In this document: positions 1-64,000 of the stretch, one piece after another
How positions within the stretch are numbered: position 1 is the first letter of the stretch
Layout: every line of letters starts with the position of its first letter
NCBI RefSeq assembly: GCF_003002825.1
Contig: NZ_PVTE01000020.1
Span: 1-64,000, forward strand
Length of the DNA stretch: 64,000 nucleotides
Direction: 5' to 3'
Source of the DNA: Spirosoma oryzae
Lineage (GTDB): Bacteria; Bacteroidota; Bacteroidia; Cytophagales; Spirosomataceae
The notes under the pieces: model-generated
The model's database searches: none
What the model was told of the DNA's origin: nothing
The model's input: only the letters and a program-made list of their open reading frames with translations
Position numbers and translations under genes: made by a program

Positions 1-94
1 CGTAGCCGAAAGCCTGCATGGTGAGCAATATTGTGATGTGAGATACCACAAAATTGCTCAACTCGTCAGGCTTTCCCTATTTTCGGATAGACTC

Positions 95-802
95 TTAGTC
101 TGGGTCGATCTCCGAAGGGTCGATAAAGGTTTTGTAGAAGATGCCGGCCAGAGCCGCCCCCACGAGTGGTGCCAACCAAAACAACCACAGCTGACTCAGT
201 GCCCACCCACCGACGAAAAGCGCCTGACTGGTACTGCGGGCCGGATTGACCGACGTATTGGTGACGGGGATACTAATCAGGTGAATCAACGTCAGGCCCA
301 GACCAATGGCGATACCGGCCAGCTCGCGGGGCGACTTTTTGTGGGTCGAGCCCAGAATGATCAGGATAAACATAAAGGTCATGACCACTTCGGTCACCAG
401 CGCCGACAGCATCGAATAGCCACCCGGTGAGTGCGCTCCGTACCCGTTGGCCGCAAACGTGCCCAGCTCGAAGCCCGGTTTTCCGCTGGCAATCAGGTAG
501 AGCAGGCCCGCGCCGGTAAGGCCACCGATTACCTGGGCACCCATGTAAGGCAGGACCATCGCACGATCGAAATGGCCCCCGACCGTAAGGCCGACCGTTA
601 CGGCGGGGTTAAAATGCCCACCCGAAATGCGCCCCACGGCATAAGCCATGGTCATTACCGTTAAGCCGAAGGCGAGCGACACGCCGACAAAGCCGATACC
701 CAGCTCAGGATAAGCCGCAGCCAGTACGGCGCTGCCGCATCCGCCCAGTACTAACCAAAGCGTGCCGATAAATTCGGCGGCTAATCTTTGACTTGTTGTC
801 AT
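95..802 (-). CDS. aqpZ: Aquaporin Z, water channel
   Basis: Inner-membrane water channel of the MIP family, 235 residues, close to the usual 230. Both NPA motifs are present (residues 65-67 and 186-188). The selectivity-filter residues of the water-specific AqpZ type are visible: Phe45, His174, Thr183 and Arg189. The stretch around the second NPA ([19 protein letters not shown]) matches the classic AqpZ signature, so water rather than glycerol is the expected substrate. Six transmembrane helices fit the hydrophobic pattern. It stands alone on the minus strand; the 94 bases downstream of its stop hold no gene I can support. The family call is firm; a physiological role in osmotic adaptation is inferred from the family. 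Confidence 0.96.
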
Positions 803-889
803 GTGTATGAACGTGCGTGATGTTGGGAATGGGGAGTGGAGACGGGCACAAATGCTGGGGTATCTTCAGCCAGTTACGCCAATTAAAAA

Positions 890-925
890 GCCGGGTAGCT
901 ATTCACGATGAACTAGCTACCCGGC
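890..925 (-). terminator. Rho-independent terminator after the 959-1972 gene
   Basis: An 11-bp perfect stem (GCCGGGTAGCT at 890-900 with its complement at 915-925) is followed, read on the minus strand, by CTTTTTAATT. It lies 34 bases past the stop codon of the minus-strand membrane protein gene and fits an intrinsic terminator for that gene. Confidence 0.75.
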
Positions 926-958
926 AGTGTATGCAGACGGTGAGCGGCTGGGTAATGA

Positions 959-1972
959 CTACTCTTTAGAATCTGTACCCATCTTGGCACCATAGCCCGC
1001 TGCTGCGACGCCGATCAGTAGACCAAAGAAGCCAAAGATGGCTGCCTTCGATGCGCCCGATGCCGTGGCGTCGGCGATCTCGCGTGCTTTTACCGAGGCT
1101 TCCTGCTTGGTCTGCTCGAATTTGGCAGCAGCCTGTTTGTAGGTGTTGATCCAGTTATCGACGATCTGTTCCGATTCGGCCCGGCTTTTGCCCGTCCGTT
1201 TCATTACGACGTTGACCGCGTCGTCCCGATCGACCTGGCTGATCGTTGACTGTCCCTGCTTGAAGAGCCGGTCAAACAGTCCCCCCGCCATGTCGTCGGC
1301 AGCCTGTGGATTTTCGGCGGCCTGCCCGGCGGTCGCTTTTGCCTGATCGCCCGCCTGCTTGGCTTTCCGTTCCAGTGCGTCCGGGTTCAGGGCCGGGTTG
1401 CCCGTCTGCCGCAAAACCGTGTTGACTTCTTTTTGCAGATCACGCAGGTCGATGTTTTCTACGTCGATGCCGTTTTTAGCCAGTTCACCTTTTACCGCCT
1501 GTCCCAGTTCAGGGCCGGCGGCTGAAGCAACCGAACCAGCGGCTGAACCGGCCGTTCTGACAAGACCACCGACCAGCCGACCAGCTCCACCGATCAGGCT
1601 ACCGATGGTGGTAGTCAGAAAGTAGATGGTAATCAGCGTTACCAGGCTCCAGGTAAGTACACCGTGGATGATACCGTCGAACCGCTGAGGACTACCGGCC
1701 AGCCGACCAGCTACCCAACCACCGGCGAACAACGAGAGAAGGCTGCTGATCGCGTACCAGATGGCGCTGCCGATACCCAGACCAGCCGTTGGGTTCTGCT
1801 CCGTGACCGGATCGACCGTGCTTAGCCCAATACCCAGCCCCAGCAGCGTTAACAGTAATTGACTGACAATAGCTACCAGAACACCGGCAAAGACGGCACT
1901 CCAGGCAATTCGTTTCGTGAAAGCAGCGCGGGTTACTACCGCGTCGTCTGCGTATGTGTGAATACGTTCCAT
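959..1972 (-). CDS. Glycine/alanine-rich membrane protein of unknown function
   Basis: 337 residues. I do not recognise a named family. The N-terminal third has three or four hydrophobic segments (about residues 22-50, 67-88, 104-132) rich in Gly, Leu and Ile. The middle (about 150-290) is hydrophilic, with long helices rich in Ala, Lys, Gln and Asp, and contains a VDRDDAVNVV segment. One last hydrophobic glycine-rich helix spans about 308-330. The layout suggests an inner-membrane protein with a long amphipathic helical loop. It neighbours a YtxH-type small protein on the same strand, 190 bases away, with similar Ala/Lys helices; both may belong to envelope stress physiology, which is inference only. 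Confidence 0.8.
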   Translation of the reverse strand: MERIHTYADDAVVTRAAFTKRIAWSAVFAGVLVAIVSQLLLTLLGLGIGLSTVDPVTEQNPTAGLGIGSAIWYAISSLLSLFAGGWVAGRLAGSPQRFDGIIHGVLTWSLVTLITIYFLTTTIGSLIGGAGRLVGGLVRTAGSAAGSVASAAGPELGQAVKGELAKNGIDVENIDLRDLQKEVNTVLRQTGNPALNPDALERKAKQAGDQAKATAGQAAENPQAADDMAGGLFDRLFKQGQSTISQVDRDDAVNVVMKRTGKSRAESEQIVDNWINTYKQAAAKFEQTKQEASVKAREIADATASGASKAAIFGFFGLLIGVAAAGYGAKMGTDSKE

Positions 1973-2162
1973 TGTATTTATCAGTGAGAAAACGTTTGGT
2001 AATGAAAAGTGAGCGAACTACCAGAATCCGTGATGAGATGAATTTACGACGGTTGTCCGGGCAGTTTTACTCAGAAGTGTAGAACCCGAATCAGGTCATG
2101 AATCGGGTTCTTTTCATGATCGTTGAATAAATCAGAACGCGCTGATGCGTGTCGGTCGCTCG

Positions 2163-2579
2163 TTAGCTGAGCTTGCCCGTATCTCTGAACTTATCGACTG
2201 CCGACTTCGCTTCGTCCGCCAACCGACCTGCTTCGTTCATGGCTTTGTGGCCAGCTTCCTCTGCTTTTTCGGCTTCCTTGGCGGCCTTATCAGCGTACGT
2301 ATTAAACTCGTCTTCTACTTTGTCCGCAGCCAGACCAATGTTCGTCTTGATCGTATTGACCGTATCCTTGGCCTGCGCTTTGGTCTTGTCCCACTGATGT
2401 TTAACTTCCTTGGTTTGGTCGCCCACTGATTCTGCGATCTGTTTGCGCAACGCCTTACCCGATCGCGGAGCGAATAGAAAACCAACGGCCAGCCCGGCGA
2501 CCAGTCCGGTCAGCAAGCCTGACAGATAAGGTTGATCATTGATGTAATCCTGTGGGTACTTACGTTTCTGTAAAAGCAT
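2163..2579 (-). CDS. YtxH domain-containing small membrane protein
   Basis: 138 residues from the ATG at 2579; an upstream ATG at 2609 would add ten residues that look unlike the family. Near the N terminus is one glycine-rich membrane helix (YLSGLLTGLVAGLAVGFLFAP) followed directly by the APRSGK-like turn typical of YtxH proteins. The rest is a long charged helix rich in Lys, Ala, Glu and Asp, probably coiled coil. YtxH members are small general-stress or gas-vesicle-like proteins of unknown biochemical role. It is transcribed in the same direction as the membrane protein downstream of it, but the 190-bp gap and the terminator at 890 leave co-transcription open. Confidence 0.85.
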   Translation of the reverse strand: MLLQKRKYPQDYINDQPYLSGLLTGLVAGLAVGFLFAPRSGKALRKQIAESVGDQTKEVKHQWDKTKAQAKDTVNTIKTNIGLAADKVEDEFNTYADKAAKEAEKAEEAGHKAMNEAGRLADEAKSAVDKFRDTGKLS

Positions 2580-2609
2580 GGTAGTTACTAGTTTGTGTAG
2601 TAATACCAT

Positions 2610-2979
2610 TTTGTTGAAAATGCCGTGCCATCAAACTTTGGCTAATTAGTAGCGGCTGATTATCAACGATTTGTCTGTTTGTGTCTGAACAGTAGTTGTA
2701 TCTACTTGATGGTAAATATACTCAGTGCTGGGGTTGCTGTTCCCCGCTACGCATGGGTAGGGATTGATTATATTTTATGGCTGGCTAAGCTATATAATAT
2801 ACTGATGTATAGGTTGTAAGTGTATGGTATGGCTGACTACAGGACAGCCGTTACCCTGGCTGCTAGAGGTCTTGTTTCGCAGTTTTGTCTTGGGTGACTA
2901 TGTATTTATACTCGGTGCGTAAACAAAGAAGGCTCACCTGCGTTTGCCGGTGAGCCTTTTATACTACGGTAATCGACTA
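2610..2979. other. 370-bp intergenic region, AT-rich, no gene seen
   Basis: The middle (about 2690-2830) is clearly richer in A and T than its surroundings and probably holds the promoter of the minus-strand YtxH gene. No open frame with credible composition was found. The end nearest the peptidase gene holds the terminator described at 2929-2958. Confidence 0.5.
2929..2958 (-). terminator. Intrinsic terminator of the S9 peptidase gene
   Basis: Ten-base perfect inverted repeat (AAGGCTCACC at 2929-2938, complement at 2949-2958) with a T-rich stretch after it on the minus strand (TTCTTTGTTT). It lies 22 bases downstream of the stop codon of the minus-strand oligopeptidase gene. Confidence 0.7.
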
Positions 2980-5097
2980 CTACTGCTGAATACCAACCAG
3001 GTTCAGCATAAAGGCGTATTCCAGGGCGATTTCCTTCAGCGCCTGAAAGCGACCCGAGGCCCCGCCGTGACCCGCTTCCATGTTGGTGTGTAACAGAAGT
3101 TGGTTCGTTCCGGTCGTCATTGTCCGTAGCTTGGCGACCCACTTGGCGGGTTCCCAGTATTGTACCTGTGAGTCGTGCAGACCGGTCGTGACGAGCAGGT
3201 TCGGATAAGCCTGCTTCGTAACGTTGTCGTACGGCGAATACGACAGCATGTAGTCGTAATACGGTTTGTTCTTGGGGTTACCCCACTCTTCGAATTCGCC
3301 CGTCGTCAGCGGAATCGACTCATCGAGCATGGTCGTCACTACGTCGACGAACGGTACAGCGGCAACGACGCCCCGGTAGAGTTGCGGAGCCTGGTTGATG
3401 ACCGCGCCCATCAGCAATCCACCCGCGCTGCCGCCCATGGCAAACAGCTTATCGGCGGATGTGTATTTGGTATCGATCAGGTACTTCGACACGTCGACAA
3501 AGTCGTTGAACGTGTTTTTCTTCTTCAGCATCTTGCCATCTTCGTACCACCGACGACCCATTTCCTGACCACCCCGGATGTGGGCGATGGCGAAGATGAA
3601 GCCCCGGTCGAGCAGGCTCAGGCGCGTCGAGCTGAAACCCGGATCGGTCGAGTAGCCGTACGACCCGTAAGCGTATTGCAGCAACGGAGCCGAGCCGTCT
3701 TTCTTTGTGCCTTTACGGTAGACCATAGACACCGGAACCTGCACCCCATCGCGCGATTTGACATAGATACGCTCCGACGCGTAGTTGTTCTTGTCGAAGC
3801 CGCCCAGCACTTCCTGTTGTTTGAGCAGCGTTTTGACCTTCGTATCCATGTTGTAATCGAAGGTCGACGACGGGGTCGTCAGCGAGGAGTAGCCAAAACG
3901 CAGGACGTTGGTGTTGAAATCGGGATTGTAGCCGATTCCAGCTACGTATGCCGGCTCGCCGAAGTCCAGGTATTCGTCGGCCTTTGTCTTCTGATTAATA
4001 ACGCGGATATTGGTCAGACCTGCTTTACGTTCGCCCAGCACGAGGTGATTCACGAACACATCCATATTGCCGAGATACACGTCGGGGCGGTGTGGGATGA
4101 CTTCTTTCCACGCAGCCATGTCCGCCGTTTTACCTTCGGGTACTTCCATCAGCCGGAAGTTTTCCGCTTTCCAGTTGGTGCGGACGTAGAACTTGTTCTG
4201 GTAGTGGACAATGTCGTACTCGTGGCCTTTCTGCCGGGGCAGGAACGTCTTGAAAGCCGCGTTTGGCTGACTTGCTTCCAACAACTGGTATTCCGTAGCT
4301 ACACCGTTATGGTCGGATACGATTTCGACGTATTTCTTCGACTTCGAGCGGTGCAGGCCCATGTAGAACTGGTTGTCTTTCTCCTCGTACACCAGTACGT
4401 CGGCTTTCGGATCGGTACCGAGCACATGCCGGTAAACCTGATAGCCCAGCAGCGTCTGCGGGTCTTTTTTAACGTAAAACAGCGTCTTGTTATCAGCGGC
4501 CCACGCTACCGAGCCTCCTTCCGTATTCGCAATCGCTTCGGGATAGATCGTACCGGTTTTCAGGTTTTTTACCCGCAGCGTGTAGAGCCGGCGGCTGACG
4601 GTGTCTTCCGAGAAAATCGCCAGTTCTTCATTGTCCGAGATTTCGTAGCCGCCCAGCTGATAGTAGTTGTGTCCTTCGGCCATGGCGTTACCGTCGAACA
4701 GGATTTCTTCGGTACCCTGCATTGACCCCTTTCGGCGGCAGTAAATCGGGTATTCGCCCCCTGTTATGTAGCGGGAGTAGTAGAAAAAGTTGCCTTCCTT
4801 GTACGGAACCGATTCGTCCTGCTCTTTGATCCGACCCTTCAGCTCGGTAAACAGCTTATCCTGCAAGGTTTTGACCGGAGCCAGCATCTGATCGACGTAT
4901 GCGTTTTCATCGTTGAGGTACTTGATGACCTCCGGGTTTTCGCGCTCGTTGAGGTAATAGTAATTGTCGACGCGGGTATGTCCGTTGGTAACGAGTTCCT
5001 TGGGCTTGACGGCCGCTTTCGGCGGCACGGGGGTTTGGGCTTGAGTCATGCTATGCAGCGTGAGCGTGGTGATGAGTGTAAAACAGAGGTGTTTCAT
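2980..5097 (-). CDS. Exported S9A oligopeptidase (oligopeptidase B-like)
   Basis: 705 residues: a signal peptide (about 1-20, ending at AQA/AQT), an N-terminal beta-propeller (about 60-420) that gates access, and a C-terminal alpha/beta-hydrolase domain. The serine nucleophile lies in GGSAGG, the acid in the GLHDSQVQYWEP region and the histidine in EAGHGG. This is the S9A layout of oligopeptidase B, which cleaves short peptides after basic residues. The substrate preference is family knowledge, not visible here. The signal peptide suggests periplasmic peptide scavenging, a common arrangement in Bacteroidota. Its start is 55 bases from the divergent DUF3431 gene, so both promoters share that gap. 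Confidence 0.93.
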   Translation of the reverse strand: MKHLCFTLITTLTLHSMTQAQTPVPPKAAVKPKELVTNGHTRVDNYYYLNERENPEVIKYLNDENAYVDQMLAPVKTLQDKLFTELKGRIKEQDESVPYKEGNFFYYSRYITGGEYPIYCRRKGSMQGTEEILFDGNAMAEGHNYYQLGGYEISDNEELAIFSEDTVSRRLYTLRVKNLKTGTIYPEAIANTEGGSVAWAADNKTLFYVKKDPQTLLGYQVYRHVLGTDPKADVLVYEEKDNQFYMGLHRSKSKKYVEIVSDHNGVATEYQLLEASQPNAAFKTFLPRQKGHEYDIVHYQNKFYVRTNWKAENFRLMEVPEGKTADMAAWKEVIPHRPDVYLGNMDVFVNHLVLGERKAGLTNIRVINQKTKADEYLDFGEPAYVAGIGYNPDFNTNVLRFGYSSLTTPSSTFDYNMDTKVKTLLKQQEVLGGFDKNNYASERIYVKSRDGVQVPVSMVYRKGTKKDGSAPLLQYAYGSYGYSTDPGFSSTRLSLLDRGFIFAIAHIRGGQEMGRRWYEDGKMLKKKNTFNDFVDVSKYLIDTKYTSADKLFAMGGSAGGLLMGAVINQAPQLYRGVVAAVPFVDVVTTMLDESIPLTTGEFEEWGNPKNKPYYDYMLSYSPYDNVTKQAYPNLLVTTGLHDSQVQYWEPAKWVAKLRTMTTGTNQLLLHTNMEAGHGGASGRFQALKEIALEYAFMLNLVGIQQ

Positions 5098-5152
5098 CGA
5101 ACGGTTCGATTATAGGCAGGTAAAAATACGGCTTTGCTGCATCTTTGCTGGT

Positions 5153-5878
5153 ATGAATCAACCCGAACTGGTCGTTGCCCGTTACCAGGAGAATCTGAAC
5201 TGGCTCTACAACCTGCCCGTCCAGCGAACGCCCGATGGCTGGTCGGCGGGGGTAACGATTACCGTTTACGACAAAAGCCCCGACCGGTCGGCGGGGGCGC
5301 GGGCCGTGACGCTGCCCAACATAGGCCGGGAAGCGCACACGTATTTGCAGCACATGGTGAATCAGTACGACCAGTTGGCCGAGTGGACGATTTTCTGTCA
5401 GGGCAAACCGTTCGATCATGCCTTCGATTTCAAGAAAACACTACGGTCGTACATCGAGCATACCGATCCGCTGATTGACCCCGCCGGTCGGCCGTTTCAC
5501 TGGTTGGGTCACCTGATCGATACCGACGATAAGCAGGGGCAACGGCTGTTTCAACCCTGGAGCAAAAACGAAGATGGGCGTGGCCTCGACCTGCTTGGCT
5601 TCCACCGCGCGCTGTTTGGTACCGATGGTCCTGATCTGTACACCTTCGTGCTGGGGGCGCAGTTTGCCGTTCACCGTGACCTGATCCGGCAGCGCCCCAT
5701 CGACTTTTACCGGCACGCGCTCGATGTATCCGTCTCATTTCCCGATGCGGCTCATTGCTATGAGCGAAGCTGGGACCGCGTCTTCGGCATCGTCGGTATC
5801 GACCCCGTCTGGCTGGCCGGTCGACAGACGGTTTACCTGAAACCAATCAAGCGATTAGATTATCCCCCCGCCCCCTGA
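5153..5878 (+). CDS. DUF3431 family protein
   Basis: 241 residues from the ATG at 5153; the frame is open back to 5048, but the extension would overlap the divergent peptidase gene and has non-coding character. The segment NIGREAHTYLQHMVNQYDQL followed by FCQG is the hallmark of DUF3431, a family distantly resembling glycosyltransferases. No signal peptide or membrane segment is seen. Its function is unknown. The C-terminal residues YPPAP are encoded by the first part of the GC-rich palindromic repeat that follows (TATCCCCCCGCCCCC), so the natural C terminus has probably been rewritten by that repeat. Confidence 0.85.
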   Translation: MNQPELVVARYQENLNWLYNLPVQRTPDGWSAGVTITVYDKSPDRSAGARAVTLPNIGREAHTYLQHMVNQYDQLAEWTIFCQGKPFDHAFDFKKTLRSYIEHTDPLIDPAGRPFHWLGHLIDTDDKQGQRLFQPWSKNEDGRGLDLLGFHRALFGTDGPDLYTFVLGAQFAVHRDLIRQRPIDFYRHALDVSVSFPDAAHCYERSWDRVFGIVGIDPVWLAGRQTVYLKPIKRLDYPPAP

Positions 5879-6095
5879 AAGGCAGGGCTGTTAAGTTCTT
5901 GATTTGATACTATCAGGAACCAAATTTCCTTCGCTCCACCTACCCCCCGGCCCCCTAAAGGGGGAGCGGTTTATTCGCGGATTTCTCCCCCTTCAGGGGG
6001 CTGGGGGGTAGGTGGACTAGAACTTAACAACCTTGCCCTTAAGGGAGACTAGTTTAGTTGCGGAATCATCTCCATTCAGGGGGTGGGGGGGATTC
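5863..6095. repeat. Cluster of GC-rich palindromic repeats
   Basis: The core is a 31-bp inverted repeat with two mismatches (5936-5966 and 5985-6015) built on CCCCCCGGCCCCCT, with an 18-base loop. Outside it lies a second nested pair around TGTTAAGTT (about 5888 and 6024), and further out partial copies of the same C-run/G-run unit (5868-5880 and 6075-6091). The cluster begins inside the end of the DUF3431 gene and reaches to about 100 bases before the M28 peptidase gene. It resembles REP/BIME-type repeats; no mobility gene is adjacent. Confidence 0.85.
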
Positions 6096-6116
6096 CAGTA
6101 ACACAGCAGAGAATTT

Positions 6117-6139
6117 GCGTCGGGTTTCAACCCGGCGAC
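6117..6139. repeat. Short palindrome, GGGTTGAAACCC family
   Basis: The segment at 6117-6139 has mirrored halves around TTTCAA (CGGGTT/AACCCG). Related units occur at about 17264, 17302 and 17382, so this is one member of a small dispersed family. It sits 57 bases before the M28 peptidase start. Confidence 0.6.
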
Positions 6140-6195
6140 ACCGAATCGCTTCCCGCTTTTCGCTATCTTTAGCCAGCTCAACATAACAGCCTCTT

Positions 6196-7689
6196 ATGAC
6201 ACCAACGCGCTACCTGTCTTTCTCCCGGCTTGTGCTGCTCTCCCTCGGAACGGCCGGTCTTTTCGCCTTACGTTCGTTCGACGGGGCGCCACTCGACAAA
6301 ACATTTGCCCGTATCAATACCGAGGTACTGGAGAATAGTCGGGCCTATGAAACGCTGTCCGATGCCTCACGACGCATTGGCCACCGGCTAACGGGTAGCG
6401 ATAACGGAGCCAAAGCCGAAACCTACGCGCATGATCTGTTGCAATCGTATGGGTTCAAAGATGTACAGTACGAACCGTTCGAAGTAGAAGCCTGGAGCCG
6501 CGATACGGTTACACTGTCGGTCGTGCCGAATCGCAGCGATAATTTCCGCGAACTGAAAGTGGTCTCGCTGGCGCATTCGCCGGTAAAGGCGAAGGTAGAA
6601 GGGGAAATAATCGACGTTGGTAATGGGCTGGAAGGTGATTTTGCCGAGCTGAAACAACAAATAAAAGGCAAGGTCGTACTGGTCAATATTGGGCTGGCAG
6701 CACCCACGAAAGGGGCACGTAACCTGCACCGGTCGGAAAAAACCGCCCTCGCTATTCAGCACGGGGCCATCGGCGTCATTATGGTGAATCTGGTGCCGGG
6801 TAACGTGCTGTTGACGGGAACGGCGTCGGTGACGGGAAAGCTGATTCCGGTCCCGTCGGTCTGTATTTCGCTGGAAAGTGGACAGGCCCTGCGAAGCTGG
6901 ATGGCCGAAGAACCCAGTCGGCTGCATGCGCAGATCAACATGACCAACAAGAGTCAGAAGATCCGGGCGCGGAATGTCATCGCGACACTGAAAGGTACCG
7001 ACTTGCCCAACGAAAAAATCATCGTCGGCGGTCACCTCGATTCGTGGGATCTGGCAACGGGCGCAATCGACAACGGCATCGGTTCGTTTGCCGTTATGGA
7101 CATTGCCCGTACGTTTAAAGCCCTGAAGCTGAAACCGAAACGTACCATTCAGTTCGTGCTGTTCATGGGGGAAGAACAGGGGCTGCTGGGCTCGCGGGCT
7201 ATGGTGGCCAACCTGAAACGGCGGAAAGAGCTTGACCAACTGCGTTATGTGCTGAACCTCGACATGACCAACGACCCGAAAGGACTGAACGCGTTCGGCC
7301 GAAGCGACATGACCGCCATGCTGACCGAACTGGGAGAAACCATGAAGCGGACCGATCCGGCTTTCGCCAACCAGCTAAGCAATCAGGCCGGGCTGCACTC
7401 CGATCATCAGCCGTTTATGCTTGAAGGGGTACCCATCGTGGGCATGAACGGTCACCTCGACCGCAGTGTACTCGACTGCTACCATGCCGACTGCGACCGG
7501 CTCAATCTGGTCAATGCCGAGCAGTTGAAAAATACGGTGCGTTACTCGACCATGCTGCTCTATGCCCTCGCCAACGCCGAAACAATCCCGACCAGGCGGC
7601 AGACGGATACGCAGACGCGTGATTATCTGGTGACGCAGGGACTGCGGACACCGTTACAGATTGCCAACGAATGGCGCTGGAAAGAATAA
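6196..7689 (+). CDS. Exported M28 family zinc aminopeptidase with PA domain
   Basis: 497 residues. The N terminus is a signal peptide (hydrophobic about 10-25). A protease-associated insert spans roughly 115-250. The zinc-peptidase core follows: GGHLDSWD carries the first His and Asp ligands, GAIDNG the bridging Asp, and GEEQGLLGS the catalytic Glu pair; LNLDMTND and the late SDHQPF histidine complete the M28 site. The family removes N-terminal residues from peptides outside the cytoplasm. It is one of three M28 genes in the window (others at 42092 and 62547), which fits protein and peptide use as nutrients. It stands alone, with repeat elements upstream and the division genes 81 bases downstream. 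Confidence 0.93.
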   Translation: MTPTRYLSFSRLVLLSLGTAGLFALRSFDGAPLDKTFARINTEVLENSRAYETLSDASRRIGHRLTGSDNGAKAETYAHDLLQSYGFKDVQYEPFEVEAWSRDTVTLSVVPNRSDNFRELKVVSLAHSPVKAKVEGEIIDVGNGLEGDFAELKQQIKGKVVLVNIGLAAPTKGARNLHRSEKTALAIQHGAIGVIMVNLVPGNVLLTGTASVTGKLIPVPSVCISLESGQALRSWMAEEPSRLHAQINMTNKSQKIRARNVIATLKGTDLPNEKIIVGGHLDSWDLATGAIDNGIGSFAVMDIARTFKALKLKPKRTIQFVLFMGEEQGLLGSRAMVANLKRRKELDQLRYVLNLDMTNDPKGLNAFGRSDMTAMLTELGETMKRTDPAFANQLSNQAGLHSDHQPFMLEGVPIVGMNGHLDRSVLDCYHADCDRLNLVNAEQLKNTVRYSTMLLYALANAETIPTRRQTDTQTRDYLVTQGLRTPLQIANEWRWKE

Positions 7690-7770
7690 GTGCATGTTGC
7701 CCGACCGGTTGCCAAAACGGGTCAGGTCTTTATAAATTAGGCCCCCGTTAGCCAGTTCTTCTGCATTGTC

Positions 7771-8166
7771 ATGGCAAAAAATACGTTTGAACGACCGCCG
7801 AAGAAGCAACCCGGTGGTCGGAGAAGAGGAGGCCAGTCGCAGTTTTCGGCTTCGCTGGACCGCTTTACCCAATGGCTCGTCGGCGAAGATAATTCGTGGG
7901 CGTCGAACAACTTCTGGCGCATCGTCTGGGTGAGTCTGCTCATTGGCGTGTACATTTATTGCAACCTGCGCGCCGAAAGTCTGGTGCGCCGGCTCCAGTC
8001 GGCCCGGCTGCTGCTCGACGAAAAACGGTCGCAGGCTACCGTACTGCGGGCTGATTTCGACAAAAGTGGCCGTCAGTCGGAGATTATGAAACGCGTTTCT
8101 GAACTTGGCCTGACGAGTGGCGTAACCCCTCCCCATAAAATCATTATCGACCGTGGCGAACCATAA
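7771..8166 (+). CDS. ftsL: FtsL-like cell division protein
   Basis: 131 residues. A basic, proline- and glycine-rich cytoplasmic tail (about 1-45) is followed by one membrane helix (about 50-68, WRIVWVSLLIGVYIYCNL) and a periplasmic coiled coil (about 70-115). This is the bitopic layout of FtsL, which joins FtsB and FtsQ in activating septal peptidoglycan synthesis. Its end overlaps the start of ftsI by 14 bases, so the two are translationally coupled. In many Bacteroidota these genes sit between rsmH and murE in the division/cell-wall cluster; here the upstream gene is an M28 peptidase. The call rests on topology and context as much as on sequence. Confidence 0.85.
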   Translation: MAKNTFERPPKKQPGGRRRGGQSQFSASLDRFTQWLVGEDNSWASNNFWRIVWVSLLIGVYIYCNLRAESLVRRLQSARLLLDEKRSQATVLRADFDKSGRQSEIMKRVSELGLTSGVTPPHKIIIDRGEP

Positions 8167-10330
8167 AGAACAGATTATCGGGCGCGCCAAACACGTGTCG
8201 TACCTCGTGTTTGCGCTGGCCTTCTGCATTGTCGGGCGGTTGATCTACGTGCAGTATTTCGATACCTATCAGGGCCGCAGCTGGGCGAGCTGGCAGGAGA
8301 AAGATTTTCCGACCATCACGATACCGGCGATGCGGGGCAACATCTACGCCGTCGACGGGAGCCTGATGGCAACGTCGCTGCCTTCCTACGAAGTGGGGCT
8401 GGACCCTACAGTTGCCAAAGAAGATTACTTTCGGTCCAAAGCCGATTCACTGGGGCTGCTGTTGTCGCGCATTTACGGCGACCGATCCCCGCGCGACTAT
8501 ACCGAACTGGTGCGCGATGCCCGTCGGAAAAAGCGGCAGTATGTACTGCTCAGTAATCGGTACGTAACCTTCGCCGAACGGCAGGAAATGCTGAAGTGGC
8601 CGTTCTTCCGGTCGAGCGGGAAAGTGTCGGCGCGGGGCGGGGTACTACGGGCGCATTACGAACGCTACCATCCGTTCGGTACGATGGCGGAACGGACCAT
8701 CGGTAATCTCGATCCCGAAACCCACCGGGGGCAGCGTGGGCTGGAAGCCAGTTTCCAAACGGCACTGGCCGGGCGCGATGCCGTCGGGGAAGCCGAAAAG
8801 CTATCGGGGGGTGTCTACAAACCCGTTGTCGACGGACCGGATATGAAGCCCGAACCCGGTATGGATCTTCACACGACGATCGACGTCAACTATCAGGACA
8901 TGGCCGAATCGGCATTACGGACGACGCTGGAAAAATATCAGGCGGCTAAAGGGTGCGTCGTGGTGATGGAAGTCAATACCGGCGAAATCCGGGCGATGGC
9001 GAACCTGAGCCGGGTCGATGGGAAAAACGGTCCCCGCTATATCGAAACGTTCAACCACGCGTTGGCGGGCGGCACCGATCCCGGTTCGACTTTCAAGCTG
9101 GCGACGATGATGGCGATGCTGGAACGGAAAGTCGTGTCGCTGAATCAGTCCGTTGCGACAGGCGATGGCATTGCCAAGTGGGGTACGCGTACCATCCGCG
9201 ACGCCCACCGCGTTGGTTTTGGTACGATTACGGCGCGACAGGTGTTCGAGAAATCGTCGAACGTGGGTGTTCACCTACTCATGCGCAATTATTTCTACCG
9301 CCATCCCGACGACTTCTGTCGGTTGCTGCGTCAGTTTCATCTGGATAAAAAAACGGGTATTCACATGCTCGGTGAAGCGCAGCCGCTGCTGCCGAACCCG
9401 CAGATGAAAGGCTGGAGCGGTCAGTCGGCACCGTCGCTGGCGCTTGGCTACGAGATGCGGCAGACACCACTGCAAATGCTGACGCTGTACAATGCCATTG
9501 CGAACGATGGCTACTGGGTACGGCCCATGCTGGTGCGGCAGGTCAAACTGGCCGATGAAGTTAAGGTAGACAATAAGCCCTACGTATCGTCGGAACGGAT
9601 TTGCTCGCTGTCGACGGTTCGTCAGGTGCAAAGCCTGCTGCGGGGGGTTGTCGAAAACGGAACGGCGAAAAAGATCGCGAGTCCGTACTACGCGATTGCC
9701 GGGAAAACCGGTACGGCCCAGAAAATCATCAATGGGAAATATCAGGTCGGTAAATACAGCGTTTCGTTCATTGGGTACTTCCCGGCTAATAAACCCAAAT
9801 ACAGCATGGTCGCGATGGTCGACAGCCCGCAGGGTGACAATATCGACCTGCTCTACGCCGGAGCCGTGGCCGCTCCGGTATTTAAGGAGGTTGCCGACCG
9901 GATCATGGCGTACGACGTGCAGATTCAGAAACCCGTGCGTGCCAAAAATCAGGTCGACGGTCCGGCCCTGATGGCCGGTTATGCCGACGATTTACACACC
10001 ATCGATTCGGTGTTGGGTGTCAAGCAGCGTGTAGGTATCGAAGGCTGGGTCGAAGCCAGCAAAAAAGGGCACTGGGTCGAGCGGAGCACCCGTGCCGATC
10101 AAGTGCCCGACGTACGGGGGCTTAGTCTGCGCGATGCCTTGTTCCTGCTCGAAAACCGGGGTCTGCGGGTTGCCATACAGGGCCGGGGTAAAGTCACCGA
10201 ACAATCGGTCGAGCCGGGTACAGTCATCAAACAAACCCCCGGCCGGCAGATCAGCCTGACGCTCAAAGAACCTGTGCTGGCGTCGAAAGCCGACAGTACG
10301 ACCACCGCCACCAAACGGCATTCAACCTAA
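8153..10330 (+). CDS. ftsI: Division-specific penicillin-binding protein (FtsI/PBP3 type) with PASTA domain
   Basis: 725 residues. A membrane anchor (about 15-36) precedes a class B PBP dimerisation module (about 55-230) and the transpeptidase domain with all three active-site motifs: STFK (312-315, nucleophile Ser312), SSN (368-370) and KTGT (518-521). A single PASTA domain follows (about 650-704, VPDVRGLSLRDAL). The enzyme cross-links septal peptidoglycan on the periplasmic face and works with FtsW and FtsL. The start overlaps ftsL by 14 bases. The expected downstream murE is absent; a DUF2911 gene follows 21 bases later instead. Confidence 0.95.
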   Translation: MANHKEQIIGRAKHVSYLVFALAFCIVGRLIYVQYFDTYQGRSWASWQEKDFPTITIPAMRGNIYAVDGSLMATSLPSYEVGLDPTVAKEDYFRSKADSLGLLLSRIYGDRSPRDYTELVRDARRKKRQYVLLSNRYVTFAERQEMLKWPFFRSSGKVSARGGVLRAHYERYHPFGTMAERTIGNLDPETHRGQRGLEASFQTALAGRDAVGEAEKLSGGVYKPVVDGPDMKPEPGMDLHTTIDVNYQDMAESALRTTLEKYQAAKGCVVVMEVNTGEIRAMANLSRVDGKNGPRYIETFNHALAGGTDPGSTFKLATMMAMLERKVVSLNQSVATGDGIAKWGTRTIRDAHRVGFGTITARQVFEKSSNVGVHLLMRNYFYRHPDDFCRLLRQFHLDKKTGIHMLGEAQPLLPNPQMKGWSGQSAPSLALGYEMRQTPLQMLTLYNAIANDGYWVRPMLVRQVKLADEVKVDNKPYVSSERICSLSTVRQVQSLLRGVVENGTAKKIASPYYAIAGKTGTAQKIINGKYQVGKYSVSFIGYFPANKPKYSMVAMVDSPQGDNIDLLYAGAVAAPVFKEVADRIMAYDVQIQKPVRAKNQVDGPALMAGYADDLHTIDSVLGVKQRVGIEGWVEASKKGHWVERSTRADQVPDVRGLSLRDALFLLENRGLRVAIQGRGKVTEQSVEPGTVIKQTPGRQISLTLKEPVLASKADSTTTATKRHST

Positions 10331-10351
10331 CTCCCTCACGCGCGTAATTCC

Positions 10352-10885
10352 ATGAAACGAATCCTGATTATCATCGGCGTCATCGCCGTCGTCCTGCTGG
10401 CGGGCTATCTGACCCTGCGTGGCATCACCAAGTCGAAAAGTCCCGAAGCTGTCGCCCAGGTCAACCAAAACGGCCTGTCGATCCGCGTCGACTATTGCCA
10501 ACCGTATAAAAAAGGGCGGAAGATTTTCGGTGGTCTGGTTCCCTACGGACAGGTATGGCGAACGGGTGCCAACGAAGCGACGGTGATCGACTTCGATCAG
10601 GATGTATTCGTAGCTGGTCAACCGCTTGCCGAAGGTAAGTACTCGCTCTGGACCATCCCGTCGCAGGGGGGCTGGATTGCGATTTTCAACCGTGAAACCG
10701 GGCAGTGGGGCACAAATTACGATCAGACCAAAGATGCACTGCGCGTGCCGGTGCCGGTACGTACCCGGTCGCGGGTAGCCGAGCAGTTCTACATCAGCTT
10801 CGTGCCCGACAACGAAGGAACCGACATGGTGCTGGCCTGGGATAAAACCGAAGCCGTCGTGCCGATTCGTAAGCGGGACAAGTAA
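10352..10885 (+). CDS. DUF2911 protein with N-terminal membrane anchor
   Basis: 177 residues. One hydrophobic helix at the N terminus (about 4-22) is followed by a globular domain with the DUF2911 pattern: a GLVPYGQVWRTGANEAT segment, then LAEGKYSLWTIP and a tryptophan-rich strand (GGWIAIFN). The domain probably faces the periplasm. Function is unknown. It lies only 21 bases after ftsI and is likely in the same transcript. Its stop codon at 10883-10885 abuts the stop codon of the convergent esterase gene with no spacer. Confidence 0.88.
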   Translation: MKRILIIIGVIAVVLLAGYLTLRGITKSKSPEAVAQVNQNGLSIRVDYCQPYKKGRKIFGGLVPYGQVWRTGANEATVIDFDQDVFVAGQPLAEGKYSLWTIPSQGGWIAIFNRETGQWGTNYDQTKDALRVPVPVRTRSRVAEQFYISFVPDNEGTDMVLAWDKTEAVVPIRKRDK

Positions 10886-11836
10886 TCAGCGGTGAAACTC
10901 CGTTGCGAAAAAGCGGAGTACGTCGGGCAAGCTGCTGCGCCAGTACGCCCAGTTGTGTGCGCCATTGCGAACGCGGTACTCGTGCGGAATCTGCCGTTTG
11001 GTCAGGGCAATGTGTAACACCGCGTTGCCTTCGCTAAGGGCATCATCGTCGCCACAGTCGATGTACCAGCGTACCTTCTGCAAATCAGCAACGGGAGCCG
11101 ATTGGGCCAGCGTGATCGGACTGTTCCGTTTCCAGGTCAGTGTCAGCCGGTCGTTGCCATTGACGGGGCCACTCATGACGGGCCCCAGCGTCTGGTTGTA
11201 GCGCTCGGCTGGCATGGCGGCTATCATTTCGTCGGTGCGGGCGGCCGCACTCAGAGCCGCACAGGAACCGAACAGATTCGGGTGATGCATCGCCAGAACC
11301 AGCGAGCCAAAGCCCCCCATCGACAGACCTGAGATCGCCCGAAATTCACGCTGGGTACGTGTTCGAAACGTCGAGTCGATGTGCGGGATCAGTTCCTGCA
11401 CGAACATATCCTCGTAACGGACCTGCTGACGAAAGTCGTTGATGAAATAACTGGTGCCACCGTTGGGCATCACCACGATGCAGGGGGCCAGTTCGCCCGA
11501 CCGAACGCCCTCATCGATCGTACGGTCGGCCTCACCAAACTGCACCCAGCTCGTTTCGTTGTCACCGTAGCCGTGCAGCAGATACACGACGGGGTAGCGT
11601 CGGTTCGAGGTATAATAGTCGGGCGGCAGATAAATCGAGTAGCGCACCGCCTGATTCATGATCGAACTGCGCACGACCATACCTTCCAGCAGCCGGGCCT
11701 GTGGGGCTGCTACGACTGGCACGGGCGTATTGGTCGTAGCCGGATTGGTAAGCTGCGCCCGTCGGCGCGATTGGGCTGATGTCGGTCGTAGCGTGACGGC
11801 CAGCAGAAGACAGAGAAGCAAGCGGGCAGTAGGCAT
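10886..11836 (-). CDS. Exported esterase of the esterase-D/antigen 85 fold
   Basis: 316 residues with a signal peptide (cleavage near TSAQS, about residue 22). The alpha/beta-hydrolase elements are clear: YPVVYLLHGYGDNETSW near 80-100 for the oxyanion region, GLSMGGFGS for the nucleophile elbow (Ser in GLSMG), an acid in the WYIDCGDDD strand and a late histidine in GAHNWAYW. The family (PF00756-like) includes feruloyl and acetylxylan esterases and S-formylglutathione hydrolase; export argues for a carbohydrate ester or similar substrate. The exact substrate cannot be read from the sequence. It converges on the DUF2911 gene with no intergenic space. Confidence 0.88.
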   Translation of the reverse strand: MPTARLLLCLLLAVTLRPTSAQSRRRAQLTNPATTNTPVPVVAAPQARLLEGMVVRSSIMNQAVRYSIYLPPDYYTSNRRYPVVYLLHGYGDNETSWVQFGEADRTIDEGVRSGELAPCIVVMPNGGTSYFINDFRQQVRYEDMFVQELIPHIDSTFRTRTQREFRAISGLSMGGFGSLVLAMHHPNLFGSCAALSAAARTDEMIAAMPAERYNQTLGPVMSGPVNGNDRLTLTWKRNSPITLAQSAPVADLQKVRWYIDCGDDDALSEGNAVLHIALTKRQIPHEYRVRNGAHNWAYWRSSLPDVLRFFATEFHR

Positions 11837-12202
11837 AGCGTAGGAAGATAGAAAGCAACGGAATGGGTATGTACTCGTTGCCGACAGGTCGGGTTGGTTA
11901 CGAGGTCGTAAGCGCAGTACAGCCTGCTGGTTACGGGTTTGTTCAGGAGATAAACGCCCGGATGTCGTAAAATGCTTATCGCCTGAATGCTTTTTTCGTA
12001 GCTTTCAGTAGCTGAAGCCGGACAACTGGCAACCCGATTCAGGAGAATAGCGTCTGTCAGACACTAAGCGATACGTCCTTTTTCTGATTAGTGAACAAAT
12101 TCAGTGGGAACGAAAACAAAATTTGCGGTTTGCATCTTGTCAATCCGTATTAAATATGCCTACTTTCGGGCAAGCTAATCCAAATGACAATCAGTATGAT
12201 TT
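11837..12202. other. 366-bp divergent intergenic region
   Basis: This separates the minus-strand esterase from the plus-strand NtrC-like regulator. The right half is AT-rich and carries a candidate promoter (12137-12168). No open frame of credible composition and no strong hairpin was seen in the left half. Confidence 0.45.
12137..12168 (+). promoter_or_regulatory. Candidate sigma-A-type promoter of the NtrC-like gene
   Basis: A TTG at 12137-12139 lies 21 bases before TACTTTCG (12161-12168), which fits the Bacteroidota -7 box TAnnTTTG with one mismatch. The start codon follows 34 bases later. This is a weak pattern match, not proof. Confidence 0.35.
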
Positions 12203-13354
12203 ATGGCTAAACTGCTCATCGTTGACGACGAAAAAGCTATCCGGTCAGCTTTGCGTGACATTCTGGAATACGAAGGCTACGAAATTGACGAAGCCCGCGA
12301 CGGAGAAGAGGGGTTGGGAATGTTACAACGCACGCAGTACGATGTAGCACTTTGTGACATTGCCATGCCGAAACTGAACGGGCTGGAGATGCTTCAAAAG
12401 GCGCGTGAAAGCAGCAAAGGCACCCAATTTGTGATGATATCGGCCTACGGCAACGTGGAAAATGCGGTCGAAGCGACGAAAAGTGGAGCCTTCGATTTCA
12501 TTACCAAGCCACCTGATCTGAACCGGCTGCTGATTACCATTCGCAATGCCATCGAGCGGGCCAAGCTCGAACAGGAGACCAAGACGCTCAAGAAACGGAT
12601 CTACAAACTCAACGAGATTGTGGGTGAGTCCGACCCGATCCGGCGTGTTAAAGAAACCATCAACCGCGTTGCGGCTACCGAAGCGCGCGTCCTGATTACG
12701 GGGCCCAACGGGTCGGGTAAAGAGATGGTTGCCAAGCAGATTCACGAAAAAGGCAGCCGTTCGGCTATGTCGCTCGTGGAGGTTAACTGTGCGGCTATTC
12801 CCAGCGAGCTGATCGAAAGCGAACTCTTCGGCCACGAGAAAGGAGCCTTCACCGGAGCTGCGGCCCGACGTGTGGGTAAGTTCGAACAGGCCGACGGCGG
12901 TACGCTCTTTCTCGATGAGATCGGGGACATGAGCCTGTCGGCACAGGCCAAAGTACTGCGCGCCCTACAGGAAAACAAAATTACCCGCGTCGGGGGCGAC
13001 AAAGAAATCAAGGTAAACGTACGGGTAATCGCGGCTACGAATAAGGACTTACGGCAGGAGATCGCCAACGGTAACTTCCGTGAGGACTTGTTTCACCGGT
13101 TAAGCGTTATTGTCATTCACGTACCACCCCTCGCCGATCGTCGGGGTGATATTCCATTACTGACCGACAAATTTTTACAGGACATCGCTACCGAGTACGG
13201 CGCGACGGCCAAGGACCTCACATCCGACGCGATGACGTATCTGCAATCGTTGCCGTGGACGGGGAATGTTCGCGAGCTACGCAACGTTGTCGAGCGGCTT
13301 GTGATTATGTGTGGCGACGAAATCAACCTCGAAGACGTACGCGCGTATGCGTAA
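12203..13354 (+). CDS. Sigma-54-dependent response regulator, REC-AAA+ without visible HTH
   Basis: 383 residues. A receiver domain (1-120) has the acidic pocket (DDE at 8-10) and the phosphoacceptor Asp52. An AAA+ domain (about 137-375) has Walker A GPNGSGKE (167-174), the sigma-54 contact loop GAFTGA (214-219), Walker B LFLDEIGD (235-242) and the WTGNVREL sensor II. The protein ends about ten residues after that, at EDVRAYA, where NtrC-family members normally carry a Fis-type helix-turn-helix. DNA targeting is therefore unexplained. No partner kinase is adjacent. Its stop is followed at once by an intergenic palindrome. Confidence 0.93.
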   Translation: MAKLLIVDDEKAIRSALRDILEYEGYEIDEARDGEEGLGMLQRTQYDVALCDIAMPKLNGLEMLQKARESSKGTQFVMISAYGNVENAVEATKSGAFDFITKPPDLNRLLITIRNAIERAKLEQETKTLKKRIYKLNEIVGESDPIRRVKETINRVAATEARVLITGPNGSGKEMVAKQIHEKGSRSAMSLVEVNCAAIPSELIESELFGHEKGAFTGAAARRVGKFEQADGGTLFLDEIGDMSLSAQAKVLRALQENKITRVGGDKEIKVNVRVIAATNKDLRQEIANGNFREDLFHRLSVIVIHVPPLADRRGDIPLLTDKFLQDIATEYGATAKDLTSDAMTYLQSLPWTGNVRELRNVVERLVIMCGDEINLEDVRAYA

Positions 13355-13440
13355 TTGAATGAACGAGTGACGGAATGATTGAATGAGTCTATGCGCCAGC
13401 CCACTCAATCATTCTATCATTCCATCACTCATTCATTCAA
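13355..13440. repeat. Word-repeat palindrome built on GAATGA
   Basis: Left arm 13355-13388 and right arm 13403-13440 are mirrored. Each is a run of GAATGA/GAGTGA-like words; the outer 23 bases pair with two mismatches and the inner part is offset by a four-base indel. It fills the gap between the convergent NtrC-like and LuxE-like genes, starting on the base after one stop codon and ending on the base before the other. The last codons of the minus-strand gene (AATGATTGAG) are made of the same word. Confidence 0.8.
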
Positions 13441-14547
13441 CTACTCAATCATTAAATTACATCCCCTGATGTCGGAATTGTCGAAACGGCCGATGACGCG
13501 GAAACTGCCGTCTGTACCGACGTATTGACCGAGGTCCTGCGTCTCGATAAAGGAGCAGGAGTCGAGGTTGGCGAGGTCGATGACGTTGATGCCTCCCGAT
13601 CGGGTATGGCCGTCCGGGTATATTGCAAAGGGGTCGTTGATGTCGCGCAGCAGGATTTGCAGCGTTGGGCTGGGTCGAAAAACGCCCTCCCCTGTTGAGT
13701 AAGCCTGGGAGAGCAATTCGGTCATGCCGTACTCCGAATGAATACGCGGGATGTGCAACCGGTCGGTCAGCAGTTGGTGTACCTCATCGCGCAGTAGTTC
13801 TTTCCGACGTCCTTTCATACCGCCCGTTTCCATAACAATCAGATTCGGATTGTGGCGCAGGAACGACAGATCGACGCCGGATTCCGCCCAGTCGAGCAGG
13901 CCAAACGTGACCCCGATCAGGAGTACGCGCGGGGCGTCGGGTTGCTCGCTCAACTGCTTCAGCCGCGCGGTCAATTCGCTGTGATCGTTCAGAAAAAAGC
14001 CCGATAGCGGGTGGGCGGAACGGCTCATAAATTGGCGAACCATATACACCAGCGACGAGTTATTTCGTTCAAGATACGACGGTAACAGTGCCAGAATCGC
14101 CAGCTGATCGAGAGGCCCGTAGGTCTCCTCGAAAATGCGGATACTGACAGCGTCATACAGCGCCGGGTCGGCAACATAGTGTCGGCTGGTTTGGTCGCCG
14201 GTCGTACCGCTACTGGCAAACGTCAGCAGCGAATCTGTCGGGTCCGGAATCGCCTGTGCGCTCGCTAAAACAGGTTGCGTTTTAAAGAAGCCAATGGGCA
14301 TGAACGGAATCTGACGCAGACTGGTAACGGTCTCGGACCGAACGTTCAGCAGGCCGAGGTAGCGGCTGTAGACCGGATTATACACGGCCTGATACCGGAA
14401 CACGTCCAGCGCCAATGTATCAAAAGAGGCCGTGTCGACGTGTATGATGCGCGAACGGAGGGCCTGCCGCCGGGCCGTAACATCGATAGAAAGCGGAAAC
14501 GGAAACGACAAAATAACGGATACGTTTATATTGCAACACGAGTACAA
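13441..14547 (-). CDS. LuxE-like acyl-protein synthetase domain protein
   Basis: Up to 368 residues. The adenylate-forming fold is seen in LTFASSGTTGDQTSRH (about 108-123), the METGGMKGRRKEL segment (about 238-250) and the SEYGMTELLSQAY segment (about 269-281), which match the LuxE/acyl-protein synthetase family that activates fatty acids with ATP. No luxC or luxD partner is nearby, so the natural substrate is not luciferase-related; some homologues belong to lipid or polysaccharide modification. The true start is uncertain: the first 25 residues read poorly and the ATG at 14547 would leave only four bases to the divergent lipoprotein gene. A start nearer 14460-14510 is likely. Confidence 0.82.
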   Translation of the reverse strand: MYSCCNINVSVILSFPFPLSIDVTARRQALRSRIIHVDTASFDTLALDVFRYQAVYNPVYSRYLGLLNVRSETVTSLRQIPFMPIGFFKTQPVLASAQAIPDPTDSLLTFASSGTTGDQTSRHYVADPALYDAVSIRIFEETYGPLDQLAILALLPSYLERNNSSLVYMVRQFMSRSAHPLSGFFLNDHSELTARLKQLSEQPDAPRVLLIGVTFGLLDWAESGVDLSFLRHNPNLIVMETGGMKGRRKELLRDEVHQLLTDRLHIPRIHSEYGMTELLSQAYSTGEGVFRPSPTLQILLRDINDPFAIYPDGHTRSGGINVIDLANLDSCSFIETQDLGQYVGTDGSFRVIGRFDNSDIRGCNLMIE

Positions 14548-14551
14548 CAGT

Positions 14552-15097
14552 ATGCGCCGGAAACAAATTCAACCGTACGTGCTCACGATAGGCATGGCTT
14601 TGCTGATGATGGGCTGTTTCAACGAGCCCAATTATTCCAATACGCCCGCTATCGACTTCCGTAGTATCTTCCCGTATGAGATTGCGGCCGGTTCCGGCGT
14701 CGGACAGTCCCGGCGCGACTCAATCGTAATTACGGTTGGGTTTAAGGATGGTGACGGCGATCTGGGGGTTTCGCTGCCCGTGTCGAAAGCCGATTCTGCC
14801 TTGTACACCAGTAACGGCGGTTGGGGGAATTACCGAATTCGTACGTTCCGGCTCGTGCGGGGGCAGTATCAGGAAGTAATCATTCCGGTTAACACTACGC
14901 TGTACTTCCCCGACCTGACGGCGAACAAGCCGAAAGGCCCCATCGAAGGAACGCTGGATTTCAGCACGATTTTTCAGTATGGTACCAGTTATCAGCTTTA
15001 CCCGGTCAAGTTCCAGATTCAGATTCGCGATCGCGCACTGAACGTTTCCAATACGATCGAAACCGATACGATTTCGGTACCATTCCCCCGAAACTAA
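14552..15097 (+). CDS. Predicted lipoprotein, unknown function
   Basis: 181 residues from the ATG at 14552. A short signal sequence ends in the lipobox MMGC, with the lipidated Cys at 22. The mature part has beta-rich segments, including SIVITVGFKDGDGDLGVSLP, which resembles the DGDGDLG motif seen in many Bacteroidota cell-surface lipoproteins of unknown role. There is no catalytic signature. A frame extension upstream to 14432 exists but overlaps the divergent gene and spoils the signal sequence. A strong hairpin follows the stop codon. Confidence 0.8.
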   Translation: MRRKQIQPYVLTIGMALLMMGCFNEPNYSNTPAIDFRSIFPYEIAAGSGVGQSRRDSIVITVGFKDGDGDLGVSLPVSKADSALYTSNGGWGNYRIRTFRLVRGQYQEVIIPVNTTLYFPDLTANKPKGPIEGTLDFSTIFQYGTSYQLYPVKFQIQIRDRALNVSNTIETDTISVPFPRN

Positions 15098-15111
15098 AGC
15101 GATTACGCATA

Positions 15112-15170
15112 CAGAAGCCGGGCCTGCGCCGAACGGATAGTACATCCATTCGGCGCAGGCCTGGCTTCTG
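15112..15170. terminator. Long hairpin between convergent genes
   Basis: Arms at about 15112-15139 and 15144-15170 pair over about 26 bases with few mismatches (CAGAAGCC...GCGCCGAA). It lies between the lipoprotein gene (plus) and the GDP-fucose synthase gene (minus) and probably terminates transcripts from both sides, though no strong U-tract is present. Confidence 0.6.
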
Positions 15171-15213
15171 TTAGTGGTTGGTAAAACAGTAGGCGCTACA
15201 AACCAGTGTTATG

Positions 15214-16155
15214 CTATTCTACGTACAGGACTTCGTTGGCCAGGAAATCCTGGTAGGTACGTTCGATACCGTCGCCGAGGTCGGTAGTGTGTTTCCAGCC
15301 CATTGCGTGCAGGCGCGACACGTCCATCAGTTTGCGGGGTGTACCGTCGGGCTTGCTGCTGTCCCAGCGTAATTCGCCCTCATAGCCGACCGCTTTCTGC
15401 ACCATTTCAGCCAGCTCACGAATCGTGACGTCTTCACCCGTACCGATGTTAACGAACTGCTCACCATCGTACGAATTCATCAGGTAAACACAGGCATCGG
15501 CCAGATCGTCGGCGTGCAGGAACTCGCGCCGGGGCGATCCCGTACCCCATACTTCAACGGTTGGCTGATCGTTGATCTTCGCTTCGTGGAATTTGCGAAT
15601 CAGCGCGGGTAGTACGTGCGAACCTTGCAGGTTGTAATTATCGTTAGGACCGTACAGGTTCGTCGGCATGGCCGAGATGAAATTGGCCCCGTACTGACTC
15701 CGGTAGGCTTCGCAAAGTTTGATCCCGGCAATCTTGGCGATGGCGTACGGCTCGTTGGTCGGTTCCAGAAAACCGCTGAGCAGGTATTCTTCCTTGAGTG
15801 GCTGCTCGGCCATTTTCGGGTAGATACACGATGAACCGAGGAACAGTAGTTTCGTGACACCCGATTTATAGGCACTATGGATGATGTTGGCTTCGATCAT
15901 CAGGTTATCGTACAGAAACTCGGCACGATAGATGTTATTGGCCAGGATGCCACCTACTTTAGCGGCTGCCAGGAAAACGTAGTCGGGGCGCTCGGTGTCA
16001 AAAAACGAAGCGACGGCTTCCTGATTCCGAAGGTCCAGCTCTGATGATGTACGGGTAATTATAGTTTCATGGCCGTCGGCTTCCAGCTTACGAACGATGG
16101 CCGAACCAACCATGCCCCGATGACCGGCAACATAGATGCGCGCTTGTTTTTCCAC
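15214..16155 (-). CDS. fcl: GDP-L-fucose synthase
   Basis: About 313 residues from a GTG at 16155; an ATG at 16206 would add 17 residues before the conserved [18 protein letters not shown]. The NADP-binding GHRGMVGS loop is followed by FLGSSCIYP and a catalytic YAIAKIAG (Tyr-x3-Lys of the extended SDR family). [10 protein letters not shown] and [15 protein letters not shown] are diagnostic of the epimerase/reductase that turns GDP-4-keto-6-deoxymannose into GDP-fucose, a precursor for surface glycans. The usual partner gmd is not in the window. Alternative identity as another GDP-sugar reductase is unlikely given the motifs. Confidence 0.94.
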
Positions 16156-16271
16156 AGCAGTTGTATTCTTATCTACACCGAATCCGTCGGCAAGGCGGTT
16201 GAACAAAATAATCGTGCTCCGGGGAGCGTTGCAAAATTAATAAACTTACTGTACTAATTGCCGCTGTAACC

Positions 16272-17255
16272 ATGACCTCACTGGCACATAACTACTTACT
16301 GGTCGGCGTTTTACTAGGATTTACATTAACGGGTAAGGCGCAGACGACCGAACCCGCTTCGCTGACCACAGCCGCCAAACCCGTACTGGAGTCGTCTGGC
16401 ACAACATCCATGCCCGCGTCGCTGACCACGCTGGGGCTGCCCAGTATGTCGTCGCTGAAAGAGCAAAAAGATGCGTACGTGGCCAGCGTAGCCGACCTGG
16501 GGTTGAAGCTGAAGCAGCTGAAAAAAATAAAGGAGAACCGGAAGTCGAAAGCCAAACTGTCGAAAACCGAATACGAAGGCCTTTCGATGATTAAAGCGTA
16601 CACGAAAATCGGTAGTGGCGACCGGACCATCGTCGAAGAGTTTCACGTGCTCAAAGACAATAATGCTGCTAAGCCAGCGACGTTCGTCCGCGACGTGTAC
16701 CGCTACTACCAGCGGACGGGACGGGTGTCGAGCGCGGTGGTGAAAGATGAAGGAAGCGGCTTACTGCTGCATGGTCCCTATAAGCGTTTCCAGAACGGCG
16801 ACCTGATCGAAGAAGGAAATTACTATGCCGGGATGAAAGACGGACGCTGGGAACGCTACGATCCGCACTTCATGCTGATCGATAAAACCCACTGGCAACG
16901 GGGTGTCCCGGCTGGATCGATCGTGTCATTCTACGATTCGACGCGTACCAAAATCAGGGAAATCGTACCGATGGAATATGGCAAGGTAAAAGGTACGTAC
17001 ATGGCTTTTTACGAAAATGGGCTGCTGGCGGAAGAAGGCAAGTACGACAACGGCATCAAGATTGGCCGTTGGACGGAGTTTTACCCGATTAGCCCCAGTG
17101 GTCGCCGGATGCGCAAGAAAGTAATGCAATACGGTACCGATCAGTGGGATACGAATTTTGAACCCTATGTTATCTCGGAGTGGGATGAAAAGGGGAAAGC
17201 TACCTACGAACGCGGTAAAGAGAAAGTCGTTGAGGAGGAAGAAGCCAGCAATTAG
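16272..17255 (+). CDS. Exported MORN-like repeat protein
   Basis: 327 residues with a signal peptide (cleavage near GKAQT). The first third is low-complexity Ser/Thr/Ala and Lys-rich helix. The C-terminal part carries repeats of the YwqK/MORN-variant type: LHGPYKRFQNGDLIEEGNYY, KDGRWERYDP, GTYMAFYENGLLAEEGKYD and IGRWTEFYP. Such repeats form beta-hairpin stacks at membranes or between proteins. Its role is unknown. It is monocistronic as far as the sequence shows, with an intrinsic terminator downstream at 17302. Confidence 0.85.
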   Translation: MTSLAHNYLLVGVLLGFTLTGKAQTTEPASLTTAAKPVLESSGTTSMPASLTTLGLPSMSSLKEQKDAYVASVADLGLKLKQLKKIKENRKSKAKLSKTEYEGLSMIKAYTKIGSGDRTIVEEFHVLKDNNAAKPATFVRDVYRYYQRTGRVSSAVVKDEGSGLLLHGPYKRFQNGDLIEEGNYYAGMKDGRWERYDPHFMLIDKTHWQRGVPAGSIVSFYDSTRTKIREIVPMEYGKVKGTYMAFYENGLLAEEGKYDNGIKIGRWTEFYPISPSGRRMRKKVMQYGTDQWDTNFEPYVISEWDEKGKATYERGKEKVVEEEEASN

Positions 17256-17301
17256 TCTTGCAGCGTCGGGTTGAAGCCCGGCGCGATCGAAACAGATACA
17301 G

Positions 17302-17331
17302 GCACCTGGTTTCAACCCGGTGCTTTTTTTT
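17302..17331 (+). terminator. Intrinsic terminator of the MORN-like gene
   Basis: Stem GCACC(TGG) at 17302 pairs with GGTGC at 17319-17323 and is followed by eight T (17324-17331). The stem and loop contain the GGTTTCAACCC unit, so the terminator is itself a member of the GGGTTGAAACCC repeat family; another copy lies at about 17264-17284. Confidence 0.8.
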
Positions 17332-17381
17332 GGGTCAGTGTACGTTAGGTACTACTTGCCAGACTATCACTGTAGTAAACG

Positions 17382-17409
17382 GCAACGCCGGATCGAAACC
17401 CGGCGTTGC
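17382..17409. repeat. Perfect 10-bp stem-loop of the CCGGGTT...family
   Basis: GCAACGCCGG (17382-17391) and its exact complement (17400-17409) flank an eight-base loop ATCGAAAC. It lies between the MORN-like gene (plus) and the TPR gene (minus), 55 bases from the latter's stop. It shares CCGG and GAAACC with the repeat copies just upstream. Confidence 0.7.
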
Positions 17410-17464
17410 ATGAGATTGCCTATATGCACTCAACCCCGTGGTACCATTGCAAACCGTAAGCTGG

Positions 17465-18259
17465 CTACTTAAATACCCCCTTGGGGTCCGGACGTTTGGC
17501 GATCAGGTCGCTCAGAAAGCTCAGATCGAGTATCGACATGTCGAGCTGACGCGCTTGATGGAAATAATCCCAGGCCTTGTCGTAATCGGCTTTCAGGTAG
17601 CTGACCAGCGACAGCTTCTGGAAGGAAGCCGCGTGAGCCGGGTCCTGCGTGACGATACGCTGAAGTTGCTGTTCGGCGTCGTCAAGCGTAGGGCGGTGAT
17701 GATCCTTCTGAAACTGCTTGATTTCGACCGTTGCCAGGTCGCCCATCAGTTCAACGTTTGTTCCGGCTGCATCGATGCCTTTGCGAAGCAGACGAACCGC
17801 TTCGGGTAAATTTTCTTTCTGGTACGATACGACACCCAGCCCCCAGTACGCATCGGCATTGCGGTCGTTGAGGAGCCATGCCAGATTGAAGCGGTGAGCT
17901 GCCGTGTCGAGCTGCCCGTCGGAAATGTAATCCCAGCCACGAGCCGCAAAAAATTCGCTGGCTTCGGTGCGGCTGGTGAAGTTCTGATCGCAGTCGTTCA
18001 GAAAATGAATTTCACGGTCGATCTGCTCGGCTGTTTTGGGGCGCTCACCAAACAACGGCATGATGCTAAGCGTCTCGATATCGATCGATTCCGAGCGGGT
18101 GTTATCTAATGTCGTACTAGTATGGCTGGCAACGTGGGCTGTGACCGGACGGGCCGACGACATCAACTGTCGTGGCTGGGCTGCAACCACCAGGGGCAGC
18201 AGGGCCAGAATCAGACTCCAGTGTCCCCGATTCCTACGAACATTCATACGGACAGTCAA
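17465..18259 (-). CDS. Exported TPR-containing protein
   Basis: 264 residues (a second ATG at 18247 is an equally good start). A signal peptide ends near VVAAQP. The mature part begins with a linker rich in Ser and Thr, and then helical pairs from about 95 to 250 show the TPR spacing: AYWGLGVVSYQKENLPEAVRLL, and ASFQKLSLVSYLKADYDKAW. TPR domains bind other proteins; the partner is unknown. Likely periplasmic. There is no close operon partner on this strand. Confidence 0.82.
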   Translation of the reverse strand: MTVRMNVRRNRGHWSLILALLPLVVAAQPRQLMSSARPVTAHVASHTSTTLDNTRSESIDIETLSIMPLFGERPKTAEQIDREIHFLNDCDQNFTSRTEASEFFAARGWDYISDGQLDTAAHRFNLAWLLNDRNADAYWGLGVVSYQKENLPEAVRLLRKGIDAAGTNVELMGDLATVEIKQFQKDHHRPTLDDAEQQLQRIVTQDPAHAASFQKLSLVSYLKADYDKAWDYFHQARQLDMSILDLSFLSDLIAKRPDPKGVFK

Positions 18260-18430
18260 GCAACGGATTGTCTGGTTAGAACGATACTCGTGTACTGGTT
18301 AGTACATTCGGTTTATGATTAGACGCGGTAGCTACGGTGGCACTGCTGCTGAAGCAATCGGCATGCCGGAAAGCCGGACCGGGTGCGTCAGCGAACGGGG
18401 TATAAGTATAGCCGATTTTTCATCGCCATC

Positions 18431-19822
18431 CTAACGCTTGCCACCCCGCGAACTGTTCCGTTTGGGGCCGGCTGATCGCGGTCCACCGGGCCGGGCGCTC
18501 TTGGGTCGACTGGCTGCGTTTTTGGCCGCTTTAACTTTTGCCTGCTGCGTGGCCCGGCCTGCTGCGGTATTCTTAAATTTTTTCTCGTGGAAAGCACCCA
18601 GGAAATTCGGGTCTTCTTTCCGGCGCTGTTCGTCAACTTCCCGGAGCATAGCCTGCTGCTCATCGAATGGAGTTTCGGTAATCTCTACCCCCGCAGGCAT
18701 AGGCTGACGCGGTACGGTCATCCGAATAATGCGTTCGATTTTTTCGACGTGATAGTTCTCCGACAGTGTAACAAACGTAATCGCCTGTCCCGTTCGGTTG
18801 GCCCGCCCGGTCCGGCCGATTCGGTGCACATAGTCTTCGTAAATCAGCGGCACGTCGAAGTTGATAACGTGGCTGACCTCAGCTACGTCGATACCCCGCG
18901 CGGCTACGTCGGTCGCTACCAGTATCCGCACGTTGCCCTCTTTGAAGGCTTCCATCGAATTGATACGGGTATTCTGCCCTTTGTTGGCGTGAATCACCCG
19001 CACCTGACCGGGGTCGAACACCTTACGAGTCAAGAACTTGTAAATGTTCTCGGCCGAGGTTTTGGTCCGGGCAAACACGATGACGCGCTGAAAATCATCC
19101 TGCGTCAGCAGATGCTCAAGCAGATTGACTTTCGTGCGGAAGTTGGGAACGTCGTAGATCACCTGATCGACCATGTCGGCCGTCGATGCCTGCGGGGTCA
19201 CTTCGATCTTTACCGGCGCTTCCAGAAATTCGGCCGACAGGCGTTCCACGCGACCGCCGAACGTAGCAGAGAACAGGAGGTTTTGCCGCTTTGTCGGAAT
19301 GATTTCCAGGATGGACCGGATCTGGGGCATAAAACCCATGTCCATCATCTTGTCGGCTTCGTCGAGTACCAGCGTGCGAATGTCTTTCGTAATCAGTTCA
19401 CCGGCCCGGTAAAGGTCCATAAACCGGCCCGGTGTCGCTACGACCAGATCGACGCCCTGCTGCAAGGTTTCGATCTGCGTTTTGGGCCCCAGCCCACCGT
19501 ACGCAACCAGGTGCCGCAGGTCGGTATATTTGGCCAGGTCGGTAACGGACTTACTGATCTGAATGGCGAGTTCGCGGGTAGGGGCCAGAATGAGCGCCCG
19601 TGGGTTTTTACCCTGCGCGTATTTGATTTTCATCAGCAGCGGCAACAGGTAGGCCGCTGTCTTGCCCGTTCCGGTCTGCGCAATGCCCAGCACGTCGTGG
19701 TTGCCCAGACTGATCGGGATGGTTTTTTGCTGAATCGGTGTCGGTTCGGTATAACCCAGATCGGCAACGGCGTTGAGCAACTGCCGGTTTAACTCAAATT
19801 GGTCGAAAGACGTAATATCCAT
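18431..19822 (-). CDS. DEAD-box RNA helicase, RhlE type
   Basis: 463 residues. All helicase motifs are present in order: Q motif (FDQFELNRQLL with PTPIQQ), Walker A AQTGTGKT (about 43-50), PTRELA, TPGR, DEAD (in VLDEADKMMDMGF), SAT, the ARGIDV segment and HRIGRTGR. The core ends near 375 and is followed by a basic, low-complexity tail rich in Lys, Arg, Ala and Gly that probably binds RNA. Such enzymes unwind short RNA duplexes in ribosome assembly and mRNA turnover, often important in the cold. It is a single gene; RhlE/CsdA subtype naming is approximate. Confidence 0.94.
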   Translation of the reverse strand: MDITSFDQFELNRQLLNAVADLGYTEPTPIQQKTIPISLGNHDVLGIAQTGTGKTAAYLLPLLMKIKYAQGKNPRALILAPTRELAIQISKSVTDLAKYTDLRHLVAYGGLGPKTQIETLQQGVDLVVATPGRFMDLYRAGELITKDIRTLVLDEADKMMDMGFMPQIRSILEIIPTKRQNLLFSATFGGRVERLSAEFLEAPVKIEVTPQASTADMVDQVIYDVPNFRTKVNLLEHLLTQDDFQRVIVFARTKTSAENIYKFLTRKVFDPGQVRVIHANKGQNTRINSMEAFKEGNVRILVATDVAARGIDVAEVSHVINFDVPLIYEDYVHRIGRTGRANRTGQAITFVTLSENYHVEKIERIIRMTVPRQPMPAGVEITETPFDEQQAMLREVDEQRRKEDPNFLGAFHEKKFKNTAAGRATQQAKVKAAKNAASRPKSARPGGPRSAGPKRNSSRGGKR

Positions 19823-19908
19823 AGCGGAAGGGGTGGGGACGACCGACTGTTTGTGCCAGTCGGGTTTCTACTGTGCGACCCCATAAGCAAAGCTAACCCC
19901 ATTTACCC

Positions 19909-20808
19909 CTAAAACGGTTTCAATATGCGCTCGACGCCACTCACATAGCCCGACCCGAACAGGTTGACATGCACCAGTAACGGATACAGATTATAGATTG
20001 GAACGCGCTCATCGAAACCGGCTTCAAGGGGGAACGCTTCGTTGTAGGCGTCGTAAAAGCGGGAGTCAAAGCCGCCGAACAAGCGCGTATGGGCCAGATC
20101 GGCTTCCCGAAAACCGTAGTAGACTGCCGGGTCGATCAGGGCGGGCGCGCCGTCTTCGGTGATCATGACATTGCCCGACCACAAGTCGCCGTGCAGTAGC
20201 GCGGGCCGTTCCGCCGGGAGTAAATCCGGCAGACGGTCGCGCAGGCGCAACAGGGCCTCGTACGTAGCTTTCGACAGTAACTCGTTGTAAAACGCCAGGC
20301 CCGCCTGCGGTAGCAGCCGTTGCTCGAAAAAGAAAGTGAAGCCGTTGGCGACGGGCTGATTATTCTGGGGGAGTGAACCGATGTAGTTATTGAACGACAA
20401 GCCAAACGTGGGCTGCGTGTGCGAGTGAATTTCGGCCAGCGACTGTCCCAGCAGGTCCCAGTAGTCGTCGGTCAGTTTACCGGAGTCGATATAACTCAGC
20501 ACCAGGTACGATTTATCCTGGTAGCAGCCGTAGCCAATTACCTCAGGAATAACCGCCGTGTCGGTTTGCCGGAGTAAATTCAGGCCTTTGGCCTCCGTTT
20601 CGAACATGTTGATCGCCTGATCGGTATGGTTCCATTTGACGAAAAACACGCCTTCCGACGAAAAGACCTGTGCCGCCGTGTTTATATCGCCACCCGCTAA
20701 AAACTGCGTTTCGATGACCTCGACCGAATGGCCGAGGGCTGAAAACAGAACGCTTTCAAAAAACGAGAACTGCTCGTCACCCCAGAAATCCATATACTGT
20801 ACATTCAC
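19909..20808 (-). CDS. Fructosamine kinase family protein
   Basis: 299 residues (start could be the Met at residue 6). The kinase-like fold is marked by the LLHGDLWSGNVMI catalytic loop (about 205-217) and the following LIDPAVYYGFREADLA metal-binding segment, typical of the FN3K/ketosamine-3-kinase family. These enzymes phosphorylate sugars bound to protein amines so that glycation adducts fall apart. The bacterial substrate may be ribulosamine or erythrulosamine adducts, which is family knowledge. It is divergent from anmK, with about 60 bases between starts. Confidence 0.9.
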   Translation of the reverse strand: MNVQYMDFWGDEQFSFFESVLFSALGHSVEVIETQFLAGGDINTAAQVFSSEGVFFVKWNHTDQAINMFETEAKGLNLLRQTDTAVIPEVIGYGCYQDKSYLVLSYIDSGKLTDDYWDLLGQSLAEIHSHTQPTFGLSFNNYIGSLPQNNQPVANGFTFFFEQRLLPQAGLAFYNELLSKATYEALLRLRDRLPDLLPAERPALLHGDLWSGNVMITEDGAPALIDPAVYYGFREADLAHTRLFGGFDSRFYDAYNEAFPLEAGFDERVPIYNLYPLLVHVNLFGSGYVSGVERILKPF

Positions 20809-20845
20809 CGGAAGCGACGTAGCCCCGGTCTGTTACTCGATTACT

Positions 20846-20853
20846 TACTTTTG
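20846..20853 (+). promoter_or_regulatory. -7 box TACTTTTG upstream of anmK
   Basis: Exact match to the Bacteroidota -7 element TAnnTTTG, 16 bases before the anmK ATG. A convincing -33 TTTG at the expected distance is not seen, so the call is moderate. Confidence 0.5.
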
Positions 20854-20868
20854 CAAATTACCCCGCTT

Positions 20869-22065
20869 ATGAACCCGCACCTGCAACGCCTGTACGAACT
20901 GGCACAAGCACCGACCCGGCGCATCGTGGGCCTGATGTCGGGTACGTCACTCGACGGCCTCGACATTGCGTTGTGCCGCGTTTCCGGTAGTGGTCCGGCC
21001 ACCCAGGTAACGCTCGACGCTTTTACCACCATACCGTATGATGAGCCGATAAAAGCACATATCCGAACGATCTTCGCTAAAGACCAAATCGAATTCGAGA
21101 CGCTTTGTTTGCTGAACCCCTACATCGGCCGGCTCCATGGGCAGCTTATTCTGGATAGTTTACGCAACTGGAATATCGCACCGGCTGACGTCGACCTGAT
21201 CGCCAGTCATGGACAAACCGTGTACCACGCGCCGAAGCGACAGCATGGCCGTCCGGAATTTCCGAATGCGACACTACAAATCGGCGACGGCGACCACGTT
21301 GCCGTTACCACCGGCATCATCACGCTGAGCGACTTCCGGCAGAAACACATCGCTGCCGGTGGGGAAGGGGCTCCGTTGGCCGTCTATGGCGACTACTTCA
21401 TGTTTTCGCAGGCGGGTGAAAACCGGATTCTGCTTAACATGGGGGGGATCGCCAATTTTACGTATCTCCCCGCCGACGAAGACGCCAGCGCCGTATTTAC
21501 GACCGATACCGGACCGGGTAACACGCTACTCGATGCCTGCGCCCGGCAGTTTCTGGGTCAACCGTTCGACGCCGATGGTCAACTGGCGATGAACGGTCAG
21601 GTAAATAGGCCGTTACTGAACGCCCTGAAGAACAATCCGTTTTTCGACGCGCCTTTTCCAAAAACGACGGGCCCGGAAGTGTTCGGCGACGAGTATGTTC
21701 AGTCGGCTATCCAGCGCAGTCAGGCCGAGACAATTTCGCCGGCTGATCGTATGGCAACCCTCGTTCAGTTCAGTGCCGACACCATCACGGAAGCCATCCG
21801 GCGGGTGCTGCGGCCGGGTGAGCCGTACGTGGTTTACATGAGCGGAGGAGGTATGCACAACCCCGCCCTGACCCGGGCCATTCAGGCGCAACTACCCCAA
21901 TGCCGATTTGGCCGTACTGATGCGTTAGGAATCAGTGGTGACGCCAAAGAAGCGGTTCTGTTTGCCGTGCTGGCTAATGAATGCGTTATGGGCAGTACTA
22001 CTTCGTTTGGGAGTCGCGAAGGCGTACCCACCGTCAGTATGGGCAAGATCAGTCTGCCTGTCTGA
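20869..22065 (+). CDS. anmK: Anhydro-N-acetylmuramic acid kinase
   Basis: 398 residues from the ATG at 20869; a TTG six codons upstream overlaps the probable promoter. The ATP-binding GLMSGTSLDGLDIA loop lies near residue 23, NMGGIANFTYL is central, and TDTGPGNTLLDA and MSGGGMHN follow. AnmK opens 1,6-anhydro-MurNAc with ATP to give MurNAc-6-phosphate in cytoplasmic cell-wall recycling. The etherase murQ that acts next is not in the window. It is a single gene; the length is normal for the family. Confidence 0.95.
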   Translation: MNPHLQRLYELAQAPTRRIVGLMSGTSLDGLDIALCRVSGSGPATQVTLDAFTTIPYDEPIKAHIRTIFAKDQIEFETLCLLNPYIGRLHGQLILDSLRNWNIAPADVDLIASHGQTVYHAPKRQHGRPEFPNATLQIGDGDHVAVTTGIITLSDFRQKHIAAGGEGAPLAVYGDYFMFSQAGENRILLNMGGIANFTYLPADEDASAVFTTDTGPGNTLLDACARQFLGQPFDADGQLAMNGQVNRPLLNALKNNPFFDAPFPKTTGPEVFGDEYVQSAIQRSQAETISPADRMATLVQFSADTITEAIRRVLRPGEPYVVYMSGGGMHNPALTRAIQAQLPQCRFGRTDALGISGDAKEAVLFAVLANECVMGSTTSFGSREGVPTVSMGKISLPV

Positions 22066-22183
22066 CTGTGCCTACTGCCATCAGGACCGGGCTGGCGCTG
22101 TACGACCGGCGTTGATACGTTCTACAAAATCTTTCTTGTGTTTTGCCGGGTAAACCACGGATTAGCCTAGTATTGGGAACAGA

Positions 22184-23491
22184 ATGATTTTCCCGCAACG
22201 CATGAGCGATCGTAACGGAGCCATCTCGGCCACTACACTCAAATCAATTATTGGCGGTTCGATCGGTAATCTGGTCGAGTGGTACGATTGGTACGCTTAC
22301 TCCGCATTTGCCCTGTATTTTTCCAGCTCGTTTTTTCCGCAGGACAATCCCACGGCGCAACTGCTGAATACGGCCGGCATATTCGCGCTGGGCTTTCTGA
22401 TGCGCCCGCTGGGTGGCTGGCTATTCGGGCGAATCGCCGATAAGGTTGGCCGTAAGCAAAGCATGACCCTGTCGGTGCTGTTGATGTCGCTGGGGTCGCT
22501 GCTGATTGCGCTCACGCCGACCTACAAGACAATTGGTATTCTGGCACCAGTGCTGTTGCTGGTCGCGCGGCTGTTGCAGGGGCTTAGCGTTGGGGGTGAA
22601 TACGGTGTGTCGGCGACCTACCTGAGCGAGATGGCCAGCCGGAATCGGCGGGGCTTCTACTCCAGTTTTCAATACGTCACGCTGATTGGTGGTCAGCTGA
22701 TTGCGCTGGCTATCCAGCTCATTCTTCAAAAGCTGCTGCTAACGGAGGAGCAACTGCACGAATGGGGCTGGCGTATCCCGTTTGTCATTGGCGCTATACT
22801 CTCCGTTGTGGCGCTCTACCTGCGCCAGAACCTGCACGAAACAACCGCGTTTACGGCACAGCAGGCAAAAGGAGAAGCCCGGAAAGGAACGATACGGGAA
22901 CTACTGAAGCATCCACGGGCCGTAGCGACGGTGGTTGGCCTCACCCTCGGCGGTACGTTGGCGTTCTACACCTACACCACGTACATGCAGAAGTTTCTGG
23001 TCAATACCGTTCACCTCTCGAAGAGCGAATCGACCTTGATCTCGTTTGTCAGTCTACTATTTTTCGCGCTGCTACAACCCGTTTTCGGTGCGCTTTCTGA
23101 TCGCATTGGCCGGCGTCCGCTGCTGATCGGTTTTGGGGTGTTGGGCACGTTAGGCACCGTACCCCTGCTGACGCTGCTAAGCCACACGACCAATTTATAC
23201 GGCGCTTTTTTTCTGCTGTTGATTGCGCTCATCATCGTCAGCGGCTACACAAGCATCAACGCTGTCGTTAAGGCTGAATTGTTTCCGGCGGAAATCCGGG
23301 CGCTTGGCGTCGGCTTACCCTATGCACTTACGGTTGCGCTATTCGGGGGGACCGCTGAATACGTGGCACTTTGGCTCAAAAATCAGGGCCACGAGACTTA
23401 CTTCTACTGGTACATTACCGGTTGCATCTTTCTCTCGCTGCTGGTATATCTATTCATGAAAGATACCCGGAAACACTCGCAGATAGATTGA
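22184..23491 (+). CDS. MFS transporter of the metabolite:H+ symporter (MHS) family
   Basis: 435 residues, or 429 from the ATG at 22202. Twelve membrane helices are evident. The opening GNLVEWYDWYAYSAFALYF, the GRIADKVGRKQSM loop 2-3 motif and GLSVGGEYG are diagnostic of the MHS family (KgtP, ProP, ShiA). The sequence most resembles alpha-ketoglutarate/dicarboxylate permeases, but substrate cannot be fixed. There is a second MFS motif SDRIGRRPLL in the C-terminal half. It is single, with no catabolic partner. Confidence 0.9.
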   Translation: MIFPQRMSDRNGAISATTLKSIIGGSIGNLVEWYDWYAYSAFALYFSSSFFPQDNPTAQLLNTAGIFALGFLMRPLGGWLFGRIADKVGRKQSMTLSVLLMSLGSLLIALTPTYKTIGILAPVLLLVARLLQGLSVGGEYGVSATYLSEMASRNRRGFYSSFQYVTLIGGQLIALAIQLILQKLLLTEEQLHEWGWRIPFVIGAILSVVALYLRQNLHETTAFTAQQAKGEARKGTIRELLKHPRAVATVVGLTLGGTLAFYTYTTYMQKFLVNTVHLSKSESTLISFVSLLFFALLQPVFGALSDRIGRRPLLIGFGVLGTLGTVPLLTLLSHTTNLYGAFFLLLIALIIVSGYTSINAVVKAELFPAEIRALGVGLPYALTVALFGGTAEYVALWLKNQGHETYFYWYITGCIFLSLLVYLFMKDTRKHSQID

Positions 23492-23539
23492 CGTCCTGTC
23501 GACGAATGGGCGTCTACAAGTCGGGGCCAAAGGGCATCG

Positions 23540-24064
23540 TCAGCTCTTTGGACGAAACACCTTCATCTTCGCTTCATCCGTTGTGAGGAAGGGGCCGCCG
23601 ATCAGGTCGATGCAGTAGGGGATGGCGGGGAATACAACCGACAGGCATTGTCCGATAGCGGTTGGCTTACCGGGTAGGTTCAGTAGTAACGTCTGGTTGC
23701 GGATACCCGCCGTCTGCCGGGAGAGGATGGCTGTCGGCACGTACTTCAAACTTTCCTGGCGCATCAGTTCACCAAAACCGGGGAGCATTTTCTGGCAAAC
23801 GGCTTCGGTTGCTTCCGGGGTGACGTCGCGGAGCGCGGGGCCGGTACCTCCCGTCGTCACGACAAGGCAACAACCTTCCGTATCGGCCAGCTCGATCATC
23901 GTCGCTTCCAGCTGATCCTGCTCATCGGGGATAATGCGATAAACGGGCTCCCAGTCGCCGATAAGCCAGTCGGTCAGGTACGAAACGACGGCCTTGCCGG
24001 GAATGTCTTCATACACCCCGGCGCTGGCCCGGTCCGAAACGTTAATTATGCCAATGCGAATCAT
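23540..24064 (-). CDS. mog: Molybdopterin adenylyltransferase
   Basis: 174 residues. The MoCF-binding fold is shown by GIINVSDRASAGVYED at the start, the TTGGTGPALRDVTPEA loop (about 70-85) and the NLPGKPTAIG segment (about 129-138). The enzyme adenylates molybdopterin before molybdenum insertion by MoeA. No other moa/moe gene is present in the window, so this is an isolated pathway gene. Mog rather than MoaB is favoured by the similarity around DRASAG and the length; the distinction is not absolute. Confidence 0.92.
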   Translation of the reverse strand: MIRIGIINVSDRASAGVYEDIPGKAVVSYLTDWLIGDWEPVYRIIPDEQDQLEATMIELADTEGCCLVVTTGGTGPALRDVTPEATEAVCQKMLPGFGELMRQESLKYVPTAILSRQTAGIRNQTLLLNLPGKPTAIGQCLSVVFPAIPYCIDLIGGPFLTTDEAKMKVFRPKS

Positions 24065-24085
24065 TTGGTCGGTAGTCGGTTTACG

Positions 24086-24150
24086 GTTTACAGTAGTCGG
24101 TTTACGGTCGTGCGGTAGCCACTGAAAACCGTAAACCGACTACTGTAAAC
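24086..24150. repeat. Word-repeat palindrome built on GTTTACGGT
   Basis: A perfect 23-bp inverted repeat (24086-24108 and 24128-24150). Each arm contains GTTTAC and GTCGGTTTACGGT words, and the left flank (24069-24085) carries a further copy. It occupies the gap between mog and the glycogen synthase gene, both on the minus strand, so it could terminate the upstream transcript. Similar words recur at 37484, 54375, 60370, 61937 and 62481. Confidence 0.85.
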
Positions 24151-24154
24151 GTCT

Positions 24155-25972
24155 CTACGGTTTTCTCCGCTTCAGCGCGAGGTCGTGGGCGGTGTCGTAG
24201 TAGGAACGGAGACTGTGCCAGTCGAAAATCTCGGCGATGTTTTCGACGCGGTTCCGTTGCTGAATCCGGTCGCGCTGACTCAGGCGGACAAATCGGTACA
24301 GCATGTCGGCAAGCTGATCGGCTGCTTCGTTGAACGAGTTGGTCCGCCGGTTGACGACGTAGATACCCCGGTTTTCGTAATCACGCATGATCTGCATGAT
24401 AAAATCACCGAAGCCCGACTGATCGCTCGTCACGGTCGGGATGCCCCGGACCACGCATTCGAGCGGAGTATAGCCCCACGGTTCGTAGTAGCTCGGGAAA
24501 ACGCCCAGGTGACAACCCCGTACGAACTGACTATAGTCGAGACCGAACAGCGGATTGGTCGATGCAATGAAGTCGGGGTGATAAACGATCTTGACCCGGT
24601 CCGCTTCGTTGTTGATCAGGTTAGCCCGTCGGATGAAGCGCGTCATGTCGTCTTCCTGCACCAGATTGTGCGTTACGAAAGGCGGCAAGGTCTTCGTTTT
24701 CCAGCTTTGAATGGTCCGACGGAGTCGTAGGCGCCAGTACTCGTCGATAAACGAGTTCAGATCGGGAATCTTGGCGTCGCTCTGTGAAGCCGACGCCAGG
24801 AAAAGCCGTTCGCCTATCTGCTTCTCGATGCTTTCGCAGGTCTCGTGAATTTCGTCGAGCAGCGCCCGCGAATGCAGTACGTCGGGGTTGATCGAGGTGT
24901 ACGGCTGTCGCGTTACGAGGAACATGACCACCGTCATATCCATCTCCTCCTGCTGCATCCGGTAGTTAAGCCGGGCGAGGGCTTCCAGCGTCAGGTCGTA
25001 GCCTTTGTTGGAGAACTCGAACCGGCCCGACGTGAAGAAGTACAGCGTTTTGTCGAGGTCGAACGAATAACTCTGGAAGAAGTGACCCATGATAAACTCA
25101 TGAATCTTATCCTTGTAGCGAACGTGCAGGTTCTGAAACTCGTGTGTCGCGGCAAAGCGCGTTACGTTGAGCCCATTGGGTAATACCAGATCGGGGTTTC
25201 TACCCAGAAAAACCTCACACTCCCGCGCCGTTACGTCGCTGACGGTCGTGAACACATGCGCCTGTTGAGCCGCCAGCCGTTCGATCGTCGCCTGCGTTTC
25301 GATACCGTAATGCTGGGCTTCGCGGAGCCAGTCGAAAAACGGGAGCTTGCCGTAGAAGCCCGCTTCGTTTTGGGCCAGATACCGACCCAGCATGGTGGCG
25401 TGGGTAGTGAATACCGTCGCTACCCGGACATTGTCCCGGCGCAGGTCGGGCAGGCCCGTGCTTGCCATCCACTCGTGGAAGTGAGCGACGAAGTCGACCC
25501 GGCGGGCGTGGTTTTCAGCCAGGATGGTGATGAATTGCCGGACCATCTCGCCGAACACGATCGTCTGGTTAACCAGGTCCTCGACGTTGAGTGTGGGTAA
25601 CTGGTGATCGCGCCAAAGCTGCCCCTTGACCTGGTTGAGCTGATCGGTCGTCATGCTGAAGATATCGAACAGCACCACACGCGGTCGTCCCGTGATCAGC
25701 CAGTAACCGTACTCGACCCGATAGCCCAGCTGCCGCATCTTGCTGACGGTTTGTCCGATTTCAGTTTCGTCGGAATCCGTAATCGGCTCGAATTCGGCGG
25801 CTGCCCGCTGCGGGAAGTACGGCCCCAACGCAACGTAATTATCATCCCACTTTTCGACCATCGCCGGTACTTTTGACCGGATGACCGTATAAATACCGCC
25901 GACCTGATTACACACTTCCCAGGCTACTTCCAGCAGTAGTTTGCGCTTTGAGGTTGAAAAGATGGATTCCAA
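24155..25972 (-). CDS. GT3-type (eukaryote-like) glycogen synthase
   Basis: 605 residues. The start LLLEVAWEVCNQVGGIYTVI and the following GPYFPQR, FHEWMASTG and FTTHATMLGRYL segments are those of the GT3 glycogen synthase family found in fungi and animals and in many Bacteroidota, not the GT5 GlgA family. The C-terminal Rossmann half has the catalytic Glu-rich signature PSYYEPWGYTPLECV. It transfers glucose from a nucleotide sugar to glycogen in the cytoplasm. No branching enzyme or phosphorylase is adjacent. Allosteric phosphorylation sites of the eukaryotic enzymes are not obvious. Confidence 0.9.
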   Translation of the reverse strand: MESIFSTSKRKLLLEVAWEVCNQVGGIYTVIRSKVPAMVEKWDDNYVALGPYFPQRAAAEFEPITDSDETEIGQTVSKMRQLGYRVEYGYWLITGRPRVVLFDIFSMTTDQLNQVKGQLWRDHQLPTLNVEDLVNQTIVFGEMVRQFITILAENHARRVDFVAHFHEWMASTGLPDLRRDNVRVATVFTTHATMLGRYLAQNEAGFYGKLPFFDWLREAQHYGIETQATIERLAAQQAHVFTTVSDVTARECEVFLGRNPDLVLPNGLNVTRFAATHEFQNLHVRYKDKIHEFIMGHFFQSYSFDLDKTLYFFTSGRFEFSNKGYDLTLEALARLNYRMQQEEMDMTVVMFLVTRQPYTSINPDVLHSRALLDEIHETCESIEKQIGERLFLASASQSDAKIPDLNSFIDEYWRLRLRRTIQSWKTKTLPPFVTHNLVQEDDMTRFIRRANLINNEADRVKIVYHPDFIASTNPLFGLDYSQFVRGCHLGVFPSYYEPWGYTPLECVVRGIPTVTSDQSGFGDFIMQIMRDYENRGIYVVNRRTNSFNEAADQLADMLYRFVRLSQRDRIQQRNRVENIAEIFDWHSLRSYYDTAHDLALKRRKP

Positions 25973-26023
25973 GGCTAGTTCAGTCGTTTAAAAAGCCGGG
26001 TGATAGGTTGACACCGGCTACGT

Positions 26024-27004
26024 TTACTTCTTCAGATAGGAACGGGCGTCTGTCACTTGTGTTTGCCCATTTTGCGTCAATGTATAATTAAATCCGGGTT
26101 GAATGCTATACGCGCCCGTTTCTCCCTGCTTATTTACGGCAATAAAGCCAACCTGTATGTCTTTATAATCCTGCTTCTTGACAATCCGTAGTGCCGCTTC
26201 TTCGCAGGCCTGCTGCGGTGTCCGTCCCTGCCGCATCAATTCGACAACCAGAAACGAGCCGCAGGTGCGCATAACCAGTTCCCCCAGCCCCGTTGCGCAG
26301 GCCCCACCGATCTCATTATCAACGAACAAACCCGCGCCGATAATGGGCGAGTCGCCAACCCGACCGTTCATCTTGAACGCCAGTCCGCTCGTGGTGCAGG
26401 CCCCCGAAATATTACCGGCTTTGTCGATGGCCAGCATCCCGATGGTGTCGTGTCGCTCGATGTTGATAACGGGTTTGTACTTCGCCGTCTTCAGCCAGTT
26501 CTGCCAGGCAGCCTTGGCCGCAGGCGTTAACAGGTTTTCTTTCTTGAAGCCGTTGGCCAGCGCAAATTTTTGCGCGCCTTCACCACTCAGCATGACGTGG
26601 GGCGTTTTTTCCATCACGGCCCGGGCTACCGAGATCGCGTGCATGATGTTTTCCAGGTACGTCACCGAACCGGCATTGCCATGCTCATCCATGATGCAGG
26701 CATCCAGCGTGACACGGCCGTCGCGGTCGGGCAGGCCACCGTAACCGACACTTGTATCGTTGGGATCGGCTTCGGGAACGCGTACACCCGCTTCGACGAT
26801 GTCGATGGCGCGTTTGCCCTGCTCCAGTACGGCCTGTGCGGCTGCGTGAGCCTTGGGTTGTTTCCAGGTTGAAATAACCAATGGACCCGGTTGTGCTGTC
26901 GGTCCGGGCGTCGTTGTCGGTTGCGGTTGGGTCGAGCGGAAGGCCAGCGAAGGGAAAAGACCGATCAGCGGACCTAAACCTAAAAAGCGTCGTCTGTTTA
27001 CCAT
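26024..27004 (-). CDS. Tat-exported N4-(beta-N-acetylglucosaminyl)-L-asparaginase
   Basis: 326 residues from the ATG at 27004; the frame is open to 27049, but this start gives a clean twin-arginine signal (NRRRFLGLG then a hydrophobic stretch). The Ntn-hydrolase features of glycosylasparaginase are present: the HDTIGMLAID site, whose Thr becomes the new N-terminal nucleophile after self-cleavage, and GRVGDSPIIGAGLFVD plus ATGLGE for substrate binding. The enzyme splits GlcNAc from asparagine and so releases glycan from glycopeptides. Tat export places it in the periplasm. It is divergent from purU, 80 bases between the starts. Confidence 0.92.
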   Translation of the reverse strand: MVNRRRFLGLGPLIGLFPSLAFRSTQPQPTTTPGPTAQPGPLVISTWKQPKAHAAAQAVLEQGKRAIDIVEAGVRVPEADPNDTSVGYGGLPDRDGRVTLDACIMDEHGNAGSVTYLENIMHAISVARAVMEKTPHVMLSGEGAQKFALANGFKKENLLTPAAKAAWQNWLKTAKYKPVINIERHDTIGMLAIDKAGNISGACTTSGLAFKMNGRVGDSPIIGAGLFVDNEIGGACATGLGELVMRTCGSFLVVELMRQGRTPQQACEEAALRIVKKQDYKDIQVGFIAVNKQGETGAYSIQPGFNYTLTQNGQTQVTDARSYLKK

Positions 27005-27053
27005 GAAGTAAGGGTTACGGCCCAAAATAAAGGAATTAACAAGTGGCATTCAC

Positions 27054-27061
27054 TACTTTTG
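27054..27061 (+). promoter_or_regulatory. -7 box TACTTTTG upstream of purU
   Basis: Exact TAnnTTTG match 23 bases before the purU ATG at 27085. No clear -33 element is seen. Confidence 0.5.
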
Positions 27062-27084
27062 GCCGACTTTCTTACTGGTCTGTC

Positions 27085-27939
27085 ATGGCGGAATTGGATA
27101 AGCATATTTTACTAATGGATGGCCCGGATGCGAAGGGCCTGATTCACCATGTGACGGGCGTTCTGTTTCGGCACGGGCTCAATGTGATTCACAACGACGA
27201 ATACGTCAGCCCGACGGGTCGGTTTTTTATGCGGACCGAGTTTGAAGGGGCATTCGACAGCAAAGCCTTGTTACAAGATCTGAACGAAACCCTGTCGACG
27301 CAGACCGATGCGCAGGGAATCACGTTCCGACTCAATCCCAAGCGCCGGAAGAATATTGTGGTGATGGTTACCAAAGAGCACCATTGCCTGGCCGAGTTGC
27401 TGATCCGCTACGCCTTTGACGAACTGGATGCCGATATTCTGGCCGTGGTCAGCAACTACAATTCGTTGCAGGGGCTGGTCAGCAAGTTTGGTATCCCGTT
27501 TCATTACGTATCGCACGAAGGCAAGAGCCGAGAGGAGCACGAAGAGGCTATTCTGCGAACGCTGGCGATCTATGAACCCGAGTACCTGGTGCTGGCCAAG
27601 TACATGCGCGTGCTGACGCCCGAGTTCGTGCGGCACTACCCCAACCGGATTATCAACATTCACCATTCGTTTCTGCCGGCCTTTGTCGGGGCTAATCCCT
27701 ACCGGCAGGCGTATGAACGGGGCGTCAAGATTATCGGGGCAACGGCGCATTTCGTCAACAACGACCTGGACGAAGGGCCGATCATCGCGCAGGATGTCAA
27801 GGAAGTAAACCACCGGCAACTGGCGGGGGACATGGCGATGGAAGGGCGCGACGTCGAGAAAATTGTCCTGTCACAAGCGCTCAAACTAGTCTTCAACGAC
27901 CGCGTCTTTATCGCTGGCAATCGGGCCATTGTTCTCTAA
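27085..27939 (+). CDS. purU: Formyltetrahydrofolate deformylase
   Basis: 284 residues from ATG 27085; the longer frame from 27043 overlaps the probable promoter. An N-terminal ACT domain (about 1-80, LMDGPDAKGLIHHVTG) is followed by a formyltransferase-fold domain with NIHHSFLPAF (about 205) and the ATAHFVNNDLDEGPII segment that carries the catalytic Asp and neighbours. PurU hydrolyses 10-formyl-THF to formate and THF and so balances one-carbon pools and feeds PurT. It stands alone. A purN gene, its structural cousin, lies at 44406. Confidence 0.95.
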   Translation: MAELDKHILLMDGPDAKGLIHHVTGVLFRHGLNVIHNDEYVSPTGRFFMRTEFEGAFDSKALLQDLNETLSTQTDAQGITFRLNPKRRKNIVVMVTKEHHCLAELLIRYAFDELDADILAVVSNYNSLQGLVSKFGIPFHYVSHEGKSREEHEEAILRTLAIYEPEYLVLAKYMRVLTPEFVRHYPNRIINIHHSFLPAFVGANPYRQAYERGVKIIGATAHFVNNDLDEGPIIAQDVKEVNHRQLAGDMAMEGRDVEKIVLSQALKLVFNDRVFIAGNRAIVL

Positions 27940-28067
27940 TTTCAACCGATTGCATTGCAGTCTGAGCAAATAATCCGTCGAAATTTCACCAAATTCTTAT
28001 CTTTCGACTCGGAATACGTCAACTCGTATAAAAATCAGTTTATAGCTACCTGCCTCTCAAACCCGCC

Positions 28068-29732
28068 ATGCAAAAGCTTCAGGCACTGGATTACATTGTT
28101 TTCTTTTTCTACTTCATTATTGTTGCCTCGTACGGTGTCTGGATTTACCGGCGGAAACAAACGGAAAAAATGTCGACGACCGACTTTTTTCTGGCCGAAG
28201 GATCACTAACCTGGTGGGCCATCGGCTCATCGCTGATCGCGTCTAACATCTCAGCCGAGCAGTTTATCGGTGCATCGGGCGATGGATTCGCCATGGGATT
28301 GGCCATTGCAACCTACGAATGGATGGCAGCGGCTACGCTGATTGTGGTAGCGGTATTTTTTATGCCGATCTACCTCAAGAACCGCATCTTCACCATGCCG
28401 CAGTTCCTGACGCAGCGCTACAACAACACGGTGTCGATGATTATGGCCATTTTCTGGCTGTTCCTCTACGTGCTGGTGAATCTGACGTCGATTCTGTTTC
28501 TGGGCGCACTCGCCGTGTCGACCATCTCCGGTATCAACTTCACGCTGTGTATGATCGGGCTGGCCGTATTCGCGGTCATCATCACCATCGGCGGGATGAA
28601 AGTAATCGGCTTCACCGATGTGATTCAGGTGTTTTTCCTGATTCTGGGTGGTCTGGCAACGACTTATCTGGCGATCGATCTGGTATCGGCACAGAGCGGA
28701 ACGTCGGGCGTTTCCAACGGGCTGGACATCATGCTGACGCAGTCGGCGGATCACTTCCAGATGATTTTCCCGAAAGGGCACCCCTTCTACGCGTCGCTGC
28801 CCGGCCTGACAGTGCTGATCGGCGGTATGTGGATCGTTAACCTGAACTACTGGGGTTGTAATCAGTACATTACGCAGCGGGCGCTGGGAGCTGATCTGAA
28901 GACAGCCAGGCAAGGCATTCTGTTTGCCGCCCTGCTGAAATTACTCATGCCGATCATCGTCGTTTTGCCGGGTATCGCGGCTTACACGCTGTACCAGAAA
29001 GGTTTGTTCCAGAAGGAGATGCTCGACGCGGCTGGTGAAGTCAACAAAGACCACGCCTATCCCGTGCTGCTGAACCTGCTGCCAACGGGTCTGAAAGGCT
29101 TGTCGTTTGCCGCCCTGACCGCTGCCGTCGTAGCCTCGCTGGCGGGTAAGGCCAACTCAATCTCGACCATCTTCACGCTCGACATCTACAAAAAATACAT
29201 TGCTCCTGAAGCCGACGACTACAAACTGGTCAACATCGGTCGGATCACGATCGTCGTGGCCATGATTCTGGCGATTCTGATTTCGCCGTTTATGGGTATC
29301 GATAAAAAAGGCGGCTTCCAGTTTATTCAGGAAATGACCGGGCTGGTCTCGCCGGGCGTATTTGCCGCCTTTATCATGGGCTTCTTCTGGAAACGGACCA
29401 ACTCGGCGGGCGCTCTGTTTGCTATCGTGGGTGGCTTCCTGCTGTCGCTGTTCTTCAAATACGTACTGCCGGGTGCCGTCGACCTGTCATTCCTGGCTCC
29501 GCTGGGCTTCGCCGTACAGGGTGCCGACGGCGTGTATACTATCCCGTTCCTCGACACGATGGGCTTCGTATTCCTGATCTGCGTAGCCGTTATGTTCGTA
29601 CTGGGTATGCAAAAGCCGAGCACGAGAGGGCTGGAAATCGATTCCAGCATGTTCAAAGTTGCACCTAGCTTTGCCATTGGCGCAACGATGGTACTGCTGG
29701 TCGTGGCTGGTCTGTACGCTTATTTCTGGTAG
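28068..29732 (+). CDS. Sodium:solute symporter (SGLT-like)
   Basis: 554 residues with about 14 membrane helices. SSS-family marks are ASNISAEQFIGASGDGFA in helix 1-2, the NLNYWGCNQYITQRAL segment near 255 and the AALTAAVVASLAGKANS segment near 340, which resemble the vSGLT sugar transporter subgroup. Sodium-driven uptake of a sugar is the likely job; the exact sugar is not visible. Its last 13 bases overlap the convergent cutC gene. No catabolic operon surrounds it. Confidence 0.92.
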   Translation: MQKLQALDYIVFFFYFIIVASYGVWIYRRKQTEKMSTTDFFLAEGSLTWWAIGSSLIASNISAEQFIGASGDGFAMGLAIATYEWMAAATLIVVAVFFMPIYLKNRIFTMPQFLTQRYNNTVSMIMAIFWLFLYVLVNLTSILFLGALAVSTISGINFTLCMIGLAVFAVIITIGGMKVIGFTDVIQVFFLILGGLATTYLAIDLVSAQSGTSGVSNGLDIMLTQSADHFQMIFPKGHPFYASLPGLTVLIGGMWIVNLNYWGCNQYITQRALGADLKTARQGILFAALLKLLMPIIVVLPGIAAYTLYQKGLFQKEMLDAAGEVNKDHAYPVLLNLLPTGLKGLSFAALTAAVVASLAGKANSISTIFTLDIYKKYIAPEADDYKLVNIGRITIVVAMILAILISPFMGIDKKGGFQFIQEMTGLVSPGVFAAFIMGFFWKRTNSAGALFAIVGGFLLSLFFKYVLPGAVDLSFLAPLGFAVQGADGVYTIPFLDTMGFVFLICVAVMFVLGMQKPSTRGLEIDSSMFKVAPSFAIGATMVLLVVAGLYAYFW

Positions 29733-30457
29733 TGGGCTAACGCTACCACGGGCGCAATGGCGTCGGCACTGGCTTCGATACGTTCGTATTCGCCCAGCAC
29801 TGCCGACGCCATTGACAATTCCTGGCGACGGTATTCCATCGGACTGGCCTGCGACGACTTACCGCTCAGGTGCAGCGCATCGACACCGGCATTCAGCAAT
29901 GCCTGCGCATTCCGAATCGATACGCCGACGCCGGCCATAATCTCGATACGTCCGGCGGCCTGCTCGACCAACTGCTGCAACACGGGGACTCCTGACTCAG
30001 CCGATGTCGCCTGACCGGATGTCAGAATACGGGCACAGCCGGTGCGAATAATCGCTTCGAGCGCTTCGGCCGGATCGCGGCTCATGTCGAACGCACGGTG
30101 AAAGGTGACAGGCAGCGGTTGCGCCAGGTCGACCAGCGTCTTTGTCGTTTCCTCGTCGACCGTGCCATCAGCCCGGAGCAGACCCAGCACGATGCCATCA
30201 GCTCCCACGTTTTTAGCGGCTTCAATGTCGGCCCGCATCACCGCGATTTCGGTATCGGAGTACAAAAAATCGCCCCCACGCGGCCGAATCATAACATATA
30301 GCGACAAATTCAGGTGACGGCGGGCTTCGGTAATGAGTCCAATGCTGGGTGTGGTACCGCCTTCGCTTAGGCTACCGCACAGCTCAACCCGGTCGGCACC
30401 GGCGGTTTGGGCGGTCAGGCACGATTGCAGGGAGTAGGCGCATACTTCGATCGTCAT
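29720..30457 (-). CDS. cutC: CutC family protein
   Basis: 245 residues with the TIM-barrel CutC pattern: VEVCAYSLQS-like opening, ADRVELCGSLSEGGTTPS, then VMIRPRGGDFLYSD, GADGIVLGLL, VTFHRAFDM and ILTSGQ. CutC was named for copper tolerance; a direct copper-binding role is disputed and the enzymatic activity is unknown. The gene's 3' end overlaps the sodium symporter gene on the other strand by 13 bases. Family assignment is firm. Confidence 0.93.
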   Translation of the reverse strand: MTIEVCAYSLQSCLTAQTAGADRVELCGSLSEGGTTPSIGLITEARRHLNLSLYVMIRPRGGDFLYSDTEIAVMRADIEAAKNVGADGIVLGLLRADGTVDEETTKTLVDLAQPLPVTFHRAFDMSRDPAEALEAIIRTGCARILTSGQATSAESGVPVLQQLVEQAAGRIEIMAGVGVSIRNAQALLNAGVDALHLSGKSSQASPMEYRRQELSMASAVLGEYERIEASADAIAPVVALAHYQK

Positions 30458-30683
30458 GGTCGTACGGAGTCGGGGGAAAACGTTGATCCCGACGGCGCAA
30501 AACTACGGCAGTCTGCTGGCACGAATGATGTATATTGGCCGAAGAAAAACAGGAACCGATTATAAATTGTGACCGACAGACGAAACAATGCGGATTACCG
30601 TTGGTTAATCGGCTAACTGCCTACACAGGTAATTTGGTGAATATTCTGCTGAACAGAGGCCTATCAGGATAATCACTTTTTTA

Positions 30684-30691
30684 TAGTTTTG
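30684..30691 (+). promoter_or_regulatory. -7 box TAGTTTTG upstream of the DUF2795 gene
   Basis: Exact TAnnTTTG match 43 bases before the ATG at 30735, in an otherwise gene-free 277-bp AT-richer gap. A -33 TTTG at the right distance is not evident. Confidence 0.5.
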
Positions 30692-30734
30692 CACCCTCAT
30701 TGAAAAAAACAGTCACGCCTTACCAAAATACACT

Positions 30735-30956
30735 ATGTACTGGACTCTCGAACTTGCTTCTTATCTTGAAGATGCCCCCTGGCCAGCCACAAAAGACGAA
30801 CTGATTGATTACTCGATTCGCTCCGGTGCGCCACTGGAAGTCGTAGAAAATTTACAGGAACTCGAGGACGATGGCCAGCCCTATGAAAGCATCGAAGAAA
30901 TCTGGCCGGACTATCCGACAAAAGATGACTTCTTCTTTAACGAAGACGAATACTGA
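30735..30956 (+). CDS. Small acidic DUF2795 protein
   Basis: 73 residues, strongly acidic (about a third Asp/Glu toward the C terminus). The central segment WPATKDELIDYSIRSGAP and VVENLQELEDDG match DUF2795, a small helical family that is nearly universal and highly conserved in Bacteroidota. Function is unknown. It has its own promoter-like box and a strong terminator, so it is transcribed as a short single-gene message, which suggests high expression. Confidence 0.9.
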   Translation: MYWTLELASYLEDAPWPATKDELIDYSIRSGAPLEVVENLQELEDDGQPYESIEEIWPDYPTKDDFFFNEDEY

Positions 30957-30974
30957 CGGTATCGCTTCGACGCT

Positions 30975-31014
30975 AATCGGGGTCATTCCAACGCTGGAAT
31001 GACCCCGATTTTCT
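30975..31014. terminator. Strong bidirectional terminator
   Basis: A perfect 16-bp stem (30975-30990 and 30995-31010) with a four-base loop ACGC is followed by TTCTTT on the plus strand. On the minus strand, which carries the MFS gene ending at 31015, an A/T-rich flank also follows. It serves the DUF2795 gene and probably the convergent MFS gene. Confidence 0.9.
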
Positions 31015-32244
31015 TTATTCCTCACTGTAGTCCAGGTCGCGCCCAAACGTTTCGGGAAGCTTTAGCAGTGACAAAAACGCCAGGCTAAAACAAACCAGCC
31101 CGATGACGCCACCGGCAGCCAGCGTGCCGATGGCTGGTTTCATCGCCTGGAATGCGGGGATGCTCAACAGGGTTGTGGCCCGCACGTTGTTGGCGACGGA
31201 TGTGGTTGCCGTTGCCCGGAGATTGGTGCCAAAGCTCTCGGCCGTAACGGTCAGGAACAGGGCAATGTAGCCGATGCCAAAGCCCATGCCGACACAGAGT
31301 GCGTAAAACACGTTGGTCGAGGAAATTCCGCCGAACAGATAAAGCAGCACAAATACCAGCGTCAGCCCCATCATCAGGCCAATAGCCTTGCGTCGCGACC
31401 GAAGCAACTGACTGAATGGTCCACTCAACAAATCACCAGCAACCATTCCGACGTAGGTAAACATCACGCTCCGGCCCGGCTGAATCGCGTCGGGTAAGTC
31501 GAGGGCTTTACCGAATTCGTTACCAAACGTGGCCAGAATACCGATCACGAAATAGGTGGGCAGCGAAATACCCATGCACCAGATATAGCGCATCAGCCGA
31601 TCACGGTTCTGAAACAGCGCCCAGAAATTACCCCGTTTCACGTTTGTCTGCTGCGCCTGTCGATACAGAACCGATTCCAGCACCGTTACGCGGAGCAGCA
31701 GTAGTCCCAGCCCCAATCCGCCACCGATAAAGTAAGTCGTGCGCCAGTCGAACAGCGATACGGTGAAGTAAGCCACCACGGCTCCGAACAACCCGACGCC
31801 CGCCACCAGCGACGAGCCATAGCCGCGTAGCTGTCGGGGCAGGATTTCACTCACCAGCGTGATACCCGCGCCCAACTCGCCCGCCAGTCCCAGCCCGGCA
31901 ATGAATCGGAGCACCGCGTACAGACCGGGATCATGCACAAAGCCGCAGGCAATATTCGCCAGTGAGTAGGTGATGATCGAGCCGAACAGTACCGACAGCC
32001 GCCCGCGCTTGTCGCCCAGTACACCCCACAGGATGCCGCCGAGTAGCAGACCTGCCTGCTGAATGTTCAGGATTCGGCCTCCTTCCAGCGAAATAGCCGC
32101 TTCCGACAGCCCCATGTCTTTCAGACTTGGTACCCGGACGATATTGAATAGCAACAGATCATACACGTCGACAAAATAGCCGAGGGCGGCCACGATGACG
32201 GGCAGCGAAAAGAGGGGACGAAATGAAGTAGAGCCGGACGACAT
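31015..32244 (-). CDS. MFS transporter, substrate unknown
   Basis: 409 residues with 12 predicted helices. The loop 2-3 motif is GVLGDKRGRLSVLFGS, a standard MFS A-motif variant, and the LGLAGELGAGITLV segment fits the sugar/acid-proton symporter branch (FVDVYDLLLFNIVRVP at the start resembles metabolite:proton symporters). Substrate is not predictable. It may be co-transcribed with nothing: gldG lies 52 bases upstream on the same strand, so a gldG-MFS transcript is possible. Confidence 0.85.
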   Translation of the reverse strand: MSSGSTSFRPLFSLPVIVAALGYFVDVYDLLLFNIVRVPSLKDMGLSEAAISLEGGRILNIQQAGLLLGGILWGVLGDKRGRLSVLFGSIITYSLANIACGFVHDPGLYAVLRFIAGLGLAGELGAGITLVSEILPRQLRGYGSSLVAGVGLFGAVVAYFTVSLFDWRTTYFIGGGLGLGLLLLRVTVLESVLYRQAQQTNVKRGNFWALFQNRDRLMRYIWCMGISLPTYFVIGILATFGNEFGKALDLPDAIQPGRSVMFTYVGMVAGDLLSGPFSQLLRSRRKAIGLMMGLTLVFVLLYLFGGISSTNVFYALCVGMGFGIGYIALFLTVTAESFGTNLRATATTSVANNVRATTLLSIPAFQAMKPAIGTLAAGGVIGLVCFSLAFLSLLKLPETFGRDLDYSEE

Positions 32245-32296
32245 AGCAGGGTAGGTTCAGGAATACGAAGAACGTCCCCGCCGTCGTAAAAGGCAA

Positions 32297-33964
32297 CTAC
32301 CGCGCGTAACGGCTTCGGCGCAGGGCCTGCCAGCCAACGCCAACCAGCCCGATCAGCAGCAGTGGTCCCAGCAGGTTGAGTGCCTGCCAGCCGGTACGAT
32401 CTGTGTCGAGCCGAATCTTGTCGAGGGGGCGTAGCGTCACCGTCCGGGCGCGGGAGGCAATTACACCGTCCGGATCGACCAGATAATCGATGGCGTTCAT
32501 GGCGAAATCCTTGTTGGCGTAGGTCGTGCGGGTGAACCGGTCGAAACCCAGCGGATACGGTTGATTTTGCCGGTAATTGACGTCGTTGATGACCAGATCC
32601 CCGTCGGAGCAGATCAACACGCGCGAGGGAACGCCTTCGGCCACGAAGCCAGCCGCCCGTGGGTCGCCGGGCAAAATCTGATTGGCGTAGAGCGAGGTAA
32701 ACTTGCCCTCCAGCAGACAGGCAATCAGCTTAGAGCCGCCGGTATAGGTTTTCGGGTCGGGTTGTTTGCGGGCTTCCGTGTACGAAATCAGCACGGGTGC
32801 TTTCAGATCCTGCGTATAGGGCGACGTGAGCAGCAGCGGTATTTTCTGGATACCCCGCGACTGCACTGTATCGAGCGAGCTGGTGAATCGGGCCAGTACT
32901 ACATCGAGGTTACGTACGATGGGGTTGCCCGAATTGCCGAAGTTGTTGAGCAGGGGATAGAACCGCCACGGCAACAACTGAATGTTGGGCTTGTCGCCCA
33001 TGTTACCCACGTTGAGCGGAATGGGCGCGCAGTACATATCCTTCACGACATCGCGGTTGATGCGGACGCCCCAGCGGAAGAACAGGTTGTCGAGGTTCAG
33101 GTTCAGCGGCTGCGCGTAAGTGCCTTCGTTGCTGACCGAATCGACGCGTTGACCATCCACGAAAAACAACGCCCGCCCGCCCTTAATGACGTATTGATCG
33201 ATCTTGAAAATGTCGTCGTCGGAAAATGGCTTGTCGGGTTTTGGAACGAGCAGCGCATCGATGCCCGTAATCGGACCGGGTTTGCTCATGTCGACAAAAA
33301 ACAGGTCGTATTTTTCCTGCACCGATGCCAGTAGGTCGGCGAAGCGGGAGGGCGGTACCTGTGTGTTTCCGTACAGCAACCCTACGCGCCGGCGATTCTC
33401 CGCCGTTTGGGTCAGCTTCTGAATCGCCGATGCCAGTTGAAATTCCACCCCTTCGTACGACTGGTTCAACTGCTCTTCTTTCGACGCCGTTTTGTTACCC
33501 TTTAGCAATAGCACGGGAATTTCCTTGCCGGCATAGGATACGATAGCGCCGGGGAAAATTAGCTTCTCGGTTCGCTTACCGCCTTCGTTGGCAACCAGAT
33601 TTGTCGGTAATAAACCCCGTTGCTGGAGTCGGTCGATCAGTTTGCCTTTTTCGTCGGCGTTGGTAATCGCGTCCGGATCGATGAATCGGTAAGTGAGGGT
33701 GGTACCGGTCTGTGCGTGAAACTCATCAAGCGTCTCGCGCACAGCGTTTTCCAGTCGTTTGAAGGCCGGTGGCAGGTCGCCTGTCAGGTACACGTCGATA
33801 TGCACGTCGCCGGGTAACGTTTCCAGCATGGTGCGTGTGGCGTCCGAAAGCGTGTATCGCTTTTCCTGCGTCAGATCGATTCGAAAAAAAACAAAGGCCG
33901 ACAGAACGTTGACGGCAATCAGCGCGAGTACAAAAGCAAGGGTGCGCAGCGAAGCAGCTTTCAT
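32297..33964 (-). CDS. gldG: Gliding motility ABC-type component GldG
   Basis: 555 residues. An N-terminal membrane helix (about 7-28) and the RIDLTQEKRYTLSDATR segment open the protein. A large periplasmic part with the ABC-2 auxiliary/IFT52-like fold follows (GALLVPKP-type segments, KIDQYVIKGGRALFFVDGQ), and a C-terminal membrane helix ends it (about 528-546). This is the layout of GldG, which with GldA and GldF forms the ABC-type complex linked to gliding. gldF normally precedes it; here the upstream neighbour is a divergent ECF sigma gene and no gldF is in the window. Confidence 0.88.
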   Translation of the reverse strand: MKAASLRTLAFVLALIAVNVLSAFVFFRIDLTQEKRYTLSDATRTMLETLPGDVHIDVYLTGDLPPAFKRLENAVRETLDEFHAQTGTTLTYRFIDPDAITNADEKGKLIDRLQQRGLLPTNLVANEGGKRTEKLIFPGAIVSYAGKEIPVLLLKGNKTASKEEQLNQSYEGVEFQLASAIQKLTQTAENRRRVGLLYGNTQVPPSRFADLLASVQEKYDLFFVDMSKPGPITGIDALLVPKPDKPFSDDDIFKIDQYVIKGGRALFFVDGQRVDSVSNEGTYAQPLNLNLDNLFFRWGVRINRDVVKDMYCAPIPLNVGNMGDKPNIQLLPWRFYPLLNNFGNSGNPIVRNLDVVLARFTSSLDTVQSRGIQKIPLLLTSPYTQDLKAPVLISYTEARKQPDPKTYTGGSKLIACLLEGKFTSLYANQILPGDPRAAGFVAEGVPSRVLICSDGDLVINDVNYRQNQPYPLGFDRFTRTTYANKDFAMNAIDYLVDPDGVIASRARTVTLRPLDKIRLDTDRTGWQALNLLGPLLLIGLVGVGWQALRRSRYAR

Positions 33965-34189
33965 GGTCTACAGTAAACGTACAGGACGGCCTAATCTGTC
34001 TATGCCCACAGCCTGCAATGAGTGTCCGACGGGTTGTGATACCGCGTCAGTTACAGGCAAGTTTACGGCAAAAGGGTTAAAAACAGGTTTATACACTTAT
34101 TTTTTGCGCCCGACGCAACCCTCACCTGTGGTCTGTACGTACAGTGGTTAAAAGCGACTTAAACCGGTTCAGCCCATTGCGTCGATACG

Positions 34190-34768
34190 ATGGCTAACGC
34201 GCCCCATAGTGCTGCCCTGCCCGATCTGCTGGCCGGTTGTCTCCGCAACCACCGACAGAGCCAGGAATTGCTGTACCGGCAGTTCTACGGATTTGCCATG
34301 AGCGTGTGCCTACGGTACGCACCCACCCGCGACAGTGCGCTGGAGGTGCTCAACGACGGATTTTTGAAGGTGTTTACCCGGCTCGATCAGTACGATCCGG
34401 CGCAACCGTTTACAGGCTGGCTTCGACGGATTATGATAAATACGGCTATCGATCAGTACCGGCAGGACGTTCGCCACGTGCAATCGAATGATATCGAACA
34501 GGCTGACCAATTGAGCGTTGCGCCTGAGCCGGATGCTTACACGCAACTGGCCCATGACGAGTTACTGGCGCTGGTGCAACGGCTGTCGCCCGCTTATCGA
34601 CTGGTTTTTAACCTGTACGTTGTCGACGGCTACACGCATGATGAGATTGCCCAGAAACTGAGTATATCGGCGGGAGCGTCGAAATCGAATCTGGCCCGCG
34701 CCCGTGAGAAACTGCGGACGTTACTGAAACACCACCACCCGGATGAGTATGCAAGAGTTACCCGATGA
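34190..34768 (+). CDS. ECF-type RNA polymerase sigma factor
   Basis: 192 residues. Region 2 is seen at about 25-95 (LLYRQFYGFAMSVCLRYAP, then FTGWLRRIMINTAIDQYR) and region 4 at about 125-180 (LSPAYRLVFNLYVVDGYTHDEIAQKLSISAGASKSNLARAR, given here only as its ends). It belongs to the ECF class. Its last 26 bases overlap the next gene, which has an N-terminal membrane segment and may be its anti-sigma partner. The divergent gldG starts 225 bases upstream. Confidence 0.93.
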   Translation: MANAPHSAALPDLLAGCLRNHRQSQELLYRQFYGFAMSVCLRYAPTRDSALEVLNDGFLKVFTRLDQYDPAQPFTGWLRRIMINTAIDQYRQDVRHVQSNDIEQADQLSVAPEPDAYTQLAHDELLALVQRLSPAYRLVFNLYVVDGYTHDEIAQKLSISAGASKSNLARAREKLRTLLKHHHPDEYARVTR

Positions 34769-36248
34769 CCAATTGGACGGACTCTTCAGAAAATCGCTGG
34801 AAGAGTCTGCACCACCCTACGACCCGGTTGCGTGGCCGATGATGGCTGAGAAACTGGCCGTTCATGACCGGCAGCAGTTCTGGTACCGCTGGCTGCGCCG
34901 TGTCTTACCCGTTGCTGTACTGCTGGTGCTGCCCGTCAGCTTATGGTTGCTGACGCACGACAGGTCGTCTGTCGGGCAGAACGACAAGGCGCAGCCAATA
35001 CAAGTGATTGCTGGTAGCCCAGCTACGCAATCAAACGCGCGCCCGTCAGGTAGATCGGTTGCCAGTGGAAGTGCTGTAGCGGACGAAATCGAATCGGCTG
35101 CACCAGGGACATACGAACAGGGGCAGTCAGTCGATCGACGGATGACTGATATCGTGCCGACGGTTAAACGTAAACGACTACAACCACCAGCGCCAGCATT
35201 GGCCGTGGGTTCATCGGAGCCTACCGATTCGGAGCAACCGGGAGAAGTTGTGTTAGTAGACGGTGTATTGTCAGAGCAGCCCGGATCGATAACACGAACG
35301 CCACTGGTATCTGCCAGCCGAACGACGCGAACGGTCCGGGCAAAACGAATGCGCGTAGGTAAGCCGTTAGCAGCCGGTTTACTCACTCCTGAACCCGGTT
35401 CACCAATGCGCGTTAGCCGAACACCGATGGGAAGCAAGTCAGAAGCCAACGGCATGGCTAGCGTTGTTGACCGGCAGGCTACGGCTGTAGAAGAGAGCCC
35501 GACCGACCGGTTTCAACTCGTCATCGAGCCGCTGCGGAGTTTGTCGTTCACAACCGCTGGTCAGTTGCCAACGATTGACCGGCCAATGGTAGCGCCCGTA
35601 GCCGACGTGCAACCTGCGCAGCTACCAGCAGTCGACCGGGATCGAACGACCGGGTTGAGTTTGCGGGCGATGGTATCACCTGACCTAAGCTCTGTTGGCC
35701 TGGCCAATTTTTCCCGGCCCGGTACGAACGTTGGCCTACTGCTGGAGTATCAGGTTCAGCGGTGGCACATGCAGGCCGGTGTGCTGCGTAGCGTCAAAGT
35801 ATACCAGGCCAACGAGTCGGCGTATGAATATTCGGCTGTACGACAGTGGGCTGTGGTACCGAACAGTATCGACGGTCGGTGTAACATGCTGGACATACCG
35901 ATCAATCTGCGGTATGACGTCGCGCTGATCCCTCGTCAGCGTGCGCTGCCACCCAGCCGTTGGTTCGTCAGTGCCGGTGCAACGACGTACTACATGCTGC
36001 GGGAAGACTACAGCTACAAATACGATAATCCGGCTGACCCCAAGATCAAGTACCGCGACTGGACGACGGAGACCGGACGGTATGGTTTTAGTCAACTGAA
36101 TCTATCCGGTGGGTACGAACGAGCCGTCACGCAGCGTTTGTTCTGGCAGGTAGAGCCATTTTTAAAAGCCCCGCTGAAAGGTGTCGGCTATTACAAAGTC
36201 AATCTCCTGAGTACCGGCGTTTTTTTCTCGCTACGCTACCGACTGTAG
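34743..36248 (+). CDS. Membrane-anchored beta-barrel-like protein, possible anti-sigma partner
   Basis: 501 residues. The start at 34743 overlaps the sigma gene; a Met two codons on is equally possible. Residues 1-45 are cytoplasmic with DDQLDGLFRKSLEE, a membrane helix spans about 58-75, a long Ser/Thr/Pro-rich linker runs to about 290, and the rest is rich in alternating aromatic strands (GTNVGLLLEYQVQRWHMQAG, YDVALIP, GATTYYMLREDY) ending in FFSLRYRL, as in Bacteroidota outer-membrane barrels. An N-terminal tail near a membrane helix beside an ECF sigma suggests anti-sigma behaviour; no zinc anti-sigma motif is seen. The fusion is odd but common in this phylum. Confidence 0.8.
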   Translation: MSMQELPDDQLDGLFRKSLEESAPPYDPVAWPMMAEKLAVHDRQQFWYRWLRRVLPVAVLLVLPVSLWLLTHDRSSVGQNDKAQPIQVIAGSPATQSNARPSGRSVASGSAVADEIESAAPGTYEQGQSVDRRMTDIVPTVKRKRLQPPAPALAVGSSEPTDSEQPGEVVLVDGVLSEQPGSITRTPLVSASRTTRTVRAKRMRVGKPLAAGLLTPEPGSPMRVSRTPMGSKSEANGMASVVDRQATAVEESPTDRFQLVIEPLRSLSFTTAGQLPTIDRPMVAPVADVQPAQLPAVDRDRTTGLSLRAMVSPDLSSVGLANFSRPGTNVGLLLEYQVQRWHMQAGVLRSVKVYQANESAYEYSAVRQWAVVPNSIDGRCNMLDIPINLRYDVALIPRQRALPPSRWFVSAGATTYYMLREDYSYKYDNPADPKIKYRDWTTETGRYGFSQLNLSGGYERAVTQRLFWQVEPFLKAPLKGVGYYKVNLLSTGVFFSLRYRL

Positions 36249-36305
36249 TCGTCCGATTCGATTACCACCACTTTTTTTATAAAACAGCACATAAGCCAAA
36301 ACCAG

Positions 36306-36776
36306 ATGGAAACGCAAAAGACAGAACAACTGAATCGGGGTGAATTTCTTCGCTCGCTGGGTATGAGTAGTGCCGCGCTGATGGCCTTCTACTGCATGGG
36401 GACGCTGACGTCCTGCTCGAAAGGCAGTTCTGATCCAACACCATCGACGGGTACGGGTACGGGTACCGGAACCGGTACGCTTGATCTGACGGCATCGGGC
36501 AACAGCGCACTGAAAACCGAAGGGGGCTATGTTTACAATGGCAGCATGATTGTGGCCCGCGTGAAAGGAGGAAGCTATGTAGCTTTGTCGAAAGCCTGCA
36601 CCCACCAGGGAACAAACGTACAGTACCGGCTGTCGCAGAATGACTTCTACTGCCCAAACCATGGCTCGGAGTTCAGCACTACCGGTGCCGTTGAGGTTGG
36701 CCCGGCTGGTACGCCCCTTACGGTGTACAAAACCACGCTCAGCAGCGACGGCAACACGCTTACCATCACGACCTAA
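36306..36776 (+). CDS. Exported Rieske [2Fe-2S] lipoprotein
   Basis: 156 residues. The N terminus has a signal-like helix (about 15-35) ending in a TSC lipobox, followed by a (Gly-Thr)n linker near 50-58. The Rieske domain has both cluster motifs: CTHQG (box I, Cys and His ligands) and CPNHGS (box II). The disulfide cysteines of high-potential Rieske proteins are absent, so it resembles soluble Rieske-type ferredoxins. An electron-transfer role outside the cytoplasm is expected. It is followed 16 bases later by a histidine-rich membrane protein, then YceI, suggesting one redox operon. Confidence 0.9.
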   Translation: METQKTEQLNRGEFLRSLGMSSAALMAFYCMGTLTSCSKGSSDPTPSTGTGTGTGTGTLDLTASGNSALKTEGGYVYNGSMIVARVKGGSYVALSKACTHQGTNVQYRLSQNDFYCPNHGSEFSTTGAVEVGPAGTPLTVYKTTLSSDGNTLTITT

Positions 36777-36792
36777 TCCTGACAACAACCTG

Positions 36793-37479
36793 ATGCGATT
36801 CTTTCTGTTCGTTTGGCTAACCTGCCTGGCCGTTTGTTCCGCACGGGCGCAGGACTCGACTACCGTTCGGCCGGTGGCTTCGGCTGATACGGTTCCGGCT
36901 GTCGATCAGTCGGCGACCGACCTGCTGGCTGGCCTGTCCGATTCGACCACTACCGAACCGTTGCTGCCCCGTAAGATGATCTTTACGCAACGGATATTCT
37001 GGGGACCGAAAGGGCTGTTACGTACGATGAACCTTGCCCCACTAACGCCGGAAGGTCGGGCCAAAGAGCTAAAAATCCGGCGGACGATGCTTGTCGCGCA
37101 CCAGATTGGCGGGTTTGTCACGCTGGCGGGATTCGTGGCGCAGGGCATTCTGGGTGGTAAACTGTACAATGCGAAAGGGCAGGAGTACGTCGACCTGAAG
37201 CGCTGGCACGAACGGACGGCCGGGATCATCAACGTAACGTACGGTACGACGCTGGCCTTATCGCTGACAACCCCACCGCCGATCGTGGGTGCTCGTCGCG
37301 GCTTCACGACCATCAAGTTGCATAAGTACCTGGCCGTGCTGCACCTGACGGGGATGATCGCCACTAACGTGCTGGCCGGTATGATCGATCAGCATCCCGA
37401 CCTGAAGCCCATTCACCGGGCGGCTGCTTACACGACTTTCGGGGCCTACGCGGTCTCCATCGCTGCCCTGACGTTTTAA
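36793..37479 (+). CDS. Histidine-rich four-helix membrane protein (b561-like?)
   Basis: 228 residues from the ATG at 36793; an open frame back to 36640 overlaps the Rieske gene and is rejected. A signal peptide ends near ARAQD. After an 80-residue linker come four hydrophobic segments with histidines near their ends: VAHQIGGFVTLAG, the RWHERTAGIINV segment, KLHKYLAVLHLTGM and IHRAAAYTTFGAY. This resembles di-heme cytochrome b561-type bundles, but I cannot assign a named family. With an exported Rieske protein before it and YceI after it, a quinone or heme electron-transfer role is plausible inference. Confidence 0.8.
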   Translation: MRFFLFVWLTCLAVCSARAQDSTTVRPVASADTVPAVDQSATDLLAGLSDSTTTEPLLPRKMIFTQRIFWGPKGLLRTMNLAPLTPEGRAKELKIRRTMLVAHQIGGFVTLAGFVAQGILGGKLYNAKGQEYVDLKRWHERTAGIINVTYGTTLALSLTTPPPIVGARRGFTTIKLHKYLAVLHLTGMIATNVLAGMIDQHPDLKPIHRAAAYTTFGAYAVSIAALTF

Positions 37480-37483
37480 CTAC

Positions 37484-37565
37484 GGTATACGGTTTTCGGT
37501 GATTGGTTTACGGTAATACCGCCCTGAAACGCTCACCGAGAACCGTATACCGAAAACCGTATACC
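37484..37565. repeat. Word-repeat palindrome between membrane protein and yceI
   Basis: A perfect 17-bp inverted repeat (GGTATACGGTTTTCGGT at 37484-37500, complement at 37549-37565) with partial inner copies (GGTTTACGGT, ACCGTATACC). It starts five bases after one stop codon and ends three bases before the ATG of yceI, so any transcript through the locus carries it. It could attenuate expression of yceI. Confidence 0.8.
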
Positions 37566-37567
37566 TT

Positions 37568-38098
37568 ATGAAATTCCTGCTCGTACTCCTTTGCCTCGCC
37601 ATGCCGATGGCAAAGCGAAAAATCATGGCCGACAAAAGTACGTCGACAGTGACCTACTCGGCCAAACACCCGCTGCACAAGTGGGATGGCGTCAGCCACG
37701 ACGTGAACTGCGCCATGATCTACAACGACGAAACGAAGCTACCGGAAAGCGTAGCGGTATCGATCAAAGTAGCGTCGTTCGACAGTGACAACAACAACCG
37801 GGATTCACACGCGATGGAAGTGCTCGACGGGATTAAATACCCGAACGTTACGTTCGTCAGCTCCGACATCAAGCCGGGTTCCGACGGTCAGTTGGTGGCG
37901 AAAGGAACGCTTACGTTCCACGGAATCGCCAAGGCTATCACGGTCCCGGTTACGCGAAAGGAGGCCGGTAACACGATGACGCTGACCGGCGAGTTTCCGG
38001 TTAGCCTGACTGACTACAAAATTGAGCGCCCATCGTTGATGGGTATGAAAACGGAAGATGATCTGTTGCTGAAAATCAACGCTGTATTCAAACTGTAA
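37568..38098 (+). CDS. yceI: YceI family protein
   Basis: 176 residues. A short N-terminal hydrophobic segment (about 2-14) precedes the lipocalin-like YceI barrel: VTYSAKHPLHKWDGVS, then FDSDNNNRDSHAMEVLDG and YPNVTFVSS, KGTLTFHGIAKAITVPV and FPVSLTDYKIERPSLMGM. YceI proteins bind polyisoprenoid lipids in the periplasm and are often next to b561-type cytochromes; this supports the reading of the preceding membrane protein. It is followed by a perfect terminator hairpin. Symbol given by family, not by proven orthology. Confidence 0.9.
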   Translation: MKFLLVLLCLAMPMAKRKIMADKSTSTVTYSAKHPLHKWDGVSHDVNCAMIYNDETKLPESVAVSIKVASFDSDNNNRDSHAMEVLDGIKYPNVTFVSSDIKPGSDGQLVAKGTLTFHGIAKAITVPVTRKEAGNTMTLTGEFPVSLTDYKIERPSLMGMKTEDDLLLKINAVFKL

Positions 38099-38105
38099 TA
38101 ATTGT

Positions 38106-38140
38106 TAGACCTGACAGGTTTTGGAAACCTGTCAGGTCTA
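38106..38140. terminator. Perfect hairpin with the AGACCTGACAGGT unit
   Basis: A 16-bp perfect stem (38106-38121 and 38125-38140) with loop TGG. The last three bases are the stop codon of the convergent MFS gene, read on the minus strand. The same AGACCTGACA-type core occurs again near 60480-60517. It probably terminates both genes. Confidence 0.8.
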
Positions 38141-39376
38141 TTGCTGCACGGCTGGCTCAGCTTTCTTGCTGGTGCGGGCAAAGTTCCGGCGGGCCAGGGC
38201 GGCACTGATTAGAATCAGTACTGCACCCAGGGCAAACGGCGCACCGGGGAAGTACGTGGGAGCTGCCGAGCCGGTGAAATAAGCGAACAGGTTGGTCATA
38301 ATCAGTGGCCCAACAATCGATGTCACGCTGGTTAGGCTGGTCAGCGCACCTTGTATCTCCCCCTGTTCGCTGGGCAGTACCTGGTTGGAAATGACGCCCT
38401 GCACCGACGGTCCGGCAATGCCTCCCAACGCGTAGACGCCCAGAAACGCGAACATCATCCAGCTTTGCGATGCGAAGGCAAATAGTACAAAGCCCAGCGC
38501 ACTAAACAGCAGTCCGACGTAAATCGAACGCTCCTGACCAAGCTTCGGAATAATCACGCGGCTGAGACCGCCCTGCACAATGGCGAACGACAGGCCGATG
38601 GCTGCCAGCGACAGTCCTACCGTCTTCTGATCCCAGTTGAATTTTTTTATCGTGTAATACGTCCAGGTGCCCTGCACGGCAAAGCCGGCGATGTAAATCA
38701 GTACCAGCGACGCAACCAGTCCCAGGATAACCGGGTAGCGGGTCAGGTTTAGCAATGAGCCGATGGGGTTAGCCCGCTTCCAGTTGAACGGTCGCCGGTT
38801 CTCGGGGGCTAGCGATTCAGGCAGGACAAACAGGCCATAGACGAAATTGAGCAGTGTCAGGCCCGCCGACACGAAGAAGGGGATGCGTGGACCGTATTGC
38901 CCCAGAAAACCGCCCAGGGCTGGCCCCAGAATGAAGCCCACACCGAATGCTGCTCCGACCAGACCGAAGTTTTGCGCCCGCTTCCCCGGGGTACTGATGT
39001 CGGCGATGTAGGCGTTCGCTGTCGTGAAGCTGGCTCCCGTGATGCCCGCTAGTATTCGTCCAACGAACAGCCATTCAATCGTCGGAGCAAACCCCTGAAA
39101 CAGGTAGTCGATACCGAAGCCAAACAGCGAGAAGAGTAATACGGGCCGCCGTCCATAGCGGTCACTCAATCCGCCAAGGACCGGCGAGAAGATAAACTGC
39201 ATGAGCGCATAAGCAGCCCCCAAAAAACCACCGTATCGAGCGGCCTGACTAATAGTGCCATGAATAAGCTGTTCGATCAGCGTTGGGAAAATCGGGATGA
39301 TGATACCGATGCCCGTAACGTCGAGCAGCAGGGTGATGAAGATAAACGCCAGTGCCGGAGCCGTACGTTTGGGCAT
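38138..39376 (-). CDS. TetA-like MFS drug exporter
   Basis: 412 residues with 12 helices. The A-motif [14 protein letters not shown] in loop 2-3 and the helix-5 antiporter motif C-like segment [13 protein letters not shown] are the hallmarks of the 12-TMS drug:H+ antiporter branch (TCR/TetA). [18 protein letters not shown] at the N terminus supports it. It may export tetracycline-like or other small molecules, but chromosomal homologues in this phylum usually have no proven drug. The stop codon lies within a shared terminator hairpin. Confidence 0.9.
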
Positions 39377-39389
39377 GGGGGGAGGAGTT

Positions 39390-39480
39390 AGGAAGTTGTA
39401 AGGTCGTAAAGTTATACGTTGTAGCGTTGCTACCGACAGACGGACTGACGCGTCAGCACGCTACGACGCCATAACAACTA
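39390..39480. repeat. Word-repeat palindrome with a GGACTGACGCGTCAGCA centre
   Basis: Arms made of GTTGTA/CGTAAAG and CGTTGTAGCG words (left, about 39394-39431) mirror CGCTACGACG and ATAACAACTA (right, about 39455-39480). The 17-base centre at 39442-39458 occurs exactly in the palindrome at 41965-42079 (42020-42036). It lies upstream of the MFS gene and downstream of the deaminase gene (both minus). Confidence 0.7.
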
Positions 39481-39535
39481 GCCAAATGCGATGCTGGTGA
39501 CGTAGCCGGGGTTCAGACAGGCTCTGGCAGTAGGC

Positions 39536-39946
39536 CTACGATAACGCATTACGCCAGTAATATGGCTGTAGTTCACCTAATCGTTTAGCTACCCACTGCG
39601 TCGGATCGTGGCTAGCTGGAACGCCGACCATAACATCGGGTCCATACAGGAAAAGCCGTTCCTGACACACGCCACAGGGCGTTAAAATGATAAAACGACC
39701 TGGCGATTCCCGGTACATGCAGACACTACTGACAATGGGTTCATTCAGCGTATACGCCTGACATAAACAACCCGTTTCATGGCACAGAGATACCGTATCG
39801 TTCAGGGTGTCGGGAGCTGTGCTGATAAGAAGCTTACCTGTTGCGGTATACATACCGGCGGCACCCTCCGGCTGATTACCGGGAAAACGTGTATCGATGA
39901 AGTGGATAACTGCATCTATCAAACGTTGATCAATACCCATGTTCAA
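39536..39946 (-). CDS. Cytidine deaminase-like protein
   Basis: 136 residues. The zinc site of the cytidine deaminase fold is visible as CHETGC (Cys ligand with catalytic Glu) and PCGVCQE (two Cys ligands). The length fits the tetrameric free-base or nucleoside CDA class. The segment around the zinc site departs from the usual C/H-A-E consensus by having His in the middle, and little else is conserved, so the substrate (cytidine, a blasticidin-like compound or another amine) is not certain. Confidence 0.75.
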   Translation of the reverse strand: MNMGIDQRLIDAVIHFIDTRFPGNQPEGAAGMYTATGKLLISTAPDTLNDTVSLCHETGCLCQAYTLNEPIVSSVCMYRESPGRFIILTPCGVCQERLFLYGPDVMVGVPASHDPTQWVAKRLGELQPYYWRNALS

Positions 39947-39987
39947 AGAGTTTGCAAGGGTGGCTAGTATCGGGGCATGAAAAAAGC

Positions 39988-40018
39988 CCCAGTCTGGCTT
40001 CGGTCTGACCAGACTGGG
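39988..40018. terminator. Terminator hairpin between deaminase and dnaN regions
   Basis: A 10-bp perfect stem CCCAGTCTGG (39988-39997) with its complement (40009-40018), preceded by AAAAAAG, which is a U-tract when read on the minus strand. It lies about 90 bases after the dnaN stop and is a likely dnaN terminator. Confidence 0.65.
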
Positions 40019-40107
40019 ACTGATTCTTTCGAGGGCTTCAAGCCATCTCAGTGCGTGGATTTGCCTGCCCTGATGAGTTACTCCTCAGAGCCCGGTTCCG
40101 TCACTTT

Positions 40108-41244
40108 TTACGCGTAGGTATTCAGCATGACGGGCATAACCAGCATCAGAATGTCTTCGTTTTCTTCCTTGTCGGCCGGAATCAGCAGACCCGCGCGGTT
40201 AGGCGCTGACAGCTCAAGCGAAATCATCCGGGCGCTGATGTTACTCAGCATTTCAGCCATCAGCTTCGCGTTGAAGCCGATTTCCATCGCGTCGCCGTCG
40301 TAATCACAGAGTAGCTTCTCGTTGGCTTCGTTCGAATAATCGAGGTCTTCAGCCGAAATCGTCAACGAGTTGGCTTTCAGCGACAGCCGAATCTGATGCG
40401 TAGTCCGGTTGGCGTAGATCATGATCCGCTTCAGCGAGTTCAGCAGATCCGTCCGGCCGATGGTCATCACGTTCGGATTGTTCGTCGGTATGGCGTTTTC
40501 GTAATCGGGGAAGCGCTCGTCGATCAGGCGACAGATCAGCTGCGTGGTCGGGCGACCATTACCGCCGAAGGTAAACGATGCATTGGCCTGACTGAACTCC
40601 GCCGTAACGGGAACCCCTTCCGGCAACGACGCTTTCAGCAGTTGCAGGGCCTTGCGAGGCACGATGATCGAACTGCTGGCTGGCGTACCGAGGTCGGTCC
40701 GGCGGTAGCGAATCAGCCGGTGGCCGTCGGTGGCGACGAAGGTGGTATTGTCGCTGCTCAGTTGCAGGAATACCCCCGTCATGGCCGGGCGCAGATCGTC
40801 GGTACTGGTGGCGAATACCGTGTTGTTGATGGCGCTCAGCAGGACGTCCGAGGTCATTTCAACCGACTGCGTTTTGGTCACTGTCGGCAGTTTGGGGAAG
40901 TCGATCGGATTTTCACCCGACAGCTTGTAACGGCCGTTGTCGGTCAGGATTTCAGTGCCGAATGTGTCCGTATCGATATTGATCGTAACGGGCTGTTCGG
41001 GCAGGCTACGCAGCGTATCGAGCAGCAGCTTGGCCGGAATGGCAATCGAGCCGTTTTCGCTGGCTTCGACTTCAATCTGCGTGGTCATGGTCGTTTGCAG
41101 ATCCGACGCCGTAATCGTCAGCGTACCCGCATCGATACGAAACAGGAAATTTTCAAGGATCGGCACAATCGGGTTGGTTGCCACGACGCCGTTGATATTC
41201 TGAAGGTTCTTTAGCAGTACCGACGAGGAGACGATAAATTTCAT
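40108..41244 (-). CDS. dnaN: DNA polymerase III sliding clamp
   Basis: 378 residues, normal for the beta clamp (about 370). Three repeated domains of about 120 residues are recognisable. LENFLFRIDAGTLTITASDLQTTM, GVFLQLSSDNTTFVATDGHRL and the C-terminal LVMPVML ending are characteristic and include parts of the peptide-binding cleft (the last residues). The clamp holds polymerase III on DNA. dnaA and recF are not adjacent, and no cluster of DnaA boxes was seen here, so this is not obviously an origin region. Confidence 0.95.
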   Translation of the reverse strand: MKFIVSSSVLLKNLQNINGVVATNPIVPILENFLFRIDAGTLTITASDLQTTMTTQIEVEASENGSIAIPAKLLLDTLRSLPEQPVTINIDTDTFGTEILTDNGRYKLSGENPIDFPKLPTVTKTQSVEMTSDVLLSAINNTVFATSTDDLRPAMTGVFLQLSSDNTTFVATDGHRLIRYRRTDLGTPASSSIIVPRKALQLLKASLPEGVPVTAEFSQANASFTFGGNGRPTTQLICRLIDERFPDYENAIPTNNPNVMTIGRTDLLNSLKRIMIYANRTTHQIRLSLKANSLTISAEDLDYSNEANEKLLCDYDGDAMEIGFNAKLMAEMLSNISARMISLELSAPNRAGLLIPADKEENEDILMLVMPVMLNTYA

Positions 41245-41434
41245 AGGCCGAATTAGTTGGCTGATTGCTACTTTATATAAAACAAAAGTAGCAAAAAAAA
41301 CTGAGCCTGTGGTGTCTTGTCAGCCGGAAAGAAACCAATCGACAGACTGCCCTTGTTGACGGAGAAAGTGGCTTCCTCAACCGGCAGGAAGCGCTCATGC
41401 CAGCCGTTGGAATCAGCGGTTTATCTGAATCTGT

Positions 41435-41944
41435 ATGGAAACCGAAATCATAAACCGCGTCGCTACCAGCGGCCTTGTCTCGCTCGATCTGGAGGAACTG
41501 TACCATCCCGGCGAACGGGTGCTTTACGACCTGAAAGACAATTTATACATGGGGCTGATGCTGCGGGAAAAAGACTTTCGCGCGTTTCTGAAAGAGCACG
41601 ACTGGCGTCAGTATGCAGGTAAGAACGTCGCAATCACCTGCACGGAAGACGCCATCGTACCGACGTGGGCGTATATGCTCCTGACGCTGCACCTGCAACC
41701 CCATGCCAACACGATTGTCTTTGGCGCACTGACCGACCTGGAAGAAAAGCTTTACTTCGACGCCATCGCCCGCATCGACCCCGAGCAGTACCGCGATGCG
41801 CGTGTGGTGGTGAAAGGCTGTAGCAAGGTGCCTGTACCGATAGCGGCCTACGTCGAACTGACCCGTGTGCTGAAGCCCGTCGTGCAGAGCCTGCTGTTCG
41901 GCGAACCCTGTAGCACCGTACCGCTCTACAAACGGCCGAAATAG
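41435..41944 (+). CDS. DUF2480 family protein
   Basis: 169 residues. LVSLDLEELYHPGERVLYDLKD, the WRQYAGKNVAITCTEDAIVPTWAYMLL segment (shown as its ends) and VVVKGCSKVPVPIAAYVEL mark DUF2480, a conserved Bacteroidota family of unknown function with a conserved Cys near 125. There is no signal peptide. It is divergent from dnaN, 190 bases apart. The stop is followed at once by an intergenic palindrome. Confidence 0.88.
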   Translation: METEIINRVATSGLVSLDLEELYHPGERVLYDLKDNLYMGLMLREKDFRAFLKEHDWRQYAGKNVAITCTEDAIVPTWAYMLLTLHLQPHANTIVFGALTDLEEKLYFDAIARIDPEQYRDARVVVKGCSKVPVPIAAYVELTRVLKPVVQSLLFGEPCSTVPLYKRPK

Positions 41945-41964
41945 AATTGTAAAAAAAGCTATAG

Positions 41965-42079
41965 AGTTGTAGGGTTATAAAGTTGTAAAGTTGCTGGCGC
42001 ATGTGGCAATCGGCCGGATGGACTGACGCGTCAGCAACTTTACATCCCTACGACTTTATAACTTTACAACCCTACAACT
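41965..42079. repeat. Word-repeat palindrome built on AACTTTACA
   Basis: Left arm 41965-41996 and right arm 42032-42079 mirror each other; both consist of 8-9-bp words (AGTTGTAGGG, TTATAAAG, AACTTTAC, AACCCTAC). The right arm carries extra words, so the arms differ in copy number. The centre (42020-42036) is identical to the one at 39442-39458. The element fills the gap between DUF2480 and the M28 gene. Confidence 0.85.
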
Positions 42080-42091
42080 CCAAAACTCCGA

Positions 42092-43636
42092 ATGAATTAT
42101 CTTCTTACGGCGGCATTGGCTACGTTGACGGTAGCTGGCGCGTGGGCGCAGCCGCAACCAAAAACGACCAAACCCCGCACTAAAATCGGCACCACCGTAC
42201 TGCCATTACCCGGTCGGCCTGAACCCGCTGTCACAAAGGGTGAAATCGAGGCACAGATGCGCTTTCTGGCATCCGATGAGCTGATGGGCCGACGCACGGG
42301 TGAACCCGGCAATGCCGTAGCTGCCCGATACATTGCCGAACAGTACCGCATGCTGGGCCTGAAACCGGCTGGCGATCAGGGCGATTACCTACAGCGGTTT
42401 TCGCTCGATAAAATCGGGGCTGCTCAGTCGGCGACGCTGCTGATCGGTACCGATACGCTACGGCTGGGCAAAGAACTCGTCGTCATGGCGGGTGGACCTG
42501 CTACCGTATCCGGCGGTATCGTCTACGCTGGTTATGGCCTGACCGACGGTGAGGAGGGCTACAAGGGGCAGGATGTGAAAGGCAAGATTGTCGTGGTGCA
42601 GGGTGGTTCGCCGGATGCTAAAAGCCCGCGTGAAATTTTTCGGGCGGCTAACGAAAAGCGGAAACTGGCTACGCAGAAAGGGGCCGCTGCCTTGCTGGAA
42701 CTGTACAGCGAATCGATTCCGTGGGGCTTCGTTAATCAGTATTTTAGTCGTGAGCAGGTGAATTTACCCGTTGCCGAAACCAGCGAAGCACCGGTCACGC
42801 ACCTGTGGATCAACAACGCCAACAACAAGTATAAGCAGCTCAAGGAAAACGGGCAGGCGGTGACGCTGAAAACGTCGGGCCGGTCGCAGCTATCCGTGTC
42901 GACGGCGAACGTAGCCGGTATCATCGAAGGCACCGACCCCGCGCTGAAAAACGAATACGTCATCCTGTCGGCGCACTTCGACCATGTGGGCGTTGGGAAG
43001 CAGGGGGGCAGCCCGTACCAGCCTAGCGATAGCATTTTCAACGGCGCGCGGGACAATGCGTTCGGAACGGTATCGATTCTGGCGGCTGCTAAAGCGTTGA
43101 GTCAGCAACGGCCCAAACGATCGGTGCTGGTGCTGGCCCTGACGGGTGAAGAAGTTGGGTTGCTGGGAAGCACCTACTACGCCGATCATCCGCTGGTACC
43201 GCTGAAGCAAACTATATTCGACCTGAACACCGATGGAGCTGGTTATAACGACACGACGCTGGTATCGGTCATCGGTCTGGAACGGACTGGGGCAAAAGCG
43301 GAAATAGAAGCCGCTGCCAAAGCTGCCGGTCTCAGTGTATTCGCTGAACCGGCTCCTGAGCAGGGTTTGTTCGACCGGTCTGATAATGTCGCGTTTGCCG
43401 CCAAAGGTATTCCGGCCCCAACCTTCTCACCGGGTTTCAAAGCCTTCGACGAAGCGATCGGCAAATATTATCACCAGGCCATCGACAACCCGGAATCGCT
43501 GGACATGAACTACGTTTACCGGTTTTGCGAAGCCTACGCCCACGCGGCCCGTCTGATCGCTAACCGCACTACCCGGCCACAGTGGTCGGCGGGCGATAAG
43601 TATGAAGCCGCTGGAAAAGCCTTGTACGGGAAATAA
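42092..43636 (+). CDS. Exported M28 family zinc peptidase
   Basis: 514 residues with a signal peptide (cleavage near AWAQP). A PA domain lies at about 130-260 (GIVYAGYGLTDGEEGYKGQDV). The metal site follows: LSAHFDHVGVG (His, Asp), GARDNAFGTVS (bridging Asp), TGEEVGLLGS (catalytic Glu) and LNTDGAG, with a final His in the GKYYHQ segment. It is likely a periplasmic aminopeptidase. It is the second of three M28 peptidases here and resembles the bacterial PA-domain leucine aminopeptidases more than the other two. Confidence 0.92.
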   Translation: MNYLLTAALATLTVAGAWAQPQPKTTKPRTKIGTTVLPLPGRPEPAVTKGEIEAQMRFLASDELMGRRTGEPGNAVAARYIAEQYRMLGLKPAGDQGDYLQRFSLDKIGAAQSATLLIGTDTLRLGKELVVMAGGPATVSGGIVYAGYGLTDGEEGYKGQDVKGKIVVVQGGSPDAKSPREIFRAANEKRKLATQKGAAALLELYSESIPWGFVNQYFSREQVNLPVAETSEAPVTHLWINNANNKYKQLKENGQAVTLKTSGRSQLSVSTANVAGIIEGTDPALKNEYVILSAHFDHVGVGKQGGSPYQPSDSIFNGARDNAFGTVSILAAAKALSQQRPKRSVLVLALTGEEVGLLGSTYYADHPLVPLKQTIFDLNTDGAGYNDTTLVSVIGLERTGAKAEIEAAAKAAGLSVFAEPAPEQGLFDRSDNVAFAAKGIPAPTFSPGFKAFDEAIGKYYHQAIDNPESLDMNYVYRFCEAYAHAARLIANRTTRPQWSAGDKYEAAGKALYGK

Positions 43637-43723
43637 GCGGGGGCCTGTGAATAGGCAGGCTCTTGACACCAACAAACTAATCCGGGAAACCCTGCGTTTA
43701 TACCCTATCAACACGATTCGATC

Positions 43724-43951
43724 ATGCTGCTCAAATATCTGTTCATCATCACGCTTATCATTTTGTTTGTTCCCCCTGTCCGCCGGTTTGTTTTTTACCT
43801 GCTGGTCGGTCGGCAACTGGTGAAGCAACAGCGGCAGGCGAACGGATTTGAGCGCCGTCAGGAGGGTGAGATTCGGGTAGACAATAAGCCACCGAAAGGC
43901 GATGCGCCATTCAAAGGGGGCGACTATGTCGACTATGAGGAAGTAAAGTAA
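43724..43951 (+). CDS. Small membrane protein, DUF4834
   Basis: 75 residues. One N-terminal helix (about 3-28, LKYLFIITLIILFVPPVRRF) and a short charged tail ending in YVDYEEVK, the conserved C-terminal signature of DUF4834. Found widely in Bacteroidota; function unknown. It follows the M28 gene by 88 bases and ends with a strong terminator. Confidence 0.85.
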   Translation: MLLKYLFIITLIILFVPPVRRFVFYLLVGRQLVKQQRQANGFERRQEGEIRVDNKPPKGDAPFKGGDYVDYEEVK

Positions 43952-43976
43952 GTAGCCCTACTGGGGACACATCCAT

Positions 43977-44018
43977 AAAAAGCGACGGGCAGCTACTGAT
44001 AGCTGCCCGTCGCTTTTT
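43977..44018. terminator. Perfect bidirectional terminator overlapping a stop codon
   Basis: An 18-bp perfect stem (43977-43994 and 44001-44018) with AAAAA/TTTTT ends and loop ACTGAT. It terminates DUF4834 on the plus strand. On the minus strand the stop codon of the lipoprotein gene (44017-44019) lies within its T-tract, so it ends that gene too. Confidence 0.92.
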
Positions 44019-44409
44019 AGTTGCCGCTCGGTTCTTCGTTCCGGTAGCGAACGGCTAACCCGCGCATGCTGTAGCCGTTATCGGTCGCGCTGGTGTAATA
44101 GGTGTATTTGACGCCGACCAAGGCGTTGGCTCCCAGTTTCTTCGCCTGTAGTGTCAGCCGGGCCAGCAGCAGTTCTTTCTCCTGCATATCGTTGCCGCGT
44201 TTCAGCAGCCGCTTGTTGACCAGTTGACCAGCCCGCACCGGTGTTTCCTCGCTAACTTCCAGATCGCGGATCGGCTCGAACGGTCGTTCGGGGCGCTGGT
44301 TTTCGTAAAACACGTCGACGGGGAAGTTCGGCTTGTTTTTGAGGTAGAGCCGGGCGGGGAAGCAGCCCGACAGGCAGGCGGTCAGTAACAGCAGGTAGCC
44401 GATTTTCAT
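44017..44409 (-). CDS. Lipoprotein with a YbjQ-like C-terminal segment
   Basis: 130 residues from ATG 44409; the longer frame from 44529 overlaps purN in another frame and is rejected. The signal sequence ends at a lipobox LSGC (Cys16). The segment AKKLGANALVGVKYTYYTS resembles the GANAVVG motif of YbjQ/UPF0145 proteins. Function is unknown. Its ATG overlaps the purN stop by four bases (ATGA), so it is translationally coupled to purN, although the functional link is not obvious. Confidence 0.8.
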   Translation of the reverse strand: MKIGYLLLLTACLSGCFPARLYLKNKPNFPVDVFYENQRPERPFEPIRDLEVSEETPVRAGQLVNKRLLKRGNDMQEKELLLARLTLQAKKLGANALVGVKYTYYTSATDNGYSMRGLAVRYRNEEPSGN

Positions 44410-44990
44410 GGGTGTCGAGGAGGTAAGGTAGCGAGAACTTCGGCTACGACGCGTGGATAATGATCGTGTTCCAGGGCCTGTACCTTTCGGGCTACGTCGT
44501 CGGGTGTATCGGTCGGCGTAACCGGGCAATGGGCCTGAAAAATAGGAGCGCCTTCGTCGTAGTGTTCGTTGACGAAGTGAATCGTGATGCCGGATTCGGT
44601 TTCCTGAGCGGCCACGACGGCTTCGTGCACAAAATGCCCGTACATACCCTTACCACCGAATTTGGGCAGTAGCGCCGGGTGAATGTTGACGATCCGGTCC
44701 GGAAACGCCTGCACGAGTCCGGCGGGCATCAACCACATGAATCCGGCCAGTACGATCAGGTCGATCCTCTGTTGCTGAAGCAGGTGCGTGATGCGGTCGG
44801 TCTGGTAGAACGTTGTCCGGTCGAACAGGAGTACCGGAATATGAAGCCGTCGTGCCCGGTCGATAACGCCCGCTTTCGGATTGTTCGACACAATCAGTTC
44901 AATCGACACGTCGGTTGAACTGGCAAAATAGTCCGCAATCTTCTCGGCGTTAGACCCCGAACCTGAGGCAAAAATGGCAATGCGTTTCAC
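44406..44990 (-). CDS. purN: Phosphoribosylglycinamide formyltransferase
   Basis: 194 residues. IFASGSGSNAEKI opens the Rossmann fold, VNIHPALLPKFGGKGMYG carries the catalytic Asn/His neighbourhood and HFVNEHYDEGAPIFQ the Asp. The enzyme uses 10-formyl-THF to formylate GAR in purine synthesis. No other pur gene is adjacent. The 3' end overlaps the lipoprotein start by four bases. The divergent ABC ATPase gene begins about 200 bases upstream, across a palindromic element. Confidence 0.95.
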   Translation of the reverse strand: MKRIAIFASGSGSNAEKIADYFASSTDVSIELIVSNNPKAGVIDRARRLHIPVLLFDRTTFYQTDRITHLLQQQRIDLIVLAGFMWLMPAGLVQAFPDRIVNIHPALLPKFGGKGMYGHFVHEAVVAAQETESGITIHFVNEHYDEGAPIFQAHCPVTPTDTPDDVARKVQALEHDHYPRVVAEVLATLPPRHP

Positions 44991-45007
44991 TGGAAAAAGG
45001 GGTTATT

Positions 45008-45128
45008 GACAGGATTACAGGATTAGCAGGATTTCAGTATTACAAGTGGTTCCGATGGTATCATAGCAATGGACCCGATACGACTACGATGAGTTGTCTG
45101 ATAATCCTGTCAATCCCGTAATCCTGTC
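45008..45128. repeat. Word-repeat palindrome built on AGGATTACA between divergent genes
   Basis: Left arm 45008-45034 (GACAGGATTACAGGATTAGC and following bases) pairs with right arm 45103-45128 over 26 bases with three mismatches. The word AGGATT is repeated in each arm. Unlike the others it lies between two divergently transcribed genes (purN and the ABC ATPase), so a purely terminator role is unlikely. Confidence 0.85.
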
Positions 45129-45165
45129 GAAAAAACTCTGACGGGGGCAAATTACAACTTTTGCC

Positions 45166-45173
45166 TATTTTTG
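45166..45173 (+). promoter_or_regulatory. -7 box TATTTTTG upstream of the ABC ATPase gene
   Basis: Exact TAnnTTTG match 23 bases before the ATG at 45197, downstream of the palindrome. Confidence 0.5.
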
Positions 45174-45196
45174 TCCGTAGTCAACCCAAGCGGCCG

Positions 45197-45823
45197 ATGC
45201 TGGCAACCAACCAACTTACGTTTGCGTACACCCCCGATAAGCAGTTCGCGTTTCCCGACGTGCGCTGCGCCAACCGCGAAGCCCTGCTGATTCTGGGCCG
45301 GTCGGGAACGGGGAAAACGACCTTTCTGCACCTGTTGGCCCTGTTGCTGACACCCAAAAGCGGTTCGGTGACCATCGACAACACCGATCTGACCACGCTT
45401 AGCCCCGCACAGACGGCGGCTTTCCGCGCCCGGCACCTGGGAATCGTTTACCAGAAGCCGCACTTCGTCAGCTCCCTGTCCGTGCTCGACAATCTGCTCA
45501 TGGCCAACTACCTGGCCGGTAAGCCACAGGATAAAAATCGGGCGAAAGAACTGGCGGGTCAACTGGGGTTCAGCGAACACCTGAACAAGAAAACGAATCA
45601 GATGAGTCAGGGTGAGCAGCAGCGCGTCAGCATTGCCCGCGCCATGATGAATCAGCCTGACGTGATTCTGGCCGACGAACCGACGTCCAGCCTCGACGAC
45701 GACAATACCGACCGGGTGGTCCGGTTACTGCGCGAACAATCGGAACAGATCGGGGCCAGCCTGATTGTCGTAACGCACGATCAGCGGCTGAAAGATGTGT
45801 TCCCTAATCGGGTTGCACTATGA
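45197..45823 (+). CDS. ABC transporter ATP-binding protein (LolD/FtsE-like)
   Basis: 208 residues from ATG 45197; an in-frame TTG at 45161 overlaps the -7 box. Walker A GRSGTGKTT, the Q-loop VYQKPHF, signature MSQGEQQRVSIARAMM, Walker B VILADEPTSSLD and the H-loop THD are intact. It is the size and type of LolD and MacB-like ATPases, which pair with permeases carrying an extracytoplasmic domain. No permease gene is near, so this is an orphan subunit. Its stop overlaps the next start by four bases (ATGA). Confidence 0.9.
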   Translation: MLATNQLTFAYTPDKQFAFPDVRCANREALLILGRSGTGKTTFLHLLALLLTPKSGSVTIDNTDLTTLSPAQTAAFRARHLGIVYQKPHFVSSLSVLDNLLMANYLAGKPQDKNRAKELAGQLGFSEHLNKKTNQMSQGEQQRVSIARAMMNQPDVILADEPTSSLDDDNTDRVVRLLREQSEQIGASLIVVTHDQRLKDVFPNRVAL

Positions 45824-46554
45824 TGCCAGGACCACCGTATCGCTTCCGCGCGTTTTTGCTGTTGCTCATCTGCCTGATTCCGCTGGTAACCACTGCGCAA
45901 AACCGGAAAAAGAAAGATTACGTTGTATCGGTCACGACCGACTACGGCCCAATGACCCTGGTGCTCTACGATCAGACACCGAAGCACAAGGATAACTTTA
46001 TCAAGCTGGTCGATCAGAAGTTCTACGACGGCCTGCTTTTTCACCGCATCATCGAATCGTTCATGATTCAGGGGGGCGACCCTGAGTCGCGTACGGCCGT
46101 GGCTGGCGCTGCACTGGGGAACGGCGATGTCGGCTACACAGTACCGGCCGAGTTCGTACCCACGCTGTTCCACAAGAAAGGTGCGCTGGGGGCGGCCCGC
46201 GACAACAATCCGGCAAAAGCCTCAAGCGGTTGTCAGTTTTACATCGTTCAGGGACGCGTCTGGGACGAGGCCGGTTTACAGAAGCAGATTGACCGGATCA
46301 AAAGCATGAACGGGCATGTGCCGACACCTGAGCAGCAACAAGTGTACAAGACGCTGGGCGGTAGTCCGCACCTCGATGGTAACTACACGGTTTTCGGACA
46401 GGTTATCGACGGCCTGGCGGTAGTCGATAGCATCGCCAAACAAGCCCGCGACGAGCGCAATCGACCCCAAAAAGATATCCACATGCGGATGACGGGAAAA
46501 TGGGTCAAAAAGAAAAAAATTAGCAAGCAATACGGATACGCTTATCCGCAATAA
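45820..46554 (+). CDS. Exported cyclophilin-type peptidyl-prolyl isomerase
   Basis: 244 residues (start at either of two consecutive ATGs). A signal peptide ends near TTAQN. The cyclophilin domain starts near 35 with YGPMTLVLYDQTPKHKDNFI and has the active-site run FHRIIESFMIQGGDP, then SGCQFYIVQG and HLDGNYTVFGQVI. An insert near 140-180 (a helical stretch between the two core parts) is larger than in E. coli PpiB. It folds periplasmic proteins. The ATGA overlap with the ABC gene shows translational coupling. Confidence 0.92.
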   Translation: MMPGPPYRFRAFLLLLICLIPLVTTAQNRKKKDYVVSVTTDYGPMTLVLYDQTPKHKDNFIKLVDQKFYDGLLFHRIIESFMIQGGDPESRTAVAGAALGNGDVGYTVPAEFVPTLFHKKGALGAARDNNPAKASSGCQFYIVQGRVWDEAGLQKQIDRIKSMNGHVPTPEQQQVYKTLGGSPHLDGNYTVFGQVIDGLAVVDSIAKQARDERNRPQKDIHMRMTGKWVKKKKISKQYGYAYPQ

Positions 46555-46599
46555 GTCGGAAGCGGCTCAATCACCAACGCAACCGCCTACCAGCACACA

Positions 46600-47511
46600 A
46601 TGAAAAAACGGATTCTTTTAACCGGCTCGAATGGGCTACTCGGTCAGAAATTGGTCGATCTGCTAACGCAAACGACTGACGTAGAGCTTATTGCTACTGC
46701 TCGGGGTGACAATCGCCTGCCGTACGCTGAGGGCTACTCATATCAGCCGATGGATATTACCGACCGGCAACAGGTGATGAACGTCATTTGTTCGACCCGC
46801 CCGGACGTAGTTATCCACACTGCGGCCATGACGGATGTGGATAAGTGTGAATTGCAGAAAGACGACTGCTGGGCACAGAACGTGACCGCCACCGAATCGC
46901 TGGTCGAAGCCTGCCGCGAAACGGGCGCTTTTCTGGTCCATGTCTCGACCGATTTTATCTTCGACGGTACGGCTGGCCCCTACGACGAAACAGCTGAAGG
47001 TAACCCGATTAGCTTCTACGGCTGGAGTAAACTGGCGGCCGAGAGTGTCGTGCGGCACTCGGGTATCAGCTGGGCTATCGCCCGCACGGTGCTGGTCTAC
47101 GGTATCGCGCACGACATGAGCCGCAGCAACATCATTCTGTGGGTGAAGAAGTCGCTCGAAGACGGAAAAAATATCAAGGTCGTGACCGATCAGTGGCGGA
47201 GCCCGACGCTGGCCGAAGACCTGGCGAAGGGTTGCTACCTGATCGCCGATCAGCGGGCCGAGGGTATCTTCAACATTTCCGGTAAGGAAGTGCTGACGCC
47301 CTATGAGATGGCCATCAAAACGGCTGACTATTTCGGACTCGACAAATCGCTGATTGCCCAGGCCGATGGATCGACGTTCAAACAGACCGCCCGTCGGCCC
47401 CCGCGTACAGGCTTCGTACTCGACAAGGCCCGGACGGTACTTGGCTACGATCCCCACAGCTTCGAAGAAGGCATTGCCGTACTGGCCAGCCAACTACAAC
47501 AGCCCGCGTGA
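46600..47511 (+). CDS. RmlD-like sugar nucleotide reductase
   Basis: 303 residues. The Rossmann loop GSNGLLGQKL opens the protein, TAAMTDVDKCE is typical of RmlD (dTDP-4-dehydrorhamnose reductase), and the active-site YGWSKLAAE (Tyr-x3-Lys) follows with VSTDFIFDGTAGPYDE. RmlD makes dTDP-rhamnose for surface glycans, yet no rmlA/B/C is nearby, so a related SDR reductase is also possible. It follows the isomerase by 45 bases and overlaps DUF167 by four bases (GTGA). Confidence 0.87.
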   Translation: MKKRILLTGSNGLLGQKLVDLLTQTTDVELIATARGDNRLPYAEGYSYQPMDITDRQQVMNVICSTRPDVVIHTAAMTDVDKCELQKDDCWAQNVTATESLVEACRETGAFLVHVSTDFIFDGTAGPYDETAEGNPISFYGWSKLAAESVVRHSGISWAIARTVLVYGIAHDMSRSNIILWVKKSLEDGKNIKVVTDQWRSPTLAEDLAKGCYLIADQRAEGIFNISGKEVLTPYEMAIKTADYFGLDKSLIAQADGSTFKQTARRPPRTGFVLDKARTVLGYDPHSFEEGIAVLASQLQQPA

Positions 47512-47792
47512 CGATTTCCGTAAAAGCGAAGCCCGGCAGCAAAGTCGATCTGTTTGCGATCGATGCTGCCGGGCAACTAACGGTCAAACTCAAAGCCCCG
47601 GCGCAGGAGGGGCGGGCCAATGCCTACCTGACCGAACTGTTCGCGCGTGAGCTGGGTATTCCCAAGTCTGCCGTAACCATCGTCGCTGGATTCACTAATC
47701 CGCACAAGCGGCTGGACATTGCTGTGTCAGAAGCCGACTACGCGCGGTTTCTGGACCGAGTAAAGACGGTTTCCGCTTCAGGTGGTTCGTAG
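47508..47792 (+). CDS. DUF167 (YggU) family protein
   Basis: 94 residues beginning at a GTG that overlaps the reductase stop (GTGA). The pattern VKAKPGSKVDLF, LTVKLKAPAQEGRANAYLTE and LGIPKSAVTIVAGFTNPHKRLDI is that of the DUF167/YggU family, a small alpha/beta fold of unknown role. It is the last gene of a four-gene run with coupled starts. Its 3' end overlaps the CheB-tail-like frame on the opposite strand by 55 bases. Confidence 0.9.
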   Translation: MTISVKAKPGSKVDLFAIDAAGQLTVKLKAPAQEGRANAYLTELFARELGIPKSAVTIVAGFTNPHKRLDIAVSEADYARFLDRVKTVSASGGS

Positions 47793-47953
47793 ACAGTCCG
47801 AGTTTTGCCCGTCAGCTTGGCCGTTTCGACCAGTAGCGAACTTGCCGTGGGTGCGTGATCGGTATGGCAGCGGCAGCAAATCCGGTTATCCTCCTGAATG
47901 CAGATCAGGACACCAGTACACGCCGGGCAGGTGAGCGGAGATAACTCACCCAC
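47738..47953 (-). pseudogene. Remnant resembling the C-terminal zinc ribbon of a CheB-type protein
   Basis: 71 residues on the minus strand, open in frame to the terminator near 48001 without any ATG (only a GTG at 47953). The segment SPLTCPACTGVL, then ICCRCHTDHAPTASSLLVE, resembles the Cys-rich tail of CheB-like methylesterases, where two CPxC/FRC motifs precede a GHAY segment. The catalytic CheB domain is missing, and the frame overlaps DUF167. It looks like a truncated leftover; a very small zinc-binding protein is the alternative. Confidence 0.45.
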
Positions 47954-48004
47954 GTCCAGAATCTCCGTCTTGAAGGCTGTTGTGTAGGACGGATCAGAAC
48001 AAAA

Positions 48005-48027
48005 AAGCGCCTTCGTTACGGGCGCTT
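48005..48027 (-). terminator. Intrinsic terminator of the GT2 gene
   Basis: Seven-base stem AAGCGCC (48005-48011) with its complement (48021-48027), followed on the minus strand by TTTTTTG. It lies 20 bases past the stop codon of the minus-strand glycosyltransferase gene. Confidence 0.75.
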
Positions 48028-48046
48028 CTTCACAGGATAGTCTGTA

Positions 48047-48820
48047 TTACAGAACGTCGACCGGTTCGGCGACAGTGACACTTGGCTTTCGAGGGACGTA
48101 GTGGCGAAAAAAGCTGCTTATCTTCATCTGAATCACGCCAAAAACGGCTTCTTTGAAAATGCGCGACGACATCTTGGACACGCCCTTCGTCCGATCGGTG
48201 AAGATAATCGGTACTTCGACCAGCCGGAAGCCGTACTTCCAGCAGGTAAACTTCATCTCGATCTGAAACGCGTAACCAACGAATTTTATGGGGTTATGCA
48301 GGATGATTTCCAACACCTCGCGCCGGTAGCAGATAAAGCCCGCCGTGGGGTCCATGATGCTCATTCCGGTGATGAACCGCACGTATACGCCGGCAAAGTA
48401 CGACATCAGTACCCGACCCATCGGCCAGTTGACGACATTGACGCCCCGAATGTACCGCGATCCAACGGCTACGTCGGCTCCCCCTTCCGCGCAGGCCCGG
48501 TAGAGGTTGACCAGATCGTCGGGGTTATGGGAGAAGTCGGCGTCCATCTCGAACAGGTAGTTGTAGCCCCGCGAGAGTGCCCATTTGAACCCGTCGATGT
48601 AGGCGGTTCCCAGGCCCAGTTTGCCCCGCCGTTCGAGCATGTACAGCCGCCCCGCAAATTCGTCCTGCAAGTCGCGAACCCGCTGCGCCGTCCCGTCGGG
48701 CGAGCCGTCGTCGACGATGAGTAGATCGAACGGCACGGATAGGCTAAACACCTTACGGATAATGGCTTCGATGTTCTCGATTTCGTTATAAGTGGGAATA
48801 ACAACCAGGCGATCTTTCAC
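48047..48820 (-). CDS. GT2 polyprenol-phosphate mannosyltransferase-like protein
   Basis: About 257 residues from a GTG at 48820; an ATG at 48889 would add 23 residues before the conserved DRLVVIPTYNEIENIE. The GT-A core has the DDGSPDGTA segment, a LGLGTAYIDGFKWAL segment and the metal-binding DADFSH. This is the DPM1-like family that transfers mannose or glucose from GDP/UDP-sugar to polyprenyl phosphate on the membrane. A basic C-terminal part (RIFKEAVFGVIQMKISSFF) suggests membrane association. It is 78 bases downstream of hemY and may be its own unit. Confidence 0.9.
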   Translation of the reverse strand: MKDRLVVIPTYNEIENIEAIIRKVFSLSVPFDLLIVDDGSPDGTAQRVRDLQDEFAGRLYMLERRGKLGLGTAYIDGFKWALSRGYNYLFEMDADFSHNPDDLVNLYRACAEGGADVAVGSRYIRGVNVVNWPMGRVLMSYFAGVYVRFITGMSIMDPTAGFICYRREVLEIILHNPIKFVGYAFQIEMKFTCWKYGFRLVEVPIIFTDRTKGVSKMSSRIFKEAVFGVIQMKISSFFRHYVPRKPSVTVAEPVDVL

Positions 48821-48897
48821 GGGATTGGGAGTAATTAGGGAACAAGCGGTTCTGTAAGTTAAACAATGACCGTCCTGTTTTCCGTACAAGTTAATCG

Positions 48898-50244
48898 TTA
48901 AAATTTCTTAATCAGCGTAGTCGCGGCCAGTTTATCGGCCAGCGTACGGGCTTTTCCGATGCAGTCGGCCAGCGATACACCACCGTACCAGTTCGCGCAC
49001 ACAGCCAGGTTCGGCAGCGGCAGCGTGTCGACTTGCTGCCGAAGCGCGGCCAGCCGGGCGTCGTACTGGGGAATGGCCCGCTCCCACCGGAATACCGACT
49101 GCCAGATGGGTGCCTGCGCCCGTACGCCGAAGCCGTCGACCAGCTCCTGATGCACGCGCTGCCGGATGATCGCGTCGTCCAGCCGGGCATTATCAGCCGA
49201 TTGCTGACCGCCCACGAAGGTCGTCAGCAGTACTTCATCGTCGGGGCAGCGACCGGTAAATACCGAACTACTCCAGATGTGCCCCGCAGCAAACCGACCC
49301 TCCACCTTCGGATTCAAGCCACCGAAGCCGTCGAGCGGATGACTGACGTCGGCCCGTTTGTAGACCGTGTGGACCGCTGTCATCGGCGGGTAGTTGATCT
49401 GCCGCAGTGCGTCGGCCACGGTAGGGACAAGCGTACCCAGCAAGCGGGCTGCCGCCCCGGTATTCGTTGCGATGACCAGCTGGTCGACCTGCACTGTACC
49501 CGACGAAGCCGTAACCCGCCAGCCGTCAGCAAGTGGCTCGATTTGACCGACCGGGTCTGCCAGCGACAATCCTGTCAGCGATTTTGCCAGCGTATCAGTC
49601 AGCGTCTGCATGCCATTGCGAAAGCTGAACGACTTTTTTCGCTCGGTCTTTCCCTGATTTTTAATCAGTCCCCGCACCACCGAACCGTACTCCCGTTCAT
49701 ACGCCAGCAGCGACGGAAACGTTTCAGCGACGAGCAACTGCTCCGGGTCGCCTGCGTAGATACCCGCGACAAAAGGGCCGAGTGCGTAGTCGACAACTTC
49801 CGGGCTGAACCGACGCCGGAAAAACTGGCCGAGCGTTTCGCCGGGGGGCGAGGTCGTTTTGTTCCACAACTCGCGCAGGGCTGCCAGCTTGGTTCGCAGA
49901 CTGAAAAACGATCCCAGCAGCAGGGCCGGGGGTGTGCCGGGTAGTTCGCGGTACTGCCTGTTGCGGTAGATGTAGCGGTGCTTGCTGACGTCGTTGCTAA
50001 AGACAATCTCGGGTGTCAGGTCCAGGCTGTCCAGCCAGTTGAGAAGCGCGGTGTCGCCCAGCAGTGAGTTCGGGCCCAGTTCGCGCAGATAGGCCTGGCC
50101 ATCGGGCCCCTGTTCCCAGGTCGAGCCGATGTATCCGCCAGCCCGATCGTTGGCTTCCCAGAGGTGATAGGCGATACCCTGCTGCTGTAGCGCGTGGGCC
50201 AGCGTCAGCCCCGAAATGCCCGCGCCGATGATGCCGATACTCAT
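48898..50244 (-). CDS. hemY: Protoporphyrinogen oxidase
   Basis: 448 residues. The FAD-binding GAGISGLTLAHALQQQG with WEANDRAGGYI opens the protein, and the C-terminal NWYGGVSLADCIGKARTLAD closes it, both classic for the oxygen-dependent HemY/PPOX family that makes protoporphyrin IX in heme synthesis. Oxygen use fits an aerobe. A DUF4296 lipoprotein gene overlaps its start by four bases. Other heme genes are not in the window. HemY versus coproporphyrinogen oxidase activity cannot be separated from sequence alone. Confidence 0.9.
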   Translation of the reverse strand: MSIGIIGAGISGLTLAHALQQQGIAYHLWEANDRAGGYIGSTWEQGPDGQAYLRELGPNSLLGDTALLNWLDSLDLTPEIVFSNDVSKHRYIYRNRQYRELPGTPPALLLGSFFSLRTKLAALRELWNKTTSPPGETLGQFFRRRFSPEVVDYALGPFVAGIYAGDPEQLLVAETFPSLLAYEREYGSVVRGLIKNQGKTERKKSFSFRNGMQTLTDTLAKSLTGLSLADPVGQIEPLADGWRVTASSGTVQVDQLVIATNTGAAARLLGTLVPTVADALRQINYPPMTAVHTVYKRADVSHPLDGFGGLNPKVEGRFAAGHIWSSSVFTGRCPDDEVLLTTFVGGQQSADNARLDDAIIRQRVHQELVDGFGVRAQAPIWQSVFRWERAIPQYDARLAALRQQVDTLPLPNLAVCANWYGGVSLADCIGKARTLADKLAATTLIKKF

Positions 50245-50624
50245 GATTTGCGCAGCGTATCGACCTGACCTATCTTTTTCTTCAACTGATCGACCACGTT
50301 CTGGTAAATGCGCTCCAGGTACTTCGGATGCGACGAATAGAAGATAAAACTGCGCGAATAAGCCGCTGTGTCGACCTTCATCTTCTGGAACAACTTGGTT
50401 TCGATGTGCTTGTAGGCTACCCGTGCCGAGTCGGTCGACGCTAAGCTCAGGCGGCTCGTCTGCGCTTCAGCCAGATGGACCTCCGTCAGAATATCGGCCA
50501 TCCGGTCTTCCGAAATCAGGTCGTCGGGCTTTTGGTCTTCCGGTGCCTGACAGCCCAGCAGCAACAGCAGGCTGAGCAGGTACCAGCCGTGCCGGACGGT
50601 TTGTGTGTTCAAGAGTCTGTACAT
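50241..50624 (-). CDS. DUF4296 lipoprotein
   Basis: 127 residues. A signal sequence ends in a lipobox LLGC (about Cys25). The helical segment EDRMADILTEVHLAEAQTSRL and the tail SRSFIFYSSHPKYLERIYQNVVDQ (shown here only in part) match DUF4296, a Bacteroidota-only family. Function unknown. Its stop overlaps the hemY start (ATGA), which implies translational coupling; the biological reason is unclear. Confidence 0.88.
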   Translation of the reverse strand: MYRLLNTQTVRHGWYLLSLLLLLGCQAPEDQKPDDLISEDRMADILTEVHLAEAQTSRLSLASTDSARVAYKHIETKLFQKMKVDTAAYSRSFIFYSSHPKYLERIYQNVVDQLKKKIGQVDTLRKS

Positions 50625-50636
50625 GGATTTTACCCT

Positions 50637-50644
50637 TACTTTTG
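50637..50644 (+). promoter_or_regulatory. -7 box TACTTTTG upstream of the DUF58 gene
   Basis: Exact TAnnTTTG match 57 bases before the ATG at 50702. A TTTG at 50600 is too far to be its -33 partner. Confidence 0.4.
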
Positions 50645-50701
50645 TAAGCTAATCCTACCGGGCAAAGTTCGGACGTGCCCGTTAAAAAAGCCTAACACCG
50701 A

Positions 50702-51574
50702 ATGCAGATCGATGAGTTTCTGGCCCGAATCCGCTACTTCGATATTCAGATTCGAAAGGCGGTAAATTCGCAGATGCGCGGTACGTTTCGCTCGGTCTTT
50801 AAAGGCACGGGACTTGAGTTCAGCGATCTGCGTACCTACCAGTATGGCGACGATGTGCGGGCCATCGACTGGAACGTATCGTCGAAGGGGCACGGCACGT
50901 TCGTGAAGGTGTTTCGGGAGGAAAAAGACCAGACCGTTTTCTTCGTCGTCGACGTGAGTGCATCGCAGCAGGTGGGCCCCCGGCAACGGCTCAAACTGGA
51001 TACGACGCGCGACGTAACGGGCGTGTTGGCCATGTCGGCCATTCGTGAAGCCAGCCACGTCGGGATGTACTGTTTTTCCGACCAGAAAGAGTGCTACATC
51101 AAACCGGCCAGTACGATGAAAACCGGCTATCAGTTGCTCACGAGTCTGCTGGCGCTGGAGCCGCAATCGACGCGTACCAACATTGCCGATGCGTTGCTGT
51201 TCACGCTCAATATTCTGAAACGGCGCAGCGTTGTGATTCTGCTGTCTGATTTTATCGATACTGGCTACGAGCATAACCTGAAAGCACTGGCCCGCAAACA
51301 CGATCTGGTTGTGGTTCACCTCTACGACCGACGGGAAGTAAACCTGCCCCGGCTGGGCATTATCCCGGTTCACGATGCCGAAACGGGCCGGGTCAGCTGG
51401 GTCAACACGTCGTCGATGGCGTTTCGGAATCAGCTGCGGGAGTCGTTTCAGACCAATCAGCGGCAGCTCGAGCGGCTGTGTCGGCAGTACAACGCCAATT
51501 ACCTGGCGCTCGAATCGCAGGAAGATTTTATTCCCCGGCTGGTCGACTTATTTCGGGTGCGTAAATACCAATAG
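50702..51574 (+). CDS. DUF58 protein (VWA-like) of the Bat/aerotolerance cluster
   Basis: 290 residues. The DUF58 mark YGDDVRAIDWNVSSKGHGTF is followed by VFFVVDVSAS, a metal-binding (MIDAS-like) strand, and later VVILLSDFIDTGY. DUF58 proteins lie next to a MoxR AAA+ ATPase in the Bacteroides aerotolerance (Bat) operon and are thought to act with VWA proteins in envelope homeostasis. No MoxR gene is found upstream here. It abuts the next gene with no spacer (stop 51574, start 51575). Confidence 0.9.
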   Translation: MQIDEFLARIRYFDIQIRKAVNSQMRGTFRSVFKGTGLEFSDLRTYQYGDDVRAIDWNVSSKGHGTFVKVFREEKDQTVFFVVDVSASQQVGPRQRLKLDTTRDVTGVLAMSAIREASHVGMYCFSDQKECYIKPASTMKTGYQLLTSLLALEPQSTRTNIADALLFTLNILKRRSVVILLSDFIDTGYEHNLKALARKHDLVVVHLYDRREVNLPRLGIIPVHDAETGRVSWVNTSSMAFRNQLRESFQTNQRQLERLCRQYNANYLALESQEDFIPRLVDLFRVRKYQ

Positions 51575-52522
51575 ATGAACCGACTCGTACTGCTGTTGCT
51601 TGCCATTGGCCTGACGGGCGGGGCGCTGTGGGCGCAACCCCAGCCGGCGGGGTTGCCCGTGGGTCGTTTCCTGACCGACAGTATCGAGATTGGCCGCCCG
51701 TTTCAGTACACGTTTTCGTACCACCACGCGGCTGGCGTCGATGTGCTGTTCCCCGATACTGCCACGCAGTTTCGCCCGTTTCGCGTGACGCAGGTGACCG
51801 TTACGCCAACGGTGACGACGGGCTCGATCAGCCGCGACAGTGCCGTCTACACGCTGGTGTCGTTCAGCGTCGACCCACTACAAACAATAAAACCACCCGT
51901 CCGGCTCATCAACGCTGCTGACTGCACGACGATCGAATCTCGGCCCGACACGGTGTTTCTACGGTCGCGCCTGACAACCCGCCCCGGCCAGCCAATGGCA
52001 ACGACGCTGGCTTCCGATACACGGCTGGCTCCGTTGCGGCAACAGTTCAACTATCCCCGGCTGCTTCAGGTCGTGGGGCTGCTTTGTCTCAGTCTGCTGG
52101 TGTTGCTGCTGCTGTTCGGTAAGTGGCTGCGGCAGCAGGGGCGGCTGTATCAACTGAGCCGGCGGCATAACCGCTTTCTGGCCGAGCACGACCGGCTGAC
52201 GACCAATCTGTCCAGCGAAACGATTGCCGACACGGCCAATCAGGTAACGGTAAGCTGGAAAGCGTACATGGGACAGCTGTCGGGACAGGCGTATGCTGCG
52301 CTGACGACATCGGAAATTGCCGACCTTACCGGCGACGACCGGGTAGCCGATGCGCTGCGCACCACCGATCGGATGATCTACGGTGGGGCGTTCTCGGAGC
52401 AATCGGTGGGGGCGTTGCGCGTACTGCGTGACGTTGCTGAACAAACCTACGTCCGATGTCGGCAGCAGATTCTGCAGCCGACATCGAACCCGCCTGAACC
52501 ACAAACCGACGAACCGAACTGA
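51575..52522 (+). CDS. Membrane protein of the DUF58/VWA cluster
   Basis: 315 residues. A signal peptide (ending near LWAQP) opens a beta-rich periplasmic domain (about 25-145, ending in a Thr/Arg-rich stretch). One membrane helix spans about 166-184 (VGLLCLSLLVLLLLFGKWL) and a helical cytoplasmic part follows. I do not recognise a named family, but a BatD-like or DUF4381-like protein with one helix commonly sits between the DUF58 and VWA genes of these operons, which fits. The next start is two bases after its stop. Confidence 0.8.
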   Translation: MNRLVLLLLAIGLTGGALWAQPQPAGLPVGRFLTDSIEIGRPFQYTFSYHHAAGVDVLFPDTATQFRPFRVTQVTVTPTVTTGSISRDSAVYTLVSFSVDPLQTIKPPVRLINAADCTTIESRPDTVFLRSRLTTRPGQPMATTLASDTRLAPLRQQFNYPRLLQVVGLLCLSLLVLLLLFGKWLRQQGRLYQLSRRHNRFLAEHDRLTTNLSSETIADTANQVTVSWKAYMGQLSGQAYAALTTSEIADLTGDDRVADALRTTDRMIYGGAFSEQSVGALRVLRDVAEQTYVRCRQQILQPTSNPPEPQTDEPN

Positions 52523-52523
52523 T

Positions 52524-53612
52524 ATGGACGCCTGGTATTCGCTTCACTGGTTCAGCCCTGCTGTCTGGCAGTCGTTTCGCTTCGCGCATCCGCTGGCGCT
52601 CTACCTGATTCCGGCTACGCTGCTGCTGTTTCTGCTGCGGCAATACCTGTATCGAGCCACCCGGCAGCGGCTGGTTCTGTCGGGGAACGACAGGCGAGGT
52701 GGCAGCGGGCCGGTGCCGATGTCGTTGTTACAACGGCTTGTCAGCGGACTACGCTATCTGTTGCCGCTGTCGATGTTTCTGGCCATGAGCCTGCTGCTGA
52801 TCGCCCTGGCCCGGCCACAACTGGTACGGGAGAAACGGGAAGAAGAATCGCTGGGTATCGACATTATGCTGGCGATGGACGTGTCGGCGTCGATGGCCGA
52901 TACCGATCTGCCACCCAATCGGCTGGCGGTAGCGCGCAAGCTGGCGCAGCAGTTTATCAATGGCCGCCGGAGCGACCGTATCGGGCTGGTCGCCTTTGCC
53001 GGCGAAGCCTTCACACTTTGCCCGCTTACAACGGACTATGTCGTGCTGAAACAATACGTCGGCGAGCTGAACGATCAATTGATTCGTACGTCGGGTACGG
53101 CGATTGGCGACGCCCTGGCTCGTTGTATCAACCGCCTGCGGGAGTCGCCACTCCGGGAGTCGCCAGGCCGCGATCCGGGGGCACCCTCTGCTGATTCGGT
53201 GCAAACGACCAACACACGCAGTAAAGTTATTATCCTGCTGAGCGACGGCGACAATACGGCCGGTAACCTGGACCCGCTGACGGCGGCCCGGCTGGCGCGG
53301 GCGTTCGGTATTCGCATCTATACCATTGCGGTTGGGCGGTTGGCGGGACAGAACAGTGAGGCCACCGTTGACGAAGGCATCCTGAAAACCGTCGCGACGA
53401 CGGGAGCGGGCAGCTACTTCCGCGCTGCCGACGCCCGACGCCTGCGGGCCGTCTTCGCGCAGATCGACCGGCTCGAAAAGGCACCTGTCCAGATTCGGGT
53501 CTATGAAGACGTGCGTGATTATTACCGAATTTATCTCTACTGGGGCATTTCGTTTCTGCTGTTCGTGATGCTCCTGAAACTAACCATCTTCGGCAATGTG
53601 CTTGAGGATTAG
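52524..53612 (+). CDS. VWA domain membrane protein (BatA-like)
   Basis: 362 residues from ATG 52524; a long upstream frame from 52383 overlaps the preceding gene and is rejected. Two N-terminal membrane helices (about 26-40 and 82-98) precede a von Willebrand A domain with intact MIDAS: DVSAS (119-123), the GTAIGDAL Thr loop and SDGDN. A last helix spans about 338-358. BatA-like proteins work with DUF58 and MoxR partners at the membrane. A 15-bp tandem duplication (53136-53150, 53151-53165) adds an LRESP repeat between the Thr loop and SDGDN. Confidence 0.9.
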   Translation: MDAWYSLHWFSPAVWQSFRFAHPLALYLIPATLLLFLLRQYLYRATRQRLVLSGNDRRGGSGPVPMSLLQRLVSGLRYLLPLSMFLAMSLLLIALARPQLVREKREEESLGIDIMLAMDVSASMADTDLPPNRLAVARKLAQQFINGRRSDRIGLVAFAGEAFTLCPLTTDYVVLKQYVGELNDQLIRTSGTAIGDALARCINRLRESPLRESPGRDPGAPSADSVQTTNTRSKVIILLSDGDNTAGNLDPLTAARLARAFGIRIYTIAVGRLAGQNSEATVDEGILKTVATTGAGSYFRAADARRLRAVFAQIDRLEKAPVQIRVYEDVRDYYRIYLYWGISFLLFVMLLKLTIFGNVLED

Positions 53613-53627
53613 GGTTTGAAGCTGGTG

Positions 53628-53740
53628 GTTTGTGTAGCCTGGACGTCCACGTCCGGGTGCCCGTTAGGGCAACAACGCCATGCGGTAGCTAATTGGTCGC
53701 TCCGCGCCCACCCGGACGTGGACGTCCAGGCTACACAAAC
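53628..53740. repeat. Perfect 32-bp inverted repeat with a variable-arm layout
   Basis: GTTTGTGTAGCC...GTCCGGGTG at 53628-53659 has an exact complement at 53709-53740, with a 49-base loop. Arm words contain GGACGTCCACGTCC. The loop/right arm border holds a 23-base segment (53688-53710) that recurs, inverted and nearly exact, at 60432-60455 in the next family member. It lies between the VWA gene and rnhB. Confidence 0.9.
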
Positions 53741-53783
53741 AGCGGTATACTGAATACTGAAAACCGTAAACGACAAACCCAAC

Positions 53784-54371
53784 ATGCTCAAACCCCACTA
53801 TAACGCGACACTGATTGAAGCCGGGCTTGATGAGGTCGGGCGGGGCTGTCTGGCCGGGCCGGTCGTGGCGGCTGCGGTTATTCTGCCCCCCGATTATCAG
53901 CACCCGATACTGACCGATTCCAAGCAGCTATCCCGGCGGCAGCGCGAGCGGGTCCGGCTCGACATTGAACGCGACGCGCTGAACTGGGCGATTGCCGAGG
54001 TGTCGCCCGCCGAGATCGATCGAATCAACATTCTGAAGGCGTCGTTTCTGGCCATGCACCAGGCCGTCGATCAACTCGTCAGCCGACCGGCGTTACCGCA
54101 CCCCCAGCACCTGCTGGTCGACGGTAACCGTTTCGTACCGTACCCGTTGCTGCCTCACACCTGCATCGTAAAGGGCGACAGTCTCTACCTGTCGATCGCT
54201 GCGGCTTCCGTGCTGGCTAAAACCTACCGCGACGAGCTGATGACCCAGCTAGGAACTGACTATCCGGCCTACGGCTGGGCGCAGAATGCGGGCTACCCAA
54301 CCCCCCTTCACCGCGATGCCATCCGGCAATTCGGTCAGACACCGCACCACCGATTGAGTTTTCGCTTTTGA
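53784..54371 (+). CDS. rnhB: Ribonuclease HII
   Basis: 195 residues. [19 protein letters not shown] carries the first catalytic Asp and Glu, [12 protein letters not shown] and VDGNRF the neighbours, and [15 protein letters not shown] the fourth acid region of the type 2 RNase H. It removes single ribonucleotides embedded in DNA and RNA primers. It is single and flanked by palindromic elements on both sides. Confidence 0.95.
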
Positions 54372-54374
54372 GCT

Positions 54375-54489
54375 GGTTTTCGGTTTACCGTATACAGTTT
54401 ACGGTGCGTAGTTCGTAGTTTTCGTACTTCCCAGGTAAAACCGGACAGAAAAACCGAAAACCGTATACCGAAAACTGATTACCGAAACC
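54375..54489. repeat. Word-repeat palindrome built on CGGTTTAC/CCGTATAC
   Basis: Left arm 54375-54405 (GGTTTTCGGTTTACCGTATAC and AGTTTACGGT) mirrors the right part 54449-54489 (AACCGAAAACCGTATACCG, GATTACCGAAACC). The centre (about 54406-54440) is unrelated. It ends on the base before the ATG of the deaminase gene and starts three bases after the rnhB stop. Confidence 0.8.
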
Positions 54490-54924
54490 ATGGACGAATT
54501 TATGGAAGAGGCTATCCGGCAGGCCCGGAAAAGCCTGAGTGAGGGAGGGATACCCATCGGCTCGGCGCTGGTGAAGAAGGGTGAACTCGTGGCCGCAGGC
54601 CATAACAAGCGGGTGCAGGAGGATAACCCCATCCTGCACGGCGAGATGGATTGCCTGAACAATGCCGGTCGGGTCGGGTCATTCCGCGATACGGTTATCT
54701 ATTCTACGCTGATGCCCTGCTATATGTGCGCGGGGACCATCGTGCAGTTTAAAATTCCGAAAGTGATCGTTGGCGAATCGCGGACGTTTGCCGGGGCGCG
54801 GGCCTTTATGGAACAGCACGGCGTTGAAGTCATCGACCTCGATTTGCCGGAATGTGTCGAGATGATGGAGCAGTTTATTGCCGACAGACCGACGCTCTGG
54901 AACGAAGACATCGGCGAACTATAA
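54490..54924 (+). CDS. Nucleoside/cytosine deaminase family protein
   Basis: 144 residues. The zinc site HGEMDCLNN (His ligand, catalytic Glu) and PCYMCAG (two Cys) belongs to the cytosine/guanine/tRNA-adenosine deaminase fold. DGNLNN-type recognition and the C-terminal LPECVEMMEQFIADRP resemble the free-base cytosine deaminase of yeast rather than TadA. Release of ammonia from cytosine in pyrimidine salvage is likely, though not certain. It is 565 bases after the rnhB start and separated from it by the palindrome. Confidence 0.88.
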   Translation: MDEFMEEAIRQARKSLSEGGIPIGSALVKKGELVAAGHNKRVQEDNPILHGEMDCLNNAGRVGSFRDTVIYSTLMPCYMCAGTIVQFKIPKVIVGESRTFAGARAFMEQHGVEVIDLDLPECVEMMEQFIADRPTLWNEDIGEL

Positions 54925-55105
54925 ATCACTCGTATATACTTCAGGGGGTAACTGATGAATTAGCGTGTAATTAATTGTATGATTCGCTCTTTTCCGTCGG
55001 TTAGTACGCTTTTTGTACGGAGCGTTCTGACGAACGTGGCGAGACTGGTGTGCGATGACGAGCAAAAGACAGTCGGCCCCTTGACCAACGCTATCTTTTC
55101 GACTA

Positions 55106-56752
55106 ATGCAGAAAGCGCCTATTCCGGCTGATGAAGTACAACGGCTTGCGTCACTTCATCAGTACAGACTGCTTGATACGCCCCGAGAGCTTGAGTACGA
55201 CCGCGTATCCCACATTGCTTCGCAACTTTGCCTGACCCCATTTGCGCTGGTGAGCCTGATCGATGAGGACAGGCAATGGGTGAAATCGAGCCACGGCATC
55301 GACGTCGACTATATTCCGCGCGATCTGTCATTTTGCGCACACACGATCAATCAGCAAGGGCCGCTGATCATCGAGAATATGCGGACGGATACCCGGTTCT
55401 GGGACCATCCGTCGGTTATTGGTAACCCAAACGTTAGCTTCTACGCCGGTGTGCCCCTGCGTTCGTCGGAGGGCTATGCCATCGGCTCGCTGTGCGTGAT
55501 CGACCAGAAACCGCGTCAGCTGACGTCTGAGCAACACACGGCGCTGAAAGCCCTGGCCGATCAGGTGGCACTGCTGATGGAACTACACCGCACAAACAAC
55601 AATCTACGTGTAGCCCAGGCTGAAGCGGAAGCCCTGGCGCATCAGAAAGCGCAGCTGCTGGCCACGCTGAGCCACGAGATTCGGACGCCCCTGCACGCGC
55701 TGGAAGGCTACACGCAACTGCTGCTTGAACAGCCCACGCACCCCGATCAGCAAAGCAGCCTGCAACGCATTCAGACGACGGGCCGAACGCTGGTTAGTCT
55801 GGTGAATAATATTCTGGATTACAGCAAACTACAGGCGGGAAAGCTACTGCTGGAAGCCATTCCATTCTCGGTTGCCGAGCTGATTCAGCAGGCTGTCGAC
55901 ATGCAGGCGTGGCAGGCCCGGCAGAAAAAACTGCAACTCACCACCAAACTCGACGCGACGATTCCGCAGCAGCTGCGGGGCGATGCCACCCGACTCTTGC
56001 AGGTGCTTATCAACCTGATTAGCAACGCGCTTAAGTTCACCAAAGAAGGGGGCGTCAGCGTGGAAGCCACCGTTGTCGAACGGACCGATGCCGACGTAAC
56101 TGTCTTAATCAACGTGATCGATACGGGGATCGGTATTCCGGCGGAGTCGCTGGCAACGCTGTTCAACGAATATACGCAGGTATCGGCCGCGACGACCCGG
56201 CAATATGGGGGAACCGGGCTGGGGCTGGCCATCACCCGGCAACTGATCGACCTCATGAATAGCCGGATGGAGGTAACGAGCGAAGTCGGCAAAGGGTCCT
56301 GCTTCGGTTTCCGGCTTACGTTGCCCACAGTCGACCTGACACCCCCTACCGTGGACTGGCGAACGGCGGGCAAGCTGCTGGCCGTCGATGATAGTCCGTT
56401 CAACACCAAGATGCTGGTACACGCCATTTTGCAACAGGGTGGACAGGTTGACGCGTTCAACGACCCGGTGGTGGCCCTCGACGCAGCCCGGCAGACGCCC
56501 TACCTGAGTATGCTGCTGGATCTGCATATGCCCGAACTGGATGGCTACGAACTGGCCGGAGAACTACGGTCTATCCAACCCGATACCCCGATTATCGCGC
56601 TCTCCGCCGACGATAGCATCGAAACGCTGGAAAAGGTACGGACGTCCGGCTTCGACGGGTTTTTACGGAAGCCGTTTTTACCGCAGCAACTGATGCACCT
56701 GCTCGACGAATTAATAAAACCAGCACAGGGCATGGCTCGCGGAAGCGCCTGA
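55106..56752 (+). CDS. Soluble hybrid sensor histidine kinase (GAF-HK-REC)
   Basis: 548 residues. A GAF domain (about 5-165, ALVSLIDEDRQWVKSSHG) is followed by a coiled coil, an H-box with LSHEIRTPLHAL (phospho-His190), N-box Asn307, G1 DTGIGIP (339-345) and G2 GGTGLGL (368-374) of the ATPase domain, and a receiver domain with Asp472 (LLDLHMPELDGY). No membrane helix is seen, so it senses a cytoplasmic or ligand signal through GAF. No Hpt or partner regulator is adjacent; phosphotransfer to another protein is likely. Confidence 0.93.
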   Translation: MQKAPIPADEVQRLASLHQYRLLDTPRELEYDRVSHIASQLCLTPFALVSLIDEDRQWVKSSHGIDVDYIPRDLSFCAHTINQQGPLIIENMRTDTRFWDHPSVIGNPNVSFYAGVPLRSSEGYAIGSLCVIDQKPRQLTSEQHTALKALADQVALLMELHRTNNNLRVAQAEAEALAHQKAQLLATLSHEIRTPLHALEGYTQLLLEQPTHPDQQSSLQRIQTTGRTLVSLVNNILDYSKLQAGKLLLEAIPFSVAELIQQAVDMQAWQARQKKLQLTTKLDATIPQQLRGDATRLLQVLINLISNALKFTKEGGVSVEATVVERTDADVTVLINVIDTGIGIPAESLATLFNEYTQVSAATTRQYGGTGLGLAITRQLIDLMNSRMEVTSEVGKGSCFGFRLTLPTVDLTPPTVDWRTAGKLLAVDDSPFNTKMLVHAILQQGGQVDAFNDPVVALDAARQTPYLSMLLDLHMPELDGYELAGELRSIQPDTPIIALSADDSIETLEKVRTSGFDGFLRKPFLPQQLMHLLDELIKPAQGMARGSA

Positions 56753-56943
56753 CGCCACTGGCTGCTGCGCTCAGGGACCGTAAACGTGAATCGTTGCTAT
56801 GACCCAACAAACCGGCTGACAATCGGGGTAACCCCGGAAAAAACGAGGTGTGCTTTATTTTGTCGGGTCGGCTGATCGATATGCCGGTGCATCGCTGGTA
56901 CCGACTCTATTGCCGGGGTTAGGGTTTTCGGCGGTATTTGCCT

Positions 56944-56951
56944 TATTTTTG
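56944..56951 (+). promoter_or_regulatory. -7 box TATTTTTG upstream of the polyprenyl synthetase
   Basis: Exact TAnnTTTG match 32 bases before ATG 56984. The -33 partner is not clear. Confidence 0.45.
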
Positions 56952-56983
56952 AGCCACAACCTACGTGGCCGCTGGCCCTACCC

Positions 56984-57955
56984 ATGCGTATAGACTCCTT
57001 CGTCGACGTCCTTCAAACCGAACTGACTACTACCCAATACGGGCAGCACCCGCCCGAACTATACGACCCCATTCGGTACATTATGAGCCTGGGTGGCAAG
57101 CGACTGCGGCCGCTGCTGACACTGATGGGGACTTACCTGTTCACCGACGACTGGGAGAAGGCAGTACGCCCGGCACTGGCTGTCGAGGTGTTCCACAACT
57201 TCACCCTCATGCATGACGACATCATGGATCAGGCACCATTGCGCCGGGGCCATCTGACCGTGCACGAGAAGTGGAACCCCAACACCGCCATCCTGTCAGG
57301 CGACGTGATGCTGGTTAATGCATTCGAACTGATGCTGAACGTAGAGGCTGGCGCGCTGAAAACGGTCATGACGCGTTTCAGTCGGACGGCTGCCGAAGTA
57401 TGCGAAGGGCAGCAACTGGACATGAATTTCGAAACCCGCTGGGACGTTACCGAGACGGAGTACATCGACATGATTCGGCTGAAAACATCGGTGCTGCTGG
57501 GCTTTGCCCTTGAACTGGGGGGGCTGATTGCCGGTGCCGATGCGGAAACGACCCAACTGCTCTACGACGCAGGCGTCAACGTCGGGATTGGGTTTCAACT
57601 GAAAGATGATCTGCTCGACGTCTACGGTGATCCGGCTAAGTTCGGCAAACAGGTGGGCGGGGATATTATCGCCAATAAAAAGACGTTTCTGCTGATCGAA
57701 GCGCTAGAAAAAGGCCAGGGGCCCTTGCGCAGTGAACTGGACGACTGGCTCCGGCGCACCGATTTCGACAAAGCGGAAAAGGTACGGGCCGTCACGTCGA
57801 TTTACGATCAGCTGAATATTCGTCAGCTGACCGAACAGCGCATCGACGACTATTTCGCTCGTGGTTTCGACTGCTTCGCCCGCATCGATGCCGACCCCGC
57901 CCGCAAGGCGGTACTGCTCGATTTCGTACAGCAACTGATCGGACGCGAAAGCTAA
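56984..57955 (+). CDS. Polyprenyl diphosphate synthase
   Basis: 323 residues. Both Asp-rich motifs of trans-prenyltransferases are present: DDIMDQAPLRRG (first, about 73-84) and DDLLD (second, about 209). LGGKRLRPLLTLMG near the start is typical. The short motif spacing points to an octaprenyl or similar long-chain synthase making the quinone side chain or the lipid carrier. Chain length cannot be fixed from sequence. Rhomboid and LytTR genes follow and may share its transcript. Confidence 0.93.
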   Translation: MRIDSFVDVLQTELTTTQYGQHPPELYDPIRYIMSLGGKRLRPLLTLMGTYLFTDDWEKAVRPALAVEVFHNFTLMHDDIMDQAPLRRGHLTVHEKWNPNTAILSGDVMLVNAFELMLNVEAGALKTVMTRFSRTAAEVCEGQQLDMNFETRWDVTETEYIDMIRLKTSVLLGFALELGGLIAGADAETTQLLYDAGVNVGIGFQLKDDLLDVYGDPAKFGKQVGGDIIANKKTFLLIEALEKGQGPLRSELDDWLRRTDFDKAEKVRAVTSIYDQLNIRQLTEQRIDDYFARGFDCFARIDADPARKAVLLDFVQQLIGRES

Positions 57956-58034
57956 CTAATACCAGCAATGCCGGGTTATTGGTTTGTGCGGTCGGCTACC
58001 GGCGCACAACCGCAGTACACAACAAATTGCCTGC

Positions 58035-58658
58035 ATGACCACCATTCTGCTTATCATCACTGTTACAGCCCTGACCAGTTTTCTGGCCTGGCGCAGCCCG
58101 TCGCTGCTGGACAGCTGGCTCATGAATCCCTACCGGATTTATAGCCGGGGTGAATACCATCGATTCCTGACATCGGGCTTTATCCACGCCGACGTCGGGC
58201 ATCTGCTGTTCAACATGCTTAGCCTGTATTTCTTCGGCGGAATAATCGAGCAGATCTTTTCGGCGCTGTTCGGCGGGCTCGGTCCGATCTACCTGATCGG
58301 TTTTTACCTGGCGGGTATCCTGGTATCCGACATTCCCAGCTACCTGAAATACCGCTTCGATCCGGCCTACAACTCGCTGGGGGCGTCGGGGGGCGTTTCG
58401 TCGGTGTTGTTCGCGGCTATCCTGTTCAGCCCGCTGTCGAAAATTTACATTTATTTCATTCCCATCGGTATTCCGGGCTTCATCTTCGGCGCGCTCTACC
58501 TGGCGTATTCGTACTACGAATCGAAGCAGAACCGGGGTAATGTCAACCACGACGCGCACTTGTACGGAGCTATCTTCGGGATCGTGGCCATGATCGCGAT
58601 CTATCCGCAGGTGTTGCCCCAGTTTATCGAGCAAATTGCCAGCTGGCGTATTTTCTAA
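58035..58658 (+). CDS. Rhomboid family intramembrane serine protease
   Basis: 207 residues from ATG 58035 (the frame is open to 57984, but that adds a non-typical tail). The catalytic Ser is in LGASGGVSS and the His in VNHDAHLYGAIFG; the GFIHADVGHLLFNM segment with conserved His and Asn completes the fold. About six helices are predicted. It cuts membrane proteins within their transmembrane helix; substrate unknown. It precedes the LytTR gene by 6 bases, so they are probably co-transcribed. Confidence 0.92.
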   Translation: MTTILLIITVTALTSFLAWRSPSLLDSWLMNPYRIYSRGEYHRFLTSGFIHADVGHLLFNMLSLYFFGGIIEQIFSALFGGLGPIYLIGFYLAGILVSDIPSYLKYRFDPAYNSLGASGGVSSVLFAAILFSPLSKIYIYFIPIGIPGFIFGALYLAYSYYESKQNRGNVNHDAHLYGAIFGIVAMIAIYPQVLPQFIEQIASWRIF

Positions 58659-58664
58659 CCATTT

Positions 58665-59540
58665 ATGTTCCGGCTGCTTCGTCAACCGTATCCGATCGAG
58701 GAGCCTGCTGGCGTGGCCCTGCGTCGCGCTGCGCTGATCGGCCTGTTCGTCGGCCTGTTTTTGCTGATCTTCCAGCCGTTCGGTATCGCAACCTGGCAAA
58801 CGCCGTACAAGACACCGAAGATTCTGGGCTATGGCGTCGTCAGCTTCGCCGTGACAGCACTGCACTTTCTAGTATGGCCCCGGCTGTTCCCGGCCGCTTT
58901 CTCGGATCGCGTCTGGACGGTGGGAAAAGCGATTCTGCTGATCGTTACCAACATCCTGCTTATTACGGTCGCCAACCGGCTTTATCTTGTTGCACTGACT
59001 GGCATTAAACCCGGTATGAGTAGTTGGCTGAGCATGCTGGCGATTACTTTTCTGATTGGGGTCTTCCCATCGGTCGGTGCTGTCGTAGCCGGCTATGTGA
59101 TTCGCCTGCGGCAGTATGTCCGGCAGGCGGCCGAGCTACCCGTACATACACCACCTGCTGTTGCCGAATCGGTTCACACCGAACTGACTGAGGCTACATC
59201 GCTAACGCTGGTTGCCGACAACGAGAAAGATACGATTACACTCCAGCCCGGCGAATTGCTGTACATCGAGTCGAGCGATAACTACTGCACGGTGGTGTAC
59301 CTGAAAAACGGACAGCCCATAAAGCCGCTCCTGCGCAGTAGCCTGAGCCGGCTGGAAGGGCAGATCGACCGGGCGGACATTGTTCGTTGCCACCGGTCGT
59401 TTGTCGTTAACCTTGATCGGGTCGAAAAGGTAACCGGCAATGCACAGGGCTACAAGCTGCATTTGTTCGACGGGCAGTTTCAGATTCCGGTTGCCCGCAA
59501 ATACAACGACAGCCTGGTGGCGCAGCTGAAAGCCTTGTAA
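58665..59540 (+). CDS. Membrane-bound LytTR-type transcription regulator
   Basis: 291 residues. Four membrane helices (about 25-45, 48-70, 85-105 and 118-140) form a sensor part, and the LytTR DNA-binding domain follows (about 190-291): TLQPGELLYIESSDNYCTVVYL, then LSRLEGQIDRADIVRCHRSFVVNLDRVEKV (shown in part). LytTR factors in this phylum often respond to envelope or lipid signals. The 6-base distance from rhomboid suggests the protease could control it, which is inference. Confidence 0.9.
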   Translation: MFRLLRQPYPIEEPAGVALRRAALIGLFVGLFLLIFQPFGIATWQTPYKTPKILGYGVVSFAVTALHFLVWPRLFPAAFSDRVWTVGKAILLIVTNILLITVANRLYLVALTGIKPGMSSWLSMLAITFLIGVFPSVGAVVAGYVIRLRQYVRQAAELPVHTPPAVAESVHTELTEATSLTLVADNEKDTITLQPGELLYIESSDNYCTVVYLKNGQPIKPLLRSSLSRLEGQIDRADIVRCHRSFVVNLDRVEKVTGNAQGYKLHLFDGQFQIPVARKYNDSLVAQLKAL

Positions 59541-59615
59541 ATCAGCCTTCCCGTTTGTCCCATTGGCCATTTTGGGTTACCAAACGCCCCAAACGCTGTC
59601 AGACAGCCCTTTAAA

Positions 59616-59647
59616 TTGCACCCGCCGGATGAGTTGCGCTACGTTTG
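59616..59647 (+). promoter_or_regulatory. Candidate promoter of the 59676 gene
   Basis: TTG at 59616-59618, a 21-base spacer and TACGTTTG at 59640-59647, an exact TAnnTTTG. The start codon at 59676 follows 28 bases later. Both elements and spacing fit the Bacteroidota consensus, making it the best promoter in the window. Confidence 0.55.
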
Positions 59648-59675
59648 TCCCAACGAATCGCAAACACAAACGGTC

Positions 59676-60368
59676 ATGCATACGCTTATTATCGCCATCA
59701 CCATCATTCACGTTCTCGCCGGTACAGTTGCCTTATTGGTTGGTCTGGTCGCTATGTTTTCCAAGAAAGGCGCTAAAGTCCACAACCGTAGCGGACTGAT
59801 CTACGTCTGGGCAATGATTGTCGTCGCCGTGACCGCCTTACCGATGTGTGTGCTGCAATCGTTCAACCTGTTCCGCCTGTTTCTGACGGGTATCGCCGTG
59901 CTGAGTTTTTACCTCTGCATGACCGGCTGGCGGGCTACCAAACAAAAGAAATCCGGCCCCACCCAGGCCGACCGACTGCTGACTTATGGAACGCTGGTCG
60001 TTAGCGTTGGAATGATGGGTTTTGGTGCTTACCTGCTGACAGACGGTGTGTCGGTGTTTGCCGTACTGTTTTCGTTCTTCGGTTTCCTGACGTTCCGGAA
60101 CGCGTGGCATGACGCCAAATCGTTTGGTCACGCACCCGAAAAAATGCATTGGTTTTACCACCACATTGCCCGGATGGGGGCATCGTACATCGCCACGTTC
60201 ACCGCCTTTCTGGTCAACAATATGTACCGGATGATGCCAGCGGGAACACCTGAATGGGTCGGTACGATCGGCTGGATTGCCCCAACACTGGTGGGTGGCC
60301 TGCTTATCGCCCGCACCATCCGACACTACAAACAGAAATTCGACCGCCCCAAGACAACCTTGGCGTAG
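59676..60368 (+). CDS. Six-to-seven-helix membrane protein, DUF2306-like
   Basis: 230 residues from ATG 59676; the 20-residue extension back to 59616 overlaps the promoter. About seven hydrophobic helices are predicted with conserved His near helix ends (KVHNRSGLIYVWAM, WFYHHIARMGASYIATFTAF). The arrangement resembles DUF2306 integral membrane proteins of unknown function with possible heme or metal ligands. It is single. The next 150 bases hold a palindrome. Confidence 0.75.
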   Translation: MHTLIIAITIIHVLAGTVALLVGLVAMFSKKGAKVHNRSGLIYVWAMIVVAVTALPMCVLQSFNLFRLFLTGIAVLSFYLCMTGWRATKQKKSGPTQADRLLTYGTLVVSVGMMGFGAYLLTDGVSVFAVLFSFFGFLTFRNAWHDAKSFGHAPEKMHWFYHHIARMGASYIATFTAFLVNNMYRMMPAGTPEWVGTIGWIAPTLVGGLLIARTIRHYKQKFDRPKTTLA

Positions 60369-60517
60369 ACGGTTTTCAGTATACGGTTTACGGTGGCCAC
60401 CACGCAGTGTAGCACAGACCTCCAGGTCTGGTGGGCGCGACAGCGACCAATTAGCAGCTACCTGATTCACAGTGGTGTCAGGTCTGGAGCGCCAGCTCGG
60501 CCCGACCTGACACCACT
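60367..60517. repeat. Palindrome cluster sharing a centre with 53688
   Basis: The cluster contains AGACGG..GTATACGGTTTACGGT words (60367-60393), a short stem at 60415-60430 (CAGACCT/AGGTCTG) and a 14-bp perfect inverted repeat (60471-60484 and 60504-60517, AGTGGTGTCAGGTC). The segment 60432-60455 matches 53688-53710 in reverse orientation. It overlaps the end of the preceding gene by two bases and ends ten bases before the stop of the SGNH gene (minus). Confidence 0.8.
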
Positions 60518-60526
60518 CACAAACAA

Positions 60527-61261
60527 CTACCGCTTCAGCATCGCTTCCACAGTCGGCCGGGCTTTTTCAGCCCACTGTTTCATCTGCCGGCCGGAGTAAT
60601 GAAGCCCATCATTGGCGAACTGACTGGCATCGCCTGCAGCCTGCCGGGTCAGGGGCGTAATGTCGACGAACGAGATCCCCGCTTTGTCGCATTCTTCCTG
60701 AGCGGTGGTATTGAACGCGTCGATTTCGTTGGCAATCTGTTCCTGATTTCGTCCACTCGCGTACGGCGATTTACCCCAGTCGGGAATCGACAGCACAACG
60801 ACACGGGCGGGCCGGTTACCCGCAAATCGGATGGCCGTTTGCAGCAGGTTGCGAAACTCCGTCCGGTAGCGATCGACCGACTGCCCCCGGTACTGATTGT
60901 TGACCCCGATCAGCAGTGATACCAGGTCGTACGTTTTCGTGTTGTTGGCGGCTTTGATCGCATCCTGCAACTCCGCCGTCGTCCAGCCAGTTCGGGCGAT
61001 AATATCGGGGTTCATAACGTTGCTATTGTCCTGACGAAGCATGCCCGCCAGCTGAACGGACCACCGGTCGGCCGCGTCGACGCTTTCCCCGATCGTATAG
61101 GAGTCGCCGAGTGAGAGAAAGGAATAGGTCGCTGTTGTGGTAGCGGGCTCTGTGAGCATGGGTGAGGTTCCGGCAATGGGTTTCGTAAGCGTGGGCGACG
61201 ACTGGTTGCAGGCAAGTACCAGCGTCAGGGCAGCAAGCTGGGCGATAAATTGAAAAAGCAT
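60527..61261 (-). CDS. SGNH/GDSL hydrolase lipoprotein
   Basis: 244 residues. A signal sequence ends in a lipobox VLAC (Cys18). The hydrolase blocks are clear: LGDSYT (block I, catalytic Ser), the SLLIGVNNQY segment (block III, Asn) and DGLHYS (block V, Asp and His). GDSL enzymes cut esters of lipids, sugars or phospholipids; the target is unknown. Anchored outside the cytoplasm by its lipid. Divergent from dps by 163 bases. Confidence 0.9.
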   Translation of the reverse strand: MLFQFIAQLAALTLVLACNQSSPTLTKPIAGTSPMLTEPATTTATYSFLSLGDSYTIGESVDAADRWSVQLAGMLRQDNSNVMNPDIIARTGWTTAELQDAIKAANNTKTYDLVSLLIGVNNQYRGQSVDRYRTEFRNLLQTAIRFAGNRPARVVVLSIPDWGKSPYASGRNQEQIANEIDAFNTTAQEECDKAGISFVDITPLTRQAAGDASQFANDGLHYSGRQMKQWAEKARPTVEAMLKR

Positions 61262-61340
61262 TGAATCGAATGAATTAAGCTACCAATGATATACGAGTCG
61301 GAGCCGGTTTTGGACTGACTTTAAACAGCCATTAAATCTA

Positions 61341-61359
61341 GTTTGTCTACCGAACAAAC
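61341..61359. promoter_or_regulatory. Small inverted repeat upstream of dps
   Basis: GTTTGT (61341-61346) and ACAAAC (61354-61359) form an inverted repeat with a seven-base spacer, 65 bases before the dps start. It could be an operator for a stress regulator; the match is short and may be chance. Confidence 0.3.
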
Positions 61360-61423
61360 CCGTATGGGCCTGGTTTTCTCCACAAACGAATCTGAACACA
61401 AACGGATAAATTACCCATAGATC

Positions 61424-61930
61424 ATGGCCGATATCAATCAGGTGAAAGAACTCGATACCCCGAACGACTTAGCGGAAAAAGGCCGGGAGAAAGTGGTCGA
61501 TGCGCTCAACAAACTCGTTGCCGACGCATTCGCGCTTTACATCAAAACAAAGAACTACCACTGGCATATGTCGGGTCGGCACTTCCGTGACTATCACCTG
61601 CTGCTCGACGAGCAGGGCGATCAGATCTTCGCAACCATCGACCCACTAGCTGAGCGAGCCCGAAAAATTGGTGGTAACACCATCCGGTCGGTGGCGCACA
61701 TCGCTCAGTTGCAACGAGTGAAAGACAACGACGAAGATTTCGTGGCCCCGAAAGACATGCTGCTCGACCTGCTGAACGAGAATAAAAAGATGGCAAAGAA
61801 CATGCGGGACACGCACAAAATCGCCGACGATGCCGAAGACGTAGCGACGGCCAGCCTGCTCGAAAACTACATCGACGAAACCGAGCGTCGCAGCTGGTTC
61901 CTCTTCGAAACCACGCGGGACATTAACTAA
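61424..61930 (+). CDS. dps: Dps family ferritin-like DNA protection protein
   Basis: 168 residues. The ferroxidase ligands of the Dps dimer are present: His in KNYHWHMSG, then Asp and Glu in LLDEQGDQIFATID. Helical content and length fit a dodecameric Dps. It oxidises and stores iron and shields DNA during oxidative or starvation stress. The lysine-rich N-terminal tail seen in E. coli Dps is replaced by a mixed-charge tail. Single gene, with a palindrome just after its stop. Confidence 0.93.
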   Translation: MADINQVKELDTPNDLAEKGREKVVDALNKLVADAFALYIKTKNYHWHMSGRHFRDYHLLLDEQGDQIFATIDPLAERARKIGGNTIRSVAHIAQLQRVKDNDEDFVAPKDMLLDLLNENKKMAKNMRDTHKIADDAEDVATASLLENYIDETERRSWFLFETTRDIN

Positions 61931-61936
61931 AGTATC

Positions 61937-62015
61937 CAGTTTACGGTATTTAGTTTACGGTGTATCGGTCGTATCATAGTACCTCCGAAAACTGTAAACC
62001 GAATACCGTAAACTG
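61937..62015. repeat. Word-repeat palindrome built on AGTTTACGGT
   Basis: Left arm 61937-61961 (CAGTTTACGGTATTTAGTTT onward) pairs with right arm 61991-62015 over 25 bases with three mismatches. Each arm carries two copies of GTTTACGGT or its variant. It lies between dps and the NUDIX gene, both plus. Confidence 0.85.
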
Positions 62016-62022
62016 TTTTTAT

Positions 62023-62475
62023 ATGAAAGTACGGCCTTCTGCGCTGATCTGGCGCGTACAGGATAGCCAAACCGAAGTGTTGCTGATGCGCTATTGCTAT
62101 GGCGGCCAGGATGTGTTTGCCCTGCCCGGCGGTAACCCCGACCGGGGCGAAATTTTACCCGAAACAATCGTCCGCGAACTACACGAGGAACTCGGTGTGC
62201 GCGTCGACGTGGGGGAGATGATTCTTGCGGGCGAAATGCTGCTAACGGAGCGAAACGACGATGTACTGCATGTCGTTTTTGCCGCCCGTAACCTTCAGGG
62301 AACCCCCGAACTAAATCCCGCCGAAACGTCGGCCCTCGAACTGGTCTGGAAACCCATAACTGACATATCCCAGCTCAATCTCTATCCCAACGTTGGTGCC
62401 CGGCTTCTGCCGTGGTTCAGCAGTGCCACCTACCTGGGCTACATCGGCCGTATCGAGCAGCGGTACTTCGGATAA
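62023..62475 (+). CDS. NUDIX hydrolase
   Basis: 150 residues from ATG 62023; a longer frame from 61960 runs through the palindrome and is rejected. The Nudix box GX5EX7REUXEEXGU is intact in the segment starting GNPDRGEILPE and ending RELHEELG (about 33-55). It cleaves nucleoside diphosphates linked to another group; the substrate is not predictable. It is followed by a palindrome that borders the convergent M28 gene. Confidence 0.9.
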   Translation: MKVRPSALIWRVQDSQTEVLLMRYCYGGQDVFALPGGNPDRGEILPETIVRELHEELGVRVDVGEMILAGEMLLTERNDDVLHVVFAARNLQGTPELNPAETSALELVWKPITDISQLNLYPNVGARLLPWFSSATYLGYIGRIEQRYFG

Positions 62476-62480
62476 GTGTA

Positions 62481-62543
62481 TTCGGTTTATGGGTTACGGT
62501 GGCTGACGCCAGAGTACTCGCGCGTCAACCACCGTGAACCGAA
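62481..62543. repeat. Word-repeat palindrome between convergent genes
   Basis: Left arm 62481-62509 (TTCGGTTTATGGGTTACGGT then GGCTGACGC) and right arm 62522-62543 (GCGTCAACCACCGTGAACCG) mirror with one indel. The centre has TGACGC and GCGTCA split by 13 bases, reminiscent of the TGACGCGTCA core at 39445 and 42023. It fills the gap between the NUDIX and M28 genes. Confidence 0.8.
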
Positions 62544-62546
62544 GCC

Positions 62547-63914
62547 TCACCGCAGGTTGGGCACCGGCAGTACGGGCAGACTCTCGTTGCCGTCTTCGCT
62601 GACGGCCTGCACGGCGAAGTAATAGTTGTCTTTCGAATAGGGCAGGGTCATGCCGAGTTTTGTGGTGAAGAACTTCTTCTGCCAGAACGGCCAGTACGTT
62701 TCGCGCATCAGCACATAGTAGCCTTTTACTTTCCCGACCTGTGGTGCCTGCCAGTACAGCACCGTCGAATTGGTCAGGTTGCGTACGTCGACGGTTACTT
62801 TCTGGGGTACGGTGGGGGCTTTCGCCAGATTGGCCAGCGTTGCCAGGTTCACGGCCGTATTTTTCCGCAGATAATCGAAATCCATGAATTTCGGGTAGTC
62901 ACCGTATTCAGTGCTGTTTTCTGTCCGCAGGTCCTGATGCTGATGGTTGTAGTTCTCGTTCATTTCCGTTAGCCGCACGGCTGCAAATCCCCGCTGCACG
63001 TAGGGCGTATGGTCGCCACCGCGCAGGTACCGGTCGTTGCGGTACACCATCACCACTTCCAGATTGTCGACATAACGTTCGCCGACTTCTTTCAGGTAAC
63101 GGGCCAGGGAGCGGGCTTTGCCGTCGTTTTCGTTGCCGAACTGCCGAATCTGACTGATGCGATTGGTCGTGTCTTTGAGCAGGTTACCGGGTAGTCCCTC
63201 ACTAAACACCCGCAGCCGCGTGTTGTCGATGATGTTGGTTTCGTTGCTGTTATTGCTGCCCATGATGTCGTTGTTCAGCACAGCTTCGAGATTCCATTTC
63301 TCGGTCACGGCGCGTTCGCTCAGATGCTCGGCACCCAGCAGGCCCTGCTCTTCACCCGTCAGTGCGACGAAGATGATCGTTGCGGGAAACTGACTTTTAC
63401 TCATCACCCGGCACAGTTCGATGACCGCTGCCGTACCCGATCCGTCGTCGTTGGCACCGGGTGCGTCGGCGTCGCGGTTCATGACGTTGGTGACGCGACT
63501 ATCCATATGTCCCTGCACGATGAACACCCGCGTGTCGGCCGGGTCGGTACCTTTCAGGGTCGCCATGACGTTGCCCATGTCGGCCGGTTTATCGATGCGT
63601 CGCCCGTCGGCGGACAGCGTCCATTTGTCGATGGTGGCCGTCAGACGACCGCCCGACTGTCTGGCGTACTGATTGAACTTGCCGAGTATCCACTGCCGGG
63701 CGGCACCGATGCCTTTTTTCGGATCGCTCGTAGTACTGAGTGTATGGCGCGTGCCGAAGCTGACAAGGCCGTTGATGTGCGACCGCAGGCTATCGGCCGA
63801 CAGCTGACTGACGAGGTCGGCGATTTGTGGATCGCGATTGACGATGATGGTTTGCGCAACCGACGGAAGCGAAGCCGTCAGCAAGGCGAAGAGAAAAGCG
63901 TAGCGTTTGTTCAT
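62547..63914 (-). CDS. Exported M28 family zinc peptidase
   Basis: 455 residues with a signal peptide (cleavage near VAQTI). The metal site is present: QGHMDSRVT (His, Asp), PGANDDGSGT (bridging Asp), TGEEQGLLGA (catalytic Glu) and NNDIMGS, plus a late His in DHTPYVQRG. The C-terminal 80 residues form a fibronectin-like beta domain (VTVDVRNLTNSTVLYWQAP). It is a likely secreted aminopeptidase, the third M28 enzyme in the window. The 86 bases upstream to the window end probably hold its promoter. Confidence 0.92.
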   Translation of the reverse strand: MNKRYAFLFALLTASLPSVAQTIIVNRDPQIADLVSQLSADSLRSHINGLVSFGTRHTLSTTSDPKKGIGAARQWILGKFNQYARQSGGRLTATIDKWTLSADGRRIDKPADMGNVMATLKGTDPADTRVFIVQGHMDSRVTNVMNRDADAPGANDDGSGTAAVIELCRVMSKSQFPATIIFVALTGEEQGLLGAEHLSERAVTEKWNLEAVLNNDIMGSNNSNETNIIDNTRLRVFSEGLPGNLLKDTTNRISQIRQFGNENDGKARSLARYLKEVGERYVDNLEVVMVYRNDRYLRGGDHTPYVQRGFAAVRLTEMNENYNHQHQDLRTENSTEYGDYPKFMDFDYLRKNTAVNLATLANLAKAPTVPQKVTVDVRNLTNSTVLYWQAPQVGKVKGYYVLMRETYWPFWQKKFFTTKLGMTLPYSKDNYYFAVQAVSEDGNESLPVLPVPNLR

Positions 63915-64000
63915 GAGTCGATAATTGGGTCCCGAATCTACCCAAAAACGCGCAGGAATGCACGACTGCTGAATTCGCCGTGTTGCGCCGACGTTAAACC

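Follow-up and report, generated by a model that had tools for sequence, protein, structure and literature searches.

Fold-back elements of the FB/NOF type in Drosophila have long inverted arms composed of short tandem units; most copies are gene-less, and some carry a gene in the loop. MITEs are non-autonomous, have inverted repeats, and are related to gene-bearing parents. The STRR sequences of cyanobacteria are tandem heptamers between genes, generally described as direct arrays with neither mirrored arms nor a gene. The intervening sequence (IVS) in Coxiella 23S rRNA is described as about 430 nt long, selfish, located in helix 45, and cut out by RNase III; it combines S23p with tandem heptamers before the open reading frame and with terminal inverted repeats that form a 28-bp stem (PMC4990558). 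REPs are described as short (20-40 bp) extragenic palindromes, mostly behind genes, with a family consensus and of GTAG and CGTC types, the latter being listed without a known transposase (PMC3733652).

The palindromes analyzed here were encountered in a window of 64,000 nucleotides (the whole stretch of DNA that was analyzed) from Spirosoma oryzae. They share with the Drosophila elements inverted arms of short tandem units and an optional loop gene, a likeness of architecture only, for which no homology is claimed; FB/NOF elements are eukaryotic and have longer arms and an unrelated gene. STRR sequences are alike in being tandem heptamers between genes but appear to differ in the mirrored arms and the gene. 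As with MITEs, gene-less copies of two families (F2 and F4, below) share ends with gene-bearing elements, although those of F1 and F3 do not within this genome; unlike MITEs, the arms are unit arrays with no master sequence, the parent gene is no known transposase, and consistent target duplication was not seen at five GxxExxY elements. The likeness to REPs and BIMEs is that of short extragenic palindromes lying mostly behind genes, and one tip, GCGTCAGC, contains CGTC as CGTC REPs do, possibly by coincidence. What the word palindromes have in common, however, is a repeated unit with a polarity rather than a family consensus, and the only Y1 (RAYT) match in the genome is flanked by a fixed TGTAGCC family, not by word arrays. 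With 23S rRNA IVSs they have in common the 4HB/S23p (four-helix-bundle) gene family, terminal inverted repeats, and tandem heptamers beside the ORF, as these are described for Coxiella (PMC4990558). They differ from IVSs in lying between protein genes, in being mostly gene-less, and in their many word families, whose genes can also be GxxExxY or DUF559. No Rfam match exceeded its gathering score in the window, which ruled out an rRNA location for the window elements; they lie between ORFs and not inside a 23S rRNA gene.

Palindromes of the Window

A sequence-only reading of the window had reported mirrored arms in about a dozen gaps, most of them built from words of 6-10 bp specific to each locus. 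Mirrored arms are present at the listed gaps, and at eight of the twelve two tandem arrays of a degenerate unit clearly face each other. The units are 7, 8 or 8/9 bp long, a narrower range than proposed: GTWTWCR (7 bp, family F1), GARTGANN (8 bp, F2), GTTRTANR (8 bp, F3), and CAGGATTN(N) (8/9 bp, F4, the GxxExxY class). Nine window elements were folded as RNA, with z-scores from -2.2 to -10.2.

Family F1 is found at 24069..24150, between co-directional ORFs (z -7.8), and at 37481..37568 (z -7.3), where the near relative L002 keeps the palindrome with one compensated pair change. It recurs at 54375..54487 (z -3.1), where two relatives, G025 and G018, carry a GTTTAACG-type word, and at 61937..62015 (z -10.2), followed by five T and kept in G025 and G018, which differ from each other by one compensated change. 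A further F1 palindrome with the tip GGCTGACGC occupies 62483..62541 (z -3.9); its counterpart is another F1 arrangement in G025 and a CACAGAG-type palindrome in G018. The F2 palindrome at 13344..13452 lies between two convergent ORFs (z -8.3). The F3 palindrome at 41957..42088 (z -9.0) has CTGACGCGTCAG near its tip and is absent from L002, which has other sequence at that place. The F4 palindrome at 45003..45133 (z -6.4) retains its arms around a different loop in G018, and its 5' arm, compared by eye, is nearly identical to that of the GxxExxY element L107.

The remaining gaps depart from this pattern. The gap that separates dnaN from the next conserved gene contains a decayed F3 palindrome at 39388..39480, again with CTGACGCGTCAG near the tip; its fold is weak (z -2.2, equaled by 5 of 200 shuffles), and in most Spirosoma relatives the same gap is occupied by palindromes made of other words. 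A left F1 arm at 60369..60395 is one-sided, with no clear partner, and is followed by a REP-type block at 60409..60517 (TGTAGCACAGACC.. and a GGTGTCAGGTC.. hairpin). The hairpin at 53628..53740 is a fixed-sequence, REP-type repeat with perfect TGTAGCC.. arms of 32 nt and no tandem words; it resembles the hairpins around the single Y1/RAYT gene (L001) and is nested in F1 remnants, of which a right arm adjoins it at 53741..53775. Relative G025 has both F1 arms there. The palindromes at 5861..6095 are GC-rich (CCCCCTAAAGGGGG type) and not word-like; palindromes of this type bracket DUF559 genes in relatives. The separation from REPs drawn by the first reading holds for the word arrays, which lack a consensus and are not found around Y1, but not for 53628 and the 60367 region, which are REP-type or composite.

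Excess over Chance and Position behind Genes

The proposal of mirrored word arrays as a non-coding family dispersed in the genome is borne out. In 464 kb of the genome, 78 inverted repeats score at least 16 and 51 at least 20, versus none in two dinucleotide shuffles. At a strict cut-off there are 24 gene-less copies in the 464 kb, or 52 per Mb; gene-bearing copies of the 4HB and GxxExxY families are fewer, seven in the whole genome. Gene-less copies sit close behind stop codons, often occupying most of a co-directional gap. Going by simple ORF calls rather than gene prediction, the neighboring genes are co-directional for 15 of the 22 word palindromes placed, convergent for 6, and divergent for 1. 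The arms share a polarity, the 5' arm being richer in G than in C in 53 of 53 palindromes.

Scans of 13000-25000, 37000-46000 and 53000-63000, which took in nine word palindromes, gave 49 terminator-like sites, none overlapping a word palindrome; the pattern covers loops of at most 8 nt and cannot match longer ones. A scan that allowed large loops, run on 101 sequences, gave two pairs of periodic arms enclosing 4HB genes (L003, L017), a GC-rich pair enclosing an ORF that we take to be DUF559-like (L030), and five further pairs without tandem words. A pair around a 554-aa ORF (L095) was judged spurious.

Word Families and the Origin of the Mirror

The words are not specific to their loci. Six families recur genome-wide, and what is local is mainly the order of unit variants within arms of 2-5 units (median about 3). 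An arm matches its own partner scarcely better than it matches other loci of its family: 0.53 versus 0.50 for F1, 0.63 versus 0.55 for F2, 0.58 versus 0.52 for F3, and 0.71 versus 0.63 for F4. The own partner was better than 95% of the others at 2 of 29 F1, 8 of 19 F2, 2 of 10 F3, and 4 of 10 F4 loci. Loci have mainly the unit in common, not the whole sequence, and no master sequence exists among the word copies; the control for the shared unit, a unit shuffle, is lenient, in that it breaks register as well.

Because own-partner matching barely exceeds cross-locus matching, the mirror does not stem mainly from arm-from-arm copying at each locus, and the templated or slipped copying first suggested as the builder was rejected in that role. 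Slippage and mirror copying are retained as a secondary process on account of compensated changes and of one loop inversion. Paired changes in arms comprise 14 compensated, 18 one-sided and no broken cases, against 0.56 compensated expected, in 12 hand-picked comparisons that share lineages. Some local correction of arms occurs.

Small Genes between Word Arms

Word arms bracket small genes of three families. In this genome, arms flank PF05635/PF13366 genes in 7 of 7 cases at a score of at least 15, and in 6 of 7 at 18 or more. Across the genus, arms scoring at least 15 surround 23 of 32 4HB/S23p, 31 of 33 GxxExxY, and 23 of 30 DUF559 genes. Nine 4HB loci (some of them incomplete or lying at the end of a contig), 2 GxxExxY loci, and 7 DUF559 loci lack such arms. 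At 18 or more the counts are 19/32, 28/33, and 22/30, with 8%, 10%, and 23% for mismatched flank pairs. Control small ORFs reached 18 in 3 of 105 cases, two of which are themselves 4HB genes; another 4HB gene among these controls scored only 13. Arms of at least 15 were found at 25 of 30 Bacteroidota 4HB loci, against a background of 9% for cross pairs and 1.7% for shuffles, so that inverted repeats around an S23p/4HB ORF, as in 23S rRNA IVSs, occur in the phylum as well as in the genus. 4HB arms were also seen in Nostoc and Calothrix. On cyanobacterial plasmids they occur at 9 of 10 4HB loci, with a lag of 7 in 8 of 9, and GxxExxY genes on other plasmids have arms at 3 of 4 loci. These 14 plasmid loci come from a list of 27 records, and two of them, L335 and L343, showed no arms.

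The period of the array tracks the gene: 7/8 bp in 22 of 23 4HB cases, 9/10 bp in 25 of 31 GxxExxY cases, and 5/6 bp in 17 of 23 DUF559 cases, whose arms are GC-rich. Gene-bearing 4HB members match Pfam 23S_rRNA_IVP and TIGR02436, and GxxExxY belongs to the PDDEXK_3 family; the 4HB and GxxExxY parent genes are not known transposases. A defence system was considered and dropped, four proteins having no PADLOC match.

Gene-less F2 copies share ends with the gene-bearing L103 and L104, and the gene-less F4 copy at 45003 shares ends with the gene-bearing L107 element. Families F1 and F3, both frequent in the window, have no gene-bearing copy in this genome; other species supply the nearest ones (L122 and L128 for F3, L125 and L130 for F1-like). 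Loops of gene-less copies gave no convincing gene remnant, and two weak matches in word elements of this genome (E 0.029 and 0.006) were judged to be chance. A literature search by title and abstract, with most subscription journals and bioRxiv preprints outside its scope, returned no report linking tandem-word palindromes with 4HB, GxxExxY or DUF559.

Exchange of Sites between Relatives

The architecture stays constant as the word changes, across loci and across relatives, as the first reading had it. Gene and arms are found together at unrelated loci. Among pairs with at least 60% amino acid identity at different loci, restricted to loci with arms of at least 15 and a called ORF (20/32, 22/30 and 27/33), the word is the same in 18 of 23 (about four independent groups), with abrupt outer ends; in the phylum set the word differs in both of two such pairs. 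Among same-locus pairs the word has changed in 17 of 46 (GxxExxY 8/21, genus 4HB 1/11, phylum 4HB 8/14): it can drift at one locus while the gene stays.

Matched loci in relatives show palindromes present, absent, and swapped. At the L107 junction, between two long ORFs, this genome has a GxxExxY element; several relatives have other palindromes there, and four have none. A different, broken GxxExxY gene is also seen, and the palindrome-free versions are 44-59 nt. Behind dnaN, an inverted repeat was found at 27 of 33 loci, usually with different arms; the threshold for this count was lowered to 12, without a separate shuffle control. One palindrome is nested in another at 53628 and at L026. 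No consistent target-site duplication was found at five GxxExxY elements (the right end of one was not located by pattern), and the L149 flank matches only one other genome.

Discussion

The palindromes are probably gene-less, non-autonomous members of several small IVS-like fold-back element families, in whose full elements a gene lies between the arms and moves with them. A complete element would consist of one short gene (4HB/S23p, GxxExxY, or DUF559) between opposed arrays of a family-specific unit, of 7/8 bp for 4HB, 9/10 bp for GxxExxY, and C-rich for DUF559. Gene and arms would travel as one unit, and a site in relatives would be either empty or refilled by another family. This account builds on direct observations: the arrays, their association with genes, the link between period and gene, the same gene and word at different loci, and the palindrome-free or swapped sites. 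It narrows the maker, which the sequence-only reading left unnamed, to a candidate, the genes that the arms bracket. We infer that the encoded protein recognizes the array of units and so drives copying or insertion of DNA. At a guess, the 4HB protein, a homopentameric ring, might wind the array around itself, which fits only loosely with so few units per arm. Transcribed palindromes would fold into long hairpins that may act as 3'-end structures, and such a role would explain why sites tolerate them.

Alternatively, these could be 3'-end hairpins of the host (terminators or mRNA stabilisers) that grew by slippage and acquired their mirror when stalled forks switched template, with the small genes as accidental passengers. 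The placement behind stop codons, the inverted repeats behind dnaN, the strong RNA folds, and the compensated changes with the loop inversion all suit such an origin. We nevertheless think it unlikely: unit families are common to loci and species, the period is linked to gene family across phyla, gene and word occur together at unrelated loci, some relatives have junctions without a palindrome, the local mirror of F1 hardly exceeds cross-locus matching, and no terminator-like pattern (loops of at most 8 nt) lay over the nine scanned word palindromes.

That the word period varies with the family of the gene, and that similar genes at different loci carry the same word with abrupt outer ends, also makes it quite improbable that small genes home into the loops of existing palindromes of other origin, as IVSs do into rRNA helices, even though palindromes are nested in palindromes and the Coxiella IVS is described within a helix of 23S rRNA (PMC4990558). 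Repeats of the ordinary REP/BIME or MITE kind, mobilized by Y1 (RAYT) or another transposase, would likewise be extragenic and behind genes, and a Y1 match with a surrounding hairpin family does exist in this genome. Those hairpins, however, are the TGTAGCC family and not the word families, and the word copies have no master sequence; RAYT was rejected as the maker, and we regard this explanation as very improbable.

Returning to the fold-back families with a gene between their arms, we would tentatively extend them, as a possibility somewhat short of even, to cross-phylum bacterial mobile elements whose ends act as a code. A non-transposase protein (a pentameric 4HB ring or a GxxExxY PD-(D/E)XK protein) would recognize degenerate 7- or 9-bp unit arrays in DNA or hairpin RNA, and the word could change with the protein. 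The hundreds of gene-less copies would be interchangeable 3'-end hairpins displacing one another, and 23S rRNA IVSs would be a branch settled in rRNA. Three subjects previously treated apart are here joined: unexplained tandem-word palindromes; 4HB, GxxExxY, and DUF559 genes, which are common but of obscure function; and 23S rRNA intervening sequences. The comparison of relatives also shows that close species can exchange, as a whole, the hairpin that follows a conserved gene, as they do at dnaN. If the fold-back reading is right, those genes would be parts of selfish stem-loop elements, the palindromes would gain a source, and the spread of IVSs would become testable in harmless environmental bacteria.

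Inverted repeats with arms of tandem words

The genome (6.57 Mb on 75 contigs) was sampled for inverted repeats, by seed and ungapped extension, over 464 kb made up of the window and twenty 20-kb stretches. Mirrored arms were found at the places in the window where the sequence-only reading had described them. The sample holds 78 inverted repeats of score at least 16 and 51 of at least 20, against none in two dinucleotide shuffles. Only two of 74 repeats of score at least 17 are centred within an ORF call. Word palindromes, in which two tandem arrays of a degenerate short unit oppose each other, number 24 in this sample (52 per Mb). Their placement in ORF gaps (n = 22) is co-directional in 15, convergent in 6 and divergent in 1, where 182, 54 and 54 such gaps were on offer.

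Units were dissected over 1.264 Mb of the genome (19%) for families F1 to F4: GTWTWCR (F1, spacing 7 in 124 of 139 cases), GARTGANN (F2, spacing 8 in 63 of 84 and 4 in 16, the latter partly overlapping matches), GTTRTANR (F3, spacing 8 in 35 of 39) and CAGGAT (F4, spacing 8 or 9 in all 30). GAAAGA/GAAGAA (F5) and ACAGAG/ACGGAG (F6) are present too. Across the six families there are 76 opposed pairs of arrays; a further 68 plus-strand arrays stayed unpaired at the threshold used. An arm comprises 2-5 units (median about three). An arm matches its partner slightly better than same-family arms at other loci, and both matches exceed those to unit-shuffled arms, a lenient control because shuffling breaks register. 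The own partner was better than 95% of other arms at 2/29 F1, 8/19 F2, 2/10 F3, 4/10 F4, 2/4 F5 and 1/4 F6 loci. Since the own-arm match rises only slightly above the cross-locus match, the unit is more conserved than any master sequence. G outnumbers C in the 5' arm of all 53 elements with 7- or 8-bp words from the window, the panel and the own stretches. The tip motif CTGACGC/GCGTCAG, C-to-T variant allowed, is present in 12 of 53, where 1.0 was expected. RNA folding of nine window elements gave z from -2.2 to -10.2.

Other palindromes occur in the same genome. One family consists of hairpins of fixed sequence (TGTAGCC..GACC..; window 53628-53740 and 60409-60517; contig stretch L001, 978-1101 and 1801-1927). 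In L001 they lie on both sides of the genome's only Y1/RAYT match, and the family therefore resembles, within Bacteroidota, a REP of GTAG type; PMC3733652 counts Bacteroidetes with the phyla that have CGTC repeats, but in the passage concerned does not name them for GTAG repeats. A further dispersed family, TGTCATCCCGA..GGATCTTC, occupies L084:12751-12844, L085:1140-1223, L089:13333-13421, L091:19265-19372 and L092:17853-17943. At 38105-38141, between genes that we take to be YceI-like and MFS-like, lies a perfect hairpin with 15 or more pairs (AGACCTGACAGGTTT arm), which is retained with paired changes in L002, a Spirosomataceae MAG.

Retention, absence and exchange at matched loci

The sequence-only reading had proposed comparing matched loci in relatives, and in L002, G025 and G018 palindromes of the window proved to be kept, absent or swapped. 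The palindrome at 37481 is retained in L002 with a compensated change, and that at 41964 is absent there; 61937 is retained in G025 and G018, both of which have a different word at 54375. At 62483 the window has F1, G025 another F1, and G018 a CACAGAG palindrome, while at 45003 G018 retains the arms and not the loop. L002 and G025 may be one organism. Both members carry an inverted repeat in 58 of 71 pairs of orthologous flanks with at least 85% identity. L032 and L020/L021 differ in the presence of a palindrome, the place of which is taken by about 15 unrelated bases. Between two close Spirosoma species (L005:11130-11196 and L033:11129-11199) the arms are the same and the loop is inverted, aligning with score 108 inverted versus 82 direct.

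The bacterium is Spirosoma-like: the nearest DnaN found outside the genome, 99% identical, is that of L002, with Spirosoma species next. An inverted repeat begins within 70 nt past the dnaN stop codon in 27 of 33 panel loci, at threshold 12 without a shuffle control of its own; those of Fibrella and Fibrivirga resemble plain hairpins. Arms at this site are unrelated in 9/12 pairs at dnaN DNA identity of at least 0.90, 1/6 at 0.84-0.90 and 76/89 at 0.80-0.84, the pairs sharing lineages among themselves. A small GC-rich module of CGGGGCCGCCCGGCGG or CCGGGTCGCCGGAGCG type sits within one or both word-palindrome arms in L023 and L026 near 9830 and, behind dnaN, in L008, L009, L013 and L019.

Small genes between the arms

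Because arms of a similar kind occur around small genes, we searched the genome for PF05635 (four-helix bundle, 4HB; 23S_rRNA_IVP) and PF13366 (GxxExxY), and found three and four genes, respectively. Arms surround five of the seven in the first scan and, with the threshold lowered or on visual inspection, the other two as well; when the 300-bp flanks were aligned with gaps, every one of the seven scored at least 15 and six at least 18. In a genus sample of 36 genomes, covering the loci given for 30 matches per family plus the remaining own-genome loci, arms of at least 18 (at least 15) accompany 19 (23) of 32 4HB, 28 (31) of 33 GxxExxY and 22 (23) of 30 DUF559 loci. Mismatched flank pairs reach these scores in 8% (10%), 10% (15%) and 23% (33%), the last being high because C-rich arms are common to DUF559 loci. 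A control set of 105 ORFs (100-160 aa; taken from 18 relatives, the own stretches and the window), scored identically, has 3 that reach 18 and 6 that reach 15; the two best are themselves 4HB genes, and another 4HB gene among them scored 13. Across Bacteroidota, 25/30 4HB loci reach 15, a score attained by 9% of cross pairs and 1.7% of shuffles; 15/30 reach 18, as do 5% of cross pairs and no shuffle. Among 14 named plasmid loci from 27 records, a score of 17 is reached by 9/10 cyanobacterial 4HB loci and by 3/4 GxxExxY loci (Gemmatirosa, Bernardetia, Sphingomonas); 2.9% of shuffles of this set score at least 15.

Co-directional neighbours flank the 4HB gene of a Pseudanabaena plasmid (L330; cas6 and cas4) and the GxxExxY gene of a Sphingomonas plasmid (L342; fabD and fabG). 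Many DUF559 genes (L167-L196) are bounded by C-rich palindromes of the sequence class of window 5861-6095, in several loci (e.g. L168, L170, L193) with a full palindrome on either side.

At loci with arms of at least 15, the period follows the gene family: 4HB loci have their best lag at 7 or 8 (22/23 in the genus set, 24/25 in the phylum set), GxxExxY loci at 9 or 10 (25/31) and DUF559 loci at 5 or 6 (17/23). Genus proteins above 60% identity have mean arm similarities of 0.60-0.85, those below 45% about 0.25. Pair tests took only loci with arms of at least 15 and a called ORF (20/32, 22/30 and 27/33). Of pairs with at least 60% protein identity and unrelated outer flanks, 18/23 have a common word (GxxExxY 16/19, genus 4HB 2/2, phylum 4HB 0/2), and they fall into about four independent groups, of which L149, L154, L156, L157 and L159 form the clearest. 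The outer ends of these five elements are abrupt where located, with no consistent target duplication. Gene and arms thus move jointly, and, as the different word in 17 of 46 same-locus pairs shows, the word can also drift in situ.

The junction of the own-genome GxxExxY element L107 was traced in 25 of the 34 genomes where the right flank was found. The gene is present in the own genome, whereas the GxxExxY gene of G025 is a different one, broken and accompanied by other words. At the set threshold nine genomes show an inverted repeat, and in five the arms are of 4HB-class words (L355, L357, L359, L362, L368); word arrays are visible by eye in three more (L350, L356, L360), and L361 has a plain hairpin. 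Four (L353, L354, L367, L369) have 44-59 nt and no palindrome, five have another gene, and in one the left flank is unalignable. In L349, L358, L363 and L364 the junction holds a gene for a GVIFDFDGTLADT-containing, presumably HAD-like, protein.

Proposed fold-back elements and known relatives

Word palindromes bear a likeness to the fold-back elements of Drosophila and the STRRs of cyanobacteria. Among published systems the closest is the intervening sequence of 23S rRNA. Its Coxiella form, as described in PMC4990558, has tandem heptamers before an S23p ORF, and its terminal inverted repeats pair into a 28-bp stem. The same paper reports a Xanthomonas S23p relative as a homopentamer; a ring-and-array idea built on that pentamer would fit arms of so few units only loosely.

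Several points weigh against reading these as fold-back elements. Movement was not seen, the 4HB and GxxExxY proteins are not known to be transposases, F1 and F3 have no gene-bearing copy in the own genome, clear arms are missing from 9 of 32 genus 4HB loci (some of them partial or cut by the end of a contig), and at a fixed locus the word can drift while the gene remains. Families of fold-back elements are the simplest account of the word palindromes. Each family would consist of rare gene-bearing and many gene-less members that settle behind genes and oust one another; the encoded protein may read the unit and drive the movement.
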